In this document: one piece after another, positions 1 to 64,000 of the stretch
How positions within the stretch are numbered: the stretch's first letter is position 1
Layout of the letters: each line of letters starts with the position of its first letter
Assembly (NCBI GenBank): GCA_022606425.2
Contig: JAHDVF020000185.1
Location: 124,001-188,000, forward strand
Length of the DNA stretch: 64,000 nucleotides
Reading direction: 5' to 3'
Source of the DNA: Lepidostoma basale
Taxonomy: Eukaryota > Arthropoda > Insecta > Trichoptera > Lepidostomatidae
Position numbers and translations under genes: made by a program
The notes under the pieces: model-generated
Seen by the model: the letters and a program-made list of their open reading frames with translations, nothing else
Told to the model about the DNA's origin: nothing
Databases searched by the model: none

Positions 1-85
1 CTCTGTTCAAAGATAAAAAAGAAATCGCTATAAAATAATAAAATACTTTGAATTTAAGCACGGTATGGTTATTATAATATTATAG

Positions 86-135
86 ATGCCAACTAGTATT
101 GTTTGGACCCAAGCTTCATCAGGACGATATAAAAA
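86..135 (-). ncRNA. Degenerate hammerhead-like motif, outer arm of a split inverted repeat
   Basis: Read on the minus strand this has an intact CUGAUGA box (116-122), a hairpin, then AAUAC where GAAAC is expected (96-100), then GUU (91-93). Box II is therefore mutated and activity is unlikely. The sequence 60-135 is inverted relative to 710-780, which carries the same family (G). The two arms now enclose a LINE piece and a MITE. Confidence 0.5.
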
Positions 136-144
136 CTAGATAGT

Positions 145-388
145 TATTCTTCTTTCGATGGCGCTACACTCCATGTCGAGCCTTGGCCCCGTCAACTGTC
201 CTCAGCATTCGTCCTCCAATTTGGCACCCGAAGAAGTTGTGCTGCATCCCTCTTTACTTCGTCCTCCCACCTCAGCCTTGATCTTCCTACCCTTCTCCGT
301 CCGCTTGGGTGTCCAGTCATAGTGCGTTTGGGGACCCGTGAGTTCGGCATCTTCTGTACATCTGTCCAACTCAATATTTGTAGCTTTA
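145..388 (-). pseudogene. LINE family F4 3' fragment
   Basis: The minus-strand frame reads a LINE C-terminal tail: residues resembling MPNSRVPKRT, then GRSRLRWEDEVKRD, LLRVPNWRT. This Arg/Trp-rich tail downstream of the reverse transcriptase is shared with the copies at 12410-12799, 17840-18213 and 30003-30375. The upstream part is cut off at 389 by MITE L. No start codon or RT domain is present; it is a dead, 5'-truncated copy. Confidence 0.75.
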
Positions 389-670
389 AAGCCGTGCCAC
401 ACTGTTTTAAACAAGCTCTCCACATCGGTCTCCACCGGCGGTTTAAAACTGTGTAGACACTTGTTTGAAACCAAAATTCGTTTGACCTTCAATAAACTTT
501 GTGGACGAACGCGCATAGTATGCGTGTGGATCCACCGTTTAAACACGCATTCCACGTGTGGAGAGCTTGTTTACAACAGTATGTGGACGCTACACCAACC
601 GTGGGCTCCACAGCTCTCCACCAATGTCACCATTGTGGAGAGCTTGTTTCAAACAGTGTAGCACGGCCTT
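389..670. mobile_element. MITE family L, copy 1 (282 bp)
   Basis: Terminal inverted repeats of about 35 bp begin AAGCCGTGCCACACTGTTTT on the left and end CAGTGTAGCACGGCCTT on the right. A TA dinucleotide lies on both sides (387-388 and 671-672), suggesting TA target duplication as for Tc1/mariner-type elements. It has no coding capacity. It sits inside LINE F4. A second copy spans 26939-27745. Confidence 0.8.
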
Positions 671-704
671 TATGTGCGTGGAGATGTTGGGCGTCTGGTA
701 GTTA

Positions 705-862
705 TTATATCACTCTAATGAAGCTTGGGTATAAGCGAAACATGTTGGCATCAATTATGATAACCATACCGCGTTTAAATATAACTGTTCTTTTATTTTA
801 TATCGATAAATTTAATGTTTCTAACCACAAAGGGAGTGCTTCATATAAAAAATTATAAATAA
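705..862 (+). repeat. HHR repeat family G with degenerate hammerhead
   Basis: The plus strand has CUAAUGA (consensus CUGAUGA, so the essential G5 is changed), an AGCUUG hairpin, GAAAC (743-747 region) and GUU. The bases upstream (GUUAUUAUA) can pair with UAUGAUAAC downstream, giving a long stem I. The following 100 bases, ending near ACCACAAAGGGAGTGCTTCA, recur at 44840-44880 and 47520-47560. Confidence 0.6.
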
Positions 863-1010
863 AAAATTCACAAAATCCACGACTCATTTTTCTTCATTCA
901 AGATTAAGGCGTTAACACTGTGGAATTAATTGCTAATTTGAAAGGAGAATACTAAACACTGTATAATCAATTTAATTTGTTAAATATTTTTACAAAATAA
1001 AAATATTATC

Positions 1011-1350
1011 CACAATATGTTTCGGAGGTGACCTTCTTTATCCTCAGTCAGCTTCACTCGTGCACTCCCTAGGCCCGTCCCCTGTCCATGCAGGACTTAG
1101 GTTAAAACATAATAATAGTAAAAATATATGTTTATTTGCAACCAAGGGGGACCCAGACCACATTTAAGCTACGCTACTCTCCCTCGATGTCCCGCCGTAC
1201 ACACATGGCAATACAACAGCAAAAGATATATATAGCATAAGTGGTTAATATAATCCTTCCAAATTAAAATATAATTATTATATTCATTCGGTGCAACTCC
1301 TTCCTCATCCTCTTTCGGAGGTCCACTCCGAGCCATACATCCATCCTCCG
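1011..1350 (-). repeat. Degenerate hammerhead-like site plus dispersed repeat
   Basis: On the minus strand CUGAGGA (1041-1047) and GAAAC (1019-1023) are present, but the GUH triplet is lost. The bases 1055-1210 recur diverged at 47625-47790 (shared blocks such as TCGTGCACTCCCTAGGCCCG versus TCGTACACTCCCTGGGTCTG, and CCAGACCACATTTAA). The nature of that repeat is unknown. A 63-codon minus-strand frame here is not convincing. Confidence 0.5.
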
Positions 1351-1861
1351 CATAAAACAACCACTAAATCATATTTTCAACATTTCCAACAGACGTAAGA
1401 GGGAAGAACCAGAAGTGAGTAATTTTTTTGTTGGGTTTTACAGAAATAAATGAGATAGAGTGCCAATTAGACTGCTTCTCGATAAAGCCAAAGTGGATTT
1501 AAATTCAACTATTCTAAATTACAAAAACCTCACTCTACGTTTAACCTATTCATTAACTTAATCCCTGACATGCTATTGGAATACGTACAACAACGAGAAC
1601 AAAATCCCACTAATTCAGTCTGTTCAATAAGATTAAAGTTAAACCCCTGTTTGAAATGCTGTTTACATGTTACAGATGAGGAGTAATTAAATAATTAGAA
1701 ACCCGATACGATTTAAGAAAACAAATTTGTTTAAAAATATTATATGGATTAAATTACCCCAAAATTATTTGTTTATTTTTTATAATTGCGCAGGCAGTGA
1801 TTTAAAACTCAAATTAAATTTTATATAACGTAATTCAAATGTTCAAACTATGATTTTGCTC
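1351..1861. other. Unassigned AT-rich stretch
   Basis: No coding similarity, inverted repeat or structured RNA was seen. Only short frames occur. Confidence 0.5.
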
Positions 1862-2195
1862 ATAACTAACTAACTAACCATTACGCCTTTTCCCCGGAGG
1901 AGTGGGCAGACAGGATGGACCGCAACACTGCTCTATCTTAACATAACTCTCGCGTCTCTTCCACATTCACATCATAACACGCACGACTGTTCAGACGTTC
2001 ATTAATTGATTAATTTGGTCATGTCATGTCTTCCTTGGCCTTCCTTGACTTCTCTTTCCATTTACACAACTTGTATATATCGTTTGAGCAACTATCCTAA
2101 TTTTATCTTTCTTCTACCAAATCCAAATTTCACTTCCATACATAAGGATCGGCACTAGAACGCCATTGTACACTGCCATATTTGCTTCAGTCGAT
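1862..2195 (-). pseudogene. LINE F1 (RTE-like) 3' fragment
   Basis: The minus-strand end has the F1 3' signature: the complement of a terminal GTTA tail (AACTAACTAACTAACC), then the complement of the conserved end (TACGCCTTTTCCCCGG). Upstream in the element, traces of the GRPRKTWHDQ region and of the ..LVPILMYGSE.. region (around 2130-2170) are visible but full of frameshifts. This is a 5'-truncated dead copy. Confidence 0.8.
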
Positions 2196-2844
2196 ATATT
2201 TATATTTGCAGTGATGATTTTGAGTGTACCATTTTTTATAATTCCCACAACAACCCCCTTTTTCGATGTTTTTCTCCATTTATCAATAAATTGTAAACAT
2301 GCTTCCCAGATTAATAAATTTGGTAACTTGCTTTGGTCATTACAATAGACATAATCATACTAGCGCATTTTCTACTTTGATGTGCGAAAAACGAAAAATA
2401 TCTGCCCCACGTGAATACCATGATAAGTCTCAGAATGGAATAGTGGACAGAGGGGGTAACAATATATAGATAAGAGATATATTAAATCTGCCATATCTTA
2501 ATCTCTTCTGTCATAATAATGCGATAATCTAAACAATGTGTACATATACACACTATAATAAATCATTGGTAAATTTATCGGATCCATTGTTGCGCTTGTT
2601 GCAAACCAATCCTCAGGATTCTAACTATGAAGAAGATTGTTATGAAGGATAACAACTAGTTGTAGGGCTGCACAATTTTAAAGAAAGACGAATAAATATG
2701 TGGAATGGAAGAATAGACATACTCGTATTATCTTATCCTTAGTGCACCCTGGATAGCGTACTCTAGGACTCTATTGAAAATCCCTATACTCAGGAATAAA
2801 TGGGTATATTTGTTCGTGGTGGTTACTTGCGGCAACGCTAACAT
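2196..2844. other. Unassigned stretch
   Basis: Low-complexity AT-rich DNA. Nothing recognisable was seen on either strand. Confidence 0.4.
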
Positions 2845-2993
2845 CAATTGAACGTTTGAAGTAAAATAGGCATTAAGTACCAAAAAAAAATAAGTATGCA
2901 GTTTACGTATATGACATATAGAACGAAACTGAATACTTAGTTTTTTGTATTTTTTTGGTACTTAAGGCCTATTTTATTGCAACCATTCAATTG
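2845..2993. mobile_element. Foldback MITE S (149 bp)
   Basis: Two arms of about 44 bases, both ending in CAATTG, are inverted around a 60-base centre. The left arm has TAAAATAGGCATTAAGTACC and the right has its complement with a few changes. It has no coding capacity, and no clear target duplication was established. Confidence 0.7.
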
Positions 2994-3008
2994 TTCTACA
3001 CTCGTCAC

Positions 3009-3350
3009 GCAGAACCAACATGCCTTTGGTGATGCCAGAGGGAAGAGCAATTCCGAAGTTCACTTCTGTTGTCTCGGATTTGCACATTTTTAGTGTCTAC
3101 GAGGCAGTGCTCATAAACAATATATTATCACTTCTTGACAGAGTACAGCCCCACTGACGTCGACATATTTTGGATCCTTCTTAAATATGTTGATTCATAT
3201 TATCTATGTAAATGTGTTTTATAAATTTTTATCTTTTAATTGTCATTTTTGGCAAAACTGCTTTATGTCCAAATGAGTCGCTTAAATGTTGTTCGTTTGT
3301 TGTTTCATTTGTGGAAAAATAAAATAAATAAATAAAACATCGATGGTAGC
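3009..3350 (+). pseudogene. LINE family F9 3' end
   Basis: The plus-strand frame 3009-3156 reads RTNMPLVMPEGRAI and ends at a stop after LLDRVQPH. It matches the tail of the longer copy at 57240-57720 (RTNLPLVTPVGRAI) and the insertion at 11221-11501. A 190-base 3' UTR follows, ending in AAATAAATAAATAAA, typical of an A-rich LINE tail. It is 5'-truncated. Confidence 0.8.
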
Positions 3351-3860
3351 GTGATACAAAGGGGTCTAACCAGGAATTAAAAGAACCTGAAAAAAACCTG
3401 AAAACCAAACGAATCGACCGATTGTGAGATAAAATGACTTAAACTTAGATTAGAATCATTTTCAAAACTTCTATTATTTTAATATAAAAAAAAAACATTC
3501 ACAAAAATAATATATAATAATTACATATAATTTTACTTGTTTGGAGAGTAATTAATGATATTATTATTTGTCAAATGAAAACATCACTTTCACTAAAACA
3601 ATGTAACATTCAAATTCTCAATGAAGCACGCTATATTTCTACCCTGGTAATTGGAGACACGAGCAATTATAATGAAAACGACATGGTTAGTATAAACACT
3701 AGAGTAAATAAGATTGTATTGGAAAGTACCATTTTTCACGATAGCGTGCGTGTGTAACCAAAATAATACACATGTTATCAGATTACTATATAGCCTTTTT
3801 CACGAATGATTAACTTTAGATTCCTTTACAACATTTTCAGATTCCTAAGCATCCGAGAGA
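3351..3860. other. Unassigned stretch
   Basis: AT-rich. A 60-codon plus-strand frame (3575-3757) has no recognisable domain or repeat partner here and is probably chance. Confidence 0.4.
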
Positions 3861-3861
3861 C

Positions 3862-4440
3862 TTCTTCTTCTTCTTCTTAAAGTGCCCTGTCAGGTCCCCC
3901 CGACGTTGGCGATCACTCTGATAAACTCTTCCCTATCCTGCGCTGTCCGGAATAGCTTCTCCACAGTTCCGATTCCCATCCATTCTCACACATTGCGCAG
4001 CCAAAATATCTGCCTTCTCCCTGCCGCCTTCTATTTTACCCTTCAATATTAGATGCAGCAGGCGATACTTCTCTCCTCGCAGAACGTGACCCAGATATGA
4101 AATCTTGCGGACTTTGATTTATGTCAGCAGCTCTCTATTTACTCCTGCACGATTCAGCACTTCTGTGTTCGTCACTCTGTCTGTCCATGGGATCCTGAAC
4201 ATTCTTCGGTGAAGCCACATTTCAAATGCCTCTAACCGGTTCATTGTATTTACTTTTAATGTCCATGTCTCACACCCATATAACAGAACAGATCACACAT
4301 AACACTATAACATTCTCTGTCTTAGTTTTAAGTTGACATTGTCATTGCAAAAGAGTGACTTCATTTTGTTAAATGCTGTTCTTGCTGCTTCAATCCAACA
4401 TTTTAACTCTACATCAGAGAGACAGTCGCAAAAATTGATA
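3862..4440 (-). pseudogene. LINE family F2 3' fragment
   Basis: The minus strand begins with the F2 GAA-repeat tail (complement CTTCTTCTTCTTCTT at 3862-3876). Going upstream it then carries the conserved end coding GTRQGT, the region resembling RKISYLGHILRGEKYRLL, and the WSVLLYGCETWTLK region at 4250-4300. Several frame breaks are present. F2 is the same family as 23810-24325, 31425-31926 and 61265-61770. Confidence 0.8.
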
Positions 4441-4484
4441 ATGTTTTAATCCTTTGAATTTTAACAGGACGATATGTTCCTCTC

Positions 4485-4815
4485 TCTGCTTTCAATCCTG
4501 GGATTGGTTTGCAGCAATTTCCTCTATTCTTCTCTTCCATTCTTCCCGTCTTGTGCGGCTCTTTTGAAATGAAAGCGCACGTCCACCAACAGGTCCCCCA
4601 GGTACTCTCGGCGTGGGCGTCCCCTAGAGTTTGTCCCCTCGGTCATACCCTCCATTAGGGCATGCAAGAGGCCTTCTTGTCGTATTACATGACCGATCCA
4701 TCATGCACGCCTTTCGGACAAGGTCCTGAGTAGGTGCCTTCCTCCTTCGATTCTTTGGAGAACCTCCTCATTTGTAATGTGGTCTCTCCAGGAAATTCCT
4801 AATAGTCTTCTATAA
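4485..4815 (-). pseudogene. LINE family F3 3' fragment
   Basis: The minus strand encodes, with breaks, the same tail as the plus-strand copy at 49960-50385: NEEVLQRIEG, RRARWIGHVIRQ, EGLLHALMEG, NSRGRPRREYL and a terminal region resembling AANQSQD. It abuts the F2 copy at 3862-4440, so one LINE probably inserted beside the other. Confidence 0.8.
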
Positions 4816-4862
4816 GACCACATCTAATGTTGAATATAGGACCACATCTAATGTTGAATACA
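4811..4862. repeat. Short direct repeat of 24 bases
   Basis: The block ACCACATCTAATGTTGAATA occurs twice in tandem at the 5' edge of the F3 remnant. It looks like a local slippage or template-switch duplication. Confidence 0.7.
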
Positions 4863-5033
4863 CACACGATATGTTGAATAGAAATAAAATCAGTTATTTT
4901 TAATGTTATCCATAGATAATATGCTAACCAGTGCAAATTTCTTGTAATGCTACTGTCCAATCTTCGAGTGTATCCATTTTAATGTTCCAGATGGTTATCT
5001 TCAATAGCGTTAGAATAGACTGTTTTATCTCTC

Positions 5034-5080
5034 AACATGTAGAACCAATCCTGCCTCTGGTGATGCCCGCGGGGAGATCA
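5034..5080 (+). pseudogene. Very short LINE F9 fragment
   Basis: The plus strand reads VEPILPLVMPAGRSI, matching the RTNLPLVTPVGRAI block of F9. Nothing else of the element can be recognised on either side. Confidence 0.5.
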
Positions 5081-5118
5081 ATCAAAATGCTCAAAAGAAA
5101 GATCTCCAAATATATATA

Positions 5119-5372
5119 TATTTTTTTTTTTTTATGTATACAACAGGTCGTTTGAACCCAATTACTGTATACAAATTTTTTTTTTGCTATTATATTGATT
5201 CTCTTGACATGTTATAGGTAGCCAATCTATCGCCATTTTATTGTCACGTGAATTCTACACCAGACCAAAGACAATGTGACAATCACACTGCCATCGCCGG
5301 GAATCGAACCCGGGACCTACGGTTTGGAAGCCAGAGCTCTTACCTCTCTGCCACGAAGGTCGTCGAATATTG
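5119..5372 (-). mobile_element. tRNA-derived SINE, copy 1
   Basis: On the minus strand the head (5288-5362) is tRNA-like. It carries an A-box-like TGGCAGAGAGG, an exact B box GGTTCGATTCC, and a T-arm CCCGGGTTCGATTCCCGG like that of tRNA-Gly(UCC), with CTTCCAA at the anticodon-loop position. No functional acceptor stem is formed. The body contains TTGTCACATTG and ACAATAAAATGGCGATAG; the tail contains a block before the A-rich end that is shared with the other three copies. Transcription of an active parent would be by RNA polymerase III. Confidence 0.85.
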
Positions 5373-5564
5373 GAAAGTATTCAGCAACATTAATGTCGTG
5401 CTTGTTCATTTGTGTTACTTATATTAATGCATTCTTTCAAATTGGCGACTAAAATGTATTTATAGTGGTAATGTCTATTAGGAAAAATAATTCAAATAAA
5501 AATCACCCAGCTTACATTTAAACCACTCACCAATCACTTTTAAGAACAAACTATGTTATTTTCG
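5373..5564. other. Unassigned stretch
   Basis: Nothing recognisable. Confidence 0.4.
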
Positions 5565-5935
5565 TCAACCTTTTCAGAACCATCGCCCCCTTAAAATAAA
5601 TAAAATACCAACCCCCCTTCTCATAGTTTTACCAAATATTAAAATTATAGTTATATTATCTATAATAATTAAAAATCCCAAGTCGAAATTGAAAATATTA
5701 TCAAATGTTTAATATAATGCCAGAAATGTCTATATTTACATAGTTTCTTAAATTGTTTATTCATGAAAATAGTATTTTATTTAAAGGTAATTCAATATTC
5801 TTTATTTAAAAAAATACAACAGCCACGGCCGCCCCCCTTGACTGGCTCAACGCCCCTAATTTACATCGCCCCCATGGACAGCCCCAATGCCCTTTGATGG
5901 TCCAATCGCCCCTTTTGGGAATCTATAACATAAAC
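5565..5935. repeat. Dispersed repeat T, copy 1
   Basis: A C-rich left edge (CAACCTTTTCAGAACCATCG) and a C-rich right edge (AATCGCCCCTTTTGGGAA) enclose AT-rich DNA. The same two edges occur at 42325-42370 and 43250-43340. Edge layout and size resemble a non-autonomous DNA transposon, but no target duplication was confirmed. Confidence 0.5.
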
Positions 5936-6266
5936 CAATCATTTTAATCAATATCCATAATATTGATAACGCCCAATGGTATCGAAATCAGTAAATGTTT
6001 AAATATTGAATAAAACCCAAAGTTATGATGTGTGATCAGGCAGTTACTTCTAATAAAAAAATATTTTTGATATCAAAATTCGATACAATCCCCAATTCGA
6101 CACTTCTTTGAAGCATTTGATACTGGGTAAGTAGGAGCTTCTAATCTCATAGTAAACAAACCAAGCATAGTAACGCGAGATTAGAAACCTAAAGAAGAAA
6201 ATATTATAAACTGTTAAATTTTAAAACTCTGTTTTTATGTATCACAATTTTATTTTTATTTTTCGC

Positions 6267-6302
6267 GACAGCTGTTTCGTCAACCTATGTTGACATCATC
6301 AG
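6267..6302 (-). ncRNA. Hammerhead ribozyme-like core
   Basis: The minus strand reads an exact CUGAUGA (6296-6302), one extra U, stem II GUCAAC/GUUGAC (6 bp) closed by AUAG, GAAAC (6274-6278), an AGCU loop and GUC (6267-6269). All conserved core bases are present. Stem I pairing is weak in the bases either side, so this copy may have decayed outside the core. It fits the type I hammerhead with very short stem III known from Penelope-like elements. Confidence 0.7.
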
Positions 6303-6329
6303 ATGTTACAATAATATATCAACTGTTAA

Positions 6330-7964
6330 ATTTTCGTGATTCTTCGAACCTTTATGTGTATTTGTTCCTATGTGAATTTCAATAATTTATTTGATATAAT
6401 TTTTAAGTTCTTGTTAGAATGGAGTTAGGTACTTAATTAAAGTAAATTAAAAAAACGGTTAGTTACTATTTATAGGAGAACATATTGAAGGTGGAAAAAT
6501 AATAATAATAATGAAAACAGTAATTGGAAGGAACAATTACACATAATATAAAGTCAAAATGGATTAATCATAACACATTAACCTTTCCCTTACGATGCTA
6601 AAATAAAAACGTGCGTTCCGGTGTAGGGTAGTCAGTACGCGTTAAAAAAATAGCGATTTTAAATCGGAAAAATAGGAACATTCATAGCTAATCCCCTTAT
6701 ATAATTATTATTGAAGTCAAAAATTATAATGATTGAGATTTAATTGCTAAAACGTTTAAAAAAAAAACATCTGGCAACGCTCACGGAACGGGCATAGACC
6801 CGCTCTGGTTGGAAGCCCGAAAGCGACTACCGGCGACGGCGGGAGGGCCGAGAGTGAGAACATTGAGCTAGAACATATGCAAGAGTGAGATGCGAATATA
6901 GTGTCGCGTACTCAGCGCTACGAATTTTGTTTCCGATGTTCACAAAATACCTCCTATGTACCCGATGAATTCTGATTATTATTAATATTATTTTTTTAAT
7001 CAATGCGTAAATATATTATGGAGGAATACCTAAAATCTTAACCTTGTATTTATTAAATGTATAGAGATATTGATGGTTATTAGAAGCAACGTATAGAAGA
7101 TACCCATCAGAGGGAAGGGAGGGTTAAAGACGATAAACATTATAAGGAAGCAGATTACATTTAAGAAAGGGGACAAAAGTGGAAGGTAGTATTAATATTT
7201 GTTTGTTTGATTGTATAAACGAAAAGTTTTGAATGTACTAAGAGTTTTATAATTTAACTGTTTATAATGTTAAAGTATCATTGTATTTCGGCCAAAACAA
7301 TGGACTAAGAAAAATATTTATACGTGCACAGGGGGAAGGACGCATGGGGAACTCGACCAACCAAATTGACGAGTGCATCAATCTAAATTGAAAAGAAAAA
7401 ATGTTGTTGGCAATTAGATTCCGCGTAACGCGAGGGCGCGATCAAGTGGTACCTAATAACCATTAGTTGCTCATTATATTCGGCCATTAGGGCTATGAAA
7501 GCGGGTTTGATTACTGGCAACACACACGAATAAACACGAACAGTGGTCGCCATTGAGCTGCGGGATATCCACGGACAAAGACCGCCGCGGCACAATATGC
7601 TAAACACTGAGGAAGGATGTTCGACAAATTGCGCAAGCAAATAGTTCCTAAGACTGGTCCGTGGTGATGAATAAGATTCGCCTTGATCGCACTGAAATAA
7701 AGTATCGATTCATTATGTCTCTAAGTCTGCATTACAAACAAGTAACATTGAATGTTTTAAAGTGCATTTGAACACCTACCTACTTGCATATTCCAATTGG
7801 TTCAAGTCGAAAGTGTTGTGAACAAAATAATGAAAGAGTCATTGAGATTGTTTGGACATATGCAAATAATGGACTTGGATCTTCTGGCTTACAGAGGTTC
7901 AGCTCATGCGGCTATTCCTCTTACGTCTGATGGGAACATTGTTGGAAGGTGATTTGGTGGGTTG
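6330..7964. other. Unassigned stretch with one GC-rich patch
   Basis: Mostly AT-rich single-copy-looking DNA. Around 6770-6850 there is a GC-rich patch (CGGCGACGGCGGGAGGGCCG). No gene, promoter or exon can be supported from it. Confidence 0.4.
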
Positions 7965-8475
7965 TTAGTTTATGCGGGGGCATGATTTGTGTGGCCCGGA
8001 GTGTTCCACTGAAGGAGGATCGATTTTGGGTGCTTGTGGCGGCTGAAGGTGTTTGGGTCGTAATTTGAGAGGTATTTTATTGTGGGGTTGAGACATTTGT
8101 AAAAACGTTCGCCAAGTTTCAGAATGAATTCATCTATCATCGGGATTCCCGATTCTAGGTGCAGTTGTGTGATCCTGGTCCATGAAGGCGCATTTAGCCT
8201 TTTTGCAGGATTTGGAGTTTTCGTATGTGACTCATAGATGTGACTCATAAAGCTGCATAGCCCCAGATTGGGGCTGCACAAATGAAGATCAGCCTCATGA
8301 CCGTTTTGTAAATCAGAAGTTTATTGTTGGTGCTTAGTTTACTGTTTCTAGCTAACATTGGGTAGAGGGCTGAGATTGTTCTTGACGCGGCTTTGACTTT
8401 ATTTGTAATGTGTGGCCTCCATGTCATCTTAGAATCCAAGGTAACCCCAAGGTATTTAATTGTTTTGGTCCAACC
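7965..8475 (-). pseudogene. Jockey-like LINE (F11) RT C-terminal fragment
   Basis: The minus strand reads KTIKYLGVTLDSKMTWRPHI, then LYPMLARNSKLS, KLLIYKTVMR and CAAPIWGYAA. This is the characteristic region just after the reverse transcriptase in Jockey-clade elements. After a break near 8250-8270 it resumes in another frame: LNAPSWTRITQLHLESGIPM, FILKLGERFY, RHKHPKSILL. The frameshift and 5' truncation make it non-functional. Confidence 0.85.
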
Positions 8476-9254
8476 TCATCACATTTATTCGACTTTTTTT
8501 CTATCATTGCTAGTGGTACTTTATCATACATTTGAGTTATATACTTTCGTACAATATTCTTAAACTTGCGCAATACGAACTATTGATATTTGATTTGTGA
8601 GAAGTGTTACATTGTGGACATACGATATAAGATATTTGCGGAAGAACAACAATTCGAATTCCAGAAACGTACACCCATTAGATTCGACGGTATATCTATA
8701 ACTTTAAGTTCGTCTGTTTGCCCGCTTGTACTTCACACGAATACCGAAACACATTGCGAATAAAATACAAAGTACAAAGCGGAAGTTTTTGGCAGGTACC
8801 GCGGTGGTCTTTACTGGAGATAACTTTAATGGTGGATATAACTTCCAACCGAGGAATATCGGTGGATAAATTTACAGCGGGTAAACATGCCAAAGTCAGG
8901 AGAGAGAGAAAAAAACTAACAAGATAACCTTTTACACAATTTATCCTCGCTATTTGATGAAGCAGACAAAAACAGCGGCTGTTGTCGGAATATTCAAGGA
9001 GACTACATACATTCATTAGGGATGAAAGGGGATTGGAGCTAGGTATGCATGCCTACTCACAAGAGAATGCTGTTTGTGCCGATCTGTCGGGCCAACCTAT
9101 ATTAACAAAGTTATAATGGGTTGTGTGACAAGGTATTATAATGATTCGGAGCCTAAGAGGGAAACACATAATTCAAATTTTCATCTGCGGGAATACTAAA
9201 ATGGTTTCAGCTTCTGGATCATTCACGTTTGATATTCATATGCAGCTTTATATA
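8476..9254. other. Unassigned stretch
   Basis: Two overlapping antiparallel frames of 70-106 codons (8696-9016) have no recognisable motif and are likely chance. Confidence 0.4.
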
Positions 9255-9721
9255 TTCTAACTAACCATCACGCCGTCTCCAGTAGGCAGAAATAATGGAC
9301 TGCCACACTTTTCTTTCCTGACATATTTCTCTCGAATCCTCAACATTCATACATCGTGTCATGCACGCGCGTCGATTTCTCTGACTCCTCACATGGCCGA
9401 CATTCAATATTTGACTTATTTGATCGTGCCACGTTTTCCTCGGTCTTCCTCTATTTCTGGTTCCATTTACATCGTTAACATATACTTTTTTTACCATATT
9501 TTCTTCATTCGTTCTTTTCATATGTCCAAACCATCTTAATGATCCTTTCATTATTTTGTTCATAACATCATCATTCGCACCGCATTCACTTCTTATATTT
9601 TCATTCGACACTCTATCATACACAGATTATCACACATTCGTCTAAGAGATCTCATTTCTACCGTATTTATTCTACTTTCATCCATATTTTGCCAGTTCCA
9701 TGCTTCGCTTCCATATATATT
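9255..9721 (-). pseudogene. LINE F1 (RTE-like) 3' copy
   Basis: One open minus-strand frame (9261-9623) reads YDRVSNENIRSECGAND, KGSLRWFGHMKRTNEE, GRPRKTWHDQ, RRACMTRCMNVEDSREICQE and SAYWRRRDG. This tail follows the RT domain in RTE-like elements. It is one of the better-preserved F1 ends. Further upstream, to 9721, the MYGSEAWNWQ and VEMRSLRRMC blocks can be read out of frame. The 3' end carries the complement of TTAG repeats. Confidence 0.85.
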
Positions 9722-10033
9722 CTCTTAATGCAAAAATAATTCAAGAATCTTTTAGTTATCAATGAACTGATAACAGTAATTAAAATTCATTACTTTCTAT
9801 AAATTATTGCTTGCTATGCAGTAATTGTGTATTATTGCGGTTTGTTGACTCATATCTGTGAGTATTTCATAAATAAAAATAAACAACAATACAAAAATAT
9901 TTTTTAATACATAATTAGTTTAATTTCTTCTATATACGCCATACTTTGTGTTGTTACGATGATTTATTTCTCTTTTTCTTTTTTATAAACTTTGTATATA
10001 CAACACTTATATTAAAAAAAATTAAATTACATA

Positions 10034-10064
10034 GACGTGTTTCGGACAAACAGTCCTTCTTCAG
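10034..10064 (-). ncRNA. Hammerhead ribozyme-like core
   Basis: Minus strand: CUGAAGA (10058-10064), an extra A, stem II GGAC/GUCC with a five-base loop, GAAAC (10039-10043), AC, then GUC (10034-10036). The core matches CUGANGA...GAAA...UH exactly. Stem I starts with two pairs (UA with UA) before an internal loop. Related copies are at 35339-35375 (minus) and 52540-52571 (plus). Confidence 0.75.
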
Positions 10065-10202
10065 TAAAGACACATTTTTAAAAATATTATAATATTGTTT
10101 CCATAATCTGACAGAAAGATTTATTTTGGAACGTTTATGCTTTTGTTATAACAAATATTATGATTCAATTTATGAACGAAATAATTAAATGAATATAAAC
10201 AT

Positions 10203-10640
10203 GGTTTGGATACATGGAAAGAATGAATGAGAAAGAATGGTAAAAAATATATATGTTAACGATGTAAATGGAAATAGAAATAGAGAACGACCGAGGGAAT
10301 CGTGACACGATCAAATAAATAAAATATTGAATTTCGGCCACGTGAGGAGTCAGAGAAATCGACGTGCGTGCATGACAAGATGCACAATGGAGAATGTTGT
10401 GAACATAAAACGATCGCTTAACCCAACCAAAGACAGGTCATAAGTCCTGTAAACGCCTCGACCACCATATTCTGTTTCCAAAAAAACAATTTACATCTTC
10501 GTCTCTATTGAGATACAATCAATCCTTAAGATGTGTGAATGTTGAGAAATCGAGAGAAGTATGTCAAGAAATAAAATTGTGGCAGTCTATTCTATCTGCC
10601 TACCCCTTCGGTGAGACGGCGTGATGGTTAGTTAGTTTAT
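10203..10640 (+). pseudogene. LINE F1 copy, interrupted
   Basis: The plus strand carries ERMVKNIYVNDVNG-like coding, a damaged GRPRKTWHDQ block, NRRACMTRC and the standard end CTGCCTACCCCTTCGG...GACGGCGTGATGG with a short GTTAGTT tail. A 145-bp foreign insertion (10383-10527) splits the MTRC/MNVE junction. Confidence 0.8.
10383..10527. mobile_element. Partial MITE A inserted in LINE F1
   Basis: The insert is flanked by AAGATG on both sides (10377-10382 and 10528-10533). Removing it with one AAGATG rebuilds the F1 sequence. It ends in the A terminus (GAGATACAATCAATCCTT) but lacks the other terminal repeat, starting instead in the middle of the element. Confidence 0.8.
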
Positions 10641-11120
10641 TTTAGATAATATGAACGGTTGCCTTTTAAGTAAACAAATCGCTTTGACGATACTCGATAA
10701 AACAAATTTGTTTACTAGAGAAAGCCGAATAATTCCAGGAATTCAAAAAGGAAGGGATTAGTAATACAAATACCACATCCAGATGCTTTAAATTGAAGGC
10801 CTCCCAGGGGAAAGTTTGCCGAAGCGATTTTAATTACCAGGTAAATTATTCGAAATGAAAAGTCTATTTCGATAGTCGAGTGGAAGGACTGTTGGCGTGT
10901 AGGAATAAAAATGTCCCATTTTTGCGTGTCTAACATTAATTACGTGTTTTTTTTTTCAATGTTCGAAATTTAACGCAAATTACATGCACGATAATTACAG
11001 GGTAGTAACTCGTTTGAAAATCATAACAAGACTATTCTGGTGTTATTATCCGGAAGAAACACAACGGGGGTGTAATCGAAATTCTGATTCAATATTTTTT
11101 TACAAATTAAAACAACTAAC
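10641..11120. other. Unassigned stretch
   Basis: Two short frames (10715-10936 minus, 10984-11265 plus) show no domain. The second runs into the F1/F9 junction. Confidence 0.4.
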
Positions 11121-11124
11121 TACA

Positions 11125-11700
11125 AACTACCCCAACACGCCGTCTCTCCGAAGGCGTAAGCAGGAAAAATGGACTGCTACACTTTTCTTTCCTGACATAT
11201 TTCTCTCGCGTCCTCAACATCAGAACCAATCTGCCTCTAGTGACACCGGTAGGAAGAGCAATTAGTTTGCAGAACGCAGTGTCCTCGGAGATCGACGCCT
11301 TTCATATTAGTGAAGGTACGTTCAGGGGACCAATACTCTCGACTTTAGAAAGTATCTTGTCTTCCTAATGTCGAACCACCTCTAATGCGTTCCTGTAATT
11401 ATGTTGTATGTAAATAATATTTTACCTGTATTCAATAGATGCCTTACACATCTATGCTGTTTGTAATGTATTTTGAGTAAATAATGATTTGATTTAATTT
11501 GAACATTCATACATCGTTTCACGCACGCATGTCGATTTCTCTGACTCCTCACGTGGCCGACATTTAATATTTGATTTATTTAATCGTGCCACGTTTTCCT
11601 CGGTCTTCCTCTATTTCTAGTTCCATTTACATCGTTAACATTCATAACTTCTATACATAAGGGTCGGTACAAGAACACCGTTGTGCACTGCCATTTTAAC
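11125..11700 (-). pseudogene. LINE F1 copy, interrupted by F9
   Basis: The 3' end (11128-11220, minus) and the remainder (11502-11700, minus) are collinear F1. The second part contains the complement of GRPRKTWHDQ and NVNDVNG-type coding and the GVLVPTLMYR region. The copy is split by an F9 insertion at 11221-11501. Confidence 0.8.
11221..11501 (+). mobile_element. 5'-truncated LINE F9 insertion (281 bp)
   Basis: It is flanked by AACAT on both sides (11216-11220, 11502-11506). It encodes RTNLPLVTPVGRAI then FHISEGTFRGPILSTL to a stop near 11368, followed by a 3' UTR ending TTGATTTAATTTG. It matches F9 at 57240-57720. The short target duplication and 5' truncation fit target-primed reverse transcription. 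Confidence 0.85.
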
Positions 11701-11796
11701 TTTTAAATATGTATTTATCGATAATTAGATACCCAATTAAAATATACGTAAGTAATTTGAAAAGCTTACGTAAATTGTTTTACCGTCACTTTAATT

Positions 11797-11852
11797 GTTT
11801 TTAAAACCGACCGGTTTCGCTCTCGCCGGTGCTTCGTCAGGGTTATAAAAAC
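11797..11852 (-). ncRNA. Hammerhead ribozyme, type I-like, well-paired stem I
   Basis: Minus strand: CUGACGA (11834-11840), extra A, a GC-rich stem II hairpin (11819-11832, only partly paired), GAAAC (11814-11818), CG, GUC (11809-11811). Stem I pairs GUUUUUAUAACC (complement of 11841-11852) with GGUUUUAAAAAC (complement of 11797-11808) at 11 of 12 positions. Core boxes and the GUC triplet are intact. The predicted cleavage lies just 3' of the complement of 11809. Confidence 0.8.
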
Positions 11853-11859
11853 AAACATA

Positions 11860-12396
11860 AAAAAGTACTCTAGTGTTATAAATTATTTTTAATAATGCCG
11901 TAGAATTCCACCGTGTTAAAGCCTTAAGTTTATCAAAAATAAAATGAAATTAACTATTCAATAAGGTCTCTGATGGACATAAATAATATGTAGTTTCTTG
12001 TTCAAATACGTATTTGGCTCTAGTATTCCATCGGGGGTGAATAGAACCGAATGGCACGGGGTAAAATAAAGGCCCGAGGCTGAACCAAATAGGAACTTCC
12101 CGGAAAATCTGGGGACAGAGAGGGAAAAATTACTCCAACTTTGGAAGAAATATTTTCCCCGCGGTGTTTTATTTTGCCAATTAATGGTTGGAGAAAACGC
12201 GCCATTTTTTATCATCATTCCGAGAATAGTGTTCGCCATTTGGCAAATTGTATTTTTATGCGAACGTCCACTATGAACACATATTACAGAAAAATGTATA
12301 TTTTCACAAGTCTGCTAAAAAAATATATGTATGGCGAACCAAAAATATTTTATTGTATTTAGATATTTGTGATATTTATTCGCCATTTAAACAAAT
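11860..12396. other. Unassigned stretch
   Basis: The start (11905-11935) has the block AATTCCACCGTGTTAAAGCC seen in HHR family E. The rest is AT-rich, and the small antiparallel frames at 11958-12362 are not convincing. Confidence 0.4.
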
Positions 12397-12409
12397 ACTG
12401 CAACATTCT

Positions 12410-12799
12410 TACTTTTGAGAGAAGGGTGCTGCGCAGAATTCTGGGACCTGTGAATGATGGTGAAGGCTGGAGATTACGGTATAATGACGAGCTGTACCAT
12501 ATTTACAAAGCTCCCAGTCTCTTCACACATGTCAGACTGAATATACTGAGATGGGGCGGTCACGTGCAGAGGATGCCGTCATCGCGAACCCCAAAAAGAT
12601 TGCTGGAGTGGTGCCCGGGTGGTAGAATACTAATTGGACGACCAAGGCTGCGATGGGAGGATGAAGTTGGGAGAGATGGGGCAAGATTGTTACGAGTGTC
12701 AGATTGGAGGGTCGAAGCGGAGGACAGGAGGAGTTGGAGGCGAAGAATACTGGAGGCTAAGGCTCGATATGGGCTGTAGGGCCATCGAAGAAGAAGAAG
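12410..12799 (+). mobile_element. LINE F4 insertion with 13-bp target duplication
   Basis: ACTGCAACATTCT occurs on both sides (12397-12409, 12800-12812). One open frame reads ERRVLRRILGPVNDGEGWRL, NDELYHIYKAPS, LRWGGHVQRMPSSRTPKR, GRPRLRWEDEVGRD, RRILEAKARYGL and a stop, then a GAA-repeat tail. It is the cleanest F4 3' end here, but 5'-truncated and without an RT domain. Confidence 0.9.
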
Positions 12800-12827
12800 A
12801 CTGCAACATTCTATACAACAACAAAGC

Positions 12828-12900
12828 ATCACGCCGTTTCTCCGAAAGGGTAGGCAGAGAGAATGAACCCGTCACACACTACTCTATCATGTCACATCAT
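12828..12900 (-). pseudogene. LINE F1 3'-end fragment
   Basis: The complement of the conserved F1 terminus (CATCACGCCGTTTCTCCGAA...GGTAGGCAG) is present, about 70 bases long, with no further coding. Confidence 0.7.
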
Positions 12901-12967
12901 AATAATACAAATGAAAACAAGTATTTTCTAGGAGTGTTGTTATATTTTACGGGAATAAAATGTTTTC

Positions 12968-13216
12968 TCTTTGCCGTCCACGGTCTCTAAGTCAGAAGAA
13001 TTCTTGTCCATTTTTCGTCTGAGCTCCTGGCTACGTGACCTGCCCATTGTCATTTTAGAGTCGCCACCCGGTGAATGATGTCAATGACCTTTGTTTTTCT
13101 CTCACCGTATCATTTCTGACTCGTTCTCTTAGGCATATTCCTAACATGGCTGTTTCCACTGGTTTGGGTCACTCGTAGTTTCTCGACTGCTGACTTGGAG
13201 ACCGTGGACGGCAAAG
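12968..13216. repeat. Inverted repeat with 28-bp arms
   Basis: CTTTGCCGTCCACGGTCTCT near 12968 is the reverse complement of AGAGACCGTGGACGGCAAAG-type sequence ending near 13216. The right arm lies in the F6 remnant, so the left arm is probably an inverted scrap of the same LINE. Confidence 0.6.
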
Positions 13217-13368
13217 AGAAGTGCAAACCCGGGTGGAAGGATGATCTAAACAGACATGTCGGAATTACCTGGATGCAGTCTGCACAAGACAGAGTGACTA
13301 GAGGAGGCCTTTGTCTAGGAGTAGACGGGAATAGGCTGAGGAAGAAGAAGAAGAAGAAAATGTACGGC
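13195..13368 (+). pseudogene. LINE family F6 3' end
   Basis: The plus-strand frame reads GKEKCKPGWKDDLNRHVGI, WMQSAQDRVT and ends in a GAAGAAGAAG tail. The DDL...W...AQDR pattern is the usual C-terminus of several insect LINEs. Related scraps are at 20640-20865 and 28720-28795. Confidence 0.65.
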
Positions 13369-13381
13369 CTTGATAAGAACT

Positions 13382-13520
13382 TTGATGATGTCTTAGCAAG
13401 GCGAAACATGTCATTCCCATAAAATACAGTAAATGTTATATAAAACGGACATTTTCATTCTTATTAATTACTAATATGGAGTTCTACAACATTTTTCAAG
13501 AAGCAATAAATATTAACTAA
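13382..13520 (+). ncRNA. HHR family D: hammerhead-like core and downstream body
   Basis: UUGAUGA (13382-13388, so C3 is U), extra U, stem II GUCUU/AAGGC with loop AGC, GAAAC (13403-13407), AU, GUC (13410-13412). The next 105 bases (ATTCCCATAAAATA, CATTTTCATTCTTATTAATT, ATGGAGTTCTACAACA, AGAAGCAATAAA) are the family D body also seen at 25955-26165, 49551-49790 and 59524-59730. Confidence 0.65.
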
Positions 13521-13562
13521 CTAACTAACCATCACGCCGTCTCCCCGAAAGGGTAGGCGGTC
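13517..13562 (-). pseudogene. LINE F1 3'-end scrap
   Basis: The complement of the GTTA tail and the F1 terminus only (AACTAACTAACCATCACGCC). It abuts the HHR family D body. Confidence 0.7.
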
Positions 13563-13569
13563 TATTAAA

Positions 13570-15660
13570 GGCGGTCTATTTTACATAATGACATTCTCCG
13601 ATGAAATGTCTGAGAAGCTTTCGAACGGGGAAGGATTTGCTTATATATATATATATATATGCGCTTACATGTTTTATTTGTATATTTAAACATATGTAAA
13701 ATATCATTTTGTATTAGGAAACAACTTTTAATTCTTAAAAAAATAACCTTAGAATATATAATATTCTTATTTAATGATAAATCACTGATATCAATGTGAT
13801 TGCATTCACTCACGAATTTTGTACACGAAGTCATTTTCGATATTTAGATACTCAAAATGATTGTAAAAAAATAAAATGGGTTTGTTTACATGATTCGTTG
13901 ATAAAATAAATTTAAAAAACGCAGACACGTCAAAAAACGTGCCACACAATTTATTTAAAAAAATTACAAATACATAATTTATAAGCATATATAGATTATT
14001 CAAATTTATACTAACAAGTTCATAAGTAAGCAAAAAATGAACTGTGCCACCGTATAAAAGCAGATAAAATTATAGCGCATTATAAATGCACAAAAAATGT
14101 AATTTACTGTCGATTAGTAGCATTTACAAATGAAATCAAGGTGAAAATATGCAACACGAATTCGATAACCTTTAGCCTATATTTTACCAATTGTATATCT
14201 GTTGTAACGACCCATTAATAAACTGTACATTTACATAATAAAAATTTAGTTTCTAAATGCACTTCCTTCAGTCAAAAACCCACACACAACCTACACGACA
14301 GGTTTATTTACTTCATTCCTACTCTCGAACCGAGATTTCCCTTTAAACAATAATCTCGGCAATAAATCAGGATAAAAATCATTCAATGACACAAATATGA
14401 ATAATTGATACTCTATTTATAATAAGGTATGTATATATATTTATCCAGTGATGTAAACAGTGTAAAGACGCTCGGTTGAAGCTACCGGTGCGTACCTTTA
14501 CTACTAGATAACCGTACCTTACGCATTTGCACATGGCAATTAGAAAATCTTTTAACGACCAAACTACACGTCGTTTTGATGTTAAAATAAGCAGAATGGA
14601 TACTTAAAGCATACCTTAATTTATTGTTGATGTATCCCTTGAAGGTGGACGAACTTATAGTCTTTTATTTATCAAAATTAAAACCAAAGTACACAGATAA
14701 CACTACACCCGGACACGACCGAACTCCCGTTTGCCAGTTTACAAGTATCCCATTCGCGACAGGCAGCGCCAGTTGACAGCCACTCCCAGCGCAGCTGTAA
14801 GAAAATGGCGGTGCGCCGGCTAGTTGTCAAACTACTAACGCCATCTAGTATGTATCTTCAGTCTACTCGACCATGTGAAACAGCTACAGCTTCGAACAAA
14901 TATGTTATATTACAGGAATCTTCTTGAAAAGTATTAAACAGCGGTTAAAAGCATACATTTTAACGCATATTATTAAATAATACTATGTATGCATAATAGC
15001 TTTAGTAATGCAAGTAGATTTTTAGTGAAAGAAATAATATTTTTGGATGAGGCTCCACTTTATACGTAATTCATCACAGTTCACTTGTAGCTAGGACTTG
15101 AAATTATTTCACTTCAACATATATAGATGGCGGTATTTAAAAAAAATTAAATTGAATGATTGTATATTTTCGATTTCGATATATTTTTAACCGATTTCAG
15201 CATTGAATAAATCTATAAACGATTTTATTAACACTTCGATTGCTAATATTATTTAAAATTTCCTCCAATTATCCGCATTCCGCTTATTGAATATTTTGAT
15301 GATATCTGAATAATTTAGGATTCAAAACTTTCAATTACATTAAAAAAAACTAATTAGTATCCTTTGACCTAAACAAACATTCAGAAATAGCAAAATCTTG
15401 CGCGAGTAGAAATTGATAAAAGATTTCTATATTGAAACCAAAATTAAATGTATGTTCACAAATATTATTGCTTTTCTAAAAAGCATTTTTAAGTGGTTTT
15501 AAACATTGTCCACAGATGGCAGTATTTTCGTAAGCTTCAAGAAAAAATTAACAGAGCGAATTAAAAAATGTAATAATGTATTTAAACAAATAAACATTAT
15601 TAAAATTTTCGAGTATTTGTAAACGTTGCAGCGTAAATATTTAAAATTAACATGTTTTGC
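13570..15660. other. Unassigned AT-rich stretch
   Basis: A TA microsatellite lies at about 13643-13661. A modest GC-rich patch at 14700-14840 (CGGTGCGCCGGCTAGTTG) could be an old regulatory or exon region, but no coding or promoter evidence supports it. Frames at 13565-14033 are chance-like. Confidence 0.4.
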
Positions 15661-15669
15661 TTACAACTA

Positions 15670-15725
15670 AAGGATGAAGATGGCAGCGAGCTGCTGAAAC
15701 CCGTTTAAGCTAGAACAAGTGTAAT
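15670..15725 (+). repeat. Hammerhead-like remnant, family H3
   Basis: The plus strand has GAAGAUGGCAGCGAGCUGC then GAAAC, CC and GUU. The same block recurs at 21465-21500, 27995-28035 and, on the minus strand, 38205-38275 and 58155-58205. Box I (CUGANGA) is not intact in any of them, so they may be dead hammerheads. Confidence 0.4.
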
Positions 15726-16237
15726 AAAACTTAGTAATGGTATAAATATTAAAAAAAAAGATTATTTACAGCTATAGGTCTTTGTAATTTTACTTGCAGT
15801 TGGTATTCAAGGACGTTTGCCATCTTGAGTTACGTATAATCAATATATTTTTTTGTGCATATATATCTATTCTTTCTTTTAACTCGGAGCGATTAGTTGT
15901 AAGTGTGCGATATCAAATGATTTACAAAGTTATTTTTACCAAATATAACAATTATAGAGTATACCTACAGAAATCTCGTTCATCATAAAAAATTCTTTGT
16001 GTCATGTTTGTAATTAAAACTTTAATTTATAAATGCTTTTATTTTATTTTCTAATAACGGTGTAGTCTTCTTAACTGTAATATCTTATATCGATTATTTC
16101 CATATTTTTTATATCAATTCAATTAAACGAACAAAATTGATTTACCTATTGTTTCTTGAACATTGATGTAAAACTGCAATTAAATATTAAATATTAATGA
16201 TCATTTAATGATATATAAATAATAATATTAGTTACTA

Positions 16238-16572
16238 AGTGTGCGCGGGAGATGTCAATTGGTGGCGATGAGGTTCTGCCTACCCATTCGGAGTGACGGC
16301 GTGATGGTTAGATATGATCAGTTCAGTTTTCTAGAAGTTTGGTTATGCCCTTCGCAGGGTTAACATTTGATAATATCTATTGTGATATTATGAAATATAT
16401 AAATAATGATGATAAAATTAAAAAAATGTAAAAAATATTTTTTAAATGTATATACACAAACATCAGTGGGTTCCAATTAAGTATACATTTTAACAGATTT
16501 CAAAAAATTATAATGATTATTTATAATAAACTTCTACCATGAAATTTCTATAGGCATCTCCCGCGCGCACTT
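16238..16572. repeat. Element P with inverted ends, containing F1 and HHR scraps
   Basis: AAGTGTGCGCGGGAGATG at 16238 is mirrored by CATCTCCCGCGCGCACTT at about 16552-16572. Inside are an F1 plus-strand 3' end (16266-16312, CTGCCTACCCATTCGG...GGCGTGATGG) and a decayed HHR family D arm (16320-16380). The left end is also found at 49078. Confidence 0.55.
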
Positions 16573-16579
16573 CGATTGT

Positions 16580-17830
16580 TAAACATCCACAAAATAAATC
16601 TAAAACAAATGATATAAAATACAATGATATAAAATAAAATAACAAAATAATAATAATTTAACACAAAATGTTCTTTTTAGATGGTGCACATATTGTCTAT
16701 TTAATTTATGTTCCACGAATCCAAAGCACATAATCTAATAACACATAATGTTTTTTTTTCGATGTTGCACATGTTGACATGGACGATCCGGACTTTTGTG
16801 TTTATTTAATTTATGTTACACGTATCCACCGTTTTTTAAGTTAGCTGTAATTAGGCACTTAACCAGCAAGAACTTTAAAATAATATTGAAAAAATTATTC
16901 AAATTGTCATTGGAACAAATGAAAATTTTATTTTTACACCTGTCAAAATTCTTTATAAAAACGATAAAACTAATATAATTTTAACAGCAAAACAGTACAA
17001 ACGTATTACGTGTCACACTTAACTATTATAAAGTGCGGCAACAGTTAAATTGACCAAAACAATTTATTTATACACGAAATATTTCCAAATTTGCAGGAGC
17101 ACCGCACCACATGAACCAAACCAAATTTTCAAAAATTTAATAATTAACTAATAAATATTAATTTAAACAAAACACGTGAGTCTTACACGAGAAATTATGA
17201 GAAATGTTTAATAATAAGTATACAAACGTAATTAATTTATGACTTATTTGAAACACAATATTTTCCCACTTAATAACACACTTAACAGACATGTGCTGTT
17301 TGGGGTTCTTATTATTCTTCCCTCTACAGATTCAATACAATAAATCGTCACTATTAATATATGTCAAGTGGTATAGTTAACTCTAGAGTAAGGGGTAATT
17401 ATTTATAGGAATGTTTGAGAAATGTGAACATATCAAAAATTGGGCTTATAGTTGTTTTTTATTTTTTTTTCCAATATTTTTAAAATATTTTATTTTATCA
17501 AAATCAAACAAGATGTTATAAGTTATATTTATATTTTAAACGTGTAAGCTTTCAAAAGCTTTTTCTTATGGAAAAGAGAAGAACTAAAGTTTTTATTTTT
17601 TTTTCAATTTATAAAAAAGCTTGAAATATTACTCTTATAAAATAAAATAACATTTCCAGAAAACGGACGGATCATTAATTCTAAAAAACAAATGTTGACA
17701 TGTTTTTATTTATTTATATAAGTTAAAAGCATCTAATACACCGAGCCACACAAATTCTTTGTATGAAGAAGTTAAATAACTATAATAGAAATCTCGTCAA
17801 CGTTTAAAAGAATTGCAATCGATACGTAAA
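16580..17830. other. Unassigned AT-rich stretch
   Basis: Very AT-rich with homopolymer runs. No repeat partner in the window and no credible coding. Confidence 0.4.
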
Positions 17831-17839
17831 TATCTGATG

Positions 17840-18213
17840 GCCATTTCGAAGGTTCTACAGCTCATATCGAGCCTTGTTCTCCATCAGTTCTCGACTCCAA
17901 GCACTTCTGTCACCTGCTGCGGCCTTCCAGTATCTCATTTGCAGTAGCTGTGGAGGGTACTACCTTATCCCATATTCCCATCGTAGTATAAGCCTACTGA
18001 CCCTTATCCTTCCATCCGGATGTTCTTCAAACATTTTCTTTGGTGTCCGAGACGACGGCATTGGTATACTCCACATGTCCAGCCCATCTTGACCTACTAG
18101 TCTAGCATGTAAAGAGAGTTTGGGTTATTATATATGTTATACAGCTCCTCATTACACCTCTTTCTCCAGATTCCACCATCGTTCAATGACCCCAGGATTT
18201 TCCATTACACCCT
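17840..18213 (-). pseudogene. LINE F4 3' copy
   Basis: Minus-strand F4: the complement of the RYGL end, the LRW...D region and, near 18170-18213, the NDGE/ILGP/RRVL region all align with 12410-12799, with many breaks. The left end is cut by the hAT-like repeat starting at 18214. Confidence 0.75.
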
Positions 18214-18520
18214 TCTCTCCAGTGGCGTGCCTAAGGTCAACTAGTAAGGCAATCCCGTCTGACTATTTTTGTGTTGTAATGTAAGTAGAGGGTCACGATA
18301 ATGTATTTTTCTGGATTAAAAAGCTTTATCTTTCGAAATTAATTTCGTGAATCAATTGATTTTAAATCCCATTTTAGGCGCATTTTATCTCTATACAAAA
18401 AATATATTTCTGCGTCATCAAACTCATGTTCTCGTATAATATAATAATTTATTTACAAATACAAGAAGACATATAATTAGTAGAAATGAAGTTCGTGACA
18501 CATAGAATAGTAACATACTT
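18214..18520. mobile_element. hAT-like element M, truncated copy
   Basis: It starts CAGTGGCGTGCCTAAGGTCA and matches 54980-55430 over about 300 bases (GGGTCACGATAATGTATTTT, TAGGCGCATTTTATCTC). The right part is missing. It inserted into the F4 copy on its left. Confidence 0.65.
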
Positions 18521-18529
18521 AAGAATTAG

Positions 18530-18630
18530 GGTGCCTGTCCACCGGAGCGGAGCTAGGTTGCGGAGCGATGAGCGAGGTAAAAATCCACCTATAGAATTGC
18601 ATAAAATCTCCGCTTCGAAAAGACCGGACG
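18530..18630. repeat. Possible MITE end
   Basis: GTGCCTGTCCACCGGAGCGG starts a GC-rich 90-base block that differs from its surroundings and looks like a terminal repeat. No partner end was found. Confidence 0.3.
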
Positions 18631-18631
18631 C

Positions 18632-18770
18632 AGTATTTGACCATTGTGTTTCGAGGTTTTAAATTAATGTTGTCATCACAGAAAAACCTTATAACCTTAA
18701 AGGCTGCACGAGATACTTCTATTCTATAATTGATTTCGGTTTCCAGGTCGAGATTGTTCGTTAGGATACT
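18632..18770 (-). pseudogene. LINE F2-like fragment
   Basis: The minus strand reads LETEINYRIEVSRAAFKVI then FFCDDNINLKPRNTMVK, matching the IEAARATF..SLFCNDNVNLKLRQRM block of F2 at 23820-23900. Confidence 0.65.
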
Positions 18771-18779
18771 AACACTTTT

Positions 18780-20105
18780 TTAAACATTAATTGTTCAAAT
18801 ATATAATGATGAATGGTGACATTAAAATCATTTATAAAAATGCAATTAATAATAATACTAATATTAAACTAATTTTATATATAGGTAATATAAAAATATA
18901 AAATTATCTGTGTTTATATGACATTGGGAAGCCGACAAATACTGTCTTCGCTTCACCCTTTTCTTTTTCACAAAGAATGATTGTTGTCAAGATGGGTAGA
19001 ATACCAACAAGTGCACACTCCTCTTTCTCCATTAATTAGTTCTTGTGTTGATTTATGACACAAAATACTGCTTGGTATTTGTTTTGGAACTGTCGTGAAC
19101 AAATGAACGCCGTGGTACATTTTTAAAAGTGGAATAAGGAATTTTTAAGAATGAAAAAAAAATCGAATAAATGAGATTTTTCTTACTATCTCTTTCCCTA
19201 ACTGTTCAATAAAATTATAATAAATAGTTAAAGTAAATGGTAATAACATTAAACTATTTTCGAATTGTGTAGGATTTAAAAAAAAATAATTTAAAAGTAA
19301 TATTTGTATTTTAATTGCTCAGAAAAACAATAAATAAAAATAAAAAATAGGTGCATTCCACGAGAGAGATTCAAGTTATTTTAACGTATTAAAATTTTTG
19401 TTTTAATATTTCCTGTATAATGTTTTTTGTATGCTGTATTTAATTTAATGAAAACACCGTTTTTACGGTTTTTTTTCTCGACACGTTTCGAGGCTAACAT
19501 AACATAGATTCATTTTGCAAGAAATTAAAACCTTTAATTAAATTCTACTGTTTGAATGTCTTAAATGTATCAAATGATATTTTTTCTCTATAAATAAACC
19601 ATTAAATATTACAAAATATTAGCACCAATAGCAGTTTAATAAAAAAATCATAAACTGTGACCATTATTACAGTAATGTTTTAAAGTTAAAGTAAATTCTA
19701 AATATCGGCAAAATAGTCGGCGAATGAATTGTTGGCGAGGGTTGGACGAAGGGTTGGGGCGGTTTAAACACGTGTCTTGAGGTCACGTGGCTTCCCCGCT
19801 CACCCCTACCGCTAACCAACCAAAAGGGTAGTACAGAAACCCCTGAATGTAATAACTTCACGAAATTGACGGATAATTACAATATTTTTAATTTACAAGA
19901 TTTAAAAAAAAAGAGAAAATGTATGTTCAAAACGAAAATGAAGCAAAAAACTGTTTTTTGGTGTTTACGTAAGCTACAGTTGGAAAACAATAAATTAAAA
20001 CCACATTACATTTCAAACGAAGGGAATAAAAGAATCGAGTGTTTATTTTCGACGGATAACTTTTTTAAATTTGCTTGGATTTAAATAAGTTATCCTTCGA
20101 AAATA
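18780..20105. other. Unassigned stretch with one hammerhead-like scrap
   Basis: At 19478-19510 the minus strand has GCCUCGAAACGUGUCGAG, the 3' half of HHR family E without an intact box I. The remainder is AT-rich, with a small GC-rich patch at 19735-19830. Confidence 0.4.
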
Positions 20106-20111
20106 AACATA

Positions 20112-20565
20112 TATATGGAAGCGAAGCATAGAACTGGCAAAAGAAGGATGAAAGTAGAATAAATGCAGTAGAAATGAGATCTCTTAGACGAATGTGTGGA
20201 TACTCTGTGTATGATAGAGTGTCGAATGAAAATATAAGAAGTGAATGCGGTGCGAATGATGGTGTCATGAACAAAATAATGAAAGGATCACTAAGATGGT
20301 TTGGACATATGGAAAGAATGAATGAAGAAAGAATGGTAAAAAAATTATATGTTAATGATGTAAATGGAACCAGAAATAGAGGAAGACCGAGGAAAACGTG
20401 GCACGATCAAATAAATCAAATATTGAATGTCGGCCATGTGAGGAGTGCATGACACGATGTATGAATGTTGTGGAAGCGAGAGAAATATGTCAGGAAAGAA
20501 AAGTGTGGCAGTCCATTCTTTTTGCCTACCCCTTCGGGGAGACGGCGTGATGGTTAGTTAGTTAG
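20112..20565 (+). pseudogene. LINE F1 (RTE-like) 3' copy
   Basis: A plus-strand frame (20174-20452) reads MRSLRRMCGYSVYDRVSNEN, KGSLRWFGHMERMNEERMVK and RNRGRPRKTWHDQINQILNV. A small deletion after HVRS breaks the frame before the RRACMTRC block. The 3' end GACGGCGTGATGG carries four TTAG units. Confidence 0.85.
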
Positions 20566-20639
20566 TTAGTTAATTTATTTACGATGCATGGCATTTAATC
20601 AATAAAATAATTAAAAATATTTAAAAATGTCAGGATAAA

Positions 20640-20865
20640 CAGTAGCAATGGGTTGGACATACACCTAGACAGAGCAATACCAGATGAGCACCCAGAATAC
20701 TCCAATCGGACAAGAAACAGGAGTGTCGGGAGACCACCTAAATTATGGACTAATGACGTTACCCGAATAACTGGGAAAACTTGATTGCGTAAGGGACAAA
20801 ATAGGGACGAGTGGAGAGGCCTACATTCAACCGTAGAGAAAAGAAGACCGAAGAAGAAGATGAAG
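20640..20865 (+). pseudogene. LINE F6-like 3' fragment
   Basis: The plus strand reads GLDIHLDRAIPDEHPEYSNR, RSVGRPPKLWTNDVTRITGK, a stop, then NRDEWRGLHSTVEKR and a GAAGAAGAAGATGAAG tail. The RPPKLW.NDV...W pattern is a LINE C-terminus. Confidence 0.65.
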
Positions 20866-20869
20866 ATAA

Positions 20870-21991
20870 CCATTTGCATTTGTTTTATCATAGTTATTTT
20901 TCTGTAAAGGAGAAAAGAACATTATATCACGTTTTATAGGAAATAACTAGCATGGTATGAATAATGTGACCAGACTTCCCGTTTTACCCGTTTTCAGACA
21001 GCTTGTACCGGTGTCTCCTAAAAACAGTTTCGGTACGCCAAAATGTCCCATTTTCAAAAAGAAAGAAACTCGCAGTAGAATTTAAAAAAATATAAAAAAG
21101 AGCGCAAATAAGAATTCTGGCGGTAGAATCTAGTGCTAGTAGATGAAGACGTGGGCATGCGCAGTAAAATAATATAGTATTTTCATTGCGATTGCGAGTA
21201 ATATCTCAAAATGCATCTGACCATAGATATCTGAAGAGAAAACATACTTTTTGCTTTTCGATCTGACGTTAACATAGTTGAAGTAATTACAATTTCTTAA
21301 CAACAAGCCTTAGTTTCAAAAATGCCATTTTGGCAATTTTTTTAAGTTCAACTTACAAGGTATTTGATTATGCCATTTTAAAGCGAAATACGTCATTCCC
21401 AAAAAAATACAATAAAACTTCTAAAAAACAGACTTAATAAAAAAAAATATTGCTATTTGAAAGAAGATGGCAGCAAGCTACCGAAACCGGTCGAAGACAG
21501 TAAACATAGTGGATTTTAACTAAGTATACCTACACCTTAAAAAGATTTTTTACAATTATTTATTTTTATTTTCAATGTTTTCATTCATATTAAATGCTCA
21601 TAATTTAAAGTGATACACGAAACAAATACTGTTTTCTCTTTTATTTACGACTGCGTTCTGTTATTTTTCTGAGCCTGTTCTTGGGATGTAGATGTCCAAC
21701 TGTTTCGCCATCTTCTTGGAGGTTTTCCTGGAGGTCTTTTGTCTGTTGGTACTTTATTTGCCGCTTTACTAATCACTCTTTTAGAACACGCTCTCTCCAC
21801 ATAATTTTTCCAGTAATGACTTCTCAGTCTCCCCCTCTCTCTCCAACAGCTTCAAAATCGCAAATTTTCCCTAATTTGGAATTACTCACTTTATCTCGCC
21901 CTCCTGCAACGTGGATGTCCACTCCGGCGCTGCGACTAGACAGCCATATGACCCAAGATCGCATATTTGAAGACCCGACCCTAACTTCTGT
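20870..21991. other. Unassigned stretch with HHR and F7-like scraps
   Basis: 21465-21500 is an HHR family H3 remnant (CCGAAACCGGUCGAAG), and 21395-21440 carries family D body sequence (GCGAAATACGTCATTCCC). 21680-21960 may be an old antisense LINE (GGTCTTTTGTCTGTTGGTAC region) but I cannot place it. Confidence 0.4.
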
Positions 21992-22124
21992 CGACCTTCG
22001 TGGCAGAGTGGCAAGATCTACGACTGCCACACCGAAGGCCCAGGGTTCGATTCCCGGCGATGGCAGTGTAATTGTCACTGTCTTTGGTCCGGTGTAGAAT
22101 TTACGTGACAATAAAATGGCAATA
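21992..22124 (+). mobile_element. tRNA-derived SINE, copy 2, 5' half
   Basis: The tRNA-like head (21992-22066) has A box TGGCAGAGTGG (22001-22011) and exact B box GGTTCGATTCC (22044-22054). The body TCACTGTCTTTGGTCCGGTG and ACAATAAAATGGC follow. The element is interrupted at about 22124 and resumes at 22726. Confidence 0.85.
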
Positions 22125-22201
22125 AATTTCTTCTATATTCACCTTCACTTTGTGTTGTGGATTCATATTTGAATAAATATAGTTACACTTTGTATTACAA
22201 C

Positions 22202-22543
22202 TTCTTCTTCTTCTTCTCCGGCGCTACAACCCTCGGTGGGTCTTGGCCTCCTCCAAGAATCCATCCCGTCCTGTCTCTGGCCGCCACCTCCCAGTCTTGC
22301 TGCTCCAGGACCCGACAATCTGCCACGGCACCACTCGGCCTACCGATCCTTCTTCGCCCTGCTGGATTGTCATACAACACTCTTTTGGGGGGCTCCAGAT
22401 CTCCCATGCGATGAACGTGCCCTAGCCAGCGCAGTCTGTTTATCTTTATAAACTTGATCACGCTGACGTCCTGGTATAGATCATAGAGCTCTGTGTTGTT
22501 TCTCCTTCTCCACGTCTGACCATCCTTAATGGGTCCGAAGATT
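22202..22543 (-). mobile_element. LINE F4 insertion with 14-bp target duplication
   Basis: CTTTGTATTACAAC occurs on both sides (22188-22201, 22544-22557). The minus strand starts with a GAA-repeat tail and reads RLRWLGHVHRMGDLEPPKR, AGRRRIGRP, VLEQQDWEVAARDRTGW. It is 5'-truncated with no RT domain. Confidence 0.9.
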
Positions 22544-22580
22544 CTTTGTATTACAACACTTTTTATTTTTACTGAACTCA

Positions 22581-22612
22581 GACATGTTTCGATTACAAGT
22601 AACCTTTATCAA
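22581..22612 (-). ncRNA. Hammerhead-like core with U3-A8
   Basis: Minus strand: UUGAUAA (22606-22612), extra A, stem II GGUUAC/GUAAUC, GAAAC (22586-22590), AU, GUC (22581-22583). Box I departs from CUGANGA at positions 3 and 8 together (C to U, G to A), which would keep that tertiary base pair. Confidence 0.6.
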
Positions 22613-22638
22613 TGAAAACAAATTTAAATTTGTATTCG

Positions 22639-22670
22639 TTGATAAAGGTTACTTGTAACCGAAACATGTC
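22639..22670 (+). ncRNA. Hammerhead-like core with U3-A8
   Basis: UUGAUAA (22639-22645), extra A, perfect stem II GGUUAC/GUAACC, GAAAC (22661-22665), AU, GUC (22668-22670). It is the mirror copy of the minus-strand core at 22581-22612. Confidence 0.65.
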
Positions 22671-22725
22671 TGAGTTCAGTTAAAATAAGAAGTGTTGTAA
22701 TACAAAGTGTAACTATATTTATTCA

Positions 22726-22805
22726 ACCTATCGCATGTCATGAGAATCAATATAATATATAAAAAACAAATTGTATAGAATAATTGGGTTGAAACGACCG
22801 TAAAC
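22726..22805 (+). mobile_element. tRNA-derived SINE, copy 2, 3' half
   Basis: ACCTATCGCATGTCATGAGA and the following AATTGGGTTGAAACGACC match the 3' part of SINE copies 1, 3 and 4, restoring collinearity with 21992-22124. Confidence 0.75.
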
Positions 22806-23425
22806 AAAAAAATAATAATAATAACGGAAAAATAATAGAAAAAAATATAACAGAAAATTTTGAAATAAATATTGTATGAAGCCTTTAGTGCTCGTAAAAT
22901 GAGTAAATATTTTCTTAACTTCAACGAAAAGTCTTCCGGCAGTTCCTTCAACCCTCATTTCATGAGATTATTCACTGAGCTGTTAGGGCTCTTACAAAAG
23001 ATAACAACTTTTTACCTAGAAATTTATTCAGAAAACAGTTTTAATATACGCAACATGAATATACATAGCTTGTTTACGAACAAGCTGACACTGTCACACT
23101 TGCATGTCTAATGAGAGGCATCAGAGGCCCTGATAGTTTGCAAATTCACAATGTCACATTTGTTTTCGCGGGTGAGTTCACACGGACACGACCGGCGGAG
23201 ACGGCTGTAAGCGCCCGTTTATTAATACCAGAGGGCCCGTCGCTGCCAGGATCTTTCCAATAGTTTGACTTTAATGAGAAATTACAATTTCAATGGGTAC
23301 ACTCTGTATTCAAATTACATGCAGATAATTACATTCAACGATACAACAAGGCGAACGATGAAAAATAATTGTTCGCAGTTTTTTTAGCACCCCATTCAAA
23401 ATTCTTTTAAAATGAACATCTACAG
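22806..23425. other. Unassigned stretch
   Basis: AT-rich, with a GC-rich block at 23190-23255 (GACCGGCGGAGACGG). The frames are small and overlap on both strands. Confidence 0.35.
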
Positions 23426-23431
23426 CTAAAA

Positions 23432-23486
23432 TGCAGAATTGAGGCAGCAAGAGCTACATTCAATAAAATGAAATCACTCTTCTGCA
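23432..23486 (+). pseudogene. LINE F2 fragment, duplicated block
   Basis: GCAGAATTGAGGCAGCAAGA to ATCACTCTTCTGCAAT repeats the block at 23811-23862 with a few changes. The 320 bases between do not belong to F2 and include another AT-rich, A/T-run-bearing insertion (23490-23800). Confidence 0.7.
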
Positions 23487-23810
23487 ATTTCAATTTATTT
23501 GTTTTTTTTAAAATCAAACATTACAGTATATAACCAAAGCGCTTATGACCATATAGGTAGAATACAAAAACAACAAAAAAACAATTTTAAACAGAATATG
23601 TTATACAATTGTGAAATTTTAAAAAACAATATAAGCAATATACAAAAATATAAAAAAAAACCAATGAAGTAATTAGAAACATTATGAAGAACAACACATT
23701 ATTTAAGAGATAGATGTTTTCTGATGGTAGCCTCATTATCGTGAAAAATGTCCACATCCGAAGAGATGCGGTTTAAAAGAATTATTGCCCTGCCCACGGG
23801 AATTAATGCA

Positions 23811-24325
23811 GAATTGAGGCAGCAAGAGCTACGTTTAACAAAATTATATCACTCTTCTGCAATGATAACGTAAACTTGAAACTCCGCCAGAGAATGATCA
23901 AATGCTATGTGTGGTCTGTTTTATTGTACGGATGTGGAACGTGGACCTTGAAAGTTAACTCAATGAACAGACTGGAAGCATTTGAAATGTGGCTCCATCG
24001 CCGAATGCTCAGAGTTCCCTGGACAGAAATGCTCACCAATACCGAAGTCCCGAGGCGAACTAGAGTTGACAGGGAACTGTTATCAACTATCAAGGTTCGA
24101 AAGATTTCACATCTGGGTCATATACTGGATGGCGAAATGTACCACCTTCTCCAACTGATATTTGAGGGGAAAATTGAAGGACGCTGAGGGCCCGGCAGGA
24201 GACAAATGTCCTGGGTGCGAAACGCGAGGGAGTGGACCGGCATCCGAAGTGTGGAGGAGCGGTTCCGAGCGGCGCAGGACAGGGACAGGTTCGCCGAGGT
24301 GATTATTTATCTGACCCATCGCCTT
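23811..24325 (+). pseudogene. LINE family F2 3' copy
   Basis: The plus-strand frame (23876-24187) reads KLRQRMIKCYVWSVLLYGCG, TWTLKVNSMNRLEAFEMWLH, RRMLRVPWTEMLTNTEVPRR, VRKISHLGHILDGEMYHLLQ, then a stop at GR*. Coding similarity continues past it as RRQMSWVRNAREWTGI, VEERFRAAQDRDRFAEVI. The N-terminal RT domain is missing. It is the longest open F2 frame here. Confidence 0.85.
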
Positions 24326-24379
24326 ACATAATATAATAATAATAAATTAGATAATTTGAAGAACGCCATTTACGAGATA

Positions 24380-24920
24380 CGTATATGAAATAATCATCTC
24401 AAGGGCGCTGTAGAAAATGCTTCGTTTTATGAACTAGTTAAAGAAAAAACATATTTAGTATGAGGGCAGCACCAGCCGATCGACATTTACATTAGGAAAT
24501 GATAATTTGAAAAGGTGTGTTTTGAGTCTCGATCTAAACTCTGACTGATCTCAATGCACTTGAGGTCTGCTGGATGATTGTTCCAGGGTGGAAGGCCGGG
24601 TACCGCGAAGGCTCGGTAGCCAAAGTTGTGCGAGAACAGCGTTTTGGCACAGTTAATCTACAGATCGCAGAAGACTTATCTGATCGCAATGTAGACTGTC
24701 TGACCTTCAAGATCTCGTTGATGCAGAGTTCAGATATGAGTTATATGCTGGTGCCATTCCATGCAACGCCTTAAAGACCATCCAGCAGAGCTTGTATTAT
24801 ATCCTTTCTGGACATTTCAGCCAATGGAGCTTCTTAAGATGCTGTGTTAAATGACAACTGGTAGATCCGTTGTCCCACACAAGTCCACACCCAGATATCT
24901 GAATTTTCCCACCTCACGTT
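24380..24920 (-). pseudogene. CR1/L2-like LINE (F10) 3' fragment
   Basis: The minus strand reads LHWLKCPERI, YKLCWMVFKALHGMAPAYNS, several stops, then EFRSRLKTHLFKLSF. The LHWLP..RI..K...FKALHG.AP.Y and LKTHLF blocks are typical of CR1/L2-type LINE C-termini. Its 3' UTR (24335-24420, CTCAAGGGCGC and AATAATAATAA) is shared with 49262-49420. The exact clade is uncertain. Confidence 0.75.
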
Positions 24921-24924
24921 GCAA

Positions 24925-25950
24925 TATTTATATATTAAAATTATTAATTTCATAATTACCTTAAATACAAAGCAAAAAATGATCGTGCTGTATACATTTT
25001 AAGTGTATCAATTAATTCAAAGCGCCTGATTTTAAAGTGTTTACCTAAGCATAAAATGTTGTTGGAAGCAGTTAACATTTGGCTTGTTTATCCAAATGGA
25101 AGATATGACGGCTTCATTTTGTCACAGCAGTTTAAACAAATTTGACACATTTAACAACCTCGGGGCCCTCATCAATATTCATGAACAAATAGTGGAGGAA
25201 GCTGTGGCGCAGCGAGTAAACTCCCAGCAACCCTTAAATTTATTTCTACCCTATTGAAATTTCATTTATTCAGTATTTGTGATATTAATGGGTTGTGTGC
25301 ATTCATTTAGAATGTAGACATTCAATAAATTCTTATTGTATGACCATTTTATTAGATAAGTGAAAAATTAACATTTGGCGTTAGATGCGATGTTGTGTCC
25401 ACGCGTTTGTTTTATACTCTACTTTATACGAAATTGTTTTTTAAGCTGCTGCTGGTCCCAAGTCCAGATAAAGAAGGAGGGTTTATCGCAGGACTAATTA
25501 TTCTGCATGGTAAAAAAACACAAGATTACGAACACCATCACAATCCTATTGGAACTCGGACTCCCCAATGAATAGTCTAGGTAAAAACATAAGGATCAAC
25601 GATTGGAGGAAACAGGAAAAATCTGGAGAATAAAGAGGGATGGCCAAGGACAAGAGCAGGTGAAGGAGGCCAAATCCCACACCGGAATGTAGCTTCGGGA
25701 AGAAAAAGATGGGCTATGGAAAACTTCAGGTGTTCTAAATAGGTATCTCCCCTCAATATTCAAAATCTATTACCCAGCAAACAGTGTTAGCTGTGCCAGT
25801 GAATATCTGGGGATGATATGTATATAACATTCGCTATTTGAGCGTGAGGTAATTTTTTTTAGGGCAGGGGGATGCTTTAAATTGTTGTACTCGTATATTA
25901 TAAAAGCACAGACAATAATATTTATAATACCCACGCTTCCAACACTTAGT
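24925..25950. other. Unassigned stretch
   Basis: Nothing recognisable. 25500-25740 is less AT-rich and purine-rich, perhaps an old LINE, but no motif survives. Confidence 0.35.
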
Positions 25951-25954
25951 TTAA

Positions 25955-26165
25955 TAATTAATACTAATGAAAACGTCAGTTTTCTAGTAGTTTTATTATA
26001 TTTTATGGGAACTATATGTTAATTGACATTAGATAAAGCCTTAGAAGGGTGAAACATGTCATTCCCATAAAATATAATAAAACTACTAGAAAACTGACGT
26101 TTTCATTCGTATTAATTATTTAATATGGAGTTTTACATCATTGTGTAAGAAACAATAAACTTTAA
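25955..26165. repeat. HHR family D palindrome
   Basis: ACGTCAGTTTTCTAGTAGTT and its complement face each other around 26040. The right arm holds a decayed hammerhead (UAGAUAA, GCCUUAGAAGGGU, GAAACAUGUC at 26030-26060) followed by the full D body. Confidence 0.7.
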
Positions 26166-26169
26166 TTTA

Positions 26170-26735
26170 ACAGATTACTCACTGAATGTAAAAAGTAGTA
26201 TTTAATCTAGTGGTAGCATAGGAGGAGAGATTTTAATAAAAGCAATACATTGACTATCTTTTCTTCTTTGTTTCAGCCTGTTGTTGGCGTCCAATCCTGG
26301 ACAGTGGCCTCTTCTTGTATTTTCCATTCTGTTCGATCTCGAGGTACGACGAAAACGAATAAAAAATACGAAATATTTTAGCCCTAATGACCGATAAAGC
26401 CATGTCCCAATAGTATGATAAGTTGTTACTCTCTAGTCGGCGATGTTTTCGACATTGACTTTAATTCATAATGGAAACTCCCCCATAGTATTAAATTAGT
26501 TATTATCCGTAATACAGAGAGTATTTTGCAATGGTGAAGTTGCTTGTAGCCACAACTTTATCGTGTATATTCACGGGGTAACATTGCAGAACTGGGATGA
26601 TAAGGAAATACAATTTTTGGAGTGAGTTTGTTATTTTACAAATGTATGGATGCATACCAAGTGATAATTTGATATATAAATTTTAAATAATGTTAATTCA
26701 TTTGTGTTACACTTTATTTGTTTTTTAGAACCAAC
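26170..26735. other. Unassigned stretch
   Basis: 26270-26345 looks like a short antisense LINE end (GGCGTCCAATCCTGGACAGT), too short to place. The rest is unassigned. Confidence 0.35.
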
Positions 26736-26830
26736 TAGTTTCGTTCCCACGGGAGTTTTTCAAGGGTAACAAAACAAACAGTTTGTTTTGTTACCTTGAC
26801 GAAGACGGGAGCGAACCCTTTTGTTTATAA
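26736..26830. repeat. Decayed HHR palindrome
   Basis: The left side has AACTAGTTTCGTTCCCACGG (minus-strand GAAAC...GUU) and the right side UUGACGA, AGACGGGAGC and GAACC on the plus strand, joined by AACAAACAGTTTGTTT. Both cores are damaged. Confidence 0.5.
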
Positions 26831-26938
26831 AAAAATATTGAGAGATATAAAAACAAATAACACAGATGTTTTAAGTTATTTTAAATAAATCCACACTACA
26901 AAGCAAGTGCTTCGTATTATTATTTATTGTGAGTATAA

Positions 26939-27745
26939 AAGCCGTGCCACACTGTTTAAATAAGCTCTCCACATCGGTCTCCACCAGCGGCTTAAAACTG
27001 TGTAGACACTTGTTTTAAACGAAAATTTGTTTGACCTTTGTGGACGGACGCGCATAGTAGCGTGTGGATCCACCGTTCCACACGCATTCCACATGTGGGG
27101 CTGTGGATTCCACCAGTCAAGGTCAGTTGCATAGCGGCGTCGCACAGTGTTTAAGTTCGCAATATTACGAGCTACTTTTCATTATTCTGTAAAATTATTA
27201 TTTTGAAATTTTTATTCTTATAAAATTTATATGTCTGTTAACTTCTACGATAGAAACACATATATCTGTCTGTCTCTCTCTGTCTTTACATAAAGTAGGT
27301 ATTTGAATAGCGCATTTCGTAAGATTTTTTTTAATATGAAACCGTAAAAGGCCCTTTGCAGCTCGACCTTGAGCATAAAGATAGAAATAGAAGTATTTTT
27401 TTAATTTTGAATATTAAATTCATAGGTTCATCAATCGGTTAGCGGCGAAACAATACGAGTGAACCGGTTTTGTTGTTGCATCCAATTAGGTAGGTAATTT
27501 AGGGGTTGAAATTTATTGTGTGAACTGGACGATTAATACTCTTCCCTAAACACTTATAATTATCCATTTCCATGTCATTGGGTTTTTACCAAAAGTAACT
27601 CGTAATATCGCACCCTGAAACACTGTGCATCGGTGGAGTGCGGACGTATACGAAAAAAGTGTCTACTGTGGATGCCACACCAACCGTGGGCTCCACAAAG
27701 GTGACCCCTGTGGAGAGCTTGTTTCAAACAGTGTGGCACGGCCTT
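26939..27745. mobile_element. MITE L, copy 2, carrying MITE N
   Basis: The ends AAGCCGTGCCACACTGTTT and CAGTGTGGCACGGCCTT match copy 1 (389-670). About 480 bp in the middle (27142-27628) do not belong to L and form another element. A clean target duplication is not visible at the outer edges. Confidence 0.75.
27142..27628. mobile_element. MITE N (487 bp) nested in MITE L
   Basis: GCACAGTGTTTAAGTTCGCA at the left and its near complement ending ACACTGTGC at the right (CTCGTAATATCGCACCCTGA) form imperfect terminal inverted repeats of about 33 bases. No coding. Confidence 0.6.
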
Positions 27746-28247
27746 AATTGATTAAGGAGAAAAATAAAACAATAAATATCTTTCGTATGAAGCACTTAAT
27801 TTGTGGTGTACCATTATTAAATACAATCATGATACACTTTAAGTATTTGTACCTAAACCAATTTATTTGGTAACACCACGGGGTTTCGCTCCCGCCGGAG
27901 CTTAACAATAAATATCGTATAAAAATATAATATTGTTATTTGAAATTTCATGGTAGAAGTTCATTGTAAATAATGAAAATAAAAAAGCCCAGAAGATGAC
28001 AGTGAGTTGCCGAAACCGGTCGAAGGCACAAACATCAGTGAATTTTAATTAAATATAAATCTAGAAAAATATATTTTACAACTTTTTATTTTCATTATAA
28101 ATATCCTAGGTTATATTACAAATGTATTTCTAGATAAAACTAATACTTAAACAATTGTATTATTTGGCAAGATTGTATACTTTTGGAATACGTTCTTTTA
28201 TAGAAGGTTCTTTTATTGCTTACTTATATCCTGTGAAGTGTTTTAGC
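27746..28247. other. Unassigned stretch with two hammerhead remnants
   Basis: 27885-27910 (minus) has stem II GCUCC/GGAGC, GAAAC, CCC, GU with box I lost. 27995-28035 (plus) is a family H3 remnant (GAAACCGGUCGAAGGC). Confidence 0.4.
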
Positions 28248-28345
28248 GTCCAATTATTTATTCAATGCTCCTCCATCCTGCGCCTTTTGCTTTCACCATT
28301 CCGATTCGCCTAACCTAGCCAGATCAGCCAGAACATTATCCATAG
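28248..28345 (-). pseudogene. LINE F5 3' scrap
   Basis: The complement of the end of the F5 copy at 39690-39985: ARLGESEW and KAQDGGA-type coding read backwards. Only about 90 bases remain. Confidence 0.6.
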
Positions 28346-28429
28346 TAATAATGAATGTAAATCATATTTAATAATTTTATTTCAGCGTTCGTATTCGATC
28401 TTCGACAGGAGAATCAAACAATGTTGTTT

Positions 28430-28545
28430 TATTTTTTATTTCTTGAACAATGGTGCAAAACTCTACATCAAACATTTGATTATCTTATATAGGCGAAACA
28501 TGTCATTCTTCTTGAAAACAGATGTTTTCATTCGTAATAATGTTG
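28430..28545 (+). repeat. HHR family D scrap
   Basis: The core is partly preserved (UUGAUUA, then AUAUAGGC, GAAAC, AU, GUC at 28475-28506), with a shortened stem II. An inverted D-body block (TTCTTGAACAATGGTGCAAA) lies on its left. Confidence 0.5.
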
Positions 28546-28719
28546 TTTTATTGGTTGGGTCTGGAGTGAAATCGGCACTGCAAATGTGTGATGCACTTTT
28601 AAGATATTTTCATTAATCAATCAATTAAATTTTAATAAAACAAGAACATCAAATTTTAACAGTAATTTTAATTTTCATTAAATAAGTGAGAACTTATTGA
28701 ACCTGAATGTAGTCTGCAA

Positions 28720-28795
28720 GAGAGTATCGTGGAAGTATAAATGGAGGAGGTCATTGTTGTGTGTCACACGGGAATAGGCTGAAGAAGCGATAAAT
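28720..28795 (+). pseudogene. LINE F6 3' scrap
   Basis: The bases GAGGAGGTCATTGTTGTGTG and CACGGGAATAGGCTGAAGAA match the end of the F6 copy at 13195-13368. No frame remains. Confidence 0.45.
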
Positions 28796-29334
28796 TATTT
28801 TTACTTAATAAATTTAATAGTTTTATATCTTCGAGTGTTGGTTTCAACATGATTTAAAACATATCTACTCAGTTTCGCTTTTTAGCAAGAATGCTCCTTT
28901 AAGTATGATCGTTACGTTTCCGTGTAGGTCGTAGATGAAAGCTATTTTCCATAGACGAACTGCCGAGCTGAACAGTAAAGAAATTTATTTGTTGTCTAAC
29001 TTTGAACTGAGTTACTCAATTAAGGTACACTCTGGAAGCGAATGAGAGTTTTGAAACGCTGGGGGCTACTGAAGCCAGATACAGCGAAGGATAATCACCC
29101 GGTCTCACAAAATCCCTTGTATAATAAATATTGTATCCTTATAAAAAACAAACAAATAAAATATGTTTTGATCCTGATGGCGACATTCACCCATTGGTGA
29201 GATTATTTACAAACTAACCAACTTGCTTAACCTTTCCGGTATTGCATTTTTTTGAACCCAACAAAATAATTAAATTTCAAATCATATGATTTCATCATAA
29301 GAGAAAATATTGATTAAATTATTTTTTAATTTAG
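28796..29334. other. Unassigned stretch
   Basis: Nothing recognisable. Confidence 0.35.
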
Positions 29335-29905
29335 GAAGTATGTTTAGAAAATATGGGAGAGTGGAGAAGGTATTGAAAGAAGGGTTGGGACAGGCAACAG
29401 AGTAAATGGTAATCGCAAACAAAAACCTATCCAAAAAAGCAAAGATGGCAGTGCATAATGGTGTTCTTGTGCCAACCTTTATGTATGGAAGTGAAGCATG
29501 GATCTGGCAAAAGCAGGATGAAAGTAGAATTAATGCAGTAGAAATTAGATCTCTAATGTGTGTAAATATGTATATGATAGAATGTCAAATGCAAGTATAA
29601 AAAGTGAATGTGGTGCGAATGAAAGTGTAATGAACAAAATAATTAAGATGTTTTGGACACATGGAAAGAATGAGTGAAGAAGGTATATGTAAACGACGTG
29701 AACGGAGGTAGAAATAGAGGAAGACCGAGGAAAACGTGGCACGATCAAATCAATCAAATATTAAATATCGGTCACGACGTGCGTGCATGACAAGGTGTAT
29801 GAATGTAGAGGACTCGAGAGAAGTGTGTCAGGACAGAAAAGTGTGGCGTTCCATTTTTTCTGCCTACCCCTCCGGGGAGACGGCGTGAAGGTTAGTTGGT
29901 TAATT
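29335..29905 (+). pseudogene. LINE F1 (RTE-like) 3' copy
   Basis: The frame 29406-29600 reads MVIANKNLSKKAKMAVHNGV, LVPTFMYGSEAWIWQKQDES, INAVEIRSL, then a frameshift. Later GRNRGRPRKTWHDQ and the standard GACGGCGTGA end are readable in other frames. This copy extends further 5' than most, into the GVLVPTLMYG region. Confidence 0.8.
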
Positions 29906-30002
29906 CATCTATATAAAACTGTACGTTTTTAATAGTGTATTATCCAGTTTCGTTCAAATTTAATCAAATTAAAAATTACATACATTCCGATATTTGACAT
30001 TT

Positions 30003-30375
30003 TTCTTCTCTTTTTCGATGGAGCTACAGTCCAAATTGAGCCTCGGCCTCCTTCAAATTTTGCTTTCATCTCCTGCTGTTCCTAGCCACCGTCTTACAAT
30101 TTTTAACTTAATCTCAAAGCTGTGCTGCATCTTTATTTACATCGTCCTTCCACCTCAGACAAGATCTTTCAATATTATTTCTATTCCCCTAATGTCCAGT
30201 CATTTTTAATCTAAGGAGTCTATTGCGATTCTGAAAGTTTCATAAATGTTGTACGATTCTTCATTTCGTCTTATGCGCCACTCTTCTCCATCCTTCACGG
30301 GACCACATAATCGGCGAAGAACTCTCCTTTCAAATATATCCAGTGCTTCAGCGGATTTCGGCTTTACACAATAAT
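30003..30375 (-). pseudogene. LINE F4 3' copy
   Basis: Minus-strand F4, highly diverged: the complement of the 3' end (TTCGATGGAGCTACAGTCCA) through the WRIRRN and KDGEEW regions (30250-30310). Many stops. Confidence 0.65.
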
Positions 30376-30399
30376 TTCGATCTCTTGTTGATTTTCAAT

Positions 30400-30425
30400 G
30401 ATGACATAACATAACATAACATAAC
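30400..30425. repeat. ATAAC tandem repeat
   Basis: About five units of ACATA/CATAA in tandem, directly beside the SINE 3' end. Confidence 0.7.
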
Positions 30426-30925
30426 ATTTTTTTAAGTATGCAACATGTAGTTTGAACCCAACAACTGTACACAATTTTTAATTGTATCTCAATAGAGACG
30501 AAGATGCAAACTGGAAACTGAATATGGTTGATCAAGGTGCTTACAGGACTTATGACCTGTCATTGGTTGGGTTAAGCGCACGCTTTATGTAATTACAACA
30601 CTCCCCATTCCACCTATTTCTTTATGACCATGTAAGATAAACTTTTGGAGGTTGTATATATGTTACAAATCTATGGGTGAAATCCAGTATTCGTATACAA
30701 GTATAAGTATACATTCACAAAAAATATTTGTATACAATTTTATTTTAACCTCATGACATGTGATAGGAAGCTGATCTATCGCCATTTTATTGTCATTTTA
30801 TTGTCACAAGAACTCACACCAGACCAATGACAGTGTAGCAGTCACACTACCATCGCTGGAAATCAAACCCAGGACCTTCGATATGCCAGTCAGGGTTCTT
30901 ACCACTCTGCCACGAAGGTCGACTT
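30426..30925 (-). mobile_element. tRNA-derived SINE, copy 3, interrupted
   Basis: The minus strand has the head at about 30840-30922, with the B-box region decayed to a form of GGTTTGATTTCC and the A-box-like TGGCAGAGTGG intact. The body ACAATAAAATGGCGATAG is present, and the 3' part is split by A/B-type repeat at about 30479-30728. TGTA(C/T)ACAATTTT is found at both edges of the split. Confidence 0.75.
30479..30728. mobile_element. MITE A/B fragment inside SINE copy 3
   Basis: It starts with the A terminus (TTGTATCTCAATAGAGACGA) and about 170 bases of A, then switches near 30665 to the B end (GAAATCCAGTATTCGTATAC). The apparent 13-base flanking repeat may be partly SINE and partly B sequence, so the mechanism is uncertain. 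Confidence 0.6.
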
Positions 30926-30929
30926 ATGC

Positions 30930-31424
30930 GATGACAGCATCGATGAGTATTTTTTTAGTCTACATAGCACACATATACGAATATTGCATTTTATTTTTAA
31001 GAAGATTTAAGTCACACGCTAAAAACTCCAGGTACTAAAAAGAACAAACTGTGATGTTTGAAGCAAAATCAGTCTAGTAATTTTTGAGTCCACTTGGAAC
31101 ACATATACGAACATTGCCTTAGTAATATATAGTTGATGAAGCCTAATATTCATAACTAGCAAATTGCATTGTGTGTACTAAAAGCATGATTGAATTTTCT
31201 CTTTAAAGGCGGTATTTCTAATACGCAGTCCTACTAGACTAAGATGCTGTACTGATGAAAAAGGCAAATACTCAAAGAAAGGAAACTCTCAGACAGCAAA
31301 GTCATACCAGCACATTGAAGGCAGGGCCGCACACACCGTATAAATAATATAATGTTATAAATAATGCTTTTGAGGGTAAGTATTTTAAAACAATAAATTT
31401 GTTGTTTTTATCAATTTTATCAAT
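30930..31424. other. Unassigned stretch
   Basis: Nothing recognisable. Confidence 0.35.
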
Positions 31425-31926
31425 CTCTTCTGCAATGATAACGTAAACTTGAAACACCACCAGAGAATGATCAAATGCTATGTGTGGTCTGTTTTATTGT
31501 ACGGGTGTGAAACTTGGACCCTGAAAGTTAACTCAATGAACAGACTGGAAGCATTTGAAATGTGGCTCCATCGCTGAATGCTCAGAGTTCCCTGGACAGA
31601 CATGGTTACCAATACTGAGGTCCTGAGGCGAGCTAGAGTTGACAGGGAATTGTTATCAACTATCAAGGTTTGAAAGATCTTACATCTGGGTCACATACTG
31701 TGTGGGGAAAAGTACCACCTTCTCCAACTGATATTAGAGGGAAAAATTGAGGGACGCCGAGGGCCCGGAAGAAGACAAATGTCCTGGACTGCGAAACGTA
31801 GGGGAGTGGACCGGCATCCGAAGTGTGGAGGAGCTGTTCCGAGCGGCGCAGGACAGGGACAGGTTCGCAGAGGTAATCGCCAACGTTGGGGGGACCCGTC
31901 AGGGCACTTGAAGAAGAAGAAGAAGG
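31425..31926 (+). mobile_element. LINE F2 insertion (502 bp)
   Basis: ATCAAT lies on both sides (31419-31424, 31927-31932). The plus strand encodes F2 with stops: HQRMIKCYVWSVLLYGCETW, LKVNSMNRLEAFEMWLHR, a stop, MLRVPWTDMVTNTEVLRRAR, later RGPGRRQMSW and EELFRAAQDRDRFAEVI, GGTRQGT and a stop, then a GAA tail. It is 5'-truncated. Confidence 0.85.
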
Positions 31927-31932
31927 ATCAAT

Positions 31933-32394
31933 AAAAAATGTGTATTTTATATTTCTAATTCTAATAAAATCGTAAAATTTTCATATAAAATTATATTCTA
32001 TGATAACGATCAACGTTGCTTACAAAATACCTTATTATTAAGATGAAAGACCCGGAAAATGAACAAGTTCGAACCAACGTGTCTTGTATTTGAAACTGGT
32101 TTGAAATTAAAACACTTATAATTTATTATTAAGAGTAAAATGTGAGTCCTATTTAATATAAATGTGATTTTTTATATATTTTTTTTCATTTGTAACCCAG
32201 TCTGTATGTCAAACAGGTGGTCTTGATATCCTGTTGAAGTTCTGGAAACAATTATAAGACTATATGCTAAAATGAAATGGTGTTAGAAAAGAAAACATTA
32301 GAGTTTTTATTTTAAAATGTTAAACTATGAATGGGAAAACAAATTATTATGTTAATATTAATAAAATAATTTGAAGAAATATTGCTTCTTACTA
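31933..32394. other. Unassigned stretch
   Basis: Nothing recognisable. Confidence 0.35.
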
Positions 32395-32465
32395 ACTAAC
32401 TAACTAACTAACCATCACGCCGTCTCTCCGAAGGGGTAGGCAGAAAGAATGGACTGCCGCACCTT
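32395..32465 (-). pseudogene. LINE F1 3'-end scrap
   Basis: The complement of the GTTA tail (five units) and the F1 terminus (CATCACGCCGTCTCTCCGAA, GGACTGCCGCAC). No more of the element is present. Confidence 0.75.
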
Positions 32466-32794
32466 TCACTGCTTCTTACTTGTTTTAATAATAATAAGTG
32501 CATGTTAGGGTGTCCCTTATATGGGCAAATTTTTTTGTTTTTGGATTATTGAAATGCATACCACCTAATTGTGTTGAATAGTCTACTAGTTACCCAAATA
32601 CCGAATTTCAACTTCCTACGTTAATTCTAACCCGTGCTGACTTGCCCTCAAAGTTTTAGAAAATAGCTGCTTTAAGTGTCTCTTAAATGTAGATGATCAA
32701 TTTAAACCATTATGTTAGATAAATATTGATGAAAACATATATTTATATAATGCTTTTCTTGGAATTATCAAAAAAGATCCAAATCTATATTTAT

Positions 32795-33125
32795 TTAGTT
32801 AGATATTTCCTCTTCAAAGTCTATTTTTTTACAGTCTGGGTAAATTTTTCTATGTTCTTGCAACCAACATAATATGAACAGCTTATGTTCTTCATCTGCG
32901 GTAGTCAAATTATGAAAGTCTGTCATTAGATTAACAGCTCTTTCAGCTGTGTCATTAACTGCTTTTAAGCTAGTAACCTTCTTTTTAGCTTCAACAAACG
33001 CCACGCTGTCTTTCTATGAAGATACAATTTCTTGAAGGAAACTACTATCACATTCAAGAGCATCGGCGTGTGTGATATCGAATAAATTATCTAATTCAGG
33101 TTAAGTCCTGAATCTTCTTGCTATT
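32795..33125 (-). pseudogene. Unrecognised protein remnant
   Basis: The minus-strand frame 32795-33004 reads FVEAKKKVTSLKAVNDTAER, AVNLMTDFHNLTTADEEHKL, then DCKKIDFEEEISN and a stop. Upstream across one stop (33005-33125) the same frame continues LDNLFDITHADALECDSSFL, QEIVSS. This composition is protein-like and charged, unlike chance frames here. I do not recognise the family. It may be an unplaced transposon or an old gene, and it appears broken. Confidence 0.5.
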
Positions 33126-33129
33126 TTTT

Positions 33130-34324
33130 GCAGTTCTCGTCAGACCTGATAAAGATCCACAAACTTCTTAACATAATTAAGAACGGCTCTGGTAGGTATT
33201 TTAGCCTTTTTTCAGAATATATTGCACTCCAGAATGACAAGATTTGCGCTTTCATTAACTAATAACAAATTAACTTCAAGTATGTTTGAAAATAGAACTG
33301 CGAGAACTTGACGATTAGATGGAAGTTTACACCTGTTATTTGGTGATTTACTTCACCAACCAAGAAAATACTATTTTAATTGCTTCTTAGTTCCACTGAC
33401 ATCTTCGAACCTACCTACTACCCGACAAGCCAAATCTAAATGATAATAACAACGAAAACGCGCCGCTCCTGTGACGCAATTTGTATAGGACATCTTTGCG
33501 CGCAAGTCGGCACGGGTTACACTGTTCCGAATAAGGAAAAAAATGTTTTCGGATGTTTTAGGCTCAAATGAATAAAACAATAGCCTTTGCATTGTAAAAT
33601 GAAAACTTTGAAAAATACACCCTAGTGCATGTTCATTAAAACATTCAGAATATTTAATGTTTTTAAACGTAAGATACAAAGAAACGGAAGATTAACACTT
33701 AGGAATTCAGTAATTTATGATCTAAAACGACGTTTTTTTCTTCCTTTATTAAATTCTATAATATTATCTTTGCTGGTGACTCTCTCAGTTGCTCACTTTT
33801 TAAAAAGTGAACCAATTTTTTTTTTATCATATTTAAAAATATATATATACAATGGGTGCCAAACGAGGTCAGACTGGCCCTGTGCGTAGACTGCAGAAGA
33901 GCATAATATCGGCATCAAAATAATCTTTCTCTGATGATTCTCTTCTTCTCTTCGTTTTAAGGAGCACAAAGTAGCGCACAGCCCCCGCCCCACGCGGCCC
34001 CGCGCACCCTCCGCCCCACGGGGGATGGAAGTTAACGTCAGCATGTTGTCAAAGCGAATTAGTTTTTTAACGTAACATTTTCATCTAGTCGACGTCGGGG
34101 CATCTCCGCATGCTAAAATTTTATTTTAAAGATTGCTACCGATTGCTCGCTACGTTGTTCGTAGTAAAATATTAAGGATTTTGTTATATATTTTTTTTCT
34201 TTTGTTTAATCCTACTTCGTATAATTTTATACACTATTGTAATATTTATCTAATGTAAGTGCGATTAGAAAAGAAGTCCACATGTTTGACTTTGAAACTG
34301 AAGGTCAAATGGAATATATTATTA
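33130..34324. other. Unassigned stretch with a GC-rich patch
   Basis: A sharp GC-rich block at 33960-34030 (GCCCCACGCGGCCCCGCGCA) stands out from AT-rich DNA. No coding or promoter evidence. The 33371-33679 minus frame has no recognised motif. Confidence 0.35.
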
Positions 34325-34395
34325 ACTAACTTACTAACCATCACGCCGTCTCTCCGAAGGGGTAGGCATAAATAATGGACTGTGACACTTTAACT
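34325..34395 (-). pseudogene. LINE F1 3'-end scrap
   Basis: The complement of the GTTA tail and the F1 terminus (CATCACGCCGTCTCTCCGAA). Short, no coding. Confidence 0.75.
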
Positions 34396-34443
34396 TAATT
34401 ATAAAACTAAACGTACGTTATTAATAATATTTAGTATTTTTTC

Positions 34444-34820
34444 GGAGGCGGTAGCCTCTTCGCATTGTGTTAATAAAGTAGTTTGCTAAATGCTAAACAA
34501 TCATTCTTCATAGATGGCGTTAGTGGGTGGATTGTATAGATTAATCTTAAAAAATTAATTAGTACAATCAAATCTACATAGATGGCTAACTGGAACTGAC
34601 ACGTGAAGATAGGTATGGATTTGGAGTATATATACAACTTCCAAAAATGTATCATGCATGATCATAATAACAATGGTGGAATGGGGAATGTTGTAATTAC
34701 ATAAAGCGTGCGCTTAACCCAACCAATGACAGGTCATAAGTCCTGTAAACACCTTGATCATCCATATTCAGTTTCCAGTTTGTTTCTTCGTCTCTATTGA
34801 GATACAATTAAAAATTTAAA
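34444..34820. repeat. Direct duplication, copy 1 (MITE A-containing)
   Basis: 377 bases repeated 517 bases downstream with about three differences. Most of it is MITE A (reversed relative to 51937-52509), ending GAGATACAATTAAAAA. The left A terminus is replaced by unrelated sequence (GGAGGCGGTAGCCTCTTCGC). Confidence 0.9.
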
Positions 34821-34960
34821 TTAACCACCCACAGGTGAAAATCCAGGATTCGTATACAGATATAAGTATACATTTCACAAATATTTGTAAATATTCTGGT
34901 CAATTCTTTGGCGTATAAAATAGGAGTGATACTCCAGGCGACTTCTAAAACAGTGCGCTA

Positions 34961-35336
34961 GGAGGCGGTAGCCTCTTCGCATTGTGTTAATAAAGTAGTT
35001 TGCTAAATGCTAAACAATCATTCTTCATAGATGGCGTTAGTGGGTGGATTGTATAGATTAATCTTAAAAATTAATTAGTACAATCAAATCTACATAGATG
35101 GCTAACTGGAACTGACACGTGAAGATAAGTATGGATTTGGAGTATATATACAACTTCCAAAAATGTATCATGCATGATCATAATAACAATGGTGGAATGG
35201 GGAATGTTGTAATTACATAAAGCGTGCGCTTAACCCAACCAATGACAGGTCATAAGTCCTGTAAACACCTTGATCATCCATATTCAGTTTCCAGTTTGTT
35301 TTTTCGTCTCTATTGAGATACAATTAAAAATTTAAA
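34961..35336. repeat. Direct duplication, copy 2
   Basis: Near-identical to 34444-34820: one A missing from an A-run, one G/A change and one C/T change. The 140 bases between the copies contain a B-type block (AAAATCCAGGATTCGTATAC). Confidence 0.9.
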
Positions 35337-35338
35337 CA

Positions 35339-35377
35339 CAAACGTGTTTCGGACATCGCAGCCCCTTAATCAGTGTA
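35339..35377 (-). ncRNA. Hammerhead-like motif, decayed
   Basis: Minus strand: CUGAUUA (G8 changed), AGGGGC...UGUCC hairpin, GAAAC, AC, GUU. Same family as 10034-10064 and 52540-52571. Box I position 8 is altered, so it is probably inactive. Confidence 0.5.
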
Positions 35378-35379
35378 GT

Positions 35380-36227
35380 TAGTTATTGTATAGACAAAAA
35401 AAAGTTTAAACAAAAAATGTCATGATTGTGCTCAGTTTTAACAGATATTAAATTGAATTTTTTCGAACGTTTATGCATTTGTTATAGCAAATATTTTTGA
35501 ATAAATACAAATCATATAAAGTTTTAATTAAGGTCCAGGTAACCTTGCGAAAGAAACAAATCAATCGTTGGATTTGAAGTTAATTTTTTGATTATTTATA
35601 ATTCATATTTAATTTTTGTGATTTCTTTATTAATTTCTAAAAATTTAAGACTATTCAAAGTTGTATTTCTATTATTAATTTGTAAAATTTCAATACCATT
35701 ATCTTTATTGTACGAATGATCTTTTTCAAATATAATAGATGGTTAACGAATTCTGAAATGTTTTTATAGGAGAGACATTGCTATTTTATTCTTAATTTGA
35801 AGTTACGTTCAAAAGAAATTAGACAAAACGTGAAAATTAGCGAATAATTTTAATTTAATATTATTAATGAATAGAATATACGAGTATATAATGTATGATG
35901 TGATTAAATTTCATACGTTTCTGTATTTATTTAATTTTCGCATTTCATGGTTCATGCGATACGTTGCCCTGGACCAACTCAAGTCTGTGGGTCTTCCACA
36001 AGATTCTACGCAGAGATGAAAACAGGAGTAAAATGAGGAAAACATGAGGATATTAGCGTAATCTTAATTTGAAATTATAATCAAGGCATGTATTGATTAA
36101 TAGTTGAATAATTACAATGTACGTAAGAAGTAAGTTCCTACGATGTTTTTCTAGAATTTAAATAAATTCCCATTAAATTACGCATAAACAAAACATATTT
36201 ATATTTTTAAAATATGACAACAACAAC
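35380..36227. other. Unassigned AT-rich stretch
   Basis: 35340-35520 resembles 10017-10200 (family of HHR 10034: TTTATGCATTTGTTATAGCA versus TTTATGCTTTTGTTATAACA), i.e. its body. Beyond that nothing is recognised. Confidence 0.4.
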
Positions 36228-37225
36228 AACAAACCATCACGCCGTTTCTCCGCAGTGGTAGGCAGAATGGACCGCCACACTACTCTATTCTGGCAAACCT
36301 CTCTAGCTTCCCCCACGTTCATACAACCAACCTTTAAAATTTGATTTATTTGGTCATGCCATGTCTCGACTCCGTACTCCATTCACATCATTAACGTATA
36401 CTTTCTTAACCATTCTTTCTCCATCCATGCGTTCCATATGTCCGAACCATCCGTACGATCCTTTCATATTTTGTTCATAATACCTTCTTCCGCTCTACAT
36501 TCCTTTCTTATATCAGCATTTGAGATTTTGTTGTATATCGTTCTATCACACATACGTCTTAGGGACCTCATCTCTACCGCATTTATTTTGCTTTCATCCT
36601 TCTTCTGCCAGTTCCATGCTTCGCTTCCATATATTAGGGATGGGTCCAGAACTCCATTGTGAACGACCATTTTCGCTTTCATTGATAGATTCTTGTTTCC
36701 AATAACTATTCTTAAAGTTCCATTCATCCCTCACCTGTTATTCTCTTCGTTCACACTTATATTACAAACTGTCATTTCCTCTTCCCTTTCAAAAACCATC
36801 ACCTTTGACTTTCCGACATTCATCATCAAATCATTTGACTTGCATGCCTCATACATTCTCGACACCAAGACTTTTAATTCGTCCGCACAACCGCAACGAG
36901 AACGGCATCGTCCGCGTAGAGCAGAGAATTTACAGACAAATCACTCATCTTAGCACCAGCATTTATTCTTTCAGTTCTTTCAAACACTTGTCCATATATA
37001 GATTGAACAACCATGGAGACATCACGCAGCCCTGCTTAACACCCTTTGTGATATCAAACCAAGGCGTGATGTCCCCATTTACCCTAACACTGGCAGTGAT
37101 TCCTTCGTAGAGAGAAGCGACCGCCCGTATCAGTTTTATGCTCACTCCGTATTCGGACAAGATTGACCACAGTTTATGCAAATCGACGAACGCACAGAAA
37201 AGTATACGCCTTTTGGCCATAAACT
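36228..37225 (-). pseudogene. LINE F1 (RTE-like), longest copy with RT palm remnant
   Basis: The minus-strand frame 36963-37220 reads ILFCAFVDLHKLWSILSEYG, VSIKLIRAVASLYEG, VRVNGDITPWFDITKGVKQG, CVMSPWLFNLYMD: the RT fingers/palm. The same reading continues to LLYADDAVLV, whose YADD catalytic box is at 36907-36918. Between VDL and HKLW the usual EKAFDSVN-type segment is deleted, removing part of RT motif 3. A second frame (36464-36727) gives GTLRIVIGNKNLSMKAKMVV, YGSEAWNWQKKDESKINAVE, MRSLRRMC. The GRPRKTWHD region is damaged. Non-functional. Confidence 0.85.
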
Positions 37226-37592
37226 TCGTTTTGTTTCAGAAAGTTCGGTCCGTTTTACAACAGAGGGCTCTGGCATTTTTTCGAAAGCCTGAGCATCTGT
37301 CAATTAAGTACAGTTCGCACATGTTTATCATTCTCACAACAACATTTGTTTTATCGCTCCTTAAAATTTCGACTTTCGTGGTAAATAAGAAGCATTTGCG
37401 GGACGTTCTGCTGTTCTGTTTTTATTGGAAGAAGAGTGGAGCTGAGACACATAAAATGCTTGTGGAAGTTTATGGCGATCATGCCCCATCGTATTAATCA
37501 TGATAAATCATGCAGAGAATGGTATAGACGCTTCAAAGCTGATGATTTTAGCGTTGACGACAAAGTACGCCCTGGAAGACCGAAAAATTAAA
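37226..37592 (+). pseudogene. Mariner transposase N-terminal remnant
   Basis: The plus strand reads KKHLRDVLLFCFYWKKSGAE, THKMLVEVYGDHAPS, a stop, then CREWYRRFKADDFSVDDKVR, PGRPKN. This is the helix-turn-helix DNA-binding domain and linker of a SETMAR-like mariner. The catalytic DDD domain is absent. It abuts the broken 5' edge of the F1 copy. Confidence 0.75.
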
Positions 37593-37599
37593 AAAACGA

Positions 37600-38785
37600 G
37601 GAATTGCTAGGATTGGTTTTCAACCATAACTTTCTTATTCTCCCCATAAGCATACCCTGAATATTCCGTTGAGGTTTTCTATGGTTTCCTACAAGGCGAA
37701 TGTCGGAACATATATACGAGAAGATAGCCCGTGGACACCAGAGCTTCAACTTTGTGCAGCTTAAATACATAATTGGGAAATAAATGAACTAATAATAATA
37801 TCCTTGAGATAAACACCCGCAAGGATCAAACAAAAAAAGCAAAGATTATTGAAACCAATAAACAAAAGAAAAACTTCACTCTCAACGTCGAGAAAAATAG
37901 ATTAAAATGTGGAAAAAACTGTGTCAAATTCATAAATAATCGTCAATATGGAATTCTATAATGTTAACGCTGAAACTTTATCAATAATTTATACATAATC
38001 GCTACTTACTGAAAGCTGGTGGAATATAGACTAGAGTTAGGGATATTGTTATTTAATTAGGGTTTATGATAATGTGAACAAAACGAAATCGCTTTAGCAT
38101 AATTTTGTCAGTATGAAATATATTAAAAATATTCTGTTATAAAATTTGTTAAAAATATAATGCCCAAACACTTGATGATATCATATTTTTATAATAATAA
38201 GTAACCTTTTTTAAAAATGGTTTCGGCAGCACACTCTCGCTCATCGTCTGATAAAGACGATGGGAGTGAGATACAGAGGCTAATACGAAACAAAAATAAG
38301 GAGAATGAAAGAACATACATTTTGAAAAGTCTACTTTATTTTTTGTTTTTATTAATACCGTAAAGAGGCGGCAAATACCTCTCTTACTAAATATAGAGAA
38401 GAGTTTATTTTTATTTTTATATTGCATACAAAAGATTGACATCTTAATATCCAAGTAGAGTAAAAGCAACGTTTTAGAACAAACCCCATCTAATTATTTC
38501 GCGATACACTAAACCAATTTGTTAGTGACGTGTGACGTCATACCGTGACATCATCAGATGGGATTTTGCGGTTTCATCGTTGGAAACGAGGCTACCATTT
38601 TCGTTTCGGAAAATGTAAGAAAGTCGTATTGTACAAGGGCTATTCACGGAAATACAGTTTTCCTTGCTCTTCAAAGCATATCCCTATAAAAATAAGACAA
38701 GCCTATAAATAAATACAAGTTTTATAATTAGTGTTTTTTCGGAAATGTAACTATTGGAAGTAATTTAATATTATACAAAATGTAT
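37600..38785. other. Unassigned stretch with HHR-like remnants
   Basis: 38205-38275 (minus) has family H3 sequence (GAUGAGCGAGAGUGUGCUGC, CGAAACC). 38520-38570 (minus) has CUGAUGA, a GUCA/UGAC stem II and GUC, but GUCAC where GAAAC belongs. 37945-37990 carries a family E body block (GGAATTCTATAATGTTAACG). Confidence 0.4.
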
Positions 38786-38789
38786 ACCG

Positions 38790-38880
38790 CATTTTCCGCA
38801 CCATAAGACGCACTTTTTTCTTCTGAAAATTCAAAAATTGGGGTGCGTTTTATGGTCTGATGTGTCATACCGTCCGCAAA
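38790..38880. repeat. Small hairpin MITE-like repeat
   Basis: CCGCACCATAAGACGCAC is followed after about 30 bases by GGTGCGTTTTATGGTC, its approximate complement. Typical of short foldback DNA elements; ends are not defined. Confidence 0.45.
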
Positions 38881-38884
38881 ATAA

Positions 38885-39685
38885 GGTAGTTTTACAAATA
38901 CAGACATACTTAATGAAAAAAAGAATAGTTAAACGTTTCATCATAGTATATATTACTTAGCTTGATTCCACTTAGGCTTAGGGCCGGTCGAAACCATAAA
39001 CCTAAGCGGAATCAATTTTCATATAAACTTTATATTAATTTTTAATGTATTTTAATTTTAATTTTAATTTTTTGCAATGATCTTTCCATGAAATTTCAAA
39101 TAACAACACTAATATAAAGATTTATTTTATTTTATTATGATTAAATCGAACTGAAATATCGTATTCAACTTATATAAACGTTGTACTGAATCATTATAAT
39201 TTATTTTCTTACATTTTTATATGAAAATATTCTTAATATTTTTCTATTTGTAATGTACCTATATGCATACATGGTTAAGTAACAACGGAAGATATATATT
39301 ATGTCCCACCTCCTTATACACTAACCATGTGCATCACAATATTACAGCCCTTTCCTTTCTGTTCTTCAACATCTAATAACTAATTTGAGGTTAGTGCTTC
39401 ACGAACGGCTCTCTTTTGACTTGATTTTCTACTCTTAAAAAGCTCGTTCGCTTTGCTATTGTAATCAGAGTTGTAATATTACAAGAGAGATTTATGATAT
39501 TATCATAATAAATAAATATTTCCGAAGTATTATAATTGTCTTTACATTTTATTTGCCATACAATTTATAAAAAAAATGAATAACCATTATACGTTTTTAA
39601 TAAAAACTGTCATTATTGGATGAACTAAGAAGATGTGTTGATGGAATTTTATAAATAATGGAATACCGACTATAGACCCGGTGTT
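38885..39685. other. Unassigned stretch
   Basis: AT-rich, nothing recognised. Confidence 0.35.
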
Positions 39686-39689
39686 GCAG

Positions 39690-39985
39690 TAAGAGGCATA
39701 GGACCAACCAAGAGATCCTTACGATGACCCAGCAGCCCCTTATAACGAGCACCTTGAGAGCCGGTCGCCTGCATGGATTGGGCACGTATGCCGAGCCGAA
39801 GAAACCAGAGCAATCAAGACCCTGCACGCGTCTAGACCGACTGGAGTAAGACCTCTAGGAAGGCCTAGACAGCGCCTAATGGACAATATACTGGCTGATC
39901 TGGCTAGGTTAGGCGAATCGGACTGCTGGGAGCAAAAGGCGCAGGATCGAGGAGCTTGGCGAAAAATCATCAAGGAGGCTTAAAC
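39690..39985 (+). pseudogene. LINE family F5 3' end
   Basis: The plus strand reads RSPAWIGHVCRAEETRAIKT, RPTGVRPLGRPRQRLMDNIL, ADLARLGESDCWEQKAQDRG, AWRKIIKEA and a stop. This is the same architecture as the other LINE tails (W.GH, GRPR..., AQDR..W) but a distinct family. A short antisense relative is at 28248-28345. Confidence 0.75.
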
Positions 39986-40214
39986 TCTTCAAGAGTTGTA
40001 TGACCATAGGAAGTAAGTATTCGCTGCTGTACTTCCTCGTTCGTGACTCTCTCTGTTCATGATATTTTAAATATTCTATGATATATCTACATTTCAAAGT
40101 CATCCAGCTTTTAAGTAATAGATTATATCAAGGTCCATGTTTGTATACCGTAGAACAAGACGTTGGTATATTATTATTATTATTTTGTAGAATCGCTCTT
40201 TACATTATTACAGT
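39986..40214. other. Unassigned, with ATT microsatellite
   Basis: TATTATTATTATTATT occurs at about 40165-40185. Nothing else recognised. Confidence 0.5.
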
Positions 40215-40425
40215 GCGAGCTAAATCGATGTAAAATGTATAGCTATCATATTGATTCTCGTGACATGTGAAAGGTAGCTAATCTATCGCTATTTCACCTT
40301 CACGTGAATTCTACACCCGATCAATGACAGTGTGACAATCACGGACTTTCGGTGTGGCATCGAAATTGAATCAGGGACTTTCGGTGTGGCAGTAGCATTG
40401 CCACTCGGTCACGAAGGTATAAAAT
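40215..40425 (-). mobile_element. tRNA-derived SINE, copy 4
   Basis: The minus strand carries the body and 3' block (GACATGTGAAAGGTAGCTAA in plus orientation) and a rearranged head in which GGACTTTCGGTGTGGCA occurs twice. It is more diverged than copies 1 and 2. Confidence 0.7.
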
Positions 40426-40894
40426 CTGTTATATATAAAATTATATAGGTATATAAAATTGTATTACCTTGAGCGCAACCTCTTTCGATATTTCGATGTG
40501 AAATTGGCAAACAAGTAAAAATTAAATTAATAAATAAGGACACGAGGAAAATGGGGCGCCCAACCCTTCGGAATTATCCGGCGAATTAAGAACAATAATT
40601 CAATCGATAGCGGAGAGTTAGACCAGCGAACAAACAGCCAATACACAGCACACCGCCGGCCCTGCGGTCAATATTGGTTCTTCAGTCCTACGGAGGAGGG
40701 GAATCTTTTTCAATTTACTTCTTTCATAATACGTCTCCGAGTAACATAAACATTTCTTCAGGGATGCGTATCCATTATACTCTATATATATTTTTTTCAG
40801 TAACACATTTTTTTTATTTTTTGGACCCACGCTGGAGTATGGAACTTACAGAATTAAAAGAAACCTTGAACTTGAAGAACTGATTAACCATGAA
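40426..40894. other. Unassigned stretch
   Basis: Nothing recognised. Confidence 0.35.
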
Positions 40895-41116
40895 ACAGTA
40901 GTGAGATGGTTTGGACATATGGAAATAATGAATGAAGAAAGAATGGTAAAAAAATTATATATTAATGATGTAAATGGAACCAGAAATAGGTGAACACCGA
41001 GGAAAACGTGGCACGATCAAATAAATCAAATATTGAATGTCGGCTATGTGAGGAGTCAGAGAAATCGACGCGCGTGGATGACACGATGTATGAATGTTGA
41101 GGAACCGAGAGAAATA

Positions 41117-42043
41117 CGAGGTCTGTTCAAAAAGTATCGCGAATTTTGTGTTTTTTCAAAAATTATTTATATATTTATGAATTTCTATTTTGTCCCCTTC
41201 AAAGTGATCCCAACCAGATATTATACACTTGTGCCAACGTTTTTTTCAATCCTCGAAGCACCCCAAAAAATCATTTTTTGTGATCTTGTTCAGCTCCTCC
41301 TTCGATGCCGTCTTTCTCTCCTCAATCGTAGCCTAGCGTCGTCCTTTCATGGGCCTCTTCAGTTTCGGGAACAAGAAAAAGTCACAGGGGGTCAGATCTG
41401 GGGAATACGGTGGCTGCGGCATTATTGGTGTGTTGTTTTGGCCAAAAATTCGCGCACAAGCAGATGCGAAATTGAGCAATTTTGGTACGAATTTCGCGGC
41501 GACCGATCTCATGCCCAAATCATTGGTAAAAATCAAATGGCACGAGCCAAGCGATATGTTTAAGTCTTCAACAACTTTTCTAGCGGTGATTCGACGATTG
41601 GCCAATACTATGTTATTCACTTCATCAATGTTTTCGTCTGTTGTTGACGTGCTCGGGCGTCCGGCAGGCTCTTTTTCGTTCACATCTTCTCGGTCCTCTG
41701 AGAACATTTCGTACCACCGATAAACGTTGCTTTGGTCCAAGATAGCTTCACCATATGCCACAGTCAACATTCGGAATGCGTCCGGGGACTTAATTTTGTT
41801 TTTCACTCAAAATTTGATACAGATTCTTTGATCCATTTTTTTGGAGTGGGCAAAAATCGAAGACGAGCCAAAACACGTGCAAGCAAAGTGGCTCTCAAAA
41901 ATTAACTGAACATTCAAACTGGCCGAACTTATCGGCATAAATGAGAGACATAAGTACCAACATAACGCCACAAAAAAATCAAAAATCGAATATACGTAAC
42001 CGGCGGAAATTCAAAATTCGCGATACTTTTTGAACATACCTCG
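41117..42043 (-). mobile_element. Mariner internal-deletion derivative (927 bp)
   Basis: TA lies on both sides (41115-41116, 42044-42045). The terminal repeats start CGAGGTCTGTTCAAAAAGTA on the left and mirror as CGAGGTATGTTCAAAAAGTA on the right, about 30 bases. The length is about 350 bp short of a typical 1.3-kb mariner because of a deletion in the transposase gene. It is inserted in LINE F1. Confidence 0.9.
41333..41806 (-). pseudogene. Mariner transposase, internally deleted
   Basis: The 157-codon minus-strand frame has the helix-turn-helix half (about residues 5-45), the GRPSTSTTDENIDEV linker (49-63) and the second DNA-binding part (NRRITARKVVEDLNISLGSC, residues 70-89). It then jumps from LLNF (110-113) to ARIFGQNNTPIMPQPPYSPD (118-137) and DFFLFPKLKRPMKGRR. 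The third catalytic Asp region (SPDLTPCDFF, 135-144) remains. The segments with the first two catalytic Asps (GDE and HDNAPAH blocks in the family) are gone, so it cannot catalyse transposition. A full mariner transposase is about 345 residues. The plus-strand frame 41033-41563 is a shadow of this region. Confidence 0.9.
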
Positions 42044-42120
42044 TATGTCAGGAAAGAAGAGTGTGGCAGTCCATTCTTTCCGACTACCTCTTCGGAGAGA
42101 CGGCGTGATGGTTAGTTAGT

Positions 42121-42324
42121 TAGTTTTTTTAGAAGTGCAATTCTATTTATTGTGAATCCACAATACAAAGTAAAGGTGAATATAAAATATTTAAAAGAGA
42201 TGATAGACTGTATTTTAATAATCTTAAGTATTAAAGCTTGTAATCCCACAATGAAGAACCTTTATAAATTAAAACGATGATTTTCCATTAATGAGTATGT
42301 TTCACGTCATATTTTTAAAGATAG
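42121..42324. other. Unassigned stretch
   Basis: Nothing recognised. Confidence 0.35.
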
Positions 42325-43340
42325 ATTCTCAACCTTTTCTGGATCACCGCTCCCTTTACAAAATAAAGGAATTTCAAAGGTTCCTCTTTCTATACGTCAA
42401 TGCATTTGTATGTTCCCCACAGCTATAGCAGAATAATGGAGCATATCTTATTTTTAGCTCCAAATATCCGTTCAGATGCGCTTCGAACTTCTCCTGTATG
42501 TAAACTTCTTGGTTTAGGTTATTCGTCTTATAAACAATGTGGCGACTGATATAGACATCTTTAGATGCAGTTATAGCGAATCTATGAACACTAACGATAA
42601 GGGCAACAAAATATATAACTGTCATATTTCTATGCATATTTCCATTGATGCTTTTTTCTACCCTTTACATCGATTTGGCTCGAGCTGTAATGATGTAAAG
42701 AGCTATTCAACAACAAAAAAAAATTAACCAACTAATCATCGTGCCGTCTCCCAGAAAGGGTAGGCAGAAAAAATGTACTATCACCCTTTTCTTTCTTGAC
42801 ATACTTCTCTCGCTTCTTCAACATTCATTCACCATATCGATTTTCCGTCTCCTCACGTAACAAGATCAATATAACAGAAATATAACAATATAACAGAAAT
42901 ACTTAGTTTCTATACAAAATTATAAGGAGGGGAAGAAACTACGCACAATAATTAGGTTCAGTAACAGAAATTTAAATTCAGCGACAAAATATCATCAATT
43001 GTGATATTTATAACAGACTTTTAATTTAAATAGTTAATAATGTAGAAATATCAAAATATTTCCGCCAAAACAATTGATTATCTAATAATAATTTTACCAA
43101 AAATATTGTTGACTTTAATACTAAACAGATTTAGGTATAATAAACCCGCTTTGCTTTTTAAATGCTGATTCTGAGTAACAGATAACATATTTATATTTGT
43201 ATTACTTATTTTTGTATATTATTTTTAATTTCTTAAACTGGCCCTCTTAACTACGCTAATGTCCCCCATTTCTTTTTGGATCCGCTAACGCCCCTATTGA
43301 ATGCCGATACCGCCCCATTGGGAACCTATATTATATCCTG
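42325..43340. repeat. Dispersed repeat T, copy 2 (interrupted)
   Basis: The left edge CAACCTTTTCTGGATCACCG and right edge CCGCCCCATTGGGAACCTAT correspond to the edges of copy 1 (5565-5935). It contains an F1 scrap at 42725-42880 and other DNA. Confidence 0.45.
42725..42880 (-). pseudogene. LINE F1 3'-end fragment
   Basis: The complement of the F1 terminus (ATCGTGCCGTCTCCCAGAAA) and of the MNVEEAREVCQE region. Short and broken. Confidence 0.7.
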
Positions 43341-43734
43341 ATATATCGATCTTATTTTAAAATGTAATATTCCCTAAAGTTTGAAATTGAGTGGGTTTGC
43401 ACTTTACAAGCAAGTGAGACGCCGACTATTTCGCAAGCACACATATTGCAATCTCACTGACCAACTTACTTCGGTGGAAATAGTTCAGTCGTGAGTGGAA
43501 AACTAACTAAATAGCTAGGGGACGGGTTGGTTTGCCGCACTTCGGAAAAGCATCATAATTCTATATATTTTACTGTGACGAAACTACCGCGGTGAGCTGA
43601 GATTTATGGGTCTTATAAACGCACCCTAATTGAAAGTATGCTAAATAAAGTTCGAGCATTATGTACACATTTCAAAATCAAATATTTAATTTTAGTTAAA
43701 AATACTAATAATAGACAAATAGAAATATATTGAC
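43341..43734. other. Unassigned stretch
   Basis: Nothing recognised. Confidence 0.35.
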
Positions 43735-44270
43735 TGAAGCAAAGATGGCAGTGCACAATGGAGTTCTAGTGCCGACCTTTATGTATGAAAGTGAAGCTTA
43801 AAGTTGGCAGAAGAACGATGAAAGTAGGATAAATGCCGTAGAAATGAGGTCACTAAGAAGGATGTGCGGAAAAACAATGTATGATAGAATATTTAATGAT
43901 AAAGTAAGAAAGGAATGTAAGGCGGATGAATGCGTGATAAATAAAATCAAGAATGGCTCACTAAGATGGTTTGGACATATGGAACGAATGGATGAGGGAA
44001 GAATGGTTAAAAATATATATATAAGTAGTGTGAATGGAAAAAGATGTCGAGGAAGGCCAAGGAAGACATGGCATGACCAAATTAATCAAATAATGAAAGG
44101 CGGCCATGTTAGAAGTAGGAACAATCGAAGAGCGTGCTTTTCACGATGTATGAATGTAGAAGAGGCACGAGAGTTATGTCAGGATAGAACAATTTGGGGA
44201 TCCATCCTCTCTGCCTACCCCCCCGGAGAAACACCTTGATGGTTAGTTAGTTAGTTAGTCTTGTTCCTAT
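43735..44270 (+). pseudogene. LINE F1 (RTE-like) 3' copy, best-preserved tail
   Basis: The open frame 43844-44239 reads MRSLRRMCGKTMYDRIFNDK, KNGSLRWFGHMERMDEGRMV, CRGRPRKTWHDQINQI, RRACFSRCMNVEEARELCQD, WGSILSAYPPGETP and a stop. The preceding codons (MAVHNGVLVPTFMYESEA) are in the same family but reach a stop at 43800. The copy starts in the post-RT region, so there is no catalytic domain. The 3' tail is GGTTAGTTAGTTAGT. It diverges from other F1 copies at several codons, suggesting a subfamily. Confidence 0.85.
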
Positions 44271-44274
44271 CGCA

Positions 44275-44589
44275 TTTGCAAAAATAGAAGTAGCGAGAAT
44301 GAGTTGCAAAGAGTGTGTGTGAGATAGTAGGATATTATTCACTCTTTACACTACAATACGCGACAATGCATTACACTTGAAATATGTTTTATCGTTTTAG
44401 TTGATTTATGTTGGATTAGCGATATAATTTATTGAATAATAATTTATTATTTTAATCAGATTTTTTAACACAATATTTATTAACATTAAGGTTAGTATAA
44501 AATAAGTGAGGAGTACAGAAGCACCCTTGAGGTGAGTTATTCACGAAAAAGGCGCTATGAAAATGAGCCTAATTGTTATTATTATTAAT
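44275..44589. other. Unassigned stretch
   Basis: Nothing recognised. Confidence 0.35.
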
Positions 44590-44890
44590 ATTTTTTATTA
44601 TTATTTGTGTTTAAAATAAAATAAAAACACTGTCCTTTGTTTTTCACCACTATGCGGTCATTTCAATAGCCGACTAGTTTCGCTTGTACCCAAGCTTCCT
44701 CATAGTTATTACGAAGCCCTGAGGAAGCTTGGGTACAAGCGAAACTAGTCGGCTATTAAAATAACCGCTTAGTGGTGAAAAACAAAGTACAGTGTTTTTA
44801 TTTTATTTTATTTTAAATACAAAAATTATAAAAAAATTTAAATGTCTAACCACAAAGTGAATGCTTCATACCAAAATTTTATTATTTTTG
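44590..44890. repeat. HHR family G palindrome
   Basis: Two arms (about 44610-44700 and 44712-44815), from AAAACACTGT at the edge inward to GGAAGCTTGGGTACAAGCGA, are inverted around a short centre. The plus arm holds an intact hammerhead (44705-44765). The minus arm (44665-44700) has AUGAGGA in place of CUGAGGA. The G body continues to about 44880 (AACCACAAAGTGAATGCTTC). Confidence 0.8.
44705..44765 (+). ncRNA. Hammerhead ribozyme, type I-like, complete structure
   Basis: Box I CUGAGGA (44719-44725), one extra A, stem II GCUUG/CAAGC with GGUA loop, box II GAAAC (44741-44745), UA, GUC (44748-44750). Stem I pairs GCC (44716-44718) with GGC (44751-44753) and, across an internal loop, GUUAUU (44705-44710) with AAUAAC (44760-44765). 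Every conserved core base is present. Predicted cleavage is between 44750 and 44751. The one extra base after A9 recalls the plus-strand hammerhead of a chrysanthemum viroid, where it is tolerated. Confidence 0.85.
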
Positions 44891-45557
44891 TTATTAGCTA
44901 AACCTTTGAGTTTATTTTTTCGATATCTTCCGAAGGTTCGTCATCGAGAGAGCGGTATAAACTTGTCGTGAAAAATAAACTAAAAAAAGCAGTGCTTTAA
45001 TTTGTATAATATTTAATGAATCATGTAACTTTTGACGATTAAATATGCATCAGAATTTTGACGCGATTAATCAGCAACAAATATGTATTTTTATCTCGGT
45101 TGTAGTGTTTTATAAATGGTTGTACAGTTATTTTGATCACACCCAAAAACGCATTAATATTTTAGCCGTGAACTGTACTTTGTAGCGAGTTATTCTTCCC
45201 CTGCGAAAAAACAAACTGACTCCGGCAGCATAGCTCCCCCAACTGGCGTACTATCGGCGACACTAAATTGGTGGGCTTCATTTATTTTTAGAAAATTGGT
45301 TCGACATGAGGCATTAATGAAAATGTGATATACGGACTCGTGGCGTGACGCGACGGGCGGTCAATCGGGACCAATCGTATTTCATGAAGTGAGCAACTAT
45401 ACGACAAGCCTTCAAAACGTGCTATGACATTTGTACATTTAAAAAAAAGTTTTACGTAATTACAGAGAAAAACTTTAATTAACATCACTTATGATTTACG
45501 ATAAATACGATAGCGTGGAATGCAGCTAGTGGTAATAAGAAAAAAGTTTAAAATACT
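44891..45557. other. Unassigned stretch
   Basis: 44895-44960 resembles decayed family E hammerhead sequence (TTTGAGTTTATTTTTTCGAT, GAAGGTTCGTCATCGAGAGA). The rest is unassigned. Confidence 0.35.
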
Positions 45558-45625
45558 TTAACTCACCATTACGCCGTTTCTCCGGAGGGGTAGACAGAAT
45601 GAATGGACCGCCACGCATACGGAAG
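45558..45625 (-). pseudogene. LINE F1 3'-end scrap
   Basis: The complement of the F1 terminus (CACCATTACGCCGTTTCTCC, GGACCGCCACGC). Confidence 0.65.
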
Positions 45626-46289
45626 TCCTCAATATTAAATAGTTTTGTTCTGACTGTGTCTGTTTTTGTTTCAATGCTATATTTTATATTTGAACTAGCA
45701 CATGATTTACCAATTCTCATCTTATTCTTTTCATATGATAAATAAGAATCATTATATTGTAGGTTATTGACCTCGCAGGCAAAGTACGAAATGCATGACC
45801 CACATAAGTGGACGCAATGGACTTCGACTGCTGTACCAGCATATTTCATGATGAAATATATTGCACGGATAACCAAAAACACCTGACGTTGTACCTACAT
45901 ATCGCAATGATGAAATACAATGACAAAAGTGATGAATCAGGGCCCGGGTTCATTCACAGAGGTCAATAGAGGTTGTCCAGCAAGCATCGTGTGCAAAGGA
46001 AGTAAAATATATAAAAGCGGTACATCCGACCACCCGATACGTCATTCCTTCTTGCGAGTTCTAACAGACACGAGTCTACGTTATCGAGTCTACGTACGAG
46101 GAACTTCTGACTCTCTCCCGCCGAGCTACACTACTATCAACCCTGCTACGTCACGTAACTTCCGATGACACCCAGCCACGCTCCATCATGAGTACATAAT
46201 ACTATTAATGTATAATGTGTGATGCAGAACAAACGCTGCAACCTCCACTTCCGTTTAACACCTCTCACCTCACTCCCAAAGTGGTGACG
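45626..46289. other. Unassigned stretch
   Basis: No motif. The 45526-45882 and 45920-46168 frames are not convincing. Confidence 0.35.
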
Positions 46290-46330
46290 AGAGAGAGAGG
46301 AGGCGTGATGGTAAGTTAGTTAGTTATCTC
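46290..46330 (+). pseudogene. LINE F1 3'-terminal scrap
   Basis: GGAGGCGTGATGGTAAGTTAGTTAGTTA: only the last bases and the GTTA tail of F1 remain. Confidence 0.55.
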
Positions 46331-46784
46331 ATTATCCCCATTGCTAAGATTATTTACTTATAATTTCTTGTATTAAATCTTGACTTATTTTAACTTTTCT
46401 AGTAGTTTAAAAAGTTGCACCGAAAATAAGTTATATTTATAAATGTTGAATTGTGACGTAGCACATTTTGCTGCAATGTTGTAAGCTTTGAGTTGATTGG
46501 TGCAATTTCTTCTCATTTATTTGTTTGAAGCAAGTATGAAGTCTTTTAAGTGAATAGTTGATTGAGTTGGTGAAGACAATTCCAGAACTTTTAAAATTAT
46601 TTTATAGGGAGAGAATATAAAACATTGTAAAGTTTCTCATAAGGTTCAAGAAAAAACATAATTAACACGAATGAAAACGTTTGTTTTCTAGAAGTTTCAT
46701 GTACTCGTAATTTTATGAAAGCCAAAATGAGTGTTTCCCATCGCATAAAGAAACACTTTTAAAAACATACGTTGTCGTATCTAC
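46331..46784. other. Unassigned, with half an HHR family D body
   Basis: 46665-46730 has ACGAATGAAAACGTTTGTTT and TCTAGAAGTTTCATGTACTC, one arm of the D palindrome without a core. Confidence 0.4.
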
Positions 46785-46990
46785 GACATCGTATCTGGCG
46801 ATCTGTGACACAGAGATCATGTTTCCCGAAATGATGAGGTCCTACCGTCTCTTCATCTCTTAGGTTGTCTTTCAGGTGGACTGTGCTCCGTTTCGTAACT
46901 ATATGCGTGTCTAACTATATTCTGGCAGCATGGTCCCTCCAGTATCTTTTTCTGAATCTACTCCACCGAGCGATATCCTCATGGAAATTG
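46785..46990 (-). pseudogene. LINE family F7 fragment
   Basis: The minus strand resembles the F7 copies at 53455-53675 and 63520-63835: the complement of GCAGCATGGTCCCTCCAGTA (coding ..YWRDHAAR..) and of the GATGATGAGG block. Confidence 0.6.
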
Positions 46991-47086
46991 AAGTATATGT
47001 AAAGGAAAAATAAATAAACTTTGGTGAGTATTTGTTACGTATAGATATCAAATAACAAAACACATATAATTATAATAATTAATGCC

Positions 47087-47118
47087 AACTAGTTTCGCTT
47101 GGATCCAAGTATCATCAG
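47087..47118 (-). ncRNA. Hammerhead ribozyme-like core
   Basis: Minus strand: exact CUGAUGA (47112-47118), extra U, stem II CUUG/CAAG with an A-C mismatch at its base, GAAAC (47092-47096), UA, GUU (47087-47089). GUU is a permitted though weaker cleavage triplet. Confidence 0.65.
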
Positions 47119-47219
47119 GACAATACAATAACATAGTTATTATATTTCCCTGATGGGTCCAAGCGAAACTAGACGGCATCAATTATAATAACCATCTGAT
47201 TATTATAATTGATGATTAA

Positions 47220-47462
47220 ATATTTCACATCTGGGTCAAATACTGCGTGGAGAAAAGTACCAATTTTCCAACTGATATTAGAGGGGAAATTTGAGGGATA
47301 CCGGACAGGTAGGAGACAGATGCCCTGGCTGCGAAACGTGAGAGAGTGAACCGGCATCTGAAGTGTGGAGGAGCTGTTCCCTATCGGCGCAGGACAGGGA
47401 CAGGTTCGCCGAATTGATCGACAACATTGGGGGGATCCGACAGGGCACTTGATGAAGAAGAT
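47220..47462 (+). pseudogene. LINE F2 3' fragment
   Basis: The plus strand encodes, with breaks, ISHLGQILRGEKYQFSN, GRRQMPWLRNVRE, then EELFPIGAGQ-type remnant and GGIRQGT before a GAAGAAGAT tail. It lies within HHR family G sequence. Confidence 0.75.
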
Positions 47463-47624
47463 AATAACCGTACCATGGTTAAATACAAAGTGTTTTATTA
47501 TTTTATATCTATAAGTTTAAAATGTCTAACCACAAAGTGAGTACTTCATATGGAAGATTATTTATAAGTGTTTTTTTCTTTTTTAAAGAAACATAGAAGT
47601 TCCCGCCACATACTCGAGGCTGTT

Positions 47625-47795
47625 ATAAGGCGTAGCGGCGCCCTTTTGTCAGCCTCGCTCGTACACTCCCTGGGTCTGTCCCCGGTCCATCCGGGACTTA
47701 CATTTAAAGACTGCAACAACAAGGGGGTGCCAGACCACATTTAATCTACCCCATCTTACTTCTATGCTCCGCTGTACTTTATTGAATAAATAAGC
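47625..47795 (-). repeat. Dispersed repeat shared with 1055-1210
   Basis: Shared blocks include CCCGGTCCATCCGGGACTTA (versus CCTGTCCATGCAGGACTTAG) and CAGACCACATTTAATCTAC. The minus-strand frame ends ..SRMDRGQTQGVYERG.. but no family is recognised. Confidence 0.5.
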
Positions 47796-47799
47796 ATAA

Positions 47800-48955
47800 T
47801 ATATAATACTTGAACATTTTAGGAACATTATATAAAAGATAAAAAAAATGATACACCACAGGGAAGAACAGGAAAGGCAGAGGAGACAAATGCGGGATGG
47901 GAAAAAAAATGTGGAGTACAGTTTTTGGCATGTAGGACAAAGGACGAGGTTTAGGAAGCATTTTATAAAATTAAATAAATAAATAAAACCACTGCACAAA
48001 TTATTATAATGGCCAAGAGGCCAAGATTATTTGTTAGTTAGATAATTAGTAGAATGGTAGTGTTTTGATACGTGATAAGGTAGACTCCGATATATTTCAT
48101 GCGCACAGCAAACATCCCCCAGCGCGGGCCTTCTCGGCTTTCATTTTCTAATTTTGTAATGGAAAGAAAAATAAAACGTTAGGGAGTAGTTTGGCGGCGG
48201 AACGGCGAGTGGCGGGCCGCACTATCGGCGCGGTTTACTGTTATGTTCGGGTTTAGGCTTACCCCACCTGTTTGGGGGTCTTAGTAACTTGATGTTACAA
48301 TGCGAAATAGCAACGAATTTTAGAATGCTTCTACGTGGCTTATCCTGTTCCAGACACAGCGTAATGTAATGTATTCCTATATCGCATTTGATATATTATA
48401 CAATACATAATAATAACTGAGTTAAAACAATTAGTAATTAGTAATAATTCATTGTTGTGTTTATATATTATAACTTTGCACTCGATAATTTGTATTGCGA
48501 GTGTAATTTTTTTTTTTATATAAATAACTACGGAAATTTTAAACAATGGTCTATGTTTGTTTGTAAATGATAATATGGATTCATAATGATAATTATTTGT
48601 ATTGAATATTTTTAGTATTATTTTAGTCTTATTTGTATTTAAATAATAAGACTATAACACATAATAAAACTAAATTGTGATAATAAAAAGGGTTAGAAAA
48701 TCCCTTCCTCGGAACCAACTTCCTCATCACATACTATGGAAGAAGGAATGACCCGATGCCACTCGCCACCCACTCACAAAATAATATTATGTGCCTTTTA
48801 AAACAATTTTACTTACCTACATTGTCAAGATATTCCATTATGTCATTGGATATAAAAATAAAATAAAACTTCTTAATCATATTTTTCTTGAAATATTGTC
48901 TGAATTGAGGATTTTTTTATTAATAAAAATTACCAAATCAAGGCCTCTAGAATTT
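47800..48955. other. Unassigned AT-rich stretch
   Basis: A GC-rich patch at 48185-48240 (GCGGCGGAACGGCGAGTGGC) stands out. Nothing else recognised. Confidence 0.35.
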
Positions 48956-49077
48956 TTTATTGTTTCTTGATAAAGATGTAAAACTCCATATTAAATAATT
49001 AATACAAATGAAATTATATGTTTTCTTTCACCTTGCTTAGGCATTATCAAATGTATGATGAACAAAGTAGACGTTGA
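48956..49077. repeat. HHR family D scrap
   Basis: An inverted D body (TTGTTTCTTGATAAAGATGT, AAAACTCCATATTAAATAAT) with remnants of the CATTATCAAATG hammerhead side. Confidence 0.5.
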
Positions 49078-49250
49078 ACGAAGTGTGCGCGGGAGATGCC
49101 TTTTGGTGGCGATGAGGTTCGCAACCCATCACACCGCGTCTCTCGCGATGGCGAAAAGAGAAGGATGGAGTGCCGCATCGATTAAAGTGTGGCAGTCCAT
49201 TCTTTCTGCCTACCCTTTCGGGGAGACGGCGTGATGGTTAGTTAGTTAGT
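49078..49250. repeat. Element P end joined to palindromic F1 3' ends
   Basis: AAGTGTGCGCGGGAGATGCC is followed by an F1-like terminus in reverse (CATCACACCGCGTCTCTCGC, GGATGGAGTGCCGCATC). It then meets a forward F1 terminus (GTGTGGCAGTCCATTCTTTC to GACGGCGTGATGG and four TTAG units). The same head-to-head pair occurs reversed at 59365-59515. Confidence 0.65.
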
Positions 49251-49261
49251 TAGTTAATAAT

Positions 49262-49425
49262 AATAATAATATGCTAACTTTTAAAGCGCCGTTTTTGTGA
49301 TGTAATCACCTCAATGGCGCATTAAGACGTGTTTTAAATCTAAAAATCTAAATGTGACCGCTTAAAAAACGATCGGTTTATAAGTACATAGTACATATTT
49401 ACTTAATAAATACTCAAAACTATTA
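49262..49425 (-). pseudogene. LINE F10 3' UTR fragment
   Basis: It shares with 24335-24420 an AATAATAATAA tail, a block like TAAAGCGCCGTTTTTGTGAT and ATCACCTCAATGGCGC. No coding remains. Confidence 0.55.
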
Positions 49426-49469
49426 AAAATAATTCAAAGCACATGCGTAAACCGCTTTTTTATGTTTTA

Positions 49470-49795
49470 TCGAACCAACCGGTTTCGTCGGGATCACAAA
49501 ACAAACTATGTGTGTAATCTTGACGAGGCTCGATTAAACAAATAACATAGTAATCAATACGAATGAAAACGTCAGTTTTCTTGAAGTTTTGTTATATTTT
49601 ATGTGAATGACATGTTTCGCCTTTTTAAGGCATTATTAAATGTTTGAAACATTTGATAACAAGGGCGATACATGTTATTCACATAAAATATAATAAAACT
49701 TCTAGAAAACTGACGTTTTCATTCGTATTAATTTTTTAATGTGGAGTATTACATAATTGTTCAAGAAACAATAAATAAAATAACATTGTGATAAA
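49470..49795. repeat. HHR remnants and family D palindrome
   Basis: 49480-49530 has GAAACCGGUU on the minus strand with stem II deleted, and UUGACGAGGCUCG on the plus strand. 49551-49790 is a D palindrome. Its minus arm keeps a perfect GCCUU/AAGGC stem II, GAAAC and GUC, but box I is UUAAUAA. Confidence 0.65.
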
Positions 49796-49959
49796 CATAG
49801 GCGTTTACTGAATATAATTTTTTTTTAAATTAAGGCTAACACTCGCTTTACAATGATGTACTCTGAGTATCTATTTTTGATAAAGTAAAGGCGTTAACAC
49901 TGAAATTCTATAAAGACGATTCTTGAAATGAATAAGACATTGTTTACTATTGAGTTTGT

Positions 49960-50385
49960 TTTTCTCGACATGTCTCGACGACAAGGTTTGACACATTCAT
50001 CACCGGGAGAACTAGAGGCTTTTGAGATGTGGTCCTATAGAAGACTATTAGGAACTTCCTGGAGAGACCACATCACGAATGAGGAAGTTCTTCAAGGAAT
50101 CGAAGGAGGAAGGTACCTGCTCAGGACCTTGTCCGAAAGGCGTGCCAGATGGATCGGCCATGTAATATGTCAAGAAGGTCTCTTGCATGCCATAATGGAG
50201 GGTATGACCGAGGGGACAAACTCTAGGGGACGCCCACGCCGAGAGTACCTGGAGGACCTGTTGGTGGACGTGCGCTGCTCATCATATGCAGATTTCAAAA
50301 GAGCCGCACAAGACAGGGAAGAATTGAAGAGAAGAATAGAAGAATAGAAGAAATTGCTGCAAACTAATCCCAGGATTGAAACTTT
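49960..50385 (+). pseudogene. LINE family F3 3' copy
   Basis: One open frame reads LEAFEMWSYRRLLGTSWRDH, ITNEEVLQGIEGGRYLLRTL, SERRARWIGHVICQEGLLHA, NSRGRPRREYLEDLLVD, AAQDREELKRRIEE and stop. It is the post-RT C-terminal tail of a LINE and has no RT domain. The first 20 or so codons of the frame come from an HHR family E scrap (TTTGTTTTTCTCGACATGTC), which marks the 5' truncation point. Confidence 0.85.
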
Positions 50386-50389
50386 CTAA

Positions 50390-50836
50390 CTAACTAATTA
50401 TTTAACATGGATTTTTACATCGTTGTTCAAGAAAAAATAAATATTTATTAACGATTTTTTTATAGTTTCCGTACCAAAGATGTATTTTTCACAGCAGTAT
50501 TTTTTCAAAGAAGCTTAAACGTTACGCTATAATTAAACAGTATTGCGTCCGATATCTGCATTATTCGTGTTTAAACGCAATGTATTGTATTATACAACCT
50601 CCCAGTAGGTCTGCCATAGTGTTTGCAGACTCCCTGCGGAGATCAGGCCGTATCTCCTCTAAACGGTGAATTTAATTACGATATGTGCACTTAACTCAGG
50701 GGTTTCTTAACTGGCCACATTACGATAAATTAATTAAATACATACAACGGAAATATACTTCTTGATCGTGTGTGGGTTAATTACTTTACAACCATTATAA
50801 AGAAAATGTCTCCTAAGAATTGCGCATATGTATTTG
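50390..50836. other. Unassigned stretch
   Basis: 50393-50450 is HHR family D body (AACATGGATTTTTACATCGT). The rest is unassigned. Confidence 0.4.
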
Positions 50837-51216
50837 AGGATTAATTGTATCTCAATAGAGACGAAGATGTAAATTATTTGGAAACAGAATATGGTAGTCG
50901 AGGCGTTTACAGGACTTGACCTGTCATTGGTTGGGTTAAGCGATCACTTTATGTTTAACAACATTCACCATTCCGCACTTCTTACGACACAATGTCTGAA
51001 AAAATTTTTGGAACTTGTATATATGTTAATATTTTTTAATAACTTTGCTGTTGGAAGGTACATCTCCACTAACGCCATCTATTAAGATTATATGTAAGCA
51101 TTAAGCAGAAAATCTTTACTAATGCAATGTGAAAGGCTTTTTACGCAATTATTATACTACCATATTCTGTTTCCAAATAATTTATCATCGTCTCTATTGA
51201 GATATAATTAATCCTT
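50837..51216. mobile_element. MITE A, copy A1 (about 380 bp)
   Basis: The terminal inverted repeats are about 55 bases, starting AGGATTAATTGTATCTCAAT and mirrored at 51160-51216. The interior includes CAGGACTTGACCTGTCATTG and CGCCATCTATTAAGAT. It lies in the same orientation as A2. Confidence 0.85.
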
Positions 51217-51221
51217 AAAAA

Positions 51222-51930
51222 AATATTAGCACGCAATAGATAAAAATCCAGTATTTGTCTACAAGTATTTGAATACAAAACAAAAAATAACAAAATCATA
51301 TGTGTTTGCATTCGTGATGTTTTAACAGAGACAAATTTAATCCCATTTTTCAAGATCACATATATACACGTCCCGGAACCGGTTACCGTCAATTGCTCGG
51401 CTCTTGAAGTGATCTTGGTCAAATTGTACAATCGTCACCTGAGAGTAAGAAGGTTCCAACTAACGAAATTTCACATTTGGCTTTTTTTCGTGAAAAGGGT
51501 TCTTACTAACCTTATCTATACGTACAATAAAAAAACATGTAATAGTATCATTTTGATGTTACGAAAATAATCAAGTTCCATCTGATCATTCAAAACACAC
51601 GATTCACTGAAGAAGGATTCATTTAAACTTAGAACTTTATTATTCCAACTGTTGCCAGACAAAATGTACACTTTCTCGGTAAAAGAATCTCTGGAAATTG
51701 GAATAAAACCCCTTTATTCCATGATACCCACCCGAAACCAACAAAACTTTGACTTCATTTTTCTCAGCTTTTTACTTATGTCAGTTGGAACCTTCTTACT
51801 CTCAGGTGACGCAATGTTATGTTAATATCCGTCAAAACTGATCATATTTGTAAACAATTTTATAATACAACATTTTGAATGTATACAAATACTTGTTGAC
51901 GAATACTGGATTTTACCCATTACGGGTTAC
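51222..51930. mobile_element. MITE B, carrying MITE C
   Basis: AAAATCCAGTATTTGTCTAC at 51243 is mirrored at 51886-51914 (GTTGACGAATACTGGATTTT). Without the C insertion it is about 330 bp. B ends lie beside A ends in all three places where both are seen. Confidence 0.7.
51433..51811. mobile_element. MITE C (379 bp)
   Basis: Perfect 29-base terminal repeats start CGTCACCTGAGAGTAAGAAG. CAAT lies immediately outside both ends (51429-51432, 51812-51815), a likely 4-bp target duplication. A partial second copy is at 60420-60530. No coding. Confidence 0.85.
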
Positions 51931-51936
51931 CATTTC

Positions 51937-52509
51937 AAGGATTAATTGTATCTCAATAGAGACGAAGATGCAAATTGGAAACAGAATATGGTGGTCGAGG
52001 TGTTTACAGGACTTATGACCTGCCATTGGTTGGATTAAGTGCACGCTTTATGTAATACAACATTCCCCATTCCACCCTTCTTACGACCACCACACCTGAC
52101 AAATTTTTGGAAGTTGCATATATGCTACTTTGTAACATCAAACTTCACATGTTTTATTTCAATCTACACACTAGCGCCATCTATGAAGATTGGATTAAGC
52201 ACCAAGCAGAAGATTTTTTAGTTTAGAACATTAAGTTTCTTCACTAAATTTGCATCACTAAGTTCACTAAATTTGCATCTTCGTCTCTATTGAGATACAA
52301 TTTAAGACAGAAACATACTATTAACACGCGACGTGGCGTGTTTACTCCCACCACCGGCAACACGTCGATCTAGCTCGTCATGGCGTCGCGTCGGGTGTTC
52401 ATAGTGTGATTCTGTCCATAGAAAACAATACAATTTGATTCGACTCAACACGCATCACGTGGCATCGGGTGGCGTGGCGTGTTAATAGTATGTTTCTGCC
52501 TTAATCCTT
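51937..52509. mobile_element. MITE A, copy A2, carrying MITE K
   Basis: The left end is AAGGATTAATTGTATCTCAA; the right end GAGATACAATTTAA is separated from its last bases (TTAATCCTT) by MITE K. The interior matches A1 throughout. Confidence 0.85.
52306..52500. mobile_element. MITE K (195 bp), TTAA-type
   Basis: TTAA on both sides (52302-52305, 52501-52504). The terminal repeats are GACAGAAACATACTATTAAC on the left and the mirror of GGCAGAAACATACTATTAAC on the right. TTAA targeting is the piggyBac-type signature. The interior is GC-rich (ACGCGACGTGGCGTG) and partly self-complementary. Confidence 0.85.
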
Positions 52510-52539
52510 GAATTTTATAATATTTTATTTATCGTTACA

Positions 52540-52571
52540 CTGAGGAAGGATCGGGTTGTCCGAAACTTGTC
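52540..52571 (+). ncRNA. Hammerhead ribozyme-like core
   Basis: CUGAGGA (52540-52546), extra A, stem II GGAU/GUCC with a six-base loop, GAAAC (52562-52566), UU, GUC (52569-52571). The core is fully conserved. Two base pairs of stem I (CA with UG) are directly visible, then AU-rich flanks. Its body (TTTAATTTTTTTATAAAGTT) matches that of 10034-10064. Confidence 0.75.
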
Positions 52572-52739
52572 TGATATTTAATTTAATTTTTTTATAAAGT
52601 TAGTGTTGTATATAAAAAAAGAAAAAGGAAAATAAATGTATATTATTATATGTATACTTATTATTTTCATTATTCTTTGAATTTTTTTGTTTTCATCATT
52701 GTATTTTGTAAATTATCAGAAGCATTTTGATATTCATGA

Positions 52740-52935
52740 TAGATAAAAACGTCAGTTTTATAGAAATGTTATTGAATTTTACAGGAAAATCATCGTTATC
52801 AAATAAAGTACATCATTATTCGTGTTTATAGGAATGGCATGCTAGGAGTTAGCAAGGCGAAAATATCTATAATAAATGTTCTAGAAAATAAACGTATTCA
52901 TTCGTTTTTATTATTTTATATAGAGTTTTACATCA
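52740..52935. repeat. HHR family D palindrome, decayed
   Basis: AAAAACGTCAGTTTTATAGA on the left and the mirrored D body on the right (TCTAGAAAATAAACGTATTC). The core region is not recognisable. Confidence 0.5.
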
Positions 52936-52944
52936 TTTAAATAA

Positions 52945-53125
52945 TTATAACTACACTTAGAATAACAACACTTTATTTCACTTAACGCAGACATGTTTCG
53001 GTTATATCATAACCTCTAAAAATGAAATTTTTTTATTTTGTTAAAATTTTGTATACTGTTAAATGTCACATTTTAAACAAAACATTTCTGTGTTAAGTTA
53101 AATAAAGTGTTGTAATACTAAGTGT
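52945..53125. repeat. HHR palindrome, relative of 22125-22725
   Basis: ACTACACTTAGAATAACAAC on the left is mirrored on the right (GTTGTAATACTAAGTGTAGT). The minus arm has GGUUAU/AUAACC, GAAAC, AU, GUC (52988-53015) with box I lost. Confidence 0.6.
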
Positions 53126-53144
53126 AGTTATATTGAATTATAAG

Positions 53145-53415
53145 GAAAAAATGAATGAAGAAAGAATGGTAAAAAAATTATATGTTAATGATGTAAATGG
53201 AACCGGAAATAGAGGAAGACCGAGGAAAACGTGGCACGATCAAATAAATCAAATATTGAATGTCGGCCAGTCAGAGAAATCGACGCGCGTGCATGAAACG
53301 ATCTATGAATGTTGAGGAAGCGAGAGAAATATGTCAGGAAAGAAAAGTGTGGCAGTCCATTCTTTCTGCCTACCCCTTCGGGGAGACGGCGTGATGGTTA
53401 GTTAGTTAGTTAGTT
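53145..53415 (+). pseudogene. LINE F1 3' copy
   Basis: The frame 53133-53315 reads MNEERMVKKLYVNDVNGTGN, RGRPRKTWHDQINQILNVGQ, then a short deletion shifts the frame before RACMKRSMNV-like coding. It ends GACGGCGTGATGGTTAGTTA. Confidence 0.85.
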
Positions 53416-53454
53416 TTTAGAATAAATTTTACATCATTGTCATGGAAAAACCCT

Positions 53455-53675
53455 CCGAGATCGTATCCTCAACGTAGATATAAGAAAAACTTGCGAAATA
53501 GAGGATATCGTTCAGTGGAGTAGATCCAGAAGAAGATACTGGAGGGACCATGTAGCCCGAATGGATGGTGACAGACTTGCATATACAGCCGCTTATGAAA
53601 TCCCCGCCGGACACCGCCCACCTGGAAAGCCGTCAGATCTATTAAAAGAAGAAGAAGAAGAAGAAGAAGATCATT
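53455..53675 (+). pseudogene. LINE family F7 3' end
   Basis: The plus strand reads ILNVDIRKTCEIEDIVQW, RSRRRYWRDHVARMDGDRLA, YEIPAGHRPPGKPSD, then a run of GAA repeats. The WRDHV.RM block is the LINE-tail equivalent of W.GHV.RM in the other families. 5'-truncated. Confidence 0.7.
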
Positions 53676-53679
53676 GTTC

Positions 53680-54164
53680 AAGAGCAATAAATAAATTAGC
53701 AGATGTTTATTTATTAATTTATTTTGTGACATGTGACTTGGCAGAGGTAGAAGTTGCTCTAAGTATTGTCTGGAAACATTTCCCTGAAACAACTGCCATC
53801 CGGTGAGTCTCATTCTTCTGCGGCGAAATCTAATGCACGCTTCCTGATTGCATTACTCGCCAATTGTCCGTTTCCCGTAGGGCGCTGGACTGAAAAAATA
53901 TAACCCTTGATGGCGATACCCGGAAAGGCTCTCCGGTATATTGGGAGGGTGGGACGGATGTATCCTTTTAGGATATAATTTGAAGCGGAAATTTTACAAA
54001 GTGTGTCCTTTTCAAAAATGGAATTCGTCGTTTAGTATAAATGTTCATACAATATTCGTCTAGCCAGACAAATTAAAAAGTATAAATTAGAATTTGAAAC
54101 ACAATACTGTATATTTTCCACCTTAGTTTATTCAATAACTTCAAATAATATTTTAGAAAAACTT
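53680..54164. other. Unassigned stretch
   Basis: Nothing recognised. Confidence 0.35.
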
Positions 54165-54360
54165 AAGGCGTTAACACTGGAATTCCATAAGGGCTTATTT
54201 TTATGAATTTTTCTGTTTTTCCTTTTTTCCACTTTTGAGTTTATTTTTCTCAACATTTATATCGTTCTCCCGATGATGAAGGTGTAAGCCTTCGAAACAT
54301 GTCGAGAAAAATGAACTCAAAAGCGGAAAAATTTAAATTCATAAAAATTCGTTATATAAC
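54165..54360. repeat. HHR family E palindrome
   Basis: Outer GGCGTTAACACTGGAATTCC; arms with TTTTGAGTTTATTTTTCTCA and its mirror. The plus arm carries a hammerhead core at 54270-54303. A second, larger copy is at 58980-59200. Confidence 0.7.
54270..54303 (+). ncRNA. Hammerhead-like core, U4 changed
   Basis: CCGAUGA (54270-54276; C where U4 is expected), extra U, stem II GAAGG/CCUUC, GAAAC (54294-54298), AU, GUC (54301-54303). Stem I pairs UUCUC with GAGAA. The same U4-to-C change is in the other family E copy (59119-59153), so it may be fixed in the family. Confidence 0.6.
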
Positions 54361-54382
54361 TTTAATACAAATATTAAAACAT

Positions 54383-54414
54383 GACAATGTTTCGGAAGTG
54401 ACCTCGATCTTCAT
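54383..54414 (-). ncRNA. Hammerhead-like motif
   Basis: Minus strand: AUGAAGA (C3 changed to A), extra U, stem II GAGG/CUUC, GAAAC, AUU, GUC, with ACAU/AUGU pairing possible in the flanks. Related to the decayed site at 1011-1050. Confidence 0.5.
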
Positions 54415-54419
54415 GTGTT

Positions 54420-54675
54420 AGTTTATAACTGTAAGTATATAGCGTATTGTATATTAATACTTAAATTATTATTTTATAAAAATATTGAATAAACTAAAGT
54501 GAAAAATATACAGTGTTCGGTTTCAACGTAGAATTCCGTAGTGTTTACGCCTTAACTTTCAATAAATTAAAATGTATAATTTACATATTTTATTTTAGAA
54601 GTAATATATTATTATCTTCGATTATGATAATGTTTGTATTTTTGTTTTGTTTTTATGTCTAGATTACTTCTTTCC
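54420..54675. other. Unassigned stretch
   Basis: 54525-54560 holds a family E body block (AATTCCGTAGTGTTTACGCC). Nothing else. Confidence 0.4.
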
Positions 54676-54679
54676 AGAA

Positions 54680-56040
54680 GTCAACGATTTCGGGGTATGT
54701 GGGTTTTTCGTGGTTTATCTCCCAAGAGTAGGCATATCTGACACTGGCAGCTCGAAACAGCAACTCTTCACTACTTAAGCATATCCAGGACCTAATGTTG
54801 TGGAGCCAGAAGATTTACCTCCTGTCAACTCATCGCCGAACCTCTATTTTCCCCTCAATTGAAGCAACTCACATTTAATCTCCTTTAATTATATAACCTA
54901 ATGCCATATTACGGGATTTAAATTGGTCAACAATTCTCTATCAACTCTGGCTCTTTGCAGAACATTTATGTTGCTGACCCAGTAGCGTGCCTAGGGTCAA
55001 CCAGTAAGGCAAGCTTGTCCGACTTTTTTGTGTTAAAATATTAGCAGAGAGTCACGATAATGTATTTTTTCCGGATTAAAAGGGTTTTATCTTTCTTAAT
55101 TAATTTCGTGAATTATTAGGCGCATTTTAAATCTATACAAAAAATTAGGCGCATTTTAAATCTATACAAAAAAATAAATTTCTTTGTCACTAAACTCATG
55201 TTCTTGTATGATATAATAATGTATTTACAAATATAAGAAGAAATATAACCAATAAGCTGTAAATAGACAATAATAATAAATTTGTTAACAGTGAAACACG
55301 AATTAAAAATAATTTTTCGTAAAGAAATTACATAATTTCTTTTCATTACGTAAATGACAGATAAAATTCTGACATAAGAAATGAGGTTCGTGACACATCG
55401 AATAGTTACATACTTCAGAGTAATAAAGCCCGGCTTCAAATCCATACAAAAAATGTATATATTTTCTGGTATATATGCACCTAGCAATATGATTACAAGC
55501 CAAAAATACATAAGTGCGACAAAGGCCCTTTTACATTTTGCAAGCCCAATATGAAGCCCATTGAAAACATGTAGACGTAGGCGATTTCGCGGGCATATCA
55601 CCTACAGTACGTATGAGTGAAATGAGTGGAATAAAACATACACTTAGGTCATTTCTGCGCATGTCAGCGGAGTCATTTGCAACGTAATAAATTAAATCGC
55701 TTTAACTCGCGCGACAATTCAAAATATTATATTATTCGTAGACGGCTCAAACGCGCAAAAATCGTCGTTTTATTATAGATTTTTTGAGGCAAGCCCGGCT
55801 TTTCGCCTTGTATGGTATAAGTACTGCCAATGTGCTGACCATATCGGTTTAAGGGATGTGGAACATTTGCGATACAGCTACATTTTTAATGACTCCAGCC
55901 GGTTCATGATTCAAACTTTTAAGGTCTATGATTCAACATCATATAAAAGTATGGATCAGACGTAGCATTTGATCATTCTATGTCAAAGCTTCAAATTAAT
56001 TTTGTCATCAAAGAACACACTTCTCATCTTATTAAAGATC
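54680..56040 (-). pseudogene. LINE F2-like copy split by a hAT-like element
   Basis: 54680-54979 and 55841-56040 are collinear antisense F2. The left part carries the ESCWRAAS, RRQIFWLHNIR and RELLTNLKV regions; the right part the PHR, MWLHRR and NHEPAGVIKN regions and the LKL upstream block. Heavily diverged. Interrupted at 54980-55832. Confidence 0.65.
54980..55832. mobile_element. hAT-like non-autonomous element M (853 bp)
   Basis: TGCTGACC, 8 bases, lies on both sides (54972-54979, 55833-55840), the hAT target-duplication length. The left end is CAGTAGCGTGCCTAGGG; the right end reads in mirror CATTGGCAGTACTTATACC. The subterminal AAGGCAAGC recurs near both ends. A 29-base block (TTAGGCGCATTTTAAATC) is tandemly doubled at 55118-55172. 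No transposase motif in the 55116-55601 frame. A truncated copy is at 18214-18520. Confidence 0.8.
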
Positions 56041-56044
56041 TTCA

Positions 56045-56268
56045 TTAAAATTTATAATCCTAAGTAACGTGAATTAAACAAACAAACAGCTGGCATTAGG
56101 ATAAATCTGACTTCTCGTCTCCCAAGTACCGTCCCCCCAAAGTGTTAACTCTTAGGGGTATATTCCCGCCGAATAAAGGGCAGTTGATGGCGGGGCGGCC
56201 ATTCGGGCTCCATTATCTCCCCTCCACTCCCACACGTGGCCGACACGTATCCATTTCCTATTGATCTT
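56045..56268. other. Unassigned stretch
   Basis: Nothing recognised. Confidence 0.35.
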
Positions 56269-56269
56269 C

Positions 56270-57070
56270 TTCTTCTCTGGTTTCAATCCTGGGATTGGTT
56301 TGCAGCAATTTCCTCCATTATTCTCTTCCACTTTTCCCTGTCTTGTGCGGCTCTTTTGAGATCTGCATATGATGAGCAGCATACGTCCACCAACAGGTCC
56401 TCCAGGTACTCTCGGCGTGGGCGTCCCCTAGAGTTTGTCCCCTCGATCATACCCTCCATTATGGCATGCAAGAGACCTTCTTGACGTATTACATGGCCGA
56501 TCCATCTTGCACGCCTTTCGGACAAGGTCCTGAGCAGGTGCCTTCATCCTTCGATTCCTTGAAGAACTTCCTCATTCGTGATGTGGTCTCTCCAGGAAAT
56601 TCCGAAGAGTCTTCTATAGGACCACATCTCAAAAGCCTCTAGTCTCCGCTTATCCCTTTCGGATAGGCACCATGTCTCGCAACCGTACATCAAGACACTC
56701 CATACATAGGTCTTGATGAGGAGTATTCTCAGTTTTAGGTCTATATTATTTGATTCTATTATTTTCGACCTTTTGTTAAATGCTAGCCTAGCCTGATGTA
56801 TACGGCTGTCGACCTCGCTCTTAGACCGACCGTCCCATGTTATTTTGCTCCCGAGGTAGACAAACTCCTTTGTGTTCTTTAGTGGAACTCCTGACATCAC
56901 TACTCTCATCTGGTGCTGCGTTCGGCCTACAGTCAGCAGCTTTGTTTTGTCCTTATTTATCTTCATGTTGTAGCTATCTTGAAGAATGTCTTGCAAAGTA
57001 TCTAAGGCCTCCTGCAGTTCCTCCTCACTTTCAGCAACCATAGCAATCCTATTGATATTGCTCCACATTC
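56270..57070 (-). pseudogene. LINE family F3, longest copy
   Basis: Two minus-strand frames. 56544-57068 reads IAMVAESEEELQEALDTLQD, NMKINKDKTKLLTVGR, VPLKNTKEFVYLGSKITWDG, SRIHQARLAFNKRSKIIES, KTYVWSVLMYGCETWCLSER, LEAFEMWSYRRLFGISWRDH, ITNEEVLQGIEG. 56283-56525 continues SERRARWIGHVIRQEGLLHA, NSRGRPRREYLEDLLVDVC to AANQSQD. IAMVAES and EFVYLGS are the segments just after the RT active site. The YADD box itself is missing at the 5' break near 57062. A frame shift near 56530 separates the two frames. Confidence 0.88.
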
Positions 57071-57239
57071 CTCTTCATTTCCGCCGGAAGCGCTCCGCAC
57101 TTCCTACGACGGACTGAAGTTTACTTCCCAACACTTCAAAACCCGATTTCTTAATTTTTTCCGAGATAAAATCATTTATTTGGAAAAGAAAATACATAAT
57201 AAATTAATAAAACGATAAAGGAAAAAAATCGAAAAAAAA
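57071..57239. other. Unassigned stretch
   Basis: Nothing recognised. Confidence 0.35.
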
Positions 57240-57720
57240 AATGCATATTTAGTTTAGATTCACTAATGGTACAGGTAAAATATTATACACATACAACATA
57301 ACACAAGGAACGCATTAGTGATGGTTCGACATTAGTAAGACAAGATACTTTCCAAAGTCAAGAGTATTTGACCCCTGAACGTAATTTCACTAATATGAAA
57401 GACGTTGATCTCCGAGGAGACCACGTTCAGCAGACTAATTGCTCTTCCCACCGGTGTCACCAGAGGCAGATTGGTTCTGGCGGCCGGTAGGTAAAACAAT
57501 CTGTGCTGTCGCTGTCGGAGATATCTGTCGGGGACAAAAAGACCAACATCCTCCAGTACGGCCGAGTTCTCGAAGTATCCCCTAATTAATCTAAAGACAT
57601 GGGTTATTAGATGTCCACCTCTTCGAAGCTGTAAAGAATTGGTTCCGAGCATTCTCAAAAGAAATGCCGTGGGATAGAGCCACGGATAACTACCATACTC
57701 CCTCATGTAGAGATACCTCA
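57240..57720 (-). pseudogene. LINE family F9, longest copy
   Basis: The minus-strand frame 57332-57721 reads MREYGSYPWLYPTAFLLRML, GTNSLQLRRGGHLITHVFRL, FVPDRYLRQRQHRLFYLPAA, RTNLPLVTPVGRAISLLNVV, FHISEITFRGQILLTLESIL and stop. The H/LFY.P..RTN..L.SP block is the usual C-terminal end of a group of insect LINEs. The RT domain is missing. Confidence 0.85.
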
Positions 57721-57724
57721 AAAA

Positions 57725-58154
57725 AAATTCTGAACCCTCTTCAGCATAACCTTGACTCCATATTGCGAATTCTGATTACGAATTATTTGAATTTTGGCGG
57801 GTCTCAATGTGTAAGTAGTGACGATGGAGTGTGAAGCTGTGGGTTGGGGTGAAGGGGTGGCATGGCTGTCGAAATGTCCCGCACTTCTTAGTAAATTAAA
57901 TTTTAAGTAGCGACACGGGACGCGTTTTGCAAAGCAGACACATATTTTATTTTGCGCCGTCGCAAAAATCGATATTAAGCCACCTTTATCGAATTCGGAT
58001 TGTCCCGCAAAGTTTCGACCGAGTTTCAACGATGTAACAATTGAAGGCTGCTAATACTAAGATGCTAAGTGGTTTCAACATAGAACAAAGAGGAAGCGAA
58101 ATAAACTGTTTTTTTTTATAGAATAATATTATTTAAATTCCACCTAGGTTTACG
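57725..58154. other. Unassigned stretch
   Basis: A 103-codon minus frame (57718-58029) has no recognised motif. It could be upstream F9 in another frame, but I cannot support that. Confidence 0.35.
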
Positions 58155-58205
58155 GCTACGACCGGTTTCTGCAGTTCTCTACCATCATCTGTAGAGAACT
58201 GCAAA
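58155..58205 (-). ncRNA. Hammerhead-like motif, family H3
   Basis: Minus strand: CAGAUGA (A at position 4), a GGUAGAGAACUGC hairpin, GAAAC, CG, GUC, then GUAGCC. This is the best family H3 member, but with a changed U4 and poor stem II it is probably inactive. Confidence 0.5.
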
Positions 58206-58335
58206 AAGGTAGCTAATCTATCATCATTTTGCTGTGTGAGTATCATACTCGTATATTTGACAAAGTCAGCATAAATTGTCTTATCTCTCAACATACCTTT
58301 GATGATGCCAGTCGAGAGAGCAAGTATGCTGGCGA
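58206..58335. repeat. SINE and LINE F9 scraps
   Basis: 58206-58242 (minus) is SINE body (GGTAGCTAATCTATCATCAT). 58285-58330 (plus) reads NIPLMMPVERASM, the F9 RTNMPLVMP block. Confidence 0.5.
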
Positions 58336-58978
58336 ATGCAATAATCTTATTGAAGATTAACTTTCTTTTTATTATTTATTAATAAAACATGCTCAAGAGA
58401 ATAGTACTTTAAATAAATAAAATATATTTAGCCTTCAAAACTTGCACATATGTAGTTTGTTTGCTGTACAGTTCCAAAGTGACGCATTAAAAGTGTTTAA
58501 AAAATGTGTGAAATCTCTCAGAGAAACAAATTGATGTGTCCGTATTTAACCAATGTAATAAGTTCAATGGTTAAATTCGTTAAAGAAATGTTGTGACGAT
58601 TAGTGACGAAGTGTCGCAATTCCCAATCATTTTTTTGTACAAATAGTGTTTGAAAGTGTTTGAAATTTTCGATTTCAATTGTTTTTGTGTACAGAATAGA
58701 AACAACGCAATTTGTTTTTATTTTTCAATTAGTTTAACCAAACAACAAAACGTAGTGAATGCAACTGAACAATCGTGTTTTGTCCCCTACTAACTCCCAT
58801 CGTTTCAGATCTTTCAGATCTATCAGAATGATAGAACATTTTTCAATTCGTTTTAACCCTTGTGGGCACGTAGAAAACTCTAAACTATTTTTACGAAACC
58901 AATTTCTCTCGTCTACCAAATATTTGATATATTTAATAATTGTGATATACGTTTCAGCAAGGAATTAGGCTTTTGATA
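58336..58978. other. Unassigned stretch
   Basis: AT-rich, nothing recognised. Confidence 0.35.
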
Positions 58979-58979
58979 A

Positions 58980-59205
58980 ACTTTAAGCGTTAACATCTTG
59001 GAATTCCATAATGAAGAATTAAAACACTATTTTTTCGACTTTTGAGTTTATTTTCCACGTCATTTTTTTAAGGTTTTACATGTTCATCTTCTGGAGAACG
59101 AACTAAGGTTTCGTTCTACCGACGATGAAGGTGTAAAACCTTCGAAACACGTCGAGTATAATAAACCCAAAAGTGGAAAATACATTTATTCAATCCATAA
59201 AAAAA
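58980..59205. repeat. HHR family E palindrome, with core
   Basis: Arms with TTTTGAGTTTATTTTCC and its mirror, bounded by AGCGTTAACATCTTGGAATT. The plus core (59119-59153) is CCGACGA, extra U, stem II GAAGGU/ACCUUC (6 bp), GAAAC, AC, GUC. The minus arm core is decayed. Confidence 0.7.
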
Positions 59206-59223
59206 TATCAAGGAATTAGTCAT

Positions 59224-59235
59224 GGGGGGGGGGGG
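59224..59235. repeat. Run of 12 G
   Basis: A homopolymer of G in otherwise AT-rich DNA. The length is likely to vary or be misread. Confidence 0.8.
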
Positions 59236-59364
59236 CAATTTGATGATGTCCTAGTAACATGTTACCCTATAAAACAAAATAAAACTCTTGAAAACATACG
59301 TTTTAAATTATTGTTCACGAAACGATAAATTTATGTAATTATTATTTCAATAGTTTAAATAATT

Positions 59365-59515
59365 AACTAACTAACTAACTAACTAACCATCACGCCGTCT
59401 CCCCGAAAGGGTAGGCAGAAAGAATGGATTGCCACACTTTTACTGATGCGGCACTCCATCCTTCTCTTTTCGCTCCGCGGGAGACGCGGTGTGATGGGTT
59501 GCGAACCTCATCGCC
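59365..59515 (-). repeat. Palindromic pair of F1 3' ends
   Basis: The complement of the GTTA tail (five units) and F1 terminus (59365-59450) meets an inverted F1-like terminus (GATGCGGCACTCCATCCTTC to GGTGTGATGGG). This mirrors 49130-49250, so it is a repeated composite unit rather than two independent events. Confidence 0.65.
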
Positions 59516-59523
59516 ACTTAAAT

Positions 59524-59735
59524 AATTAATACGAATGAAAACGTCAGTTTTCTAGAAGTTTAATTATATTTTATGAGAACGACATGTTTCGCCCTTCTAA
59601 GGCATTATCAAATGTAGAAGGGCGAAACATGTCATTCCCATAAAACATAATACAATTTCTAGAAAACTGACGTTTTCATTCGTATTAATTATTTAATATG
59701 GAGTTTTACATCATTGTTCAAGAAACAATAAATCA
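59524..59735. repeat. HHR family D palindrome, best copy
   Basis: 59524-59690 folds almost fully: AATTAATACGAATGAAAACG at the left is mirrored at the right. The minus core (59581-59611) is UUGAUAA, extra U, stem II GCCUU/AGGGC, GAAAC, AU, GUC. The plus arm begins within stem II (59614), so box I is present only once. The D body follows to 59735. Confidence 0.8.
59581..59611 (-). ncRNA. Hammerhead-like core with U3-A8
   Basis: Minus strand: UUGAUAA (59605-59611), extra U (59604), stem II GCCUU/AGGGC, GAAAC (59586-59590), AU, GUC (59581-59583). Positions 3 and 8 are changed together, as in the unrelated repeat at 22581-22670. Confidence 0.6.
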
Positions 59736-60419
59736 ATATTTAATGTTATCTAAACACAATATATGCAAAATATTCGGAACATTCGGGGTTAGGACTATTT
59801 ACATGGTGCAATCGCGTCTTTATTTGTCTTGCAGGCGCCGGGCTTAACTTCCCAGACGCCGAAGCGGAGAAGCGCCGTTTCCGCTTGCGGAGCGCTCAAA
59901 GAAGCTTTTTTCATCATTTGTGCTTTTCCGCGCACTATCCTTGCGGAGAACCGCCCAGGCGTTTCAATTATTTTTAACGAATTAAAGTGTAACATAATTT
60001 TTCATTAGTTTCACAGGTAGATTAAGCAAGTGAATTTGAATATGTTATTTCAATTGTTTCCGACTTTTGTTTAACGAATATATAATATTATGCGCAAAAA
60101 ACAAGAAACTATCACTTCTTTTTCCTATTCTTCAGCCTATTTCTGTCCATTAATAGACAAATGCTTCCTCCATATGCTTCCAGACCACTGTCTCTTGCTG
60201 ACTAAATTAAGGTTATACTAACGTGTCATTTTAAGTTATCCTTCTTCCGTAGTTGCGGTCGCCCTGCACTTCTCTTTGCGCTCCATGGCACTATCATTAC
60301 ATTAATTTTTTTAAATGACATTAAACTTATAATAGTAAATTGTGACACGTAATACGTTTGTACTGTTTTGATGTTAAAATTATACAAGTTTTTTCGTTTA
60401 TATAAAGAATTTTGACAGA
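59736..60419. other. Unassigned stretch
   Basis: A GC-rich patch at 59830-59960 (GCGCCGTTTCCGCTTGCGGA) has a 66-codon frame but no motif. The rest is AT-rich. Confidence 0.35.
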
Positions 60420-60535
60420 TCGTCACCTGAGAGTAAGAGGGTTCCAACTAATAAAATTTTACATTTGGCTTTTTTTCGTGAAAAGGGTTCTTACTAACCT
60501 TATCTATACGTACAATTAAAAGAATAAGAATTCGT
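60420..60535. mobile_element. MITE C fragment
   Basis: CGTCACCTGAGAGTAAGAGG and the next 90 bases match the left part of MITE C (51433-51530). The right terminal repeat is missing. Confidence 0.75.
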
Positions 60536-60539
60536 TAGT

Positions 60540-60870
60540 TGGAAATCGGTACGCGGTCTCCACTCCAGAACCCGTCTTCCCCATCGGCTGTCGGTTCTCC
60601 GACAGATATGGCCAGCCCACCGCCACTTCAGCCACCTCAGTCACCTTGGTTTGTTGTCGAACAAATTCGTTTCTAAATCTGTCCCTCTAGGTTATTCCAA
60701 GCATGGCTCTTTCCATGGCTCTGACAGTAGTTCTGCCATAATATACTCCCTTGTCTTGGAACCCCTTCGTCCTATCAACACGTCAACAACCGCGTATATT
60801 CTCTGTAACCTCAGCATCCTTCTACTTACTTTACTTTGCGTATGGCGGCATCCTTCATCACGGCAACATA
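60540..60870 (-). pseudogene. LINE family F8 3' fragment
   Basis: The minus strand reads VCCRDEGCRHTQ, KVSRRMLRLQRIYAVVDVLI, REYIMAELLSEPW; then in another frame RAMERAMLGIT and, near 60545-60640, LKWRWAGHICRRTDSRWGRR, VLEWRPRT. The RWAGH and VLEWRPR blocks are typical of an RTE-like LINE tail. At least one frameshift. Confidence 0.75.
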
Positions 60871-60874
60871 CATT

Positions 60875-61264
60875 TGCCTTCACTCTTCTTTCAATTTCAC
60901 TTCAGCACTCATATATTCAATTACACAAATTTATTACTAGATCTGTAATTGTTACACAAATTATTATTTATTACTAGATCTGTAATTTTTCTTTACATGC
61001 ACATACTGAGTCACCCATTACTAAATATTTATATATCAAGGTATTTTTTAAATTCCGGTTAGATCCTTATATCAATGATTAAGGTGTGAAGCTTTCTAAA
61101 TACATCGAGAAAAATAAACCCAAAGGAGTGTTTTAATTAATAAAAGAATGACGAATGTAGGACTTACCTGCTAACCCCCCACCCCCCTGGTGTTTGTTAT
61201 CTCAGCGGTGCCACCTTTCGGTATATTTTCGCTGCAGACTTGTCACTGCAGAACCCGTTAATAA
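60875..61264. other. Unassigned, with HHR E remnant
   Basis: 61070-61130 carries AAGGTGTGAAGCTTTCTAAA and CATCGAGAAAAATAAACCCA, a decayed family E hammerhead region. Tandem 30-base similarity (TTATTACTAGATCTGTAATT twice, 60930-60990). Confidence 0.45.
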
Positions 61265-61770
61265 TGTATCTTCTTCTTCTTCTTTCGGTGCCGTGTCAGG
61301 TCCCTCAAACGTTGGCGATCACTGCAGCAAAGGCATATCCATCCTGCGCCACTTGGAACAGGTTCTGAACTCTTGTTATTCCTGTCCACTCTTTTATGTT
61401 CCGCAGCCAGGACAACTGCCTTCTACCAACTCCCCGACGTCCCTCCACTTTACCCATTAATATCAGTTGAAGGAGGTGGTATTTTTCTCCCCTTAGCACA
61501 TGACCCAAATATGAGACCTTTCTAATTTTCACACTCGACAATAGCTCTCTATTGGCTCTGGATCTCTGATGTACGTCTGCATTACTGACCCAATACGGAG
61601 TATTCTGCGGTATATCCACATCTCGAACGCTTCCAATCGGTTAATTACATTCACATTCAGTCCAAGTTTCGCAGCCGTATAGTAGAACAGACTATATATA
61701 ACATTTAATCATTCTTTGTCGGAGTTTCAAGTTAAGATTATCGTTGCAAAATAATGTATCTTAGACATTA
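61265..61770 (-). pseudogene. LINE F2 3' copy
   Basis: The minus-strand frame 61305-61619 reads MDIPQNTPYWVSNADVHQRS, RANRELLSSVKIRKVSYLGH, VLRGEKYHLLQLILMGKVEG, RRGVGRRQLSWLRNIKEWTG, FQVAQDGYAFAAVIANV, then the GAA tail (61269-61284). Upstream (61620-61770) the FEMW.. and YGCETW regions are present with breaks. Confidence 0.85.
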
Positions 61771-61774
61771 TCGA

Positions 61775-62239
61775 TTCCTTCTTTCGTGATGGTGTTCTGT
61801 CGATTGCATATCCCTTCTCCCTTCTCCTGCCCACATATCCCTTCTCATAAGCATGCCTACCACCATATCATATAATAATAATAGTTCCCTCCGCTCATGC
61901 TTTGCTTCTACATTTCTATATATTATTCACTATTATATACACAATAAAGTTTTATGTTGAGTTTAGTTGAGTTAAAGTTACTCAACAAAAATCCTCAAAA
62001 AAACACGAAACTCCTTAAAACCGCTCACAAGAAAACACAAACCCGTGGAAAGAAAGGTAAAAACCGAAAGTATGTAAATTCCAAACCTATTTATTTAAAC
62101 GAACTTGACATGAAATACAGTATGAATACATATTTTTCTTTATATATCGAGTAGTTACTATTTATTATTATTTCCAAAGACAACAAAATAAAATAATAAA
62201 ATTAGCATATAACATTAACTATCTTACCCCAACCATACA
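61775..62239. other. Unassigned stretch
   Basis: A lysine-rich 66-codon plus frame (61954-62154) has no recognised motif. Confidence 0.35.
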
Positions 62240-62620
62240 AGTTTACAGACAAGGAAAGCAAATGGACATATCAGACCTGACCAAATTTGAGACCTTGAAA
62301 ATTGTACACAAAGTGACCATGGAAGAAAAAACAGACAGCACCTACAAATTAACTAAAAATTCAGACATTCACAGACACTGGACTAGGAACTGTGACAGAT
62401 ATCACTTACCGAATGCACGAACTAAGACAGGACAATCAAGGATATTGAAGAATAGACTGAAACTTTACAATGAACTACCAAAAGACACAAGGAGTCTCAC
62501 TACAACTCAATATAAAATATATCTGAAACATTATGTAATTAATAGTAAGATCTAAAATTTTTTCCATATAACCAATTGGGTTTTAAAAAAAATAAATTAA
62601 AGAATAAAAAATAAAAAAAA
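62240..62620 (+). pseudogene. LINE family F12 RT C-terminal end
   Basis: The plus-strand frame 62262-62555 reads MDISDLTKFETLKIVHKVTM, HRHWTRNCDRYHLPNARTKT, GQSRILKNRLKLYNELPKDT, YKIYLKHYVINSKI and stop. The LP..RT..G...L...LKLYNELPK...YK..LK pattern is the usual C-terminus of Jockey/CR1-type LINE proteins. It is followed by an A-rich tail (62580-62620). The RT domain is absent. Confidence 0.75.
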
Positions 62621-62624
62621 TATA

Positions 62625-63515
62625 TATATGAGAGTATTTATTTTTGAGGATATTCCATGAAGGCGCAATATTTGGTGCAATTATCTTAAGCGAACTCAGT
62701 CACTTCTCAACTCTATATTTTGACATCTCGTTAAGTAAGGAAATCACAGTGAACCAGTCTCAGCTTTAGCCAAGACTCAATCCACTACGAGTTTGCACAA
62801 TAATTAGCGTCATCTAGTGGTTAAAGCAGAAGCCGAAGTTTCCCGCTTTCCCAACATGCTAGAAGCAATTTGTATCATCTAATATTGGAGTAAAGTTTAT
62901 TATTATATGGTATCATAGCGATACTTTGGGACAGTGATGTACAGGGTGTTTTTTTGAAATACTTCTAGTCAAAACATCGACTTATAGAATTCAGTCACGT
63001 TAAAAATAATATATCTAATAATAATATTTTTTCAGTATCACGTTAAACATCAAACAAAGGCCACCAAAGACATAAATAATATGAAATGGACGTAAGACAT
63101 TCATGAAATAATATTTTTATACTTAAAATAGCTCTTAAAAAATCAAAATTAGTATCAAATGATTTTACTGAAAAGTTAAAAAACATCGTTTTATTTAATT
63201 ATTATTCAAAATTAGTATGTATGGTATATTCCATAAGTCCATAGTTTAACTATTAATATCGGGTATTCTATTATATATCTAAGGGATCCACCCACGAAAG
63301 GTCGCAATGCTTTTTTTACATATCAATTCAAATAAGTATTTCTCAAAAGACATAACAACCATAAAATAATTTATTGTGAGTAGTAATAAAATATATAATA
63401 TTATGAAAGATGTTAAAATTTAGATTTCTAATAAATTTGGTACCAATATATTTTATACCGATATAAGTACATCAACTAAAAAAATATTTAAAAATATATA
63501 TATTATTCCCGTTTT
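62625..63515. other. Unassigned stretch
   Basis: Nothing recognised. Confidence 0.35.
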
Positions 63516-63519
63516 CTAT

Positions 63520-63835
63520 TTTCTTCTTCATCTTTTTTTAATAGATCTGATCTGTGACACAGATTTCATGTCTCCTTGGATGATGAGGACCAGCTGTCCC
63601 TCCATCTCTTTGGTGGACTTCCAGCCTAAGGGGATTTCGTGAGCGGTTGTATTATATATGCGAGTCTGTTACTATCCATTCTGGCTACATGGTCCCTCCG
63701 GTATCTTCTTCTGGATTTACTCCACCAAACGAAACCCTCTATTTACGGACACGATCTCGAAGAGTTTTTCCAGTAATGGATCTTAGAACCTTCATCCCAG
63801 ATGTTTTTAGCAGATCCTTGGTTCGTACTCCCTTA
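63520..63835 (-). pseudogene. LINE family F7 fragment
   Basis: Antisense F7: CTACATGGTCCCTCCGGTAT (coding the YRRDHVA block) and CTCCACCAAACGAAACCCTC match the 53455 copy and 46785-46990. The 3' end lies near 63520 (TTCTTCTTCATC). Confidence 0.65.
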
Positions 63836-64000
63836 AAGGAAACCTACAAAATACTGGTATCTATTGTGATTGCTGGGAAAAGACAGTAGAGAACAGACCT
63901 AGGTGGAGAACATCAGTACATAAAGGCACACATACTTTGAAACACAGCGCAGAGACAACGTCGCAGAGAGGAAGAGGAGAAGAAAGGAGAGACCACTGGG
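63836..64000. other. Unassigned end of window
   Basis: Possibly more antisense LINE, but I cannot support a reading. Confidence 0.3.

What the first reader, a model, noticed from the sequence alone, without database searches (positions are those of the whole stretch)
86..59735. About 25 hammerhead-ribozyme-like motifs spread through one 64-kb window, in several repeat families
Seen: on both strands the order CUGANGA-like box, hairpin, GAAAC, 2-4 bases, GUC/GUU recurs. The best sites are 44705-44765, 11797-11852, 10034-10064, 52540-52571, 47087-47118, 6267-6302, 22581-22612, 22639-22670, 13382-13412, 59581-59611, 54270-54303 and 59119-59153. Different families have unrelated stem II and body sequences but keep the same core, so the core is conserved as RNA structure. 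Known: Penelope-like elements and retrozymes carry type I hammerheads with minimal stem III. Inference: these repeats are non-autonomous, circular-RNA-type retroelements moved by a Penelope-like element located elsewhere.
Basis: partly seen in the sequence, partly recalled or inferred. Interest (0 to 1): 0.9.

Follow-up and report, generated by a model that had tools for sequence, protein, structure and literature searches.

The report
Penelope retrotransposon ends with hammerhead-like RNAs
The scattered ribozyme-like motifs in this insect-like DNA are best read as the ends of short, often mirror-image copies of Penelope retrotransposons, a known kind of mobile element, with one extra base in what should be the catalytic centre.

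Summary
The motifs are real: 10 window sites match the strict descriptor, against 0.025 in shuffles. All 10 carry one extra A/T between A9 and stem II; none has canonical spacing, and no Rfam hammerhead family hits the window. Across 17 families stem I pairs beyond permuted partners (53 of 68 against 31.8), and stem III is palindromic in 16 of 22 scored copies. So the fold is hammerhead-like and dimer-type.

The repeats are Penelope-like element (PLE) ends. The same assembly holds an RT plus GIY-YIG open frame whose 3' end carries the same +1 motif. Sampled copies show PLE anatomy: head-to-head arms, a tail on one arm encoding an ORF start (window 59698, MEFYIIVQETINQYL), and target-site duplications (14 of 18 F2 twins against 2.7 in controls). 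No duplication was convincing for the six window palindromes.

The circular-RNA/retrozyme inference is not supported: no tandem units in the window, and the sampled F2 copies extend upstream of the predicted cleavage site. Dispersed PLE hammerheads are already published. Open: whether the +1 core is known or active, and whether stem III pairs two templates.

The parts
6267..6302 (-). hammerhead-like motif, family F2 (core CTGATGA, extra T, 6-bp stem II, stem III palindrome ACAGCTGT)
   Evidence: no local palindrome found around it
10034..10064 (-). hammerhead-like motif, family F4, single copy (extra A; stem III ACACGT, not palindromic)
13382..13412 (+). hammerhead-like motif, family F1 (core TTGATGA, extra T), followed by an ORF-start-like tail at 13476
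13476..13520 (+). tail with start codon of a PLE-like ORF, MEFYNIFQEAININ then stop
   Evidence: by eye
22544..22726 (.). F12 head-to-head twin; palindrome 22544-22707 at 94% identity
   Evidence: relatives L208 and L213 have TSDs and a one-sided tail
22581..22612 (-). motif in left arm (core TTGATAA, extra A)
22639..22670 (+). motif in right arm; 5-bp stem I ATTCG/TGAGT
44585..44841 (.). F9 head-to-head palindrome (86% identity)
44719..44750 (+). motif (core CTGAGGA, extra A, stem I AGCC/GGCT, stem III ACTAGT); the left-arm copy is 44672-44703 on the minus strand
52540..52571 (+). motif, family F4, single copy (stem III ACTTGT, not palindromic)
54205..54350 (.). F3 twin palindrome (70% identity)
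54270..54303 (+). motif, family F3 (core CCGATGA, extra T, stem I TTCTC/GAGAA)
54155..54188 (-). tail on the left side of the F3 twin with ORF-start-like ATGGAATTCCAG (MEFQC then stop)
59032..59180 (.). F3 twin palindrome (77% identity) with motif 59119-59153 (+)
58986..59009 (-). tail on the left side of this twin: MEFQDVNA then stop
59518..59743 (.). F1 twin; palindrome 59518-59696 (88%), the right arm runs about 47 nt further
59581..59611 (-). motif of the F1 twin's left arm (core TTGATAA, extra T)
59698..59757 (+). tail of the F1 twin's right arm: open frame MEFYIIVQETINQYLMLSKH, resembling the N-terminus of Penelope-clade proteins
11809..11840 (-). motif with degenerate stem II (core CTGACGA, extra A, stem I AACC/GGTT, stem III ACCGGT)
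47087..47118 (-). motif with stem II base mismatch, in palindrome 47070-47191 (74%)
715..746 (+). degenerate copy (core CTAATGA, extra A)
35342..35373 (-). degenerate copy (core CTGATTA), family F4

Best explanation
The motifs are hammerhead-like RNA elements at the mRNA 5' end / pseudo-LTR-ORF junction of several Penelope-like element (PLE) lineages. The window holds minimal PLE copies consisting mainly of that junction. Proposed mechanism: transcription starts just upstream of the motif (inferred; a TATA-like box lies about 35 nt upstream in the coding PLE); the PLE protein cuts both target strands and starts reverse transcription inside the RNA just after the ORF start (shown for the Anolis PLE in vitro, inferred here); two cDNAs run to the RNA 5' end and are joined head-to-head, leaving a palindromic twin with a tail on one arm and a target-site duplication (twins, tails and duplications shown here in sampled copies). 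The RNA folds stem I and stem II and can form stem III between two molecules through a palindrome (fold supported by covariation; dimer inferred). Ribozyme cleavage is not needed for insertion and leaves no clear scar in the copies sampled.
For: Motif excess with exactly one extra base: window 10 against 0.025; 17 stretches taken from 17 contigs, 47 against 19.2 with no excess at 2 or 3 extra bases (17 against 18.4; 10 against 18.4). Stem I covariation 53 of 68 against 31.8, 0 of 20,000 permutations reached it. The assembly holds a 758-codon open frame with RVT_1 and GIY-YIG, homologous to insect proteins; its 3' ends carry the +1 motif with stem I CAGT/GCTG and stem III ACCGGT, then ATGAACTTCCATCAAGAG.., and coding copies are head-to-head twins (L037 palindrome 2,283 bp at 99.5%). 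F2: by eye in all 20 loci read, similarity stops about 14 nt upstream of C3; 18 of 20 have an inverted second arm, but 16 of the 20 had been picked for one; TSD of at least 8 bp in 14 of 18 against 2.68 in controls. F3: 18 of 40 matches start exactly 14 nt upstream of C3. F12: tail on the right arm in L208 and L210, on the left in L213, with 11-12 bp TSDs in L208 and L213. ORF-start tails in the window resemble N-termini of PLE homologues. The same architecture (inverted pLTR, optional tail on one of them, pLTR including the ORF start, 8-10 bp TSDs, 5' palindromes) is described for Adineta vaga Penelope (PMC3846280, passages), and internal RT initiation near the ORF start with a dispensable hammerhead for an Anolis PLE (PMC11167929, passages).
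Against: No PLE coding sequence lies in the window or in L001-L018 (0 hits; the 4 coding loci used as positive control hit), so the link rests on shared motif, architecture and ORF-start tails. No convincing TSD was found for the six window palindromes. 7 of 15 window sites are not in a local palindrome. In the coding PLE the motif has A6 changed to T. Stem I is weak in F1, F2, F6 and F7. The tail resemblance is by eye, without a statistical test, and four of the five window tails contain early stops.
Confidence: 0.9

Rival explanations
1. One reading: non-autonomous retrozyme-type elements whose hammerheads cut tandem transcripts into monomers that circularise and are then reverse-transcribed by a PLE.
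For: Hammerhead-like fold; a PLE is present; published metazoan retrozymes carry type I hammerheads and are proposed to depend on PLEs (PMC7229834 and PMC7761336, passages).
Against: Published retrozymes are tandem repeats of about 150-450 bp with canonical, mostly active cores. Here TRF at score 80 finds only 24- and 29-nt units in the window; motif pairs within 500 bp are 9 head-to-head, 2 same-orientation, 2 tail-to-tail; the core is not canonical; in 18 F2 twins no partner arm starts at the cleavage site, and in F3 2 of 25 do.
Confidence: 0.05
2. Foldback DNA transposons (MITE-like) with terminal inverted repeats, in which the hammerhead resemblance is incidental and the dyad matters as DNA.
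For: Palindromes of 150-260 bp, TSDs, and a constant arm spacing of 74 nt in 19 loci of family F12.
Against: The ends are not symmetrical: the tail is on one arm only, right or left; tails carry ORF starts; coding PLEs show the same twin anatomy; stem I covaries between families; single-arm copies exist (L055, L056).
Confidence: 0.03
3. Chance resemblance or compositional artefact.
For: The genome is AT-rich and relaxed descriptors do hit shuffles (6.15 per window).
Against: Strict sites exceed shuffles by about 400-fold and only at one spacing; the repeats are families with many copies.
Confidence: 0.01

Closest known systems
Minimal type I hammerheads of Penelope-like elements (Cervera and de la Pena 2014; Lunse, Weinberg and Breaker 2017; neither paper is held here, seen only as cited in PMC7761336 and PMC6155905)
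   Same: According to PMC7761336 and PMC6155905 (passages): thousands of minimal type I hammerheads lacking most of helix III, mostly dispersed in non-coding DNA, some in PLE pseudo-LTRs, proposed to act as dimers. The window sites fit that description.
   Different: One extra A/T between A9 and stem II in all 10 strict window sites; whether the published consensus has this base could not be checked.
Anolis carolinensis PLE 'PAc' (PMC11167929, passages)
   Same: Motif at the pLTR-ORF junction, a start codon at the beginning of stem II, cut site 26 bp downstream of it (about 27 nt in the PLE here), two RT start sites giving an optional tail, and an inserted RNA that need not be cleaved.
   Different: Here the ATG inside the motif opens only a short frame and the longer ORF starts further on. 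PAc is described as tandem or partial-tandem, the copies here mostly as inverted twins.
Adineta vaga Penelope elements (PMC3846280, passages)
   Same: Head-to-head inverted pLTRs, tail on one of them, pLTR including the first ORF codons, TATA-like box, 5' palindromes, TSDs of 8-10 bp.
   Different: The passages seen have no mention of a ribozyme (0 occurrences of 'ribozyme'); here the short motif-only copies far outnumber coding ones in the sampled DNA.
Metazoan retrozymes (PMC7229834, passages)
   Same: Type I hammerhead in small repeats.
   Different: Retrozymes are tandem, canonical and circular; none of these was seen here.
Rfam RF00163 Hammerhead_1
   Same: Stems I and II, CUGANGA-like and GAAA boxes, GUH.
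   Different: No hit in the window; one genome hit over the cut-off (L001, 38.7 bits; only 73 of 94,533 candidates scored), which by eye is again the one-extra-base form inside an inverted pair.

Membership tests
Hammerhead ribozyme, type I (RF00163) | covariance-model score over the gathering cut-off | tested here: not met
   0 hammerhead matches in the window at gathering or at E<=10
Hammerhead ribozyme, type I (RF00163) | conserved core with stem II directly after A9 | tested here: not met
   10 of 10 strict sites have one extra base, 0 have none; positions 3 and 4 also vary (TT, CC, TC)
Hammerhead ribozyme, type I (RF00163) | stems I and II | tested here: met
   stem II by descriptor; stem I 53 of 68 pairs against 31.8 permuted; weak in some families
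Hammerhead ribozyme, type I (RF00163) | stem III | tested here: inconclusive
   16 of 22 scored rows are self-complementary palindromes with no loop, so only a dimer could form it
Hammerhead ribozyme, type I (RF00163) | self-cleavage at GUH | not testable with these tools
   needs RNA
Penelope-like element copies | autonomous RT + GIY-YIG element in the genome sharing the terminal motif | tested here: met
Penelope-like element copies | head-to-head inverted pLTRs with a tail on one of them | tested here: met
   F2, F12, F3, coding PLE
Penelope-like element copies | pLTR/tail encodes the ORF start | tested here: met
   window 59698 + and others, L035/L036; resemblance by eye
Penelope-like element copies | target-site duplication | tested here: met
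   14 of 18 F2 twins, control 2.68; not found convincingly for the six window palindromes
Penelope-like element copies | PLE coding sequence in the window itself | tested here: not met
   0 tblastn hits; not required of truncated copies
Metazoan retrozyme | tandem units of about 150-450 bp | tested here: not met
Metazoan retrozyme | circular RNA | not testable with these tools
   no RNA data

The most novel reading that the evidence does not exclude
The PLE hammerhead of this genome has a fixed remodelled core (one extra A/U after A9, with variable positions 3 and 4) that is kept mainly as a dimerisation device rather than for cutting: its palindromic stem III (ACATGT, ACTAGT, ACCGGT, ACAGCTGT, ACACGTGT in different families) would link two uncleaved PLE RNAs at their 5' ends, so that the PLE protein inserts them as head-to-head twins, much as a retroviral dimer-initiation palindrome pairs two genomes. 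Short internally primed transcripts then spread as about 10^5 motif-only twins and singles.
Probability: 0.15. Interest if true: 0.65.

Novelty: new member of a known kind. Interest (0 to 1): 0.35.

Why it matters
It turns a puzzling set of dispersed ribozyme-like motifs into one coherent object: minimal Penelope copies with a defined 5' end, a one-sided ORF-start tail and head-to-head joining. Reviews call the role of these motifs a mystery (PMC7761336, passage). The anatomy here suggests why so many motif-only copies exist (reverse transcription starts just downstream of the motif and runs to the nearby mRNA 5' end) and makes two questions testable: whether the +1 core cuts at all, and whether the palindromic stem III pairs two templates.

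Tried and rejected
Rejected: canonical hammerhead (no Rfam hit; one extra base); retrozyme tandem units; DNA MITE (asymmetric tails, ORF starts); that the short repeats encode a protein just downstream of the motif (translations of 19 sites show no shared long frame). Looked for a cleavage scar: F2 partner arms start at query position 2-7 in 16 of 18 and at 22 and 41 in the other two, none at 49; F3 partner matches start at 23-29 in 10 of 25 and at the base after the predicted cut in 2 of 25, the rest spread. No clear cluster, too few to exclude a minority of cleaved templates. Constant arm spacing of 74 nt in 19 F12 loci was first read as amplification of the palindrome as a unit; tails on either side fit independent joining of two cDNAs at a palindromic RNA 5' end as well, so this is left open. 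Scans of viral contigs for the +1 form (66 stretches) and the canonical form (84) were not used: I judge the numbers chance-level for that collection, without a computed control. A search for the 5' ends of short copies of the coding PLE did not complete.

Not done: covariance model of the +1 motif; structure prediction; any RNA data; the host species was not identified.
Full report
What was checked. The window is G000:C764:124001-188000 of an unnamed 769-Mb assembly. All 12 listed sites are present. A strict descriptor finds 10 sites with exactly one extra base between the CUGANGA-like box and stem II, none with canonical spacing, and one with two extra bases that looks accidental; 40 dinucleotide shuffles give 0.025, 0.15 and 0.075. 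A relaxed descriptor gives 20 sites with one extra base against 6.15 in shuffles, and 7, 9 and 8 against 7.05, 7.15 and 6.95 at zero, two and three extra bases. Rfam finds no hammerhead in the window at its cut-off or at E<=10.

Not only this window. In 17 stretches of 10 kb from 17 contigs (20 were asked for; three contigs were too short), the relaxed scan gives 47 sites with one extra base against 19.2 in shuffles, 24 against 18.0 at canonical spacing, 17 against 18.4 and 10 against 18.4 at two and three extra bases. The excess corresponds to roughly 10^5 copies genome-wide, a crude extrapolation. Among the 38 better-scoring sites in those stretches and the window the extra base is T 28 times and A 10 times, never C or G.

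RNA-level evidence. One copy from each of 17 families was tested for stem I: 53 of 68 positions pair against 31.8 when partners are permuted, and 0 of 20,000 permutations reached the observed value. Families F9, F11 and F13, and F4 and F14, look related by eye, so the number of independent families is somewhat lower. Stem III is self-complementary in 16 of 22 rows that could be scored and not in six (F3b, F4, F4b, F4d, F6, F16). F12 and F1 show T3 with A8, which could keep the C3-G8 pair of the hammerhead core as T-A (that this pair exists and tolerates exchange is from PMC11167929 passages, and general knowledge). Published insertions elsewhere in the core lowered activity (PMC3088659, passages).

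The autonomous element. A GIY-YIG search of the assembly gave 62 matches, with 150 of 541 candidates scored. Two loci, L034 and L035, hold a 758-codon open frame with RVT_1 and GIY-YIG; their flanks are alike, so they may be one locus assembled twice. Named homologues include butterfly, locust, beetle, psyllid and ant proteins, and a crinoid. Downstream of the ORF, L035, L036 and L037 carry ACCAGTCTGTCGATGCCAGCGAGCCTGGCGAAACCGGTCGCTG, i.e. the same +1 motif with A6 changed to T, stem I CAGT/GCTG and stem III ACCGGT, then about 80 nt later ATGAACTTCCATCAAGAGATTTCAG. A TATATAAAGG box lies about 35 nt upstream of the motif (by eye). Coding copies are themselves head-to-head twins: L037 is a 2,283-bp palindrome at 99.5%, L036 has 871-bp arms at 99.4%, and L034 and L035 have the ORF flanked by inverted 3' ends.

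Anatomy of the short copies. F2: the search gave 40 primary matches (40 of 637 candidates scored) and 21 opposite-strand partner arms beside them. In the 20 loci read, similarity stops about 14 nt upstream of C3 by eye; 18 have a second arm, but 16 of the 20 had been chosen because one was listed; of the other four, two have one. One arm is long (to an ATGGACTATTTA tail), the other ends about 46 nt earlier. Direct repeats of at least 8 bases flank 14 of 18 twins, against a mean of 2.68 when flanks are mixed. F3: 18 of 40 primary matches start exactly 14 nt upstream of C3 and 23 of 40 within three bases of that. F12: 11- and 12-bp duplications bound L208 and L213, and the ATGAATCCACA tail is on the right arm in L208 and L210 and on the left in L213. 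In the window, tails read MEFYIIVQETINQYLMLSKH (59698 +), MEFYNIFQEAININ* (13476 +), MEFYIIV* (26125 +), MEFQDVNA* (59009 -) and MEFQC* (54188 -); Penelope homologues begin MDFRKVTPDSINYIK (P0007), MNYHKVTASQIDYFK (P0021) and MEFHKLKLDLVNYVK (P0014). A loose ATG pattern also matches unrelated places, so the resemblance is a reading by eye.

Comparison with the literature seen. PMC3846280 (passages) describes for Adineta vaga Penelope an inverted pLTR, a 31-bp tail optionally at the 3' end of one inverted pLTR, a pLTR including the first ORF codons, a TATA box, palindromes at the 5' end, head-to-head arrangement as the most frequent one, and 8-10 bp TSDs. PMC11167929 (passages) reports for an Anolis PLE internal RT initiation at two adjacent sites that explains the tail, cutting of both target strands, a hammerhead at the pLTR-ORF junction that cuts only with protein present, insertion unaffected by ribozyme-dead mutants, and no RNA-seq ends at the cleavage site. 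PMC7761336 and PMC6155905 (passages) report thousands of dispersed minimal type I hammerheads in metazoan genomes and hammerheads in all available PLE sequences. The two primary papers could not be read, so whether the extra base is already described is unknown; seven paper searches were answered and the papers opened from them gave no passage on it.

Interpretation. The window elements are minimal Penelope copies. The model: RNA starts just upstream of the motif; PLE-driven reverse transcription starts inside the beginning of the ORF and runs to the RNA 5' end; two such products are joined head-to-head. Shown here: defined 5' end, one-sided tail and duplications in sampled families, the same motif in a coding PLE. 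Inferred: transcription start, dual priming, dimer formation. Against it or incomplete: no PLE coding sequence in 237 kb (window and L001-L018), no convincing duplication at the six window palindromes, 7 of 15 window sites not in a palindrome, weak stem I in several families.

Cleavage. If the motif cut its RNA before reverse transcription, copies should begin just after GUC. None of 18 F2 partner arms does; 2 of 25 F3 partner matches do, one of which was read (L228) and starts exactly there. The window's own F3 left arm starts within a few bases of that point. This is no clear cluster, but it does not exclude that a minority of templates were cleaved.

Noticed in passing
window 5289-5360 (-): tRNA-like sequence (Rfam tRNA 32.9 bits; ARAGORN gives no clear anticodon, 'tcca'); tRNA pseudogene or SINE head.
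   Followed up: partly
window 41333-41806 (-): ORF of 157 aa that looks like a mariner transposase fragment (recognised by eye, no search).
   Followed up: no
window 56544-57068 (-), with related DNA near 50011-50344 and 4574-4825: ORF of 174 aa that looks like an RTE-type reverse transcriptase fragment (by eye).
   Followed up: no
window, families D3 and D13 (e.g. 32391-32466, 59366-59441): 18 copies in the two listed families of a CACGCCGTCTCYCCGAAGGGGTAGGCAG motif, often next to (ACTA)n; probably LINE 3' ends.
   Followed up: no
window, family D16 (e.g. 35295-35338, 52272-52315): Repeats of TTCGTCTCTATTGAGATACAATT with a small internal dyad, several close to F4 motif sites.
   Followed up: no
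window 34550-34820 and 35066-35336: Two direct copies of 271 nt, 99% identical, 516 nt apart.
   Followed up: no
L019 (G000:C102:22626-22847): A 623-codon open frame that looks like a bacterial UvrC protein on a contig of this assembly; probably an endosymbiont or contaminant contig (by eye).
   Followed up: no
window 22540-22711, 54211-54344, 2819-3017, 20040-20109: Sub-threshold Rfam microRNA-family matches; the first two lie on the palindromic twins described here, the others were not examined.
   Followed up: partly
L001:1501-1880: The only listed RF00163 genome hit over the cut-off is, by eye, a +1-type motif with an 8-nt palindrome ACACGTGT in an inverted pair; Rfam's alignment bridges it with a long insert.
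   Followed up: partly
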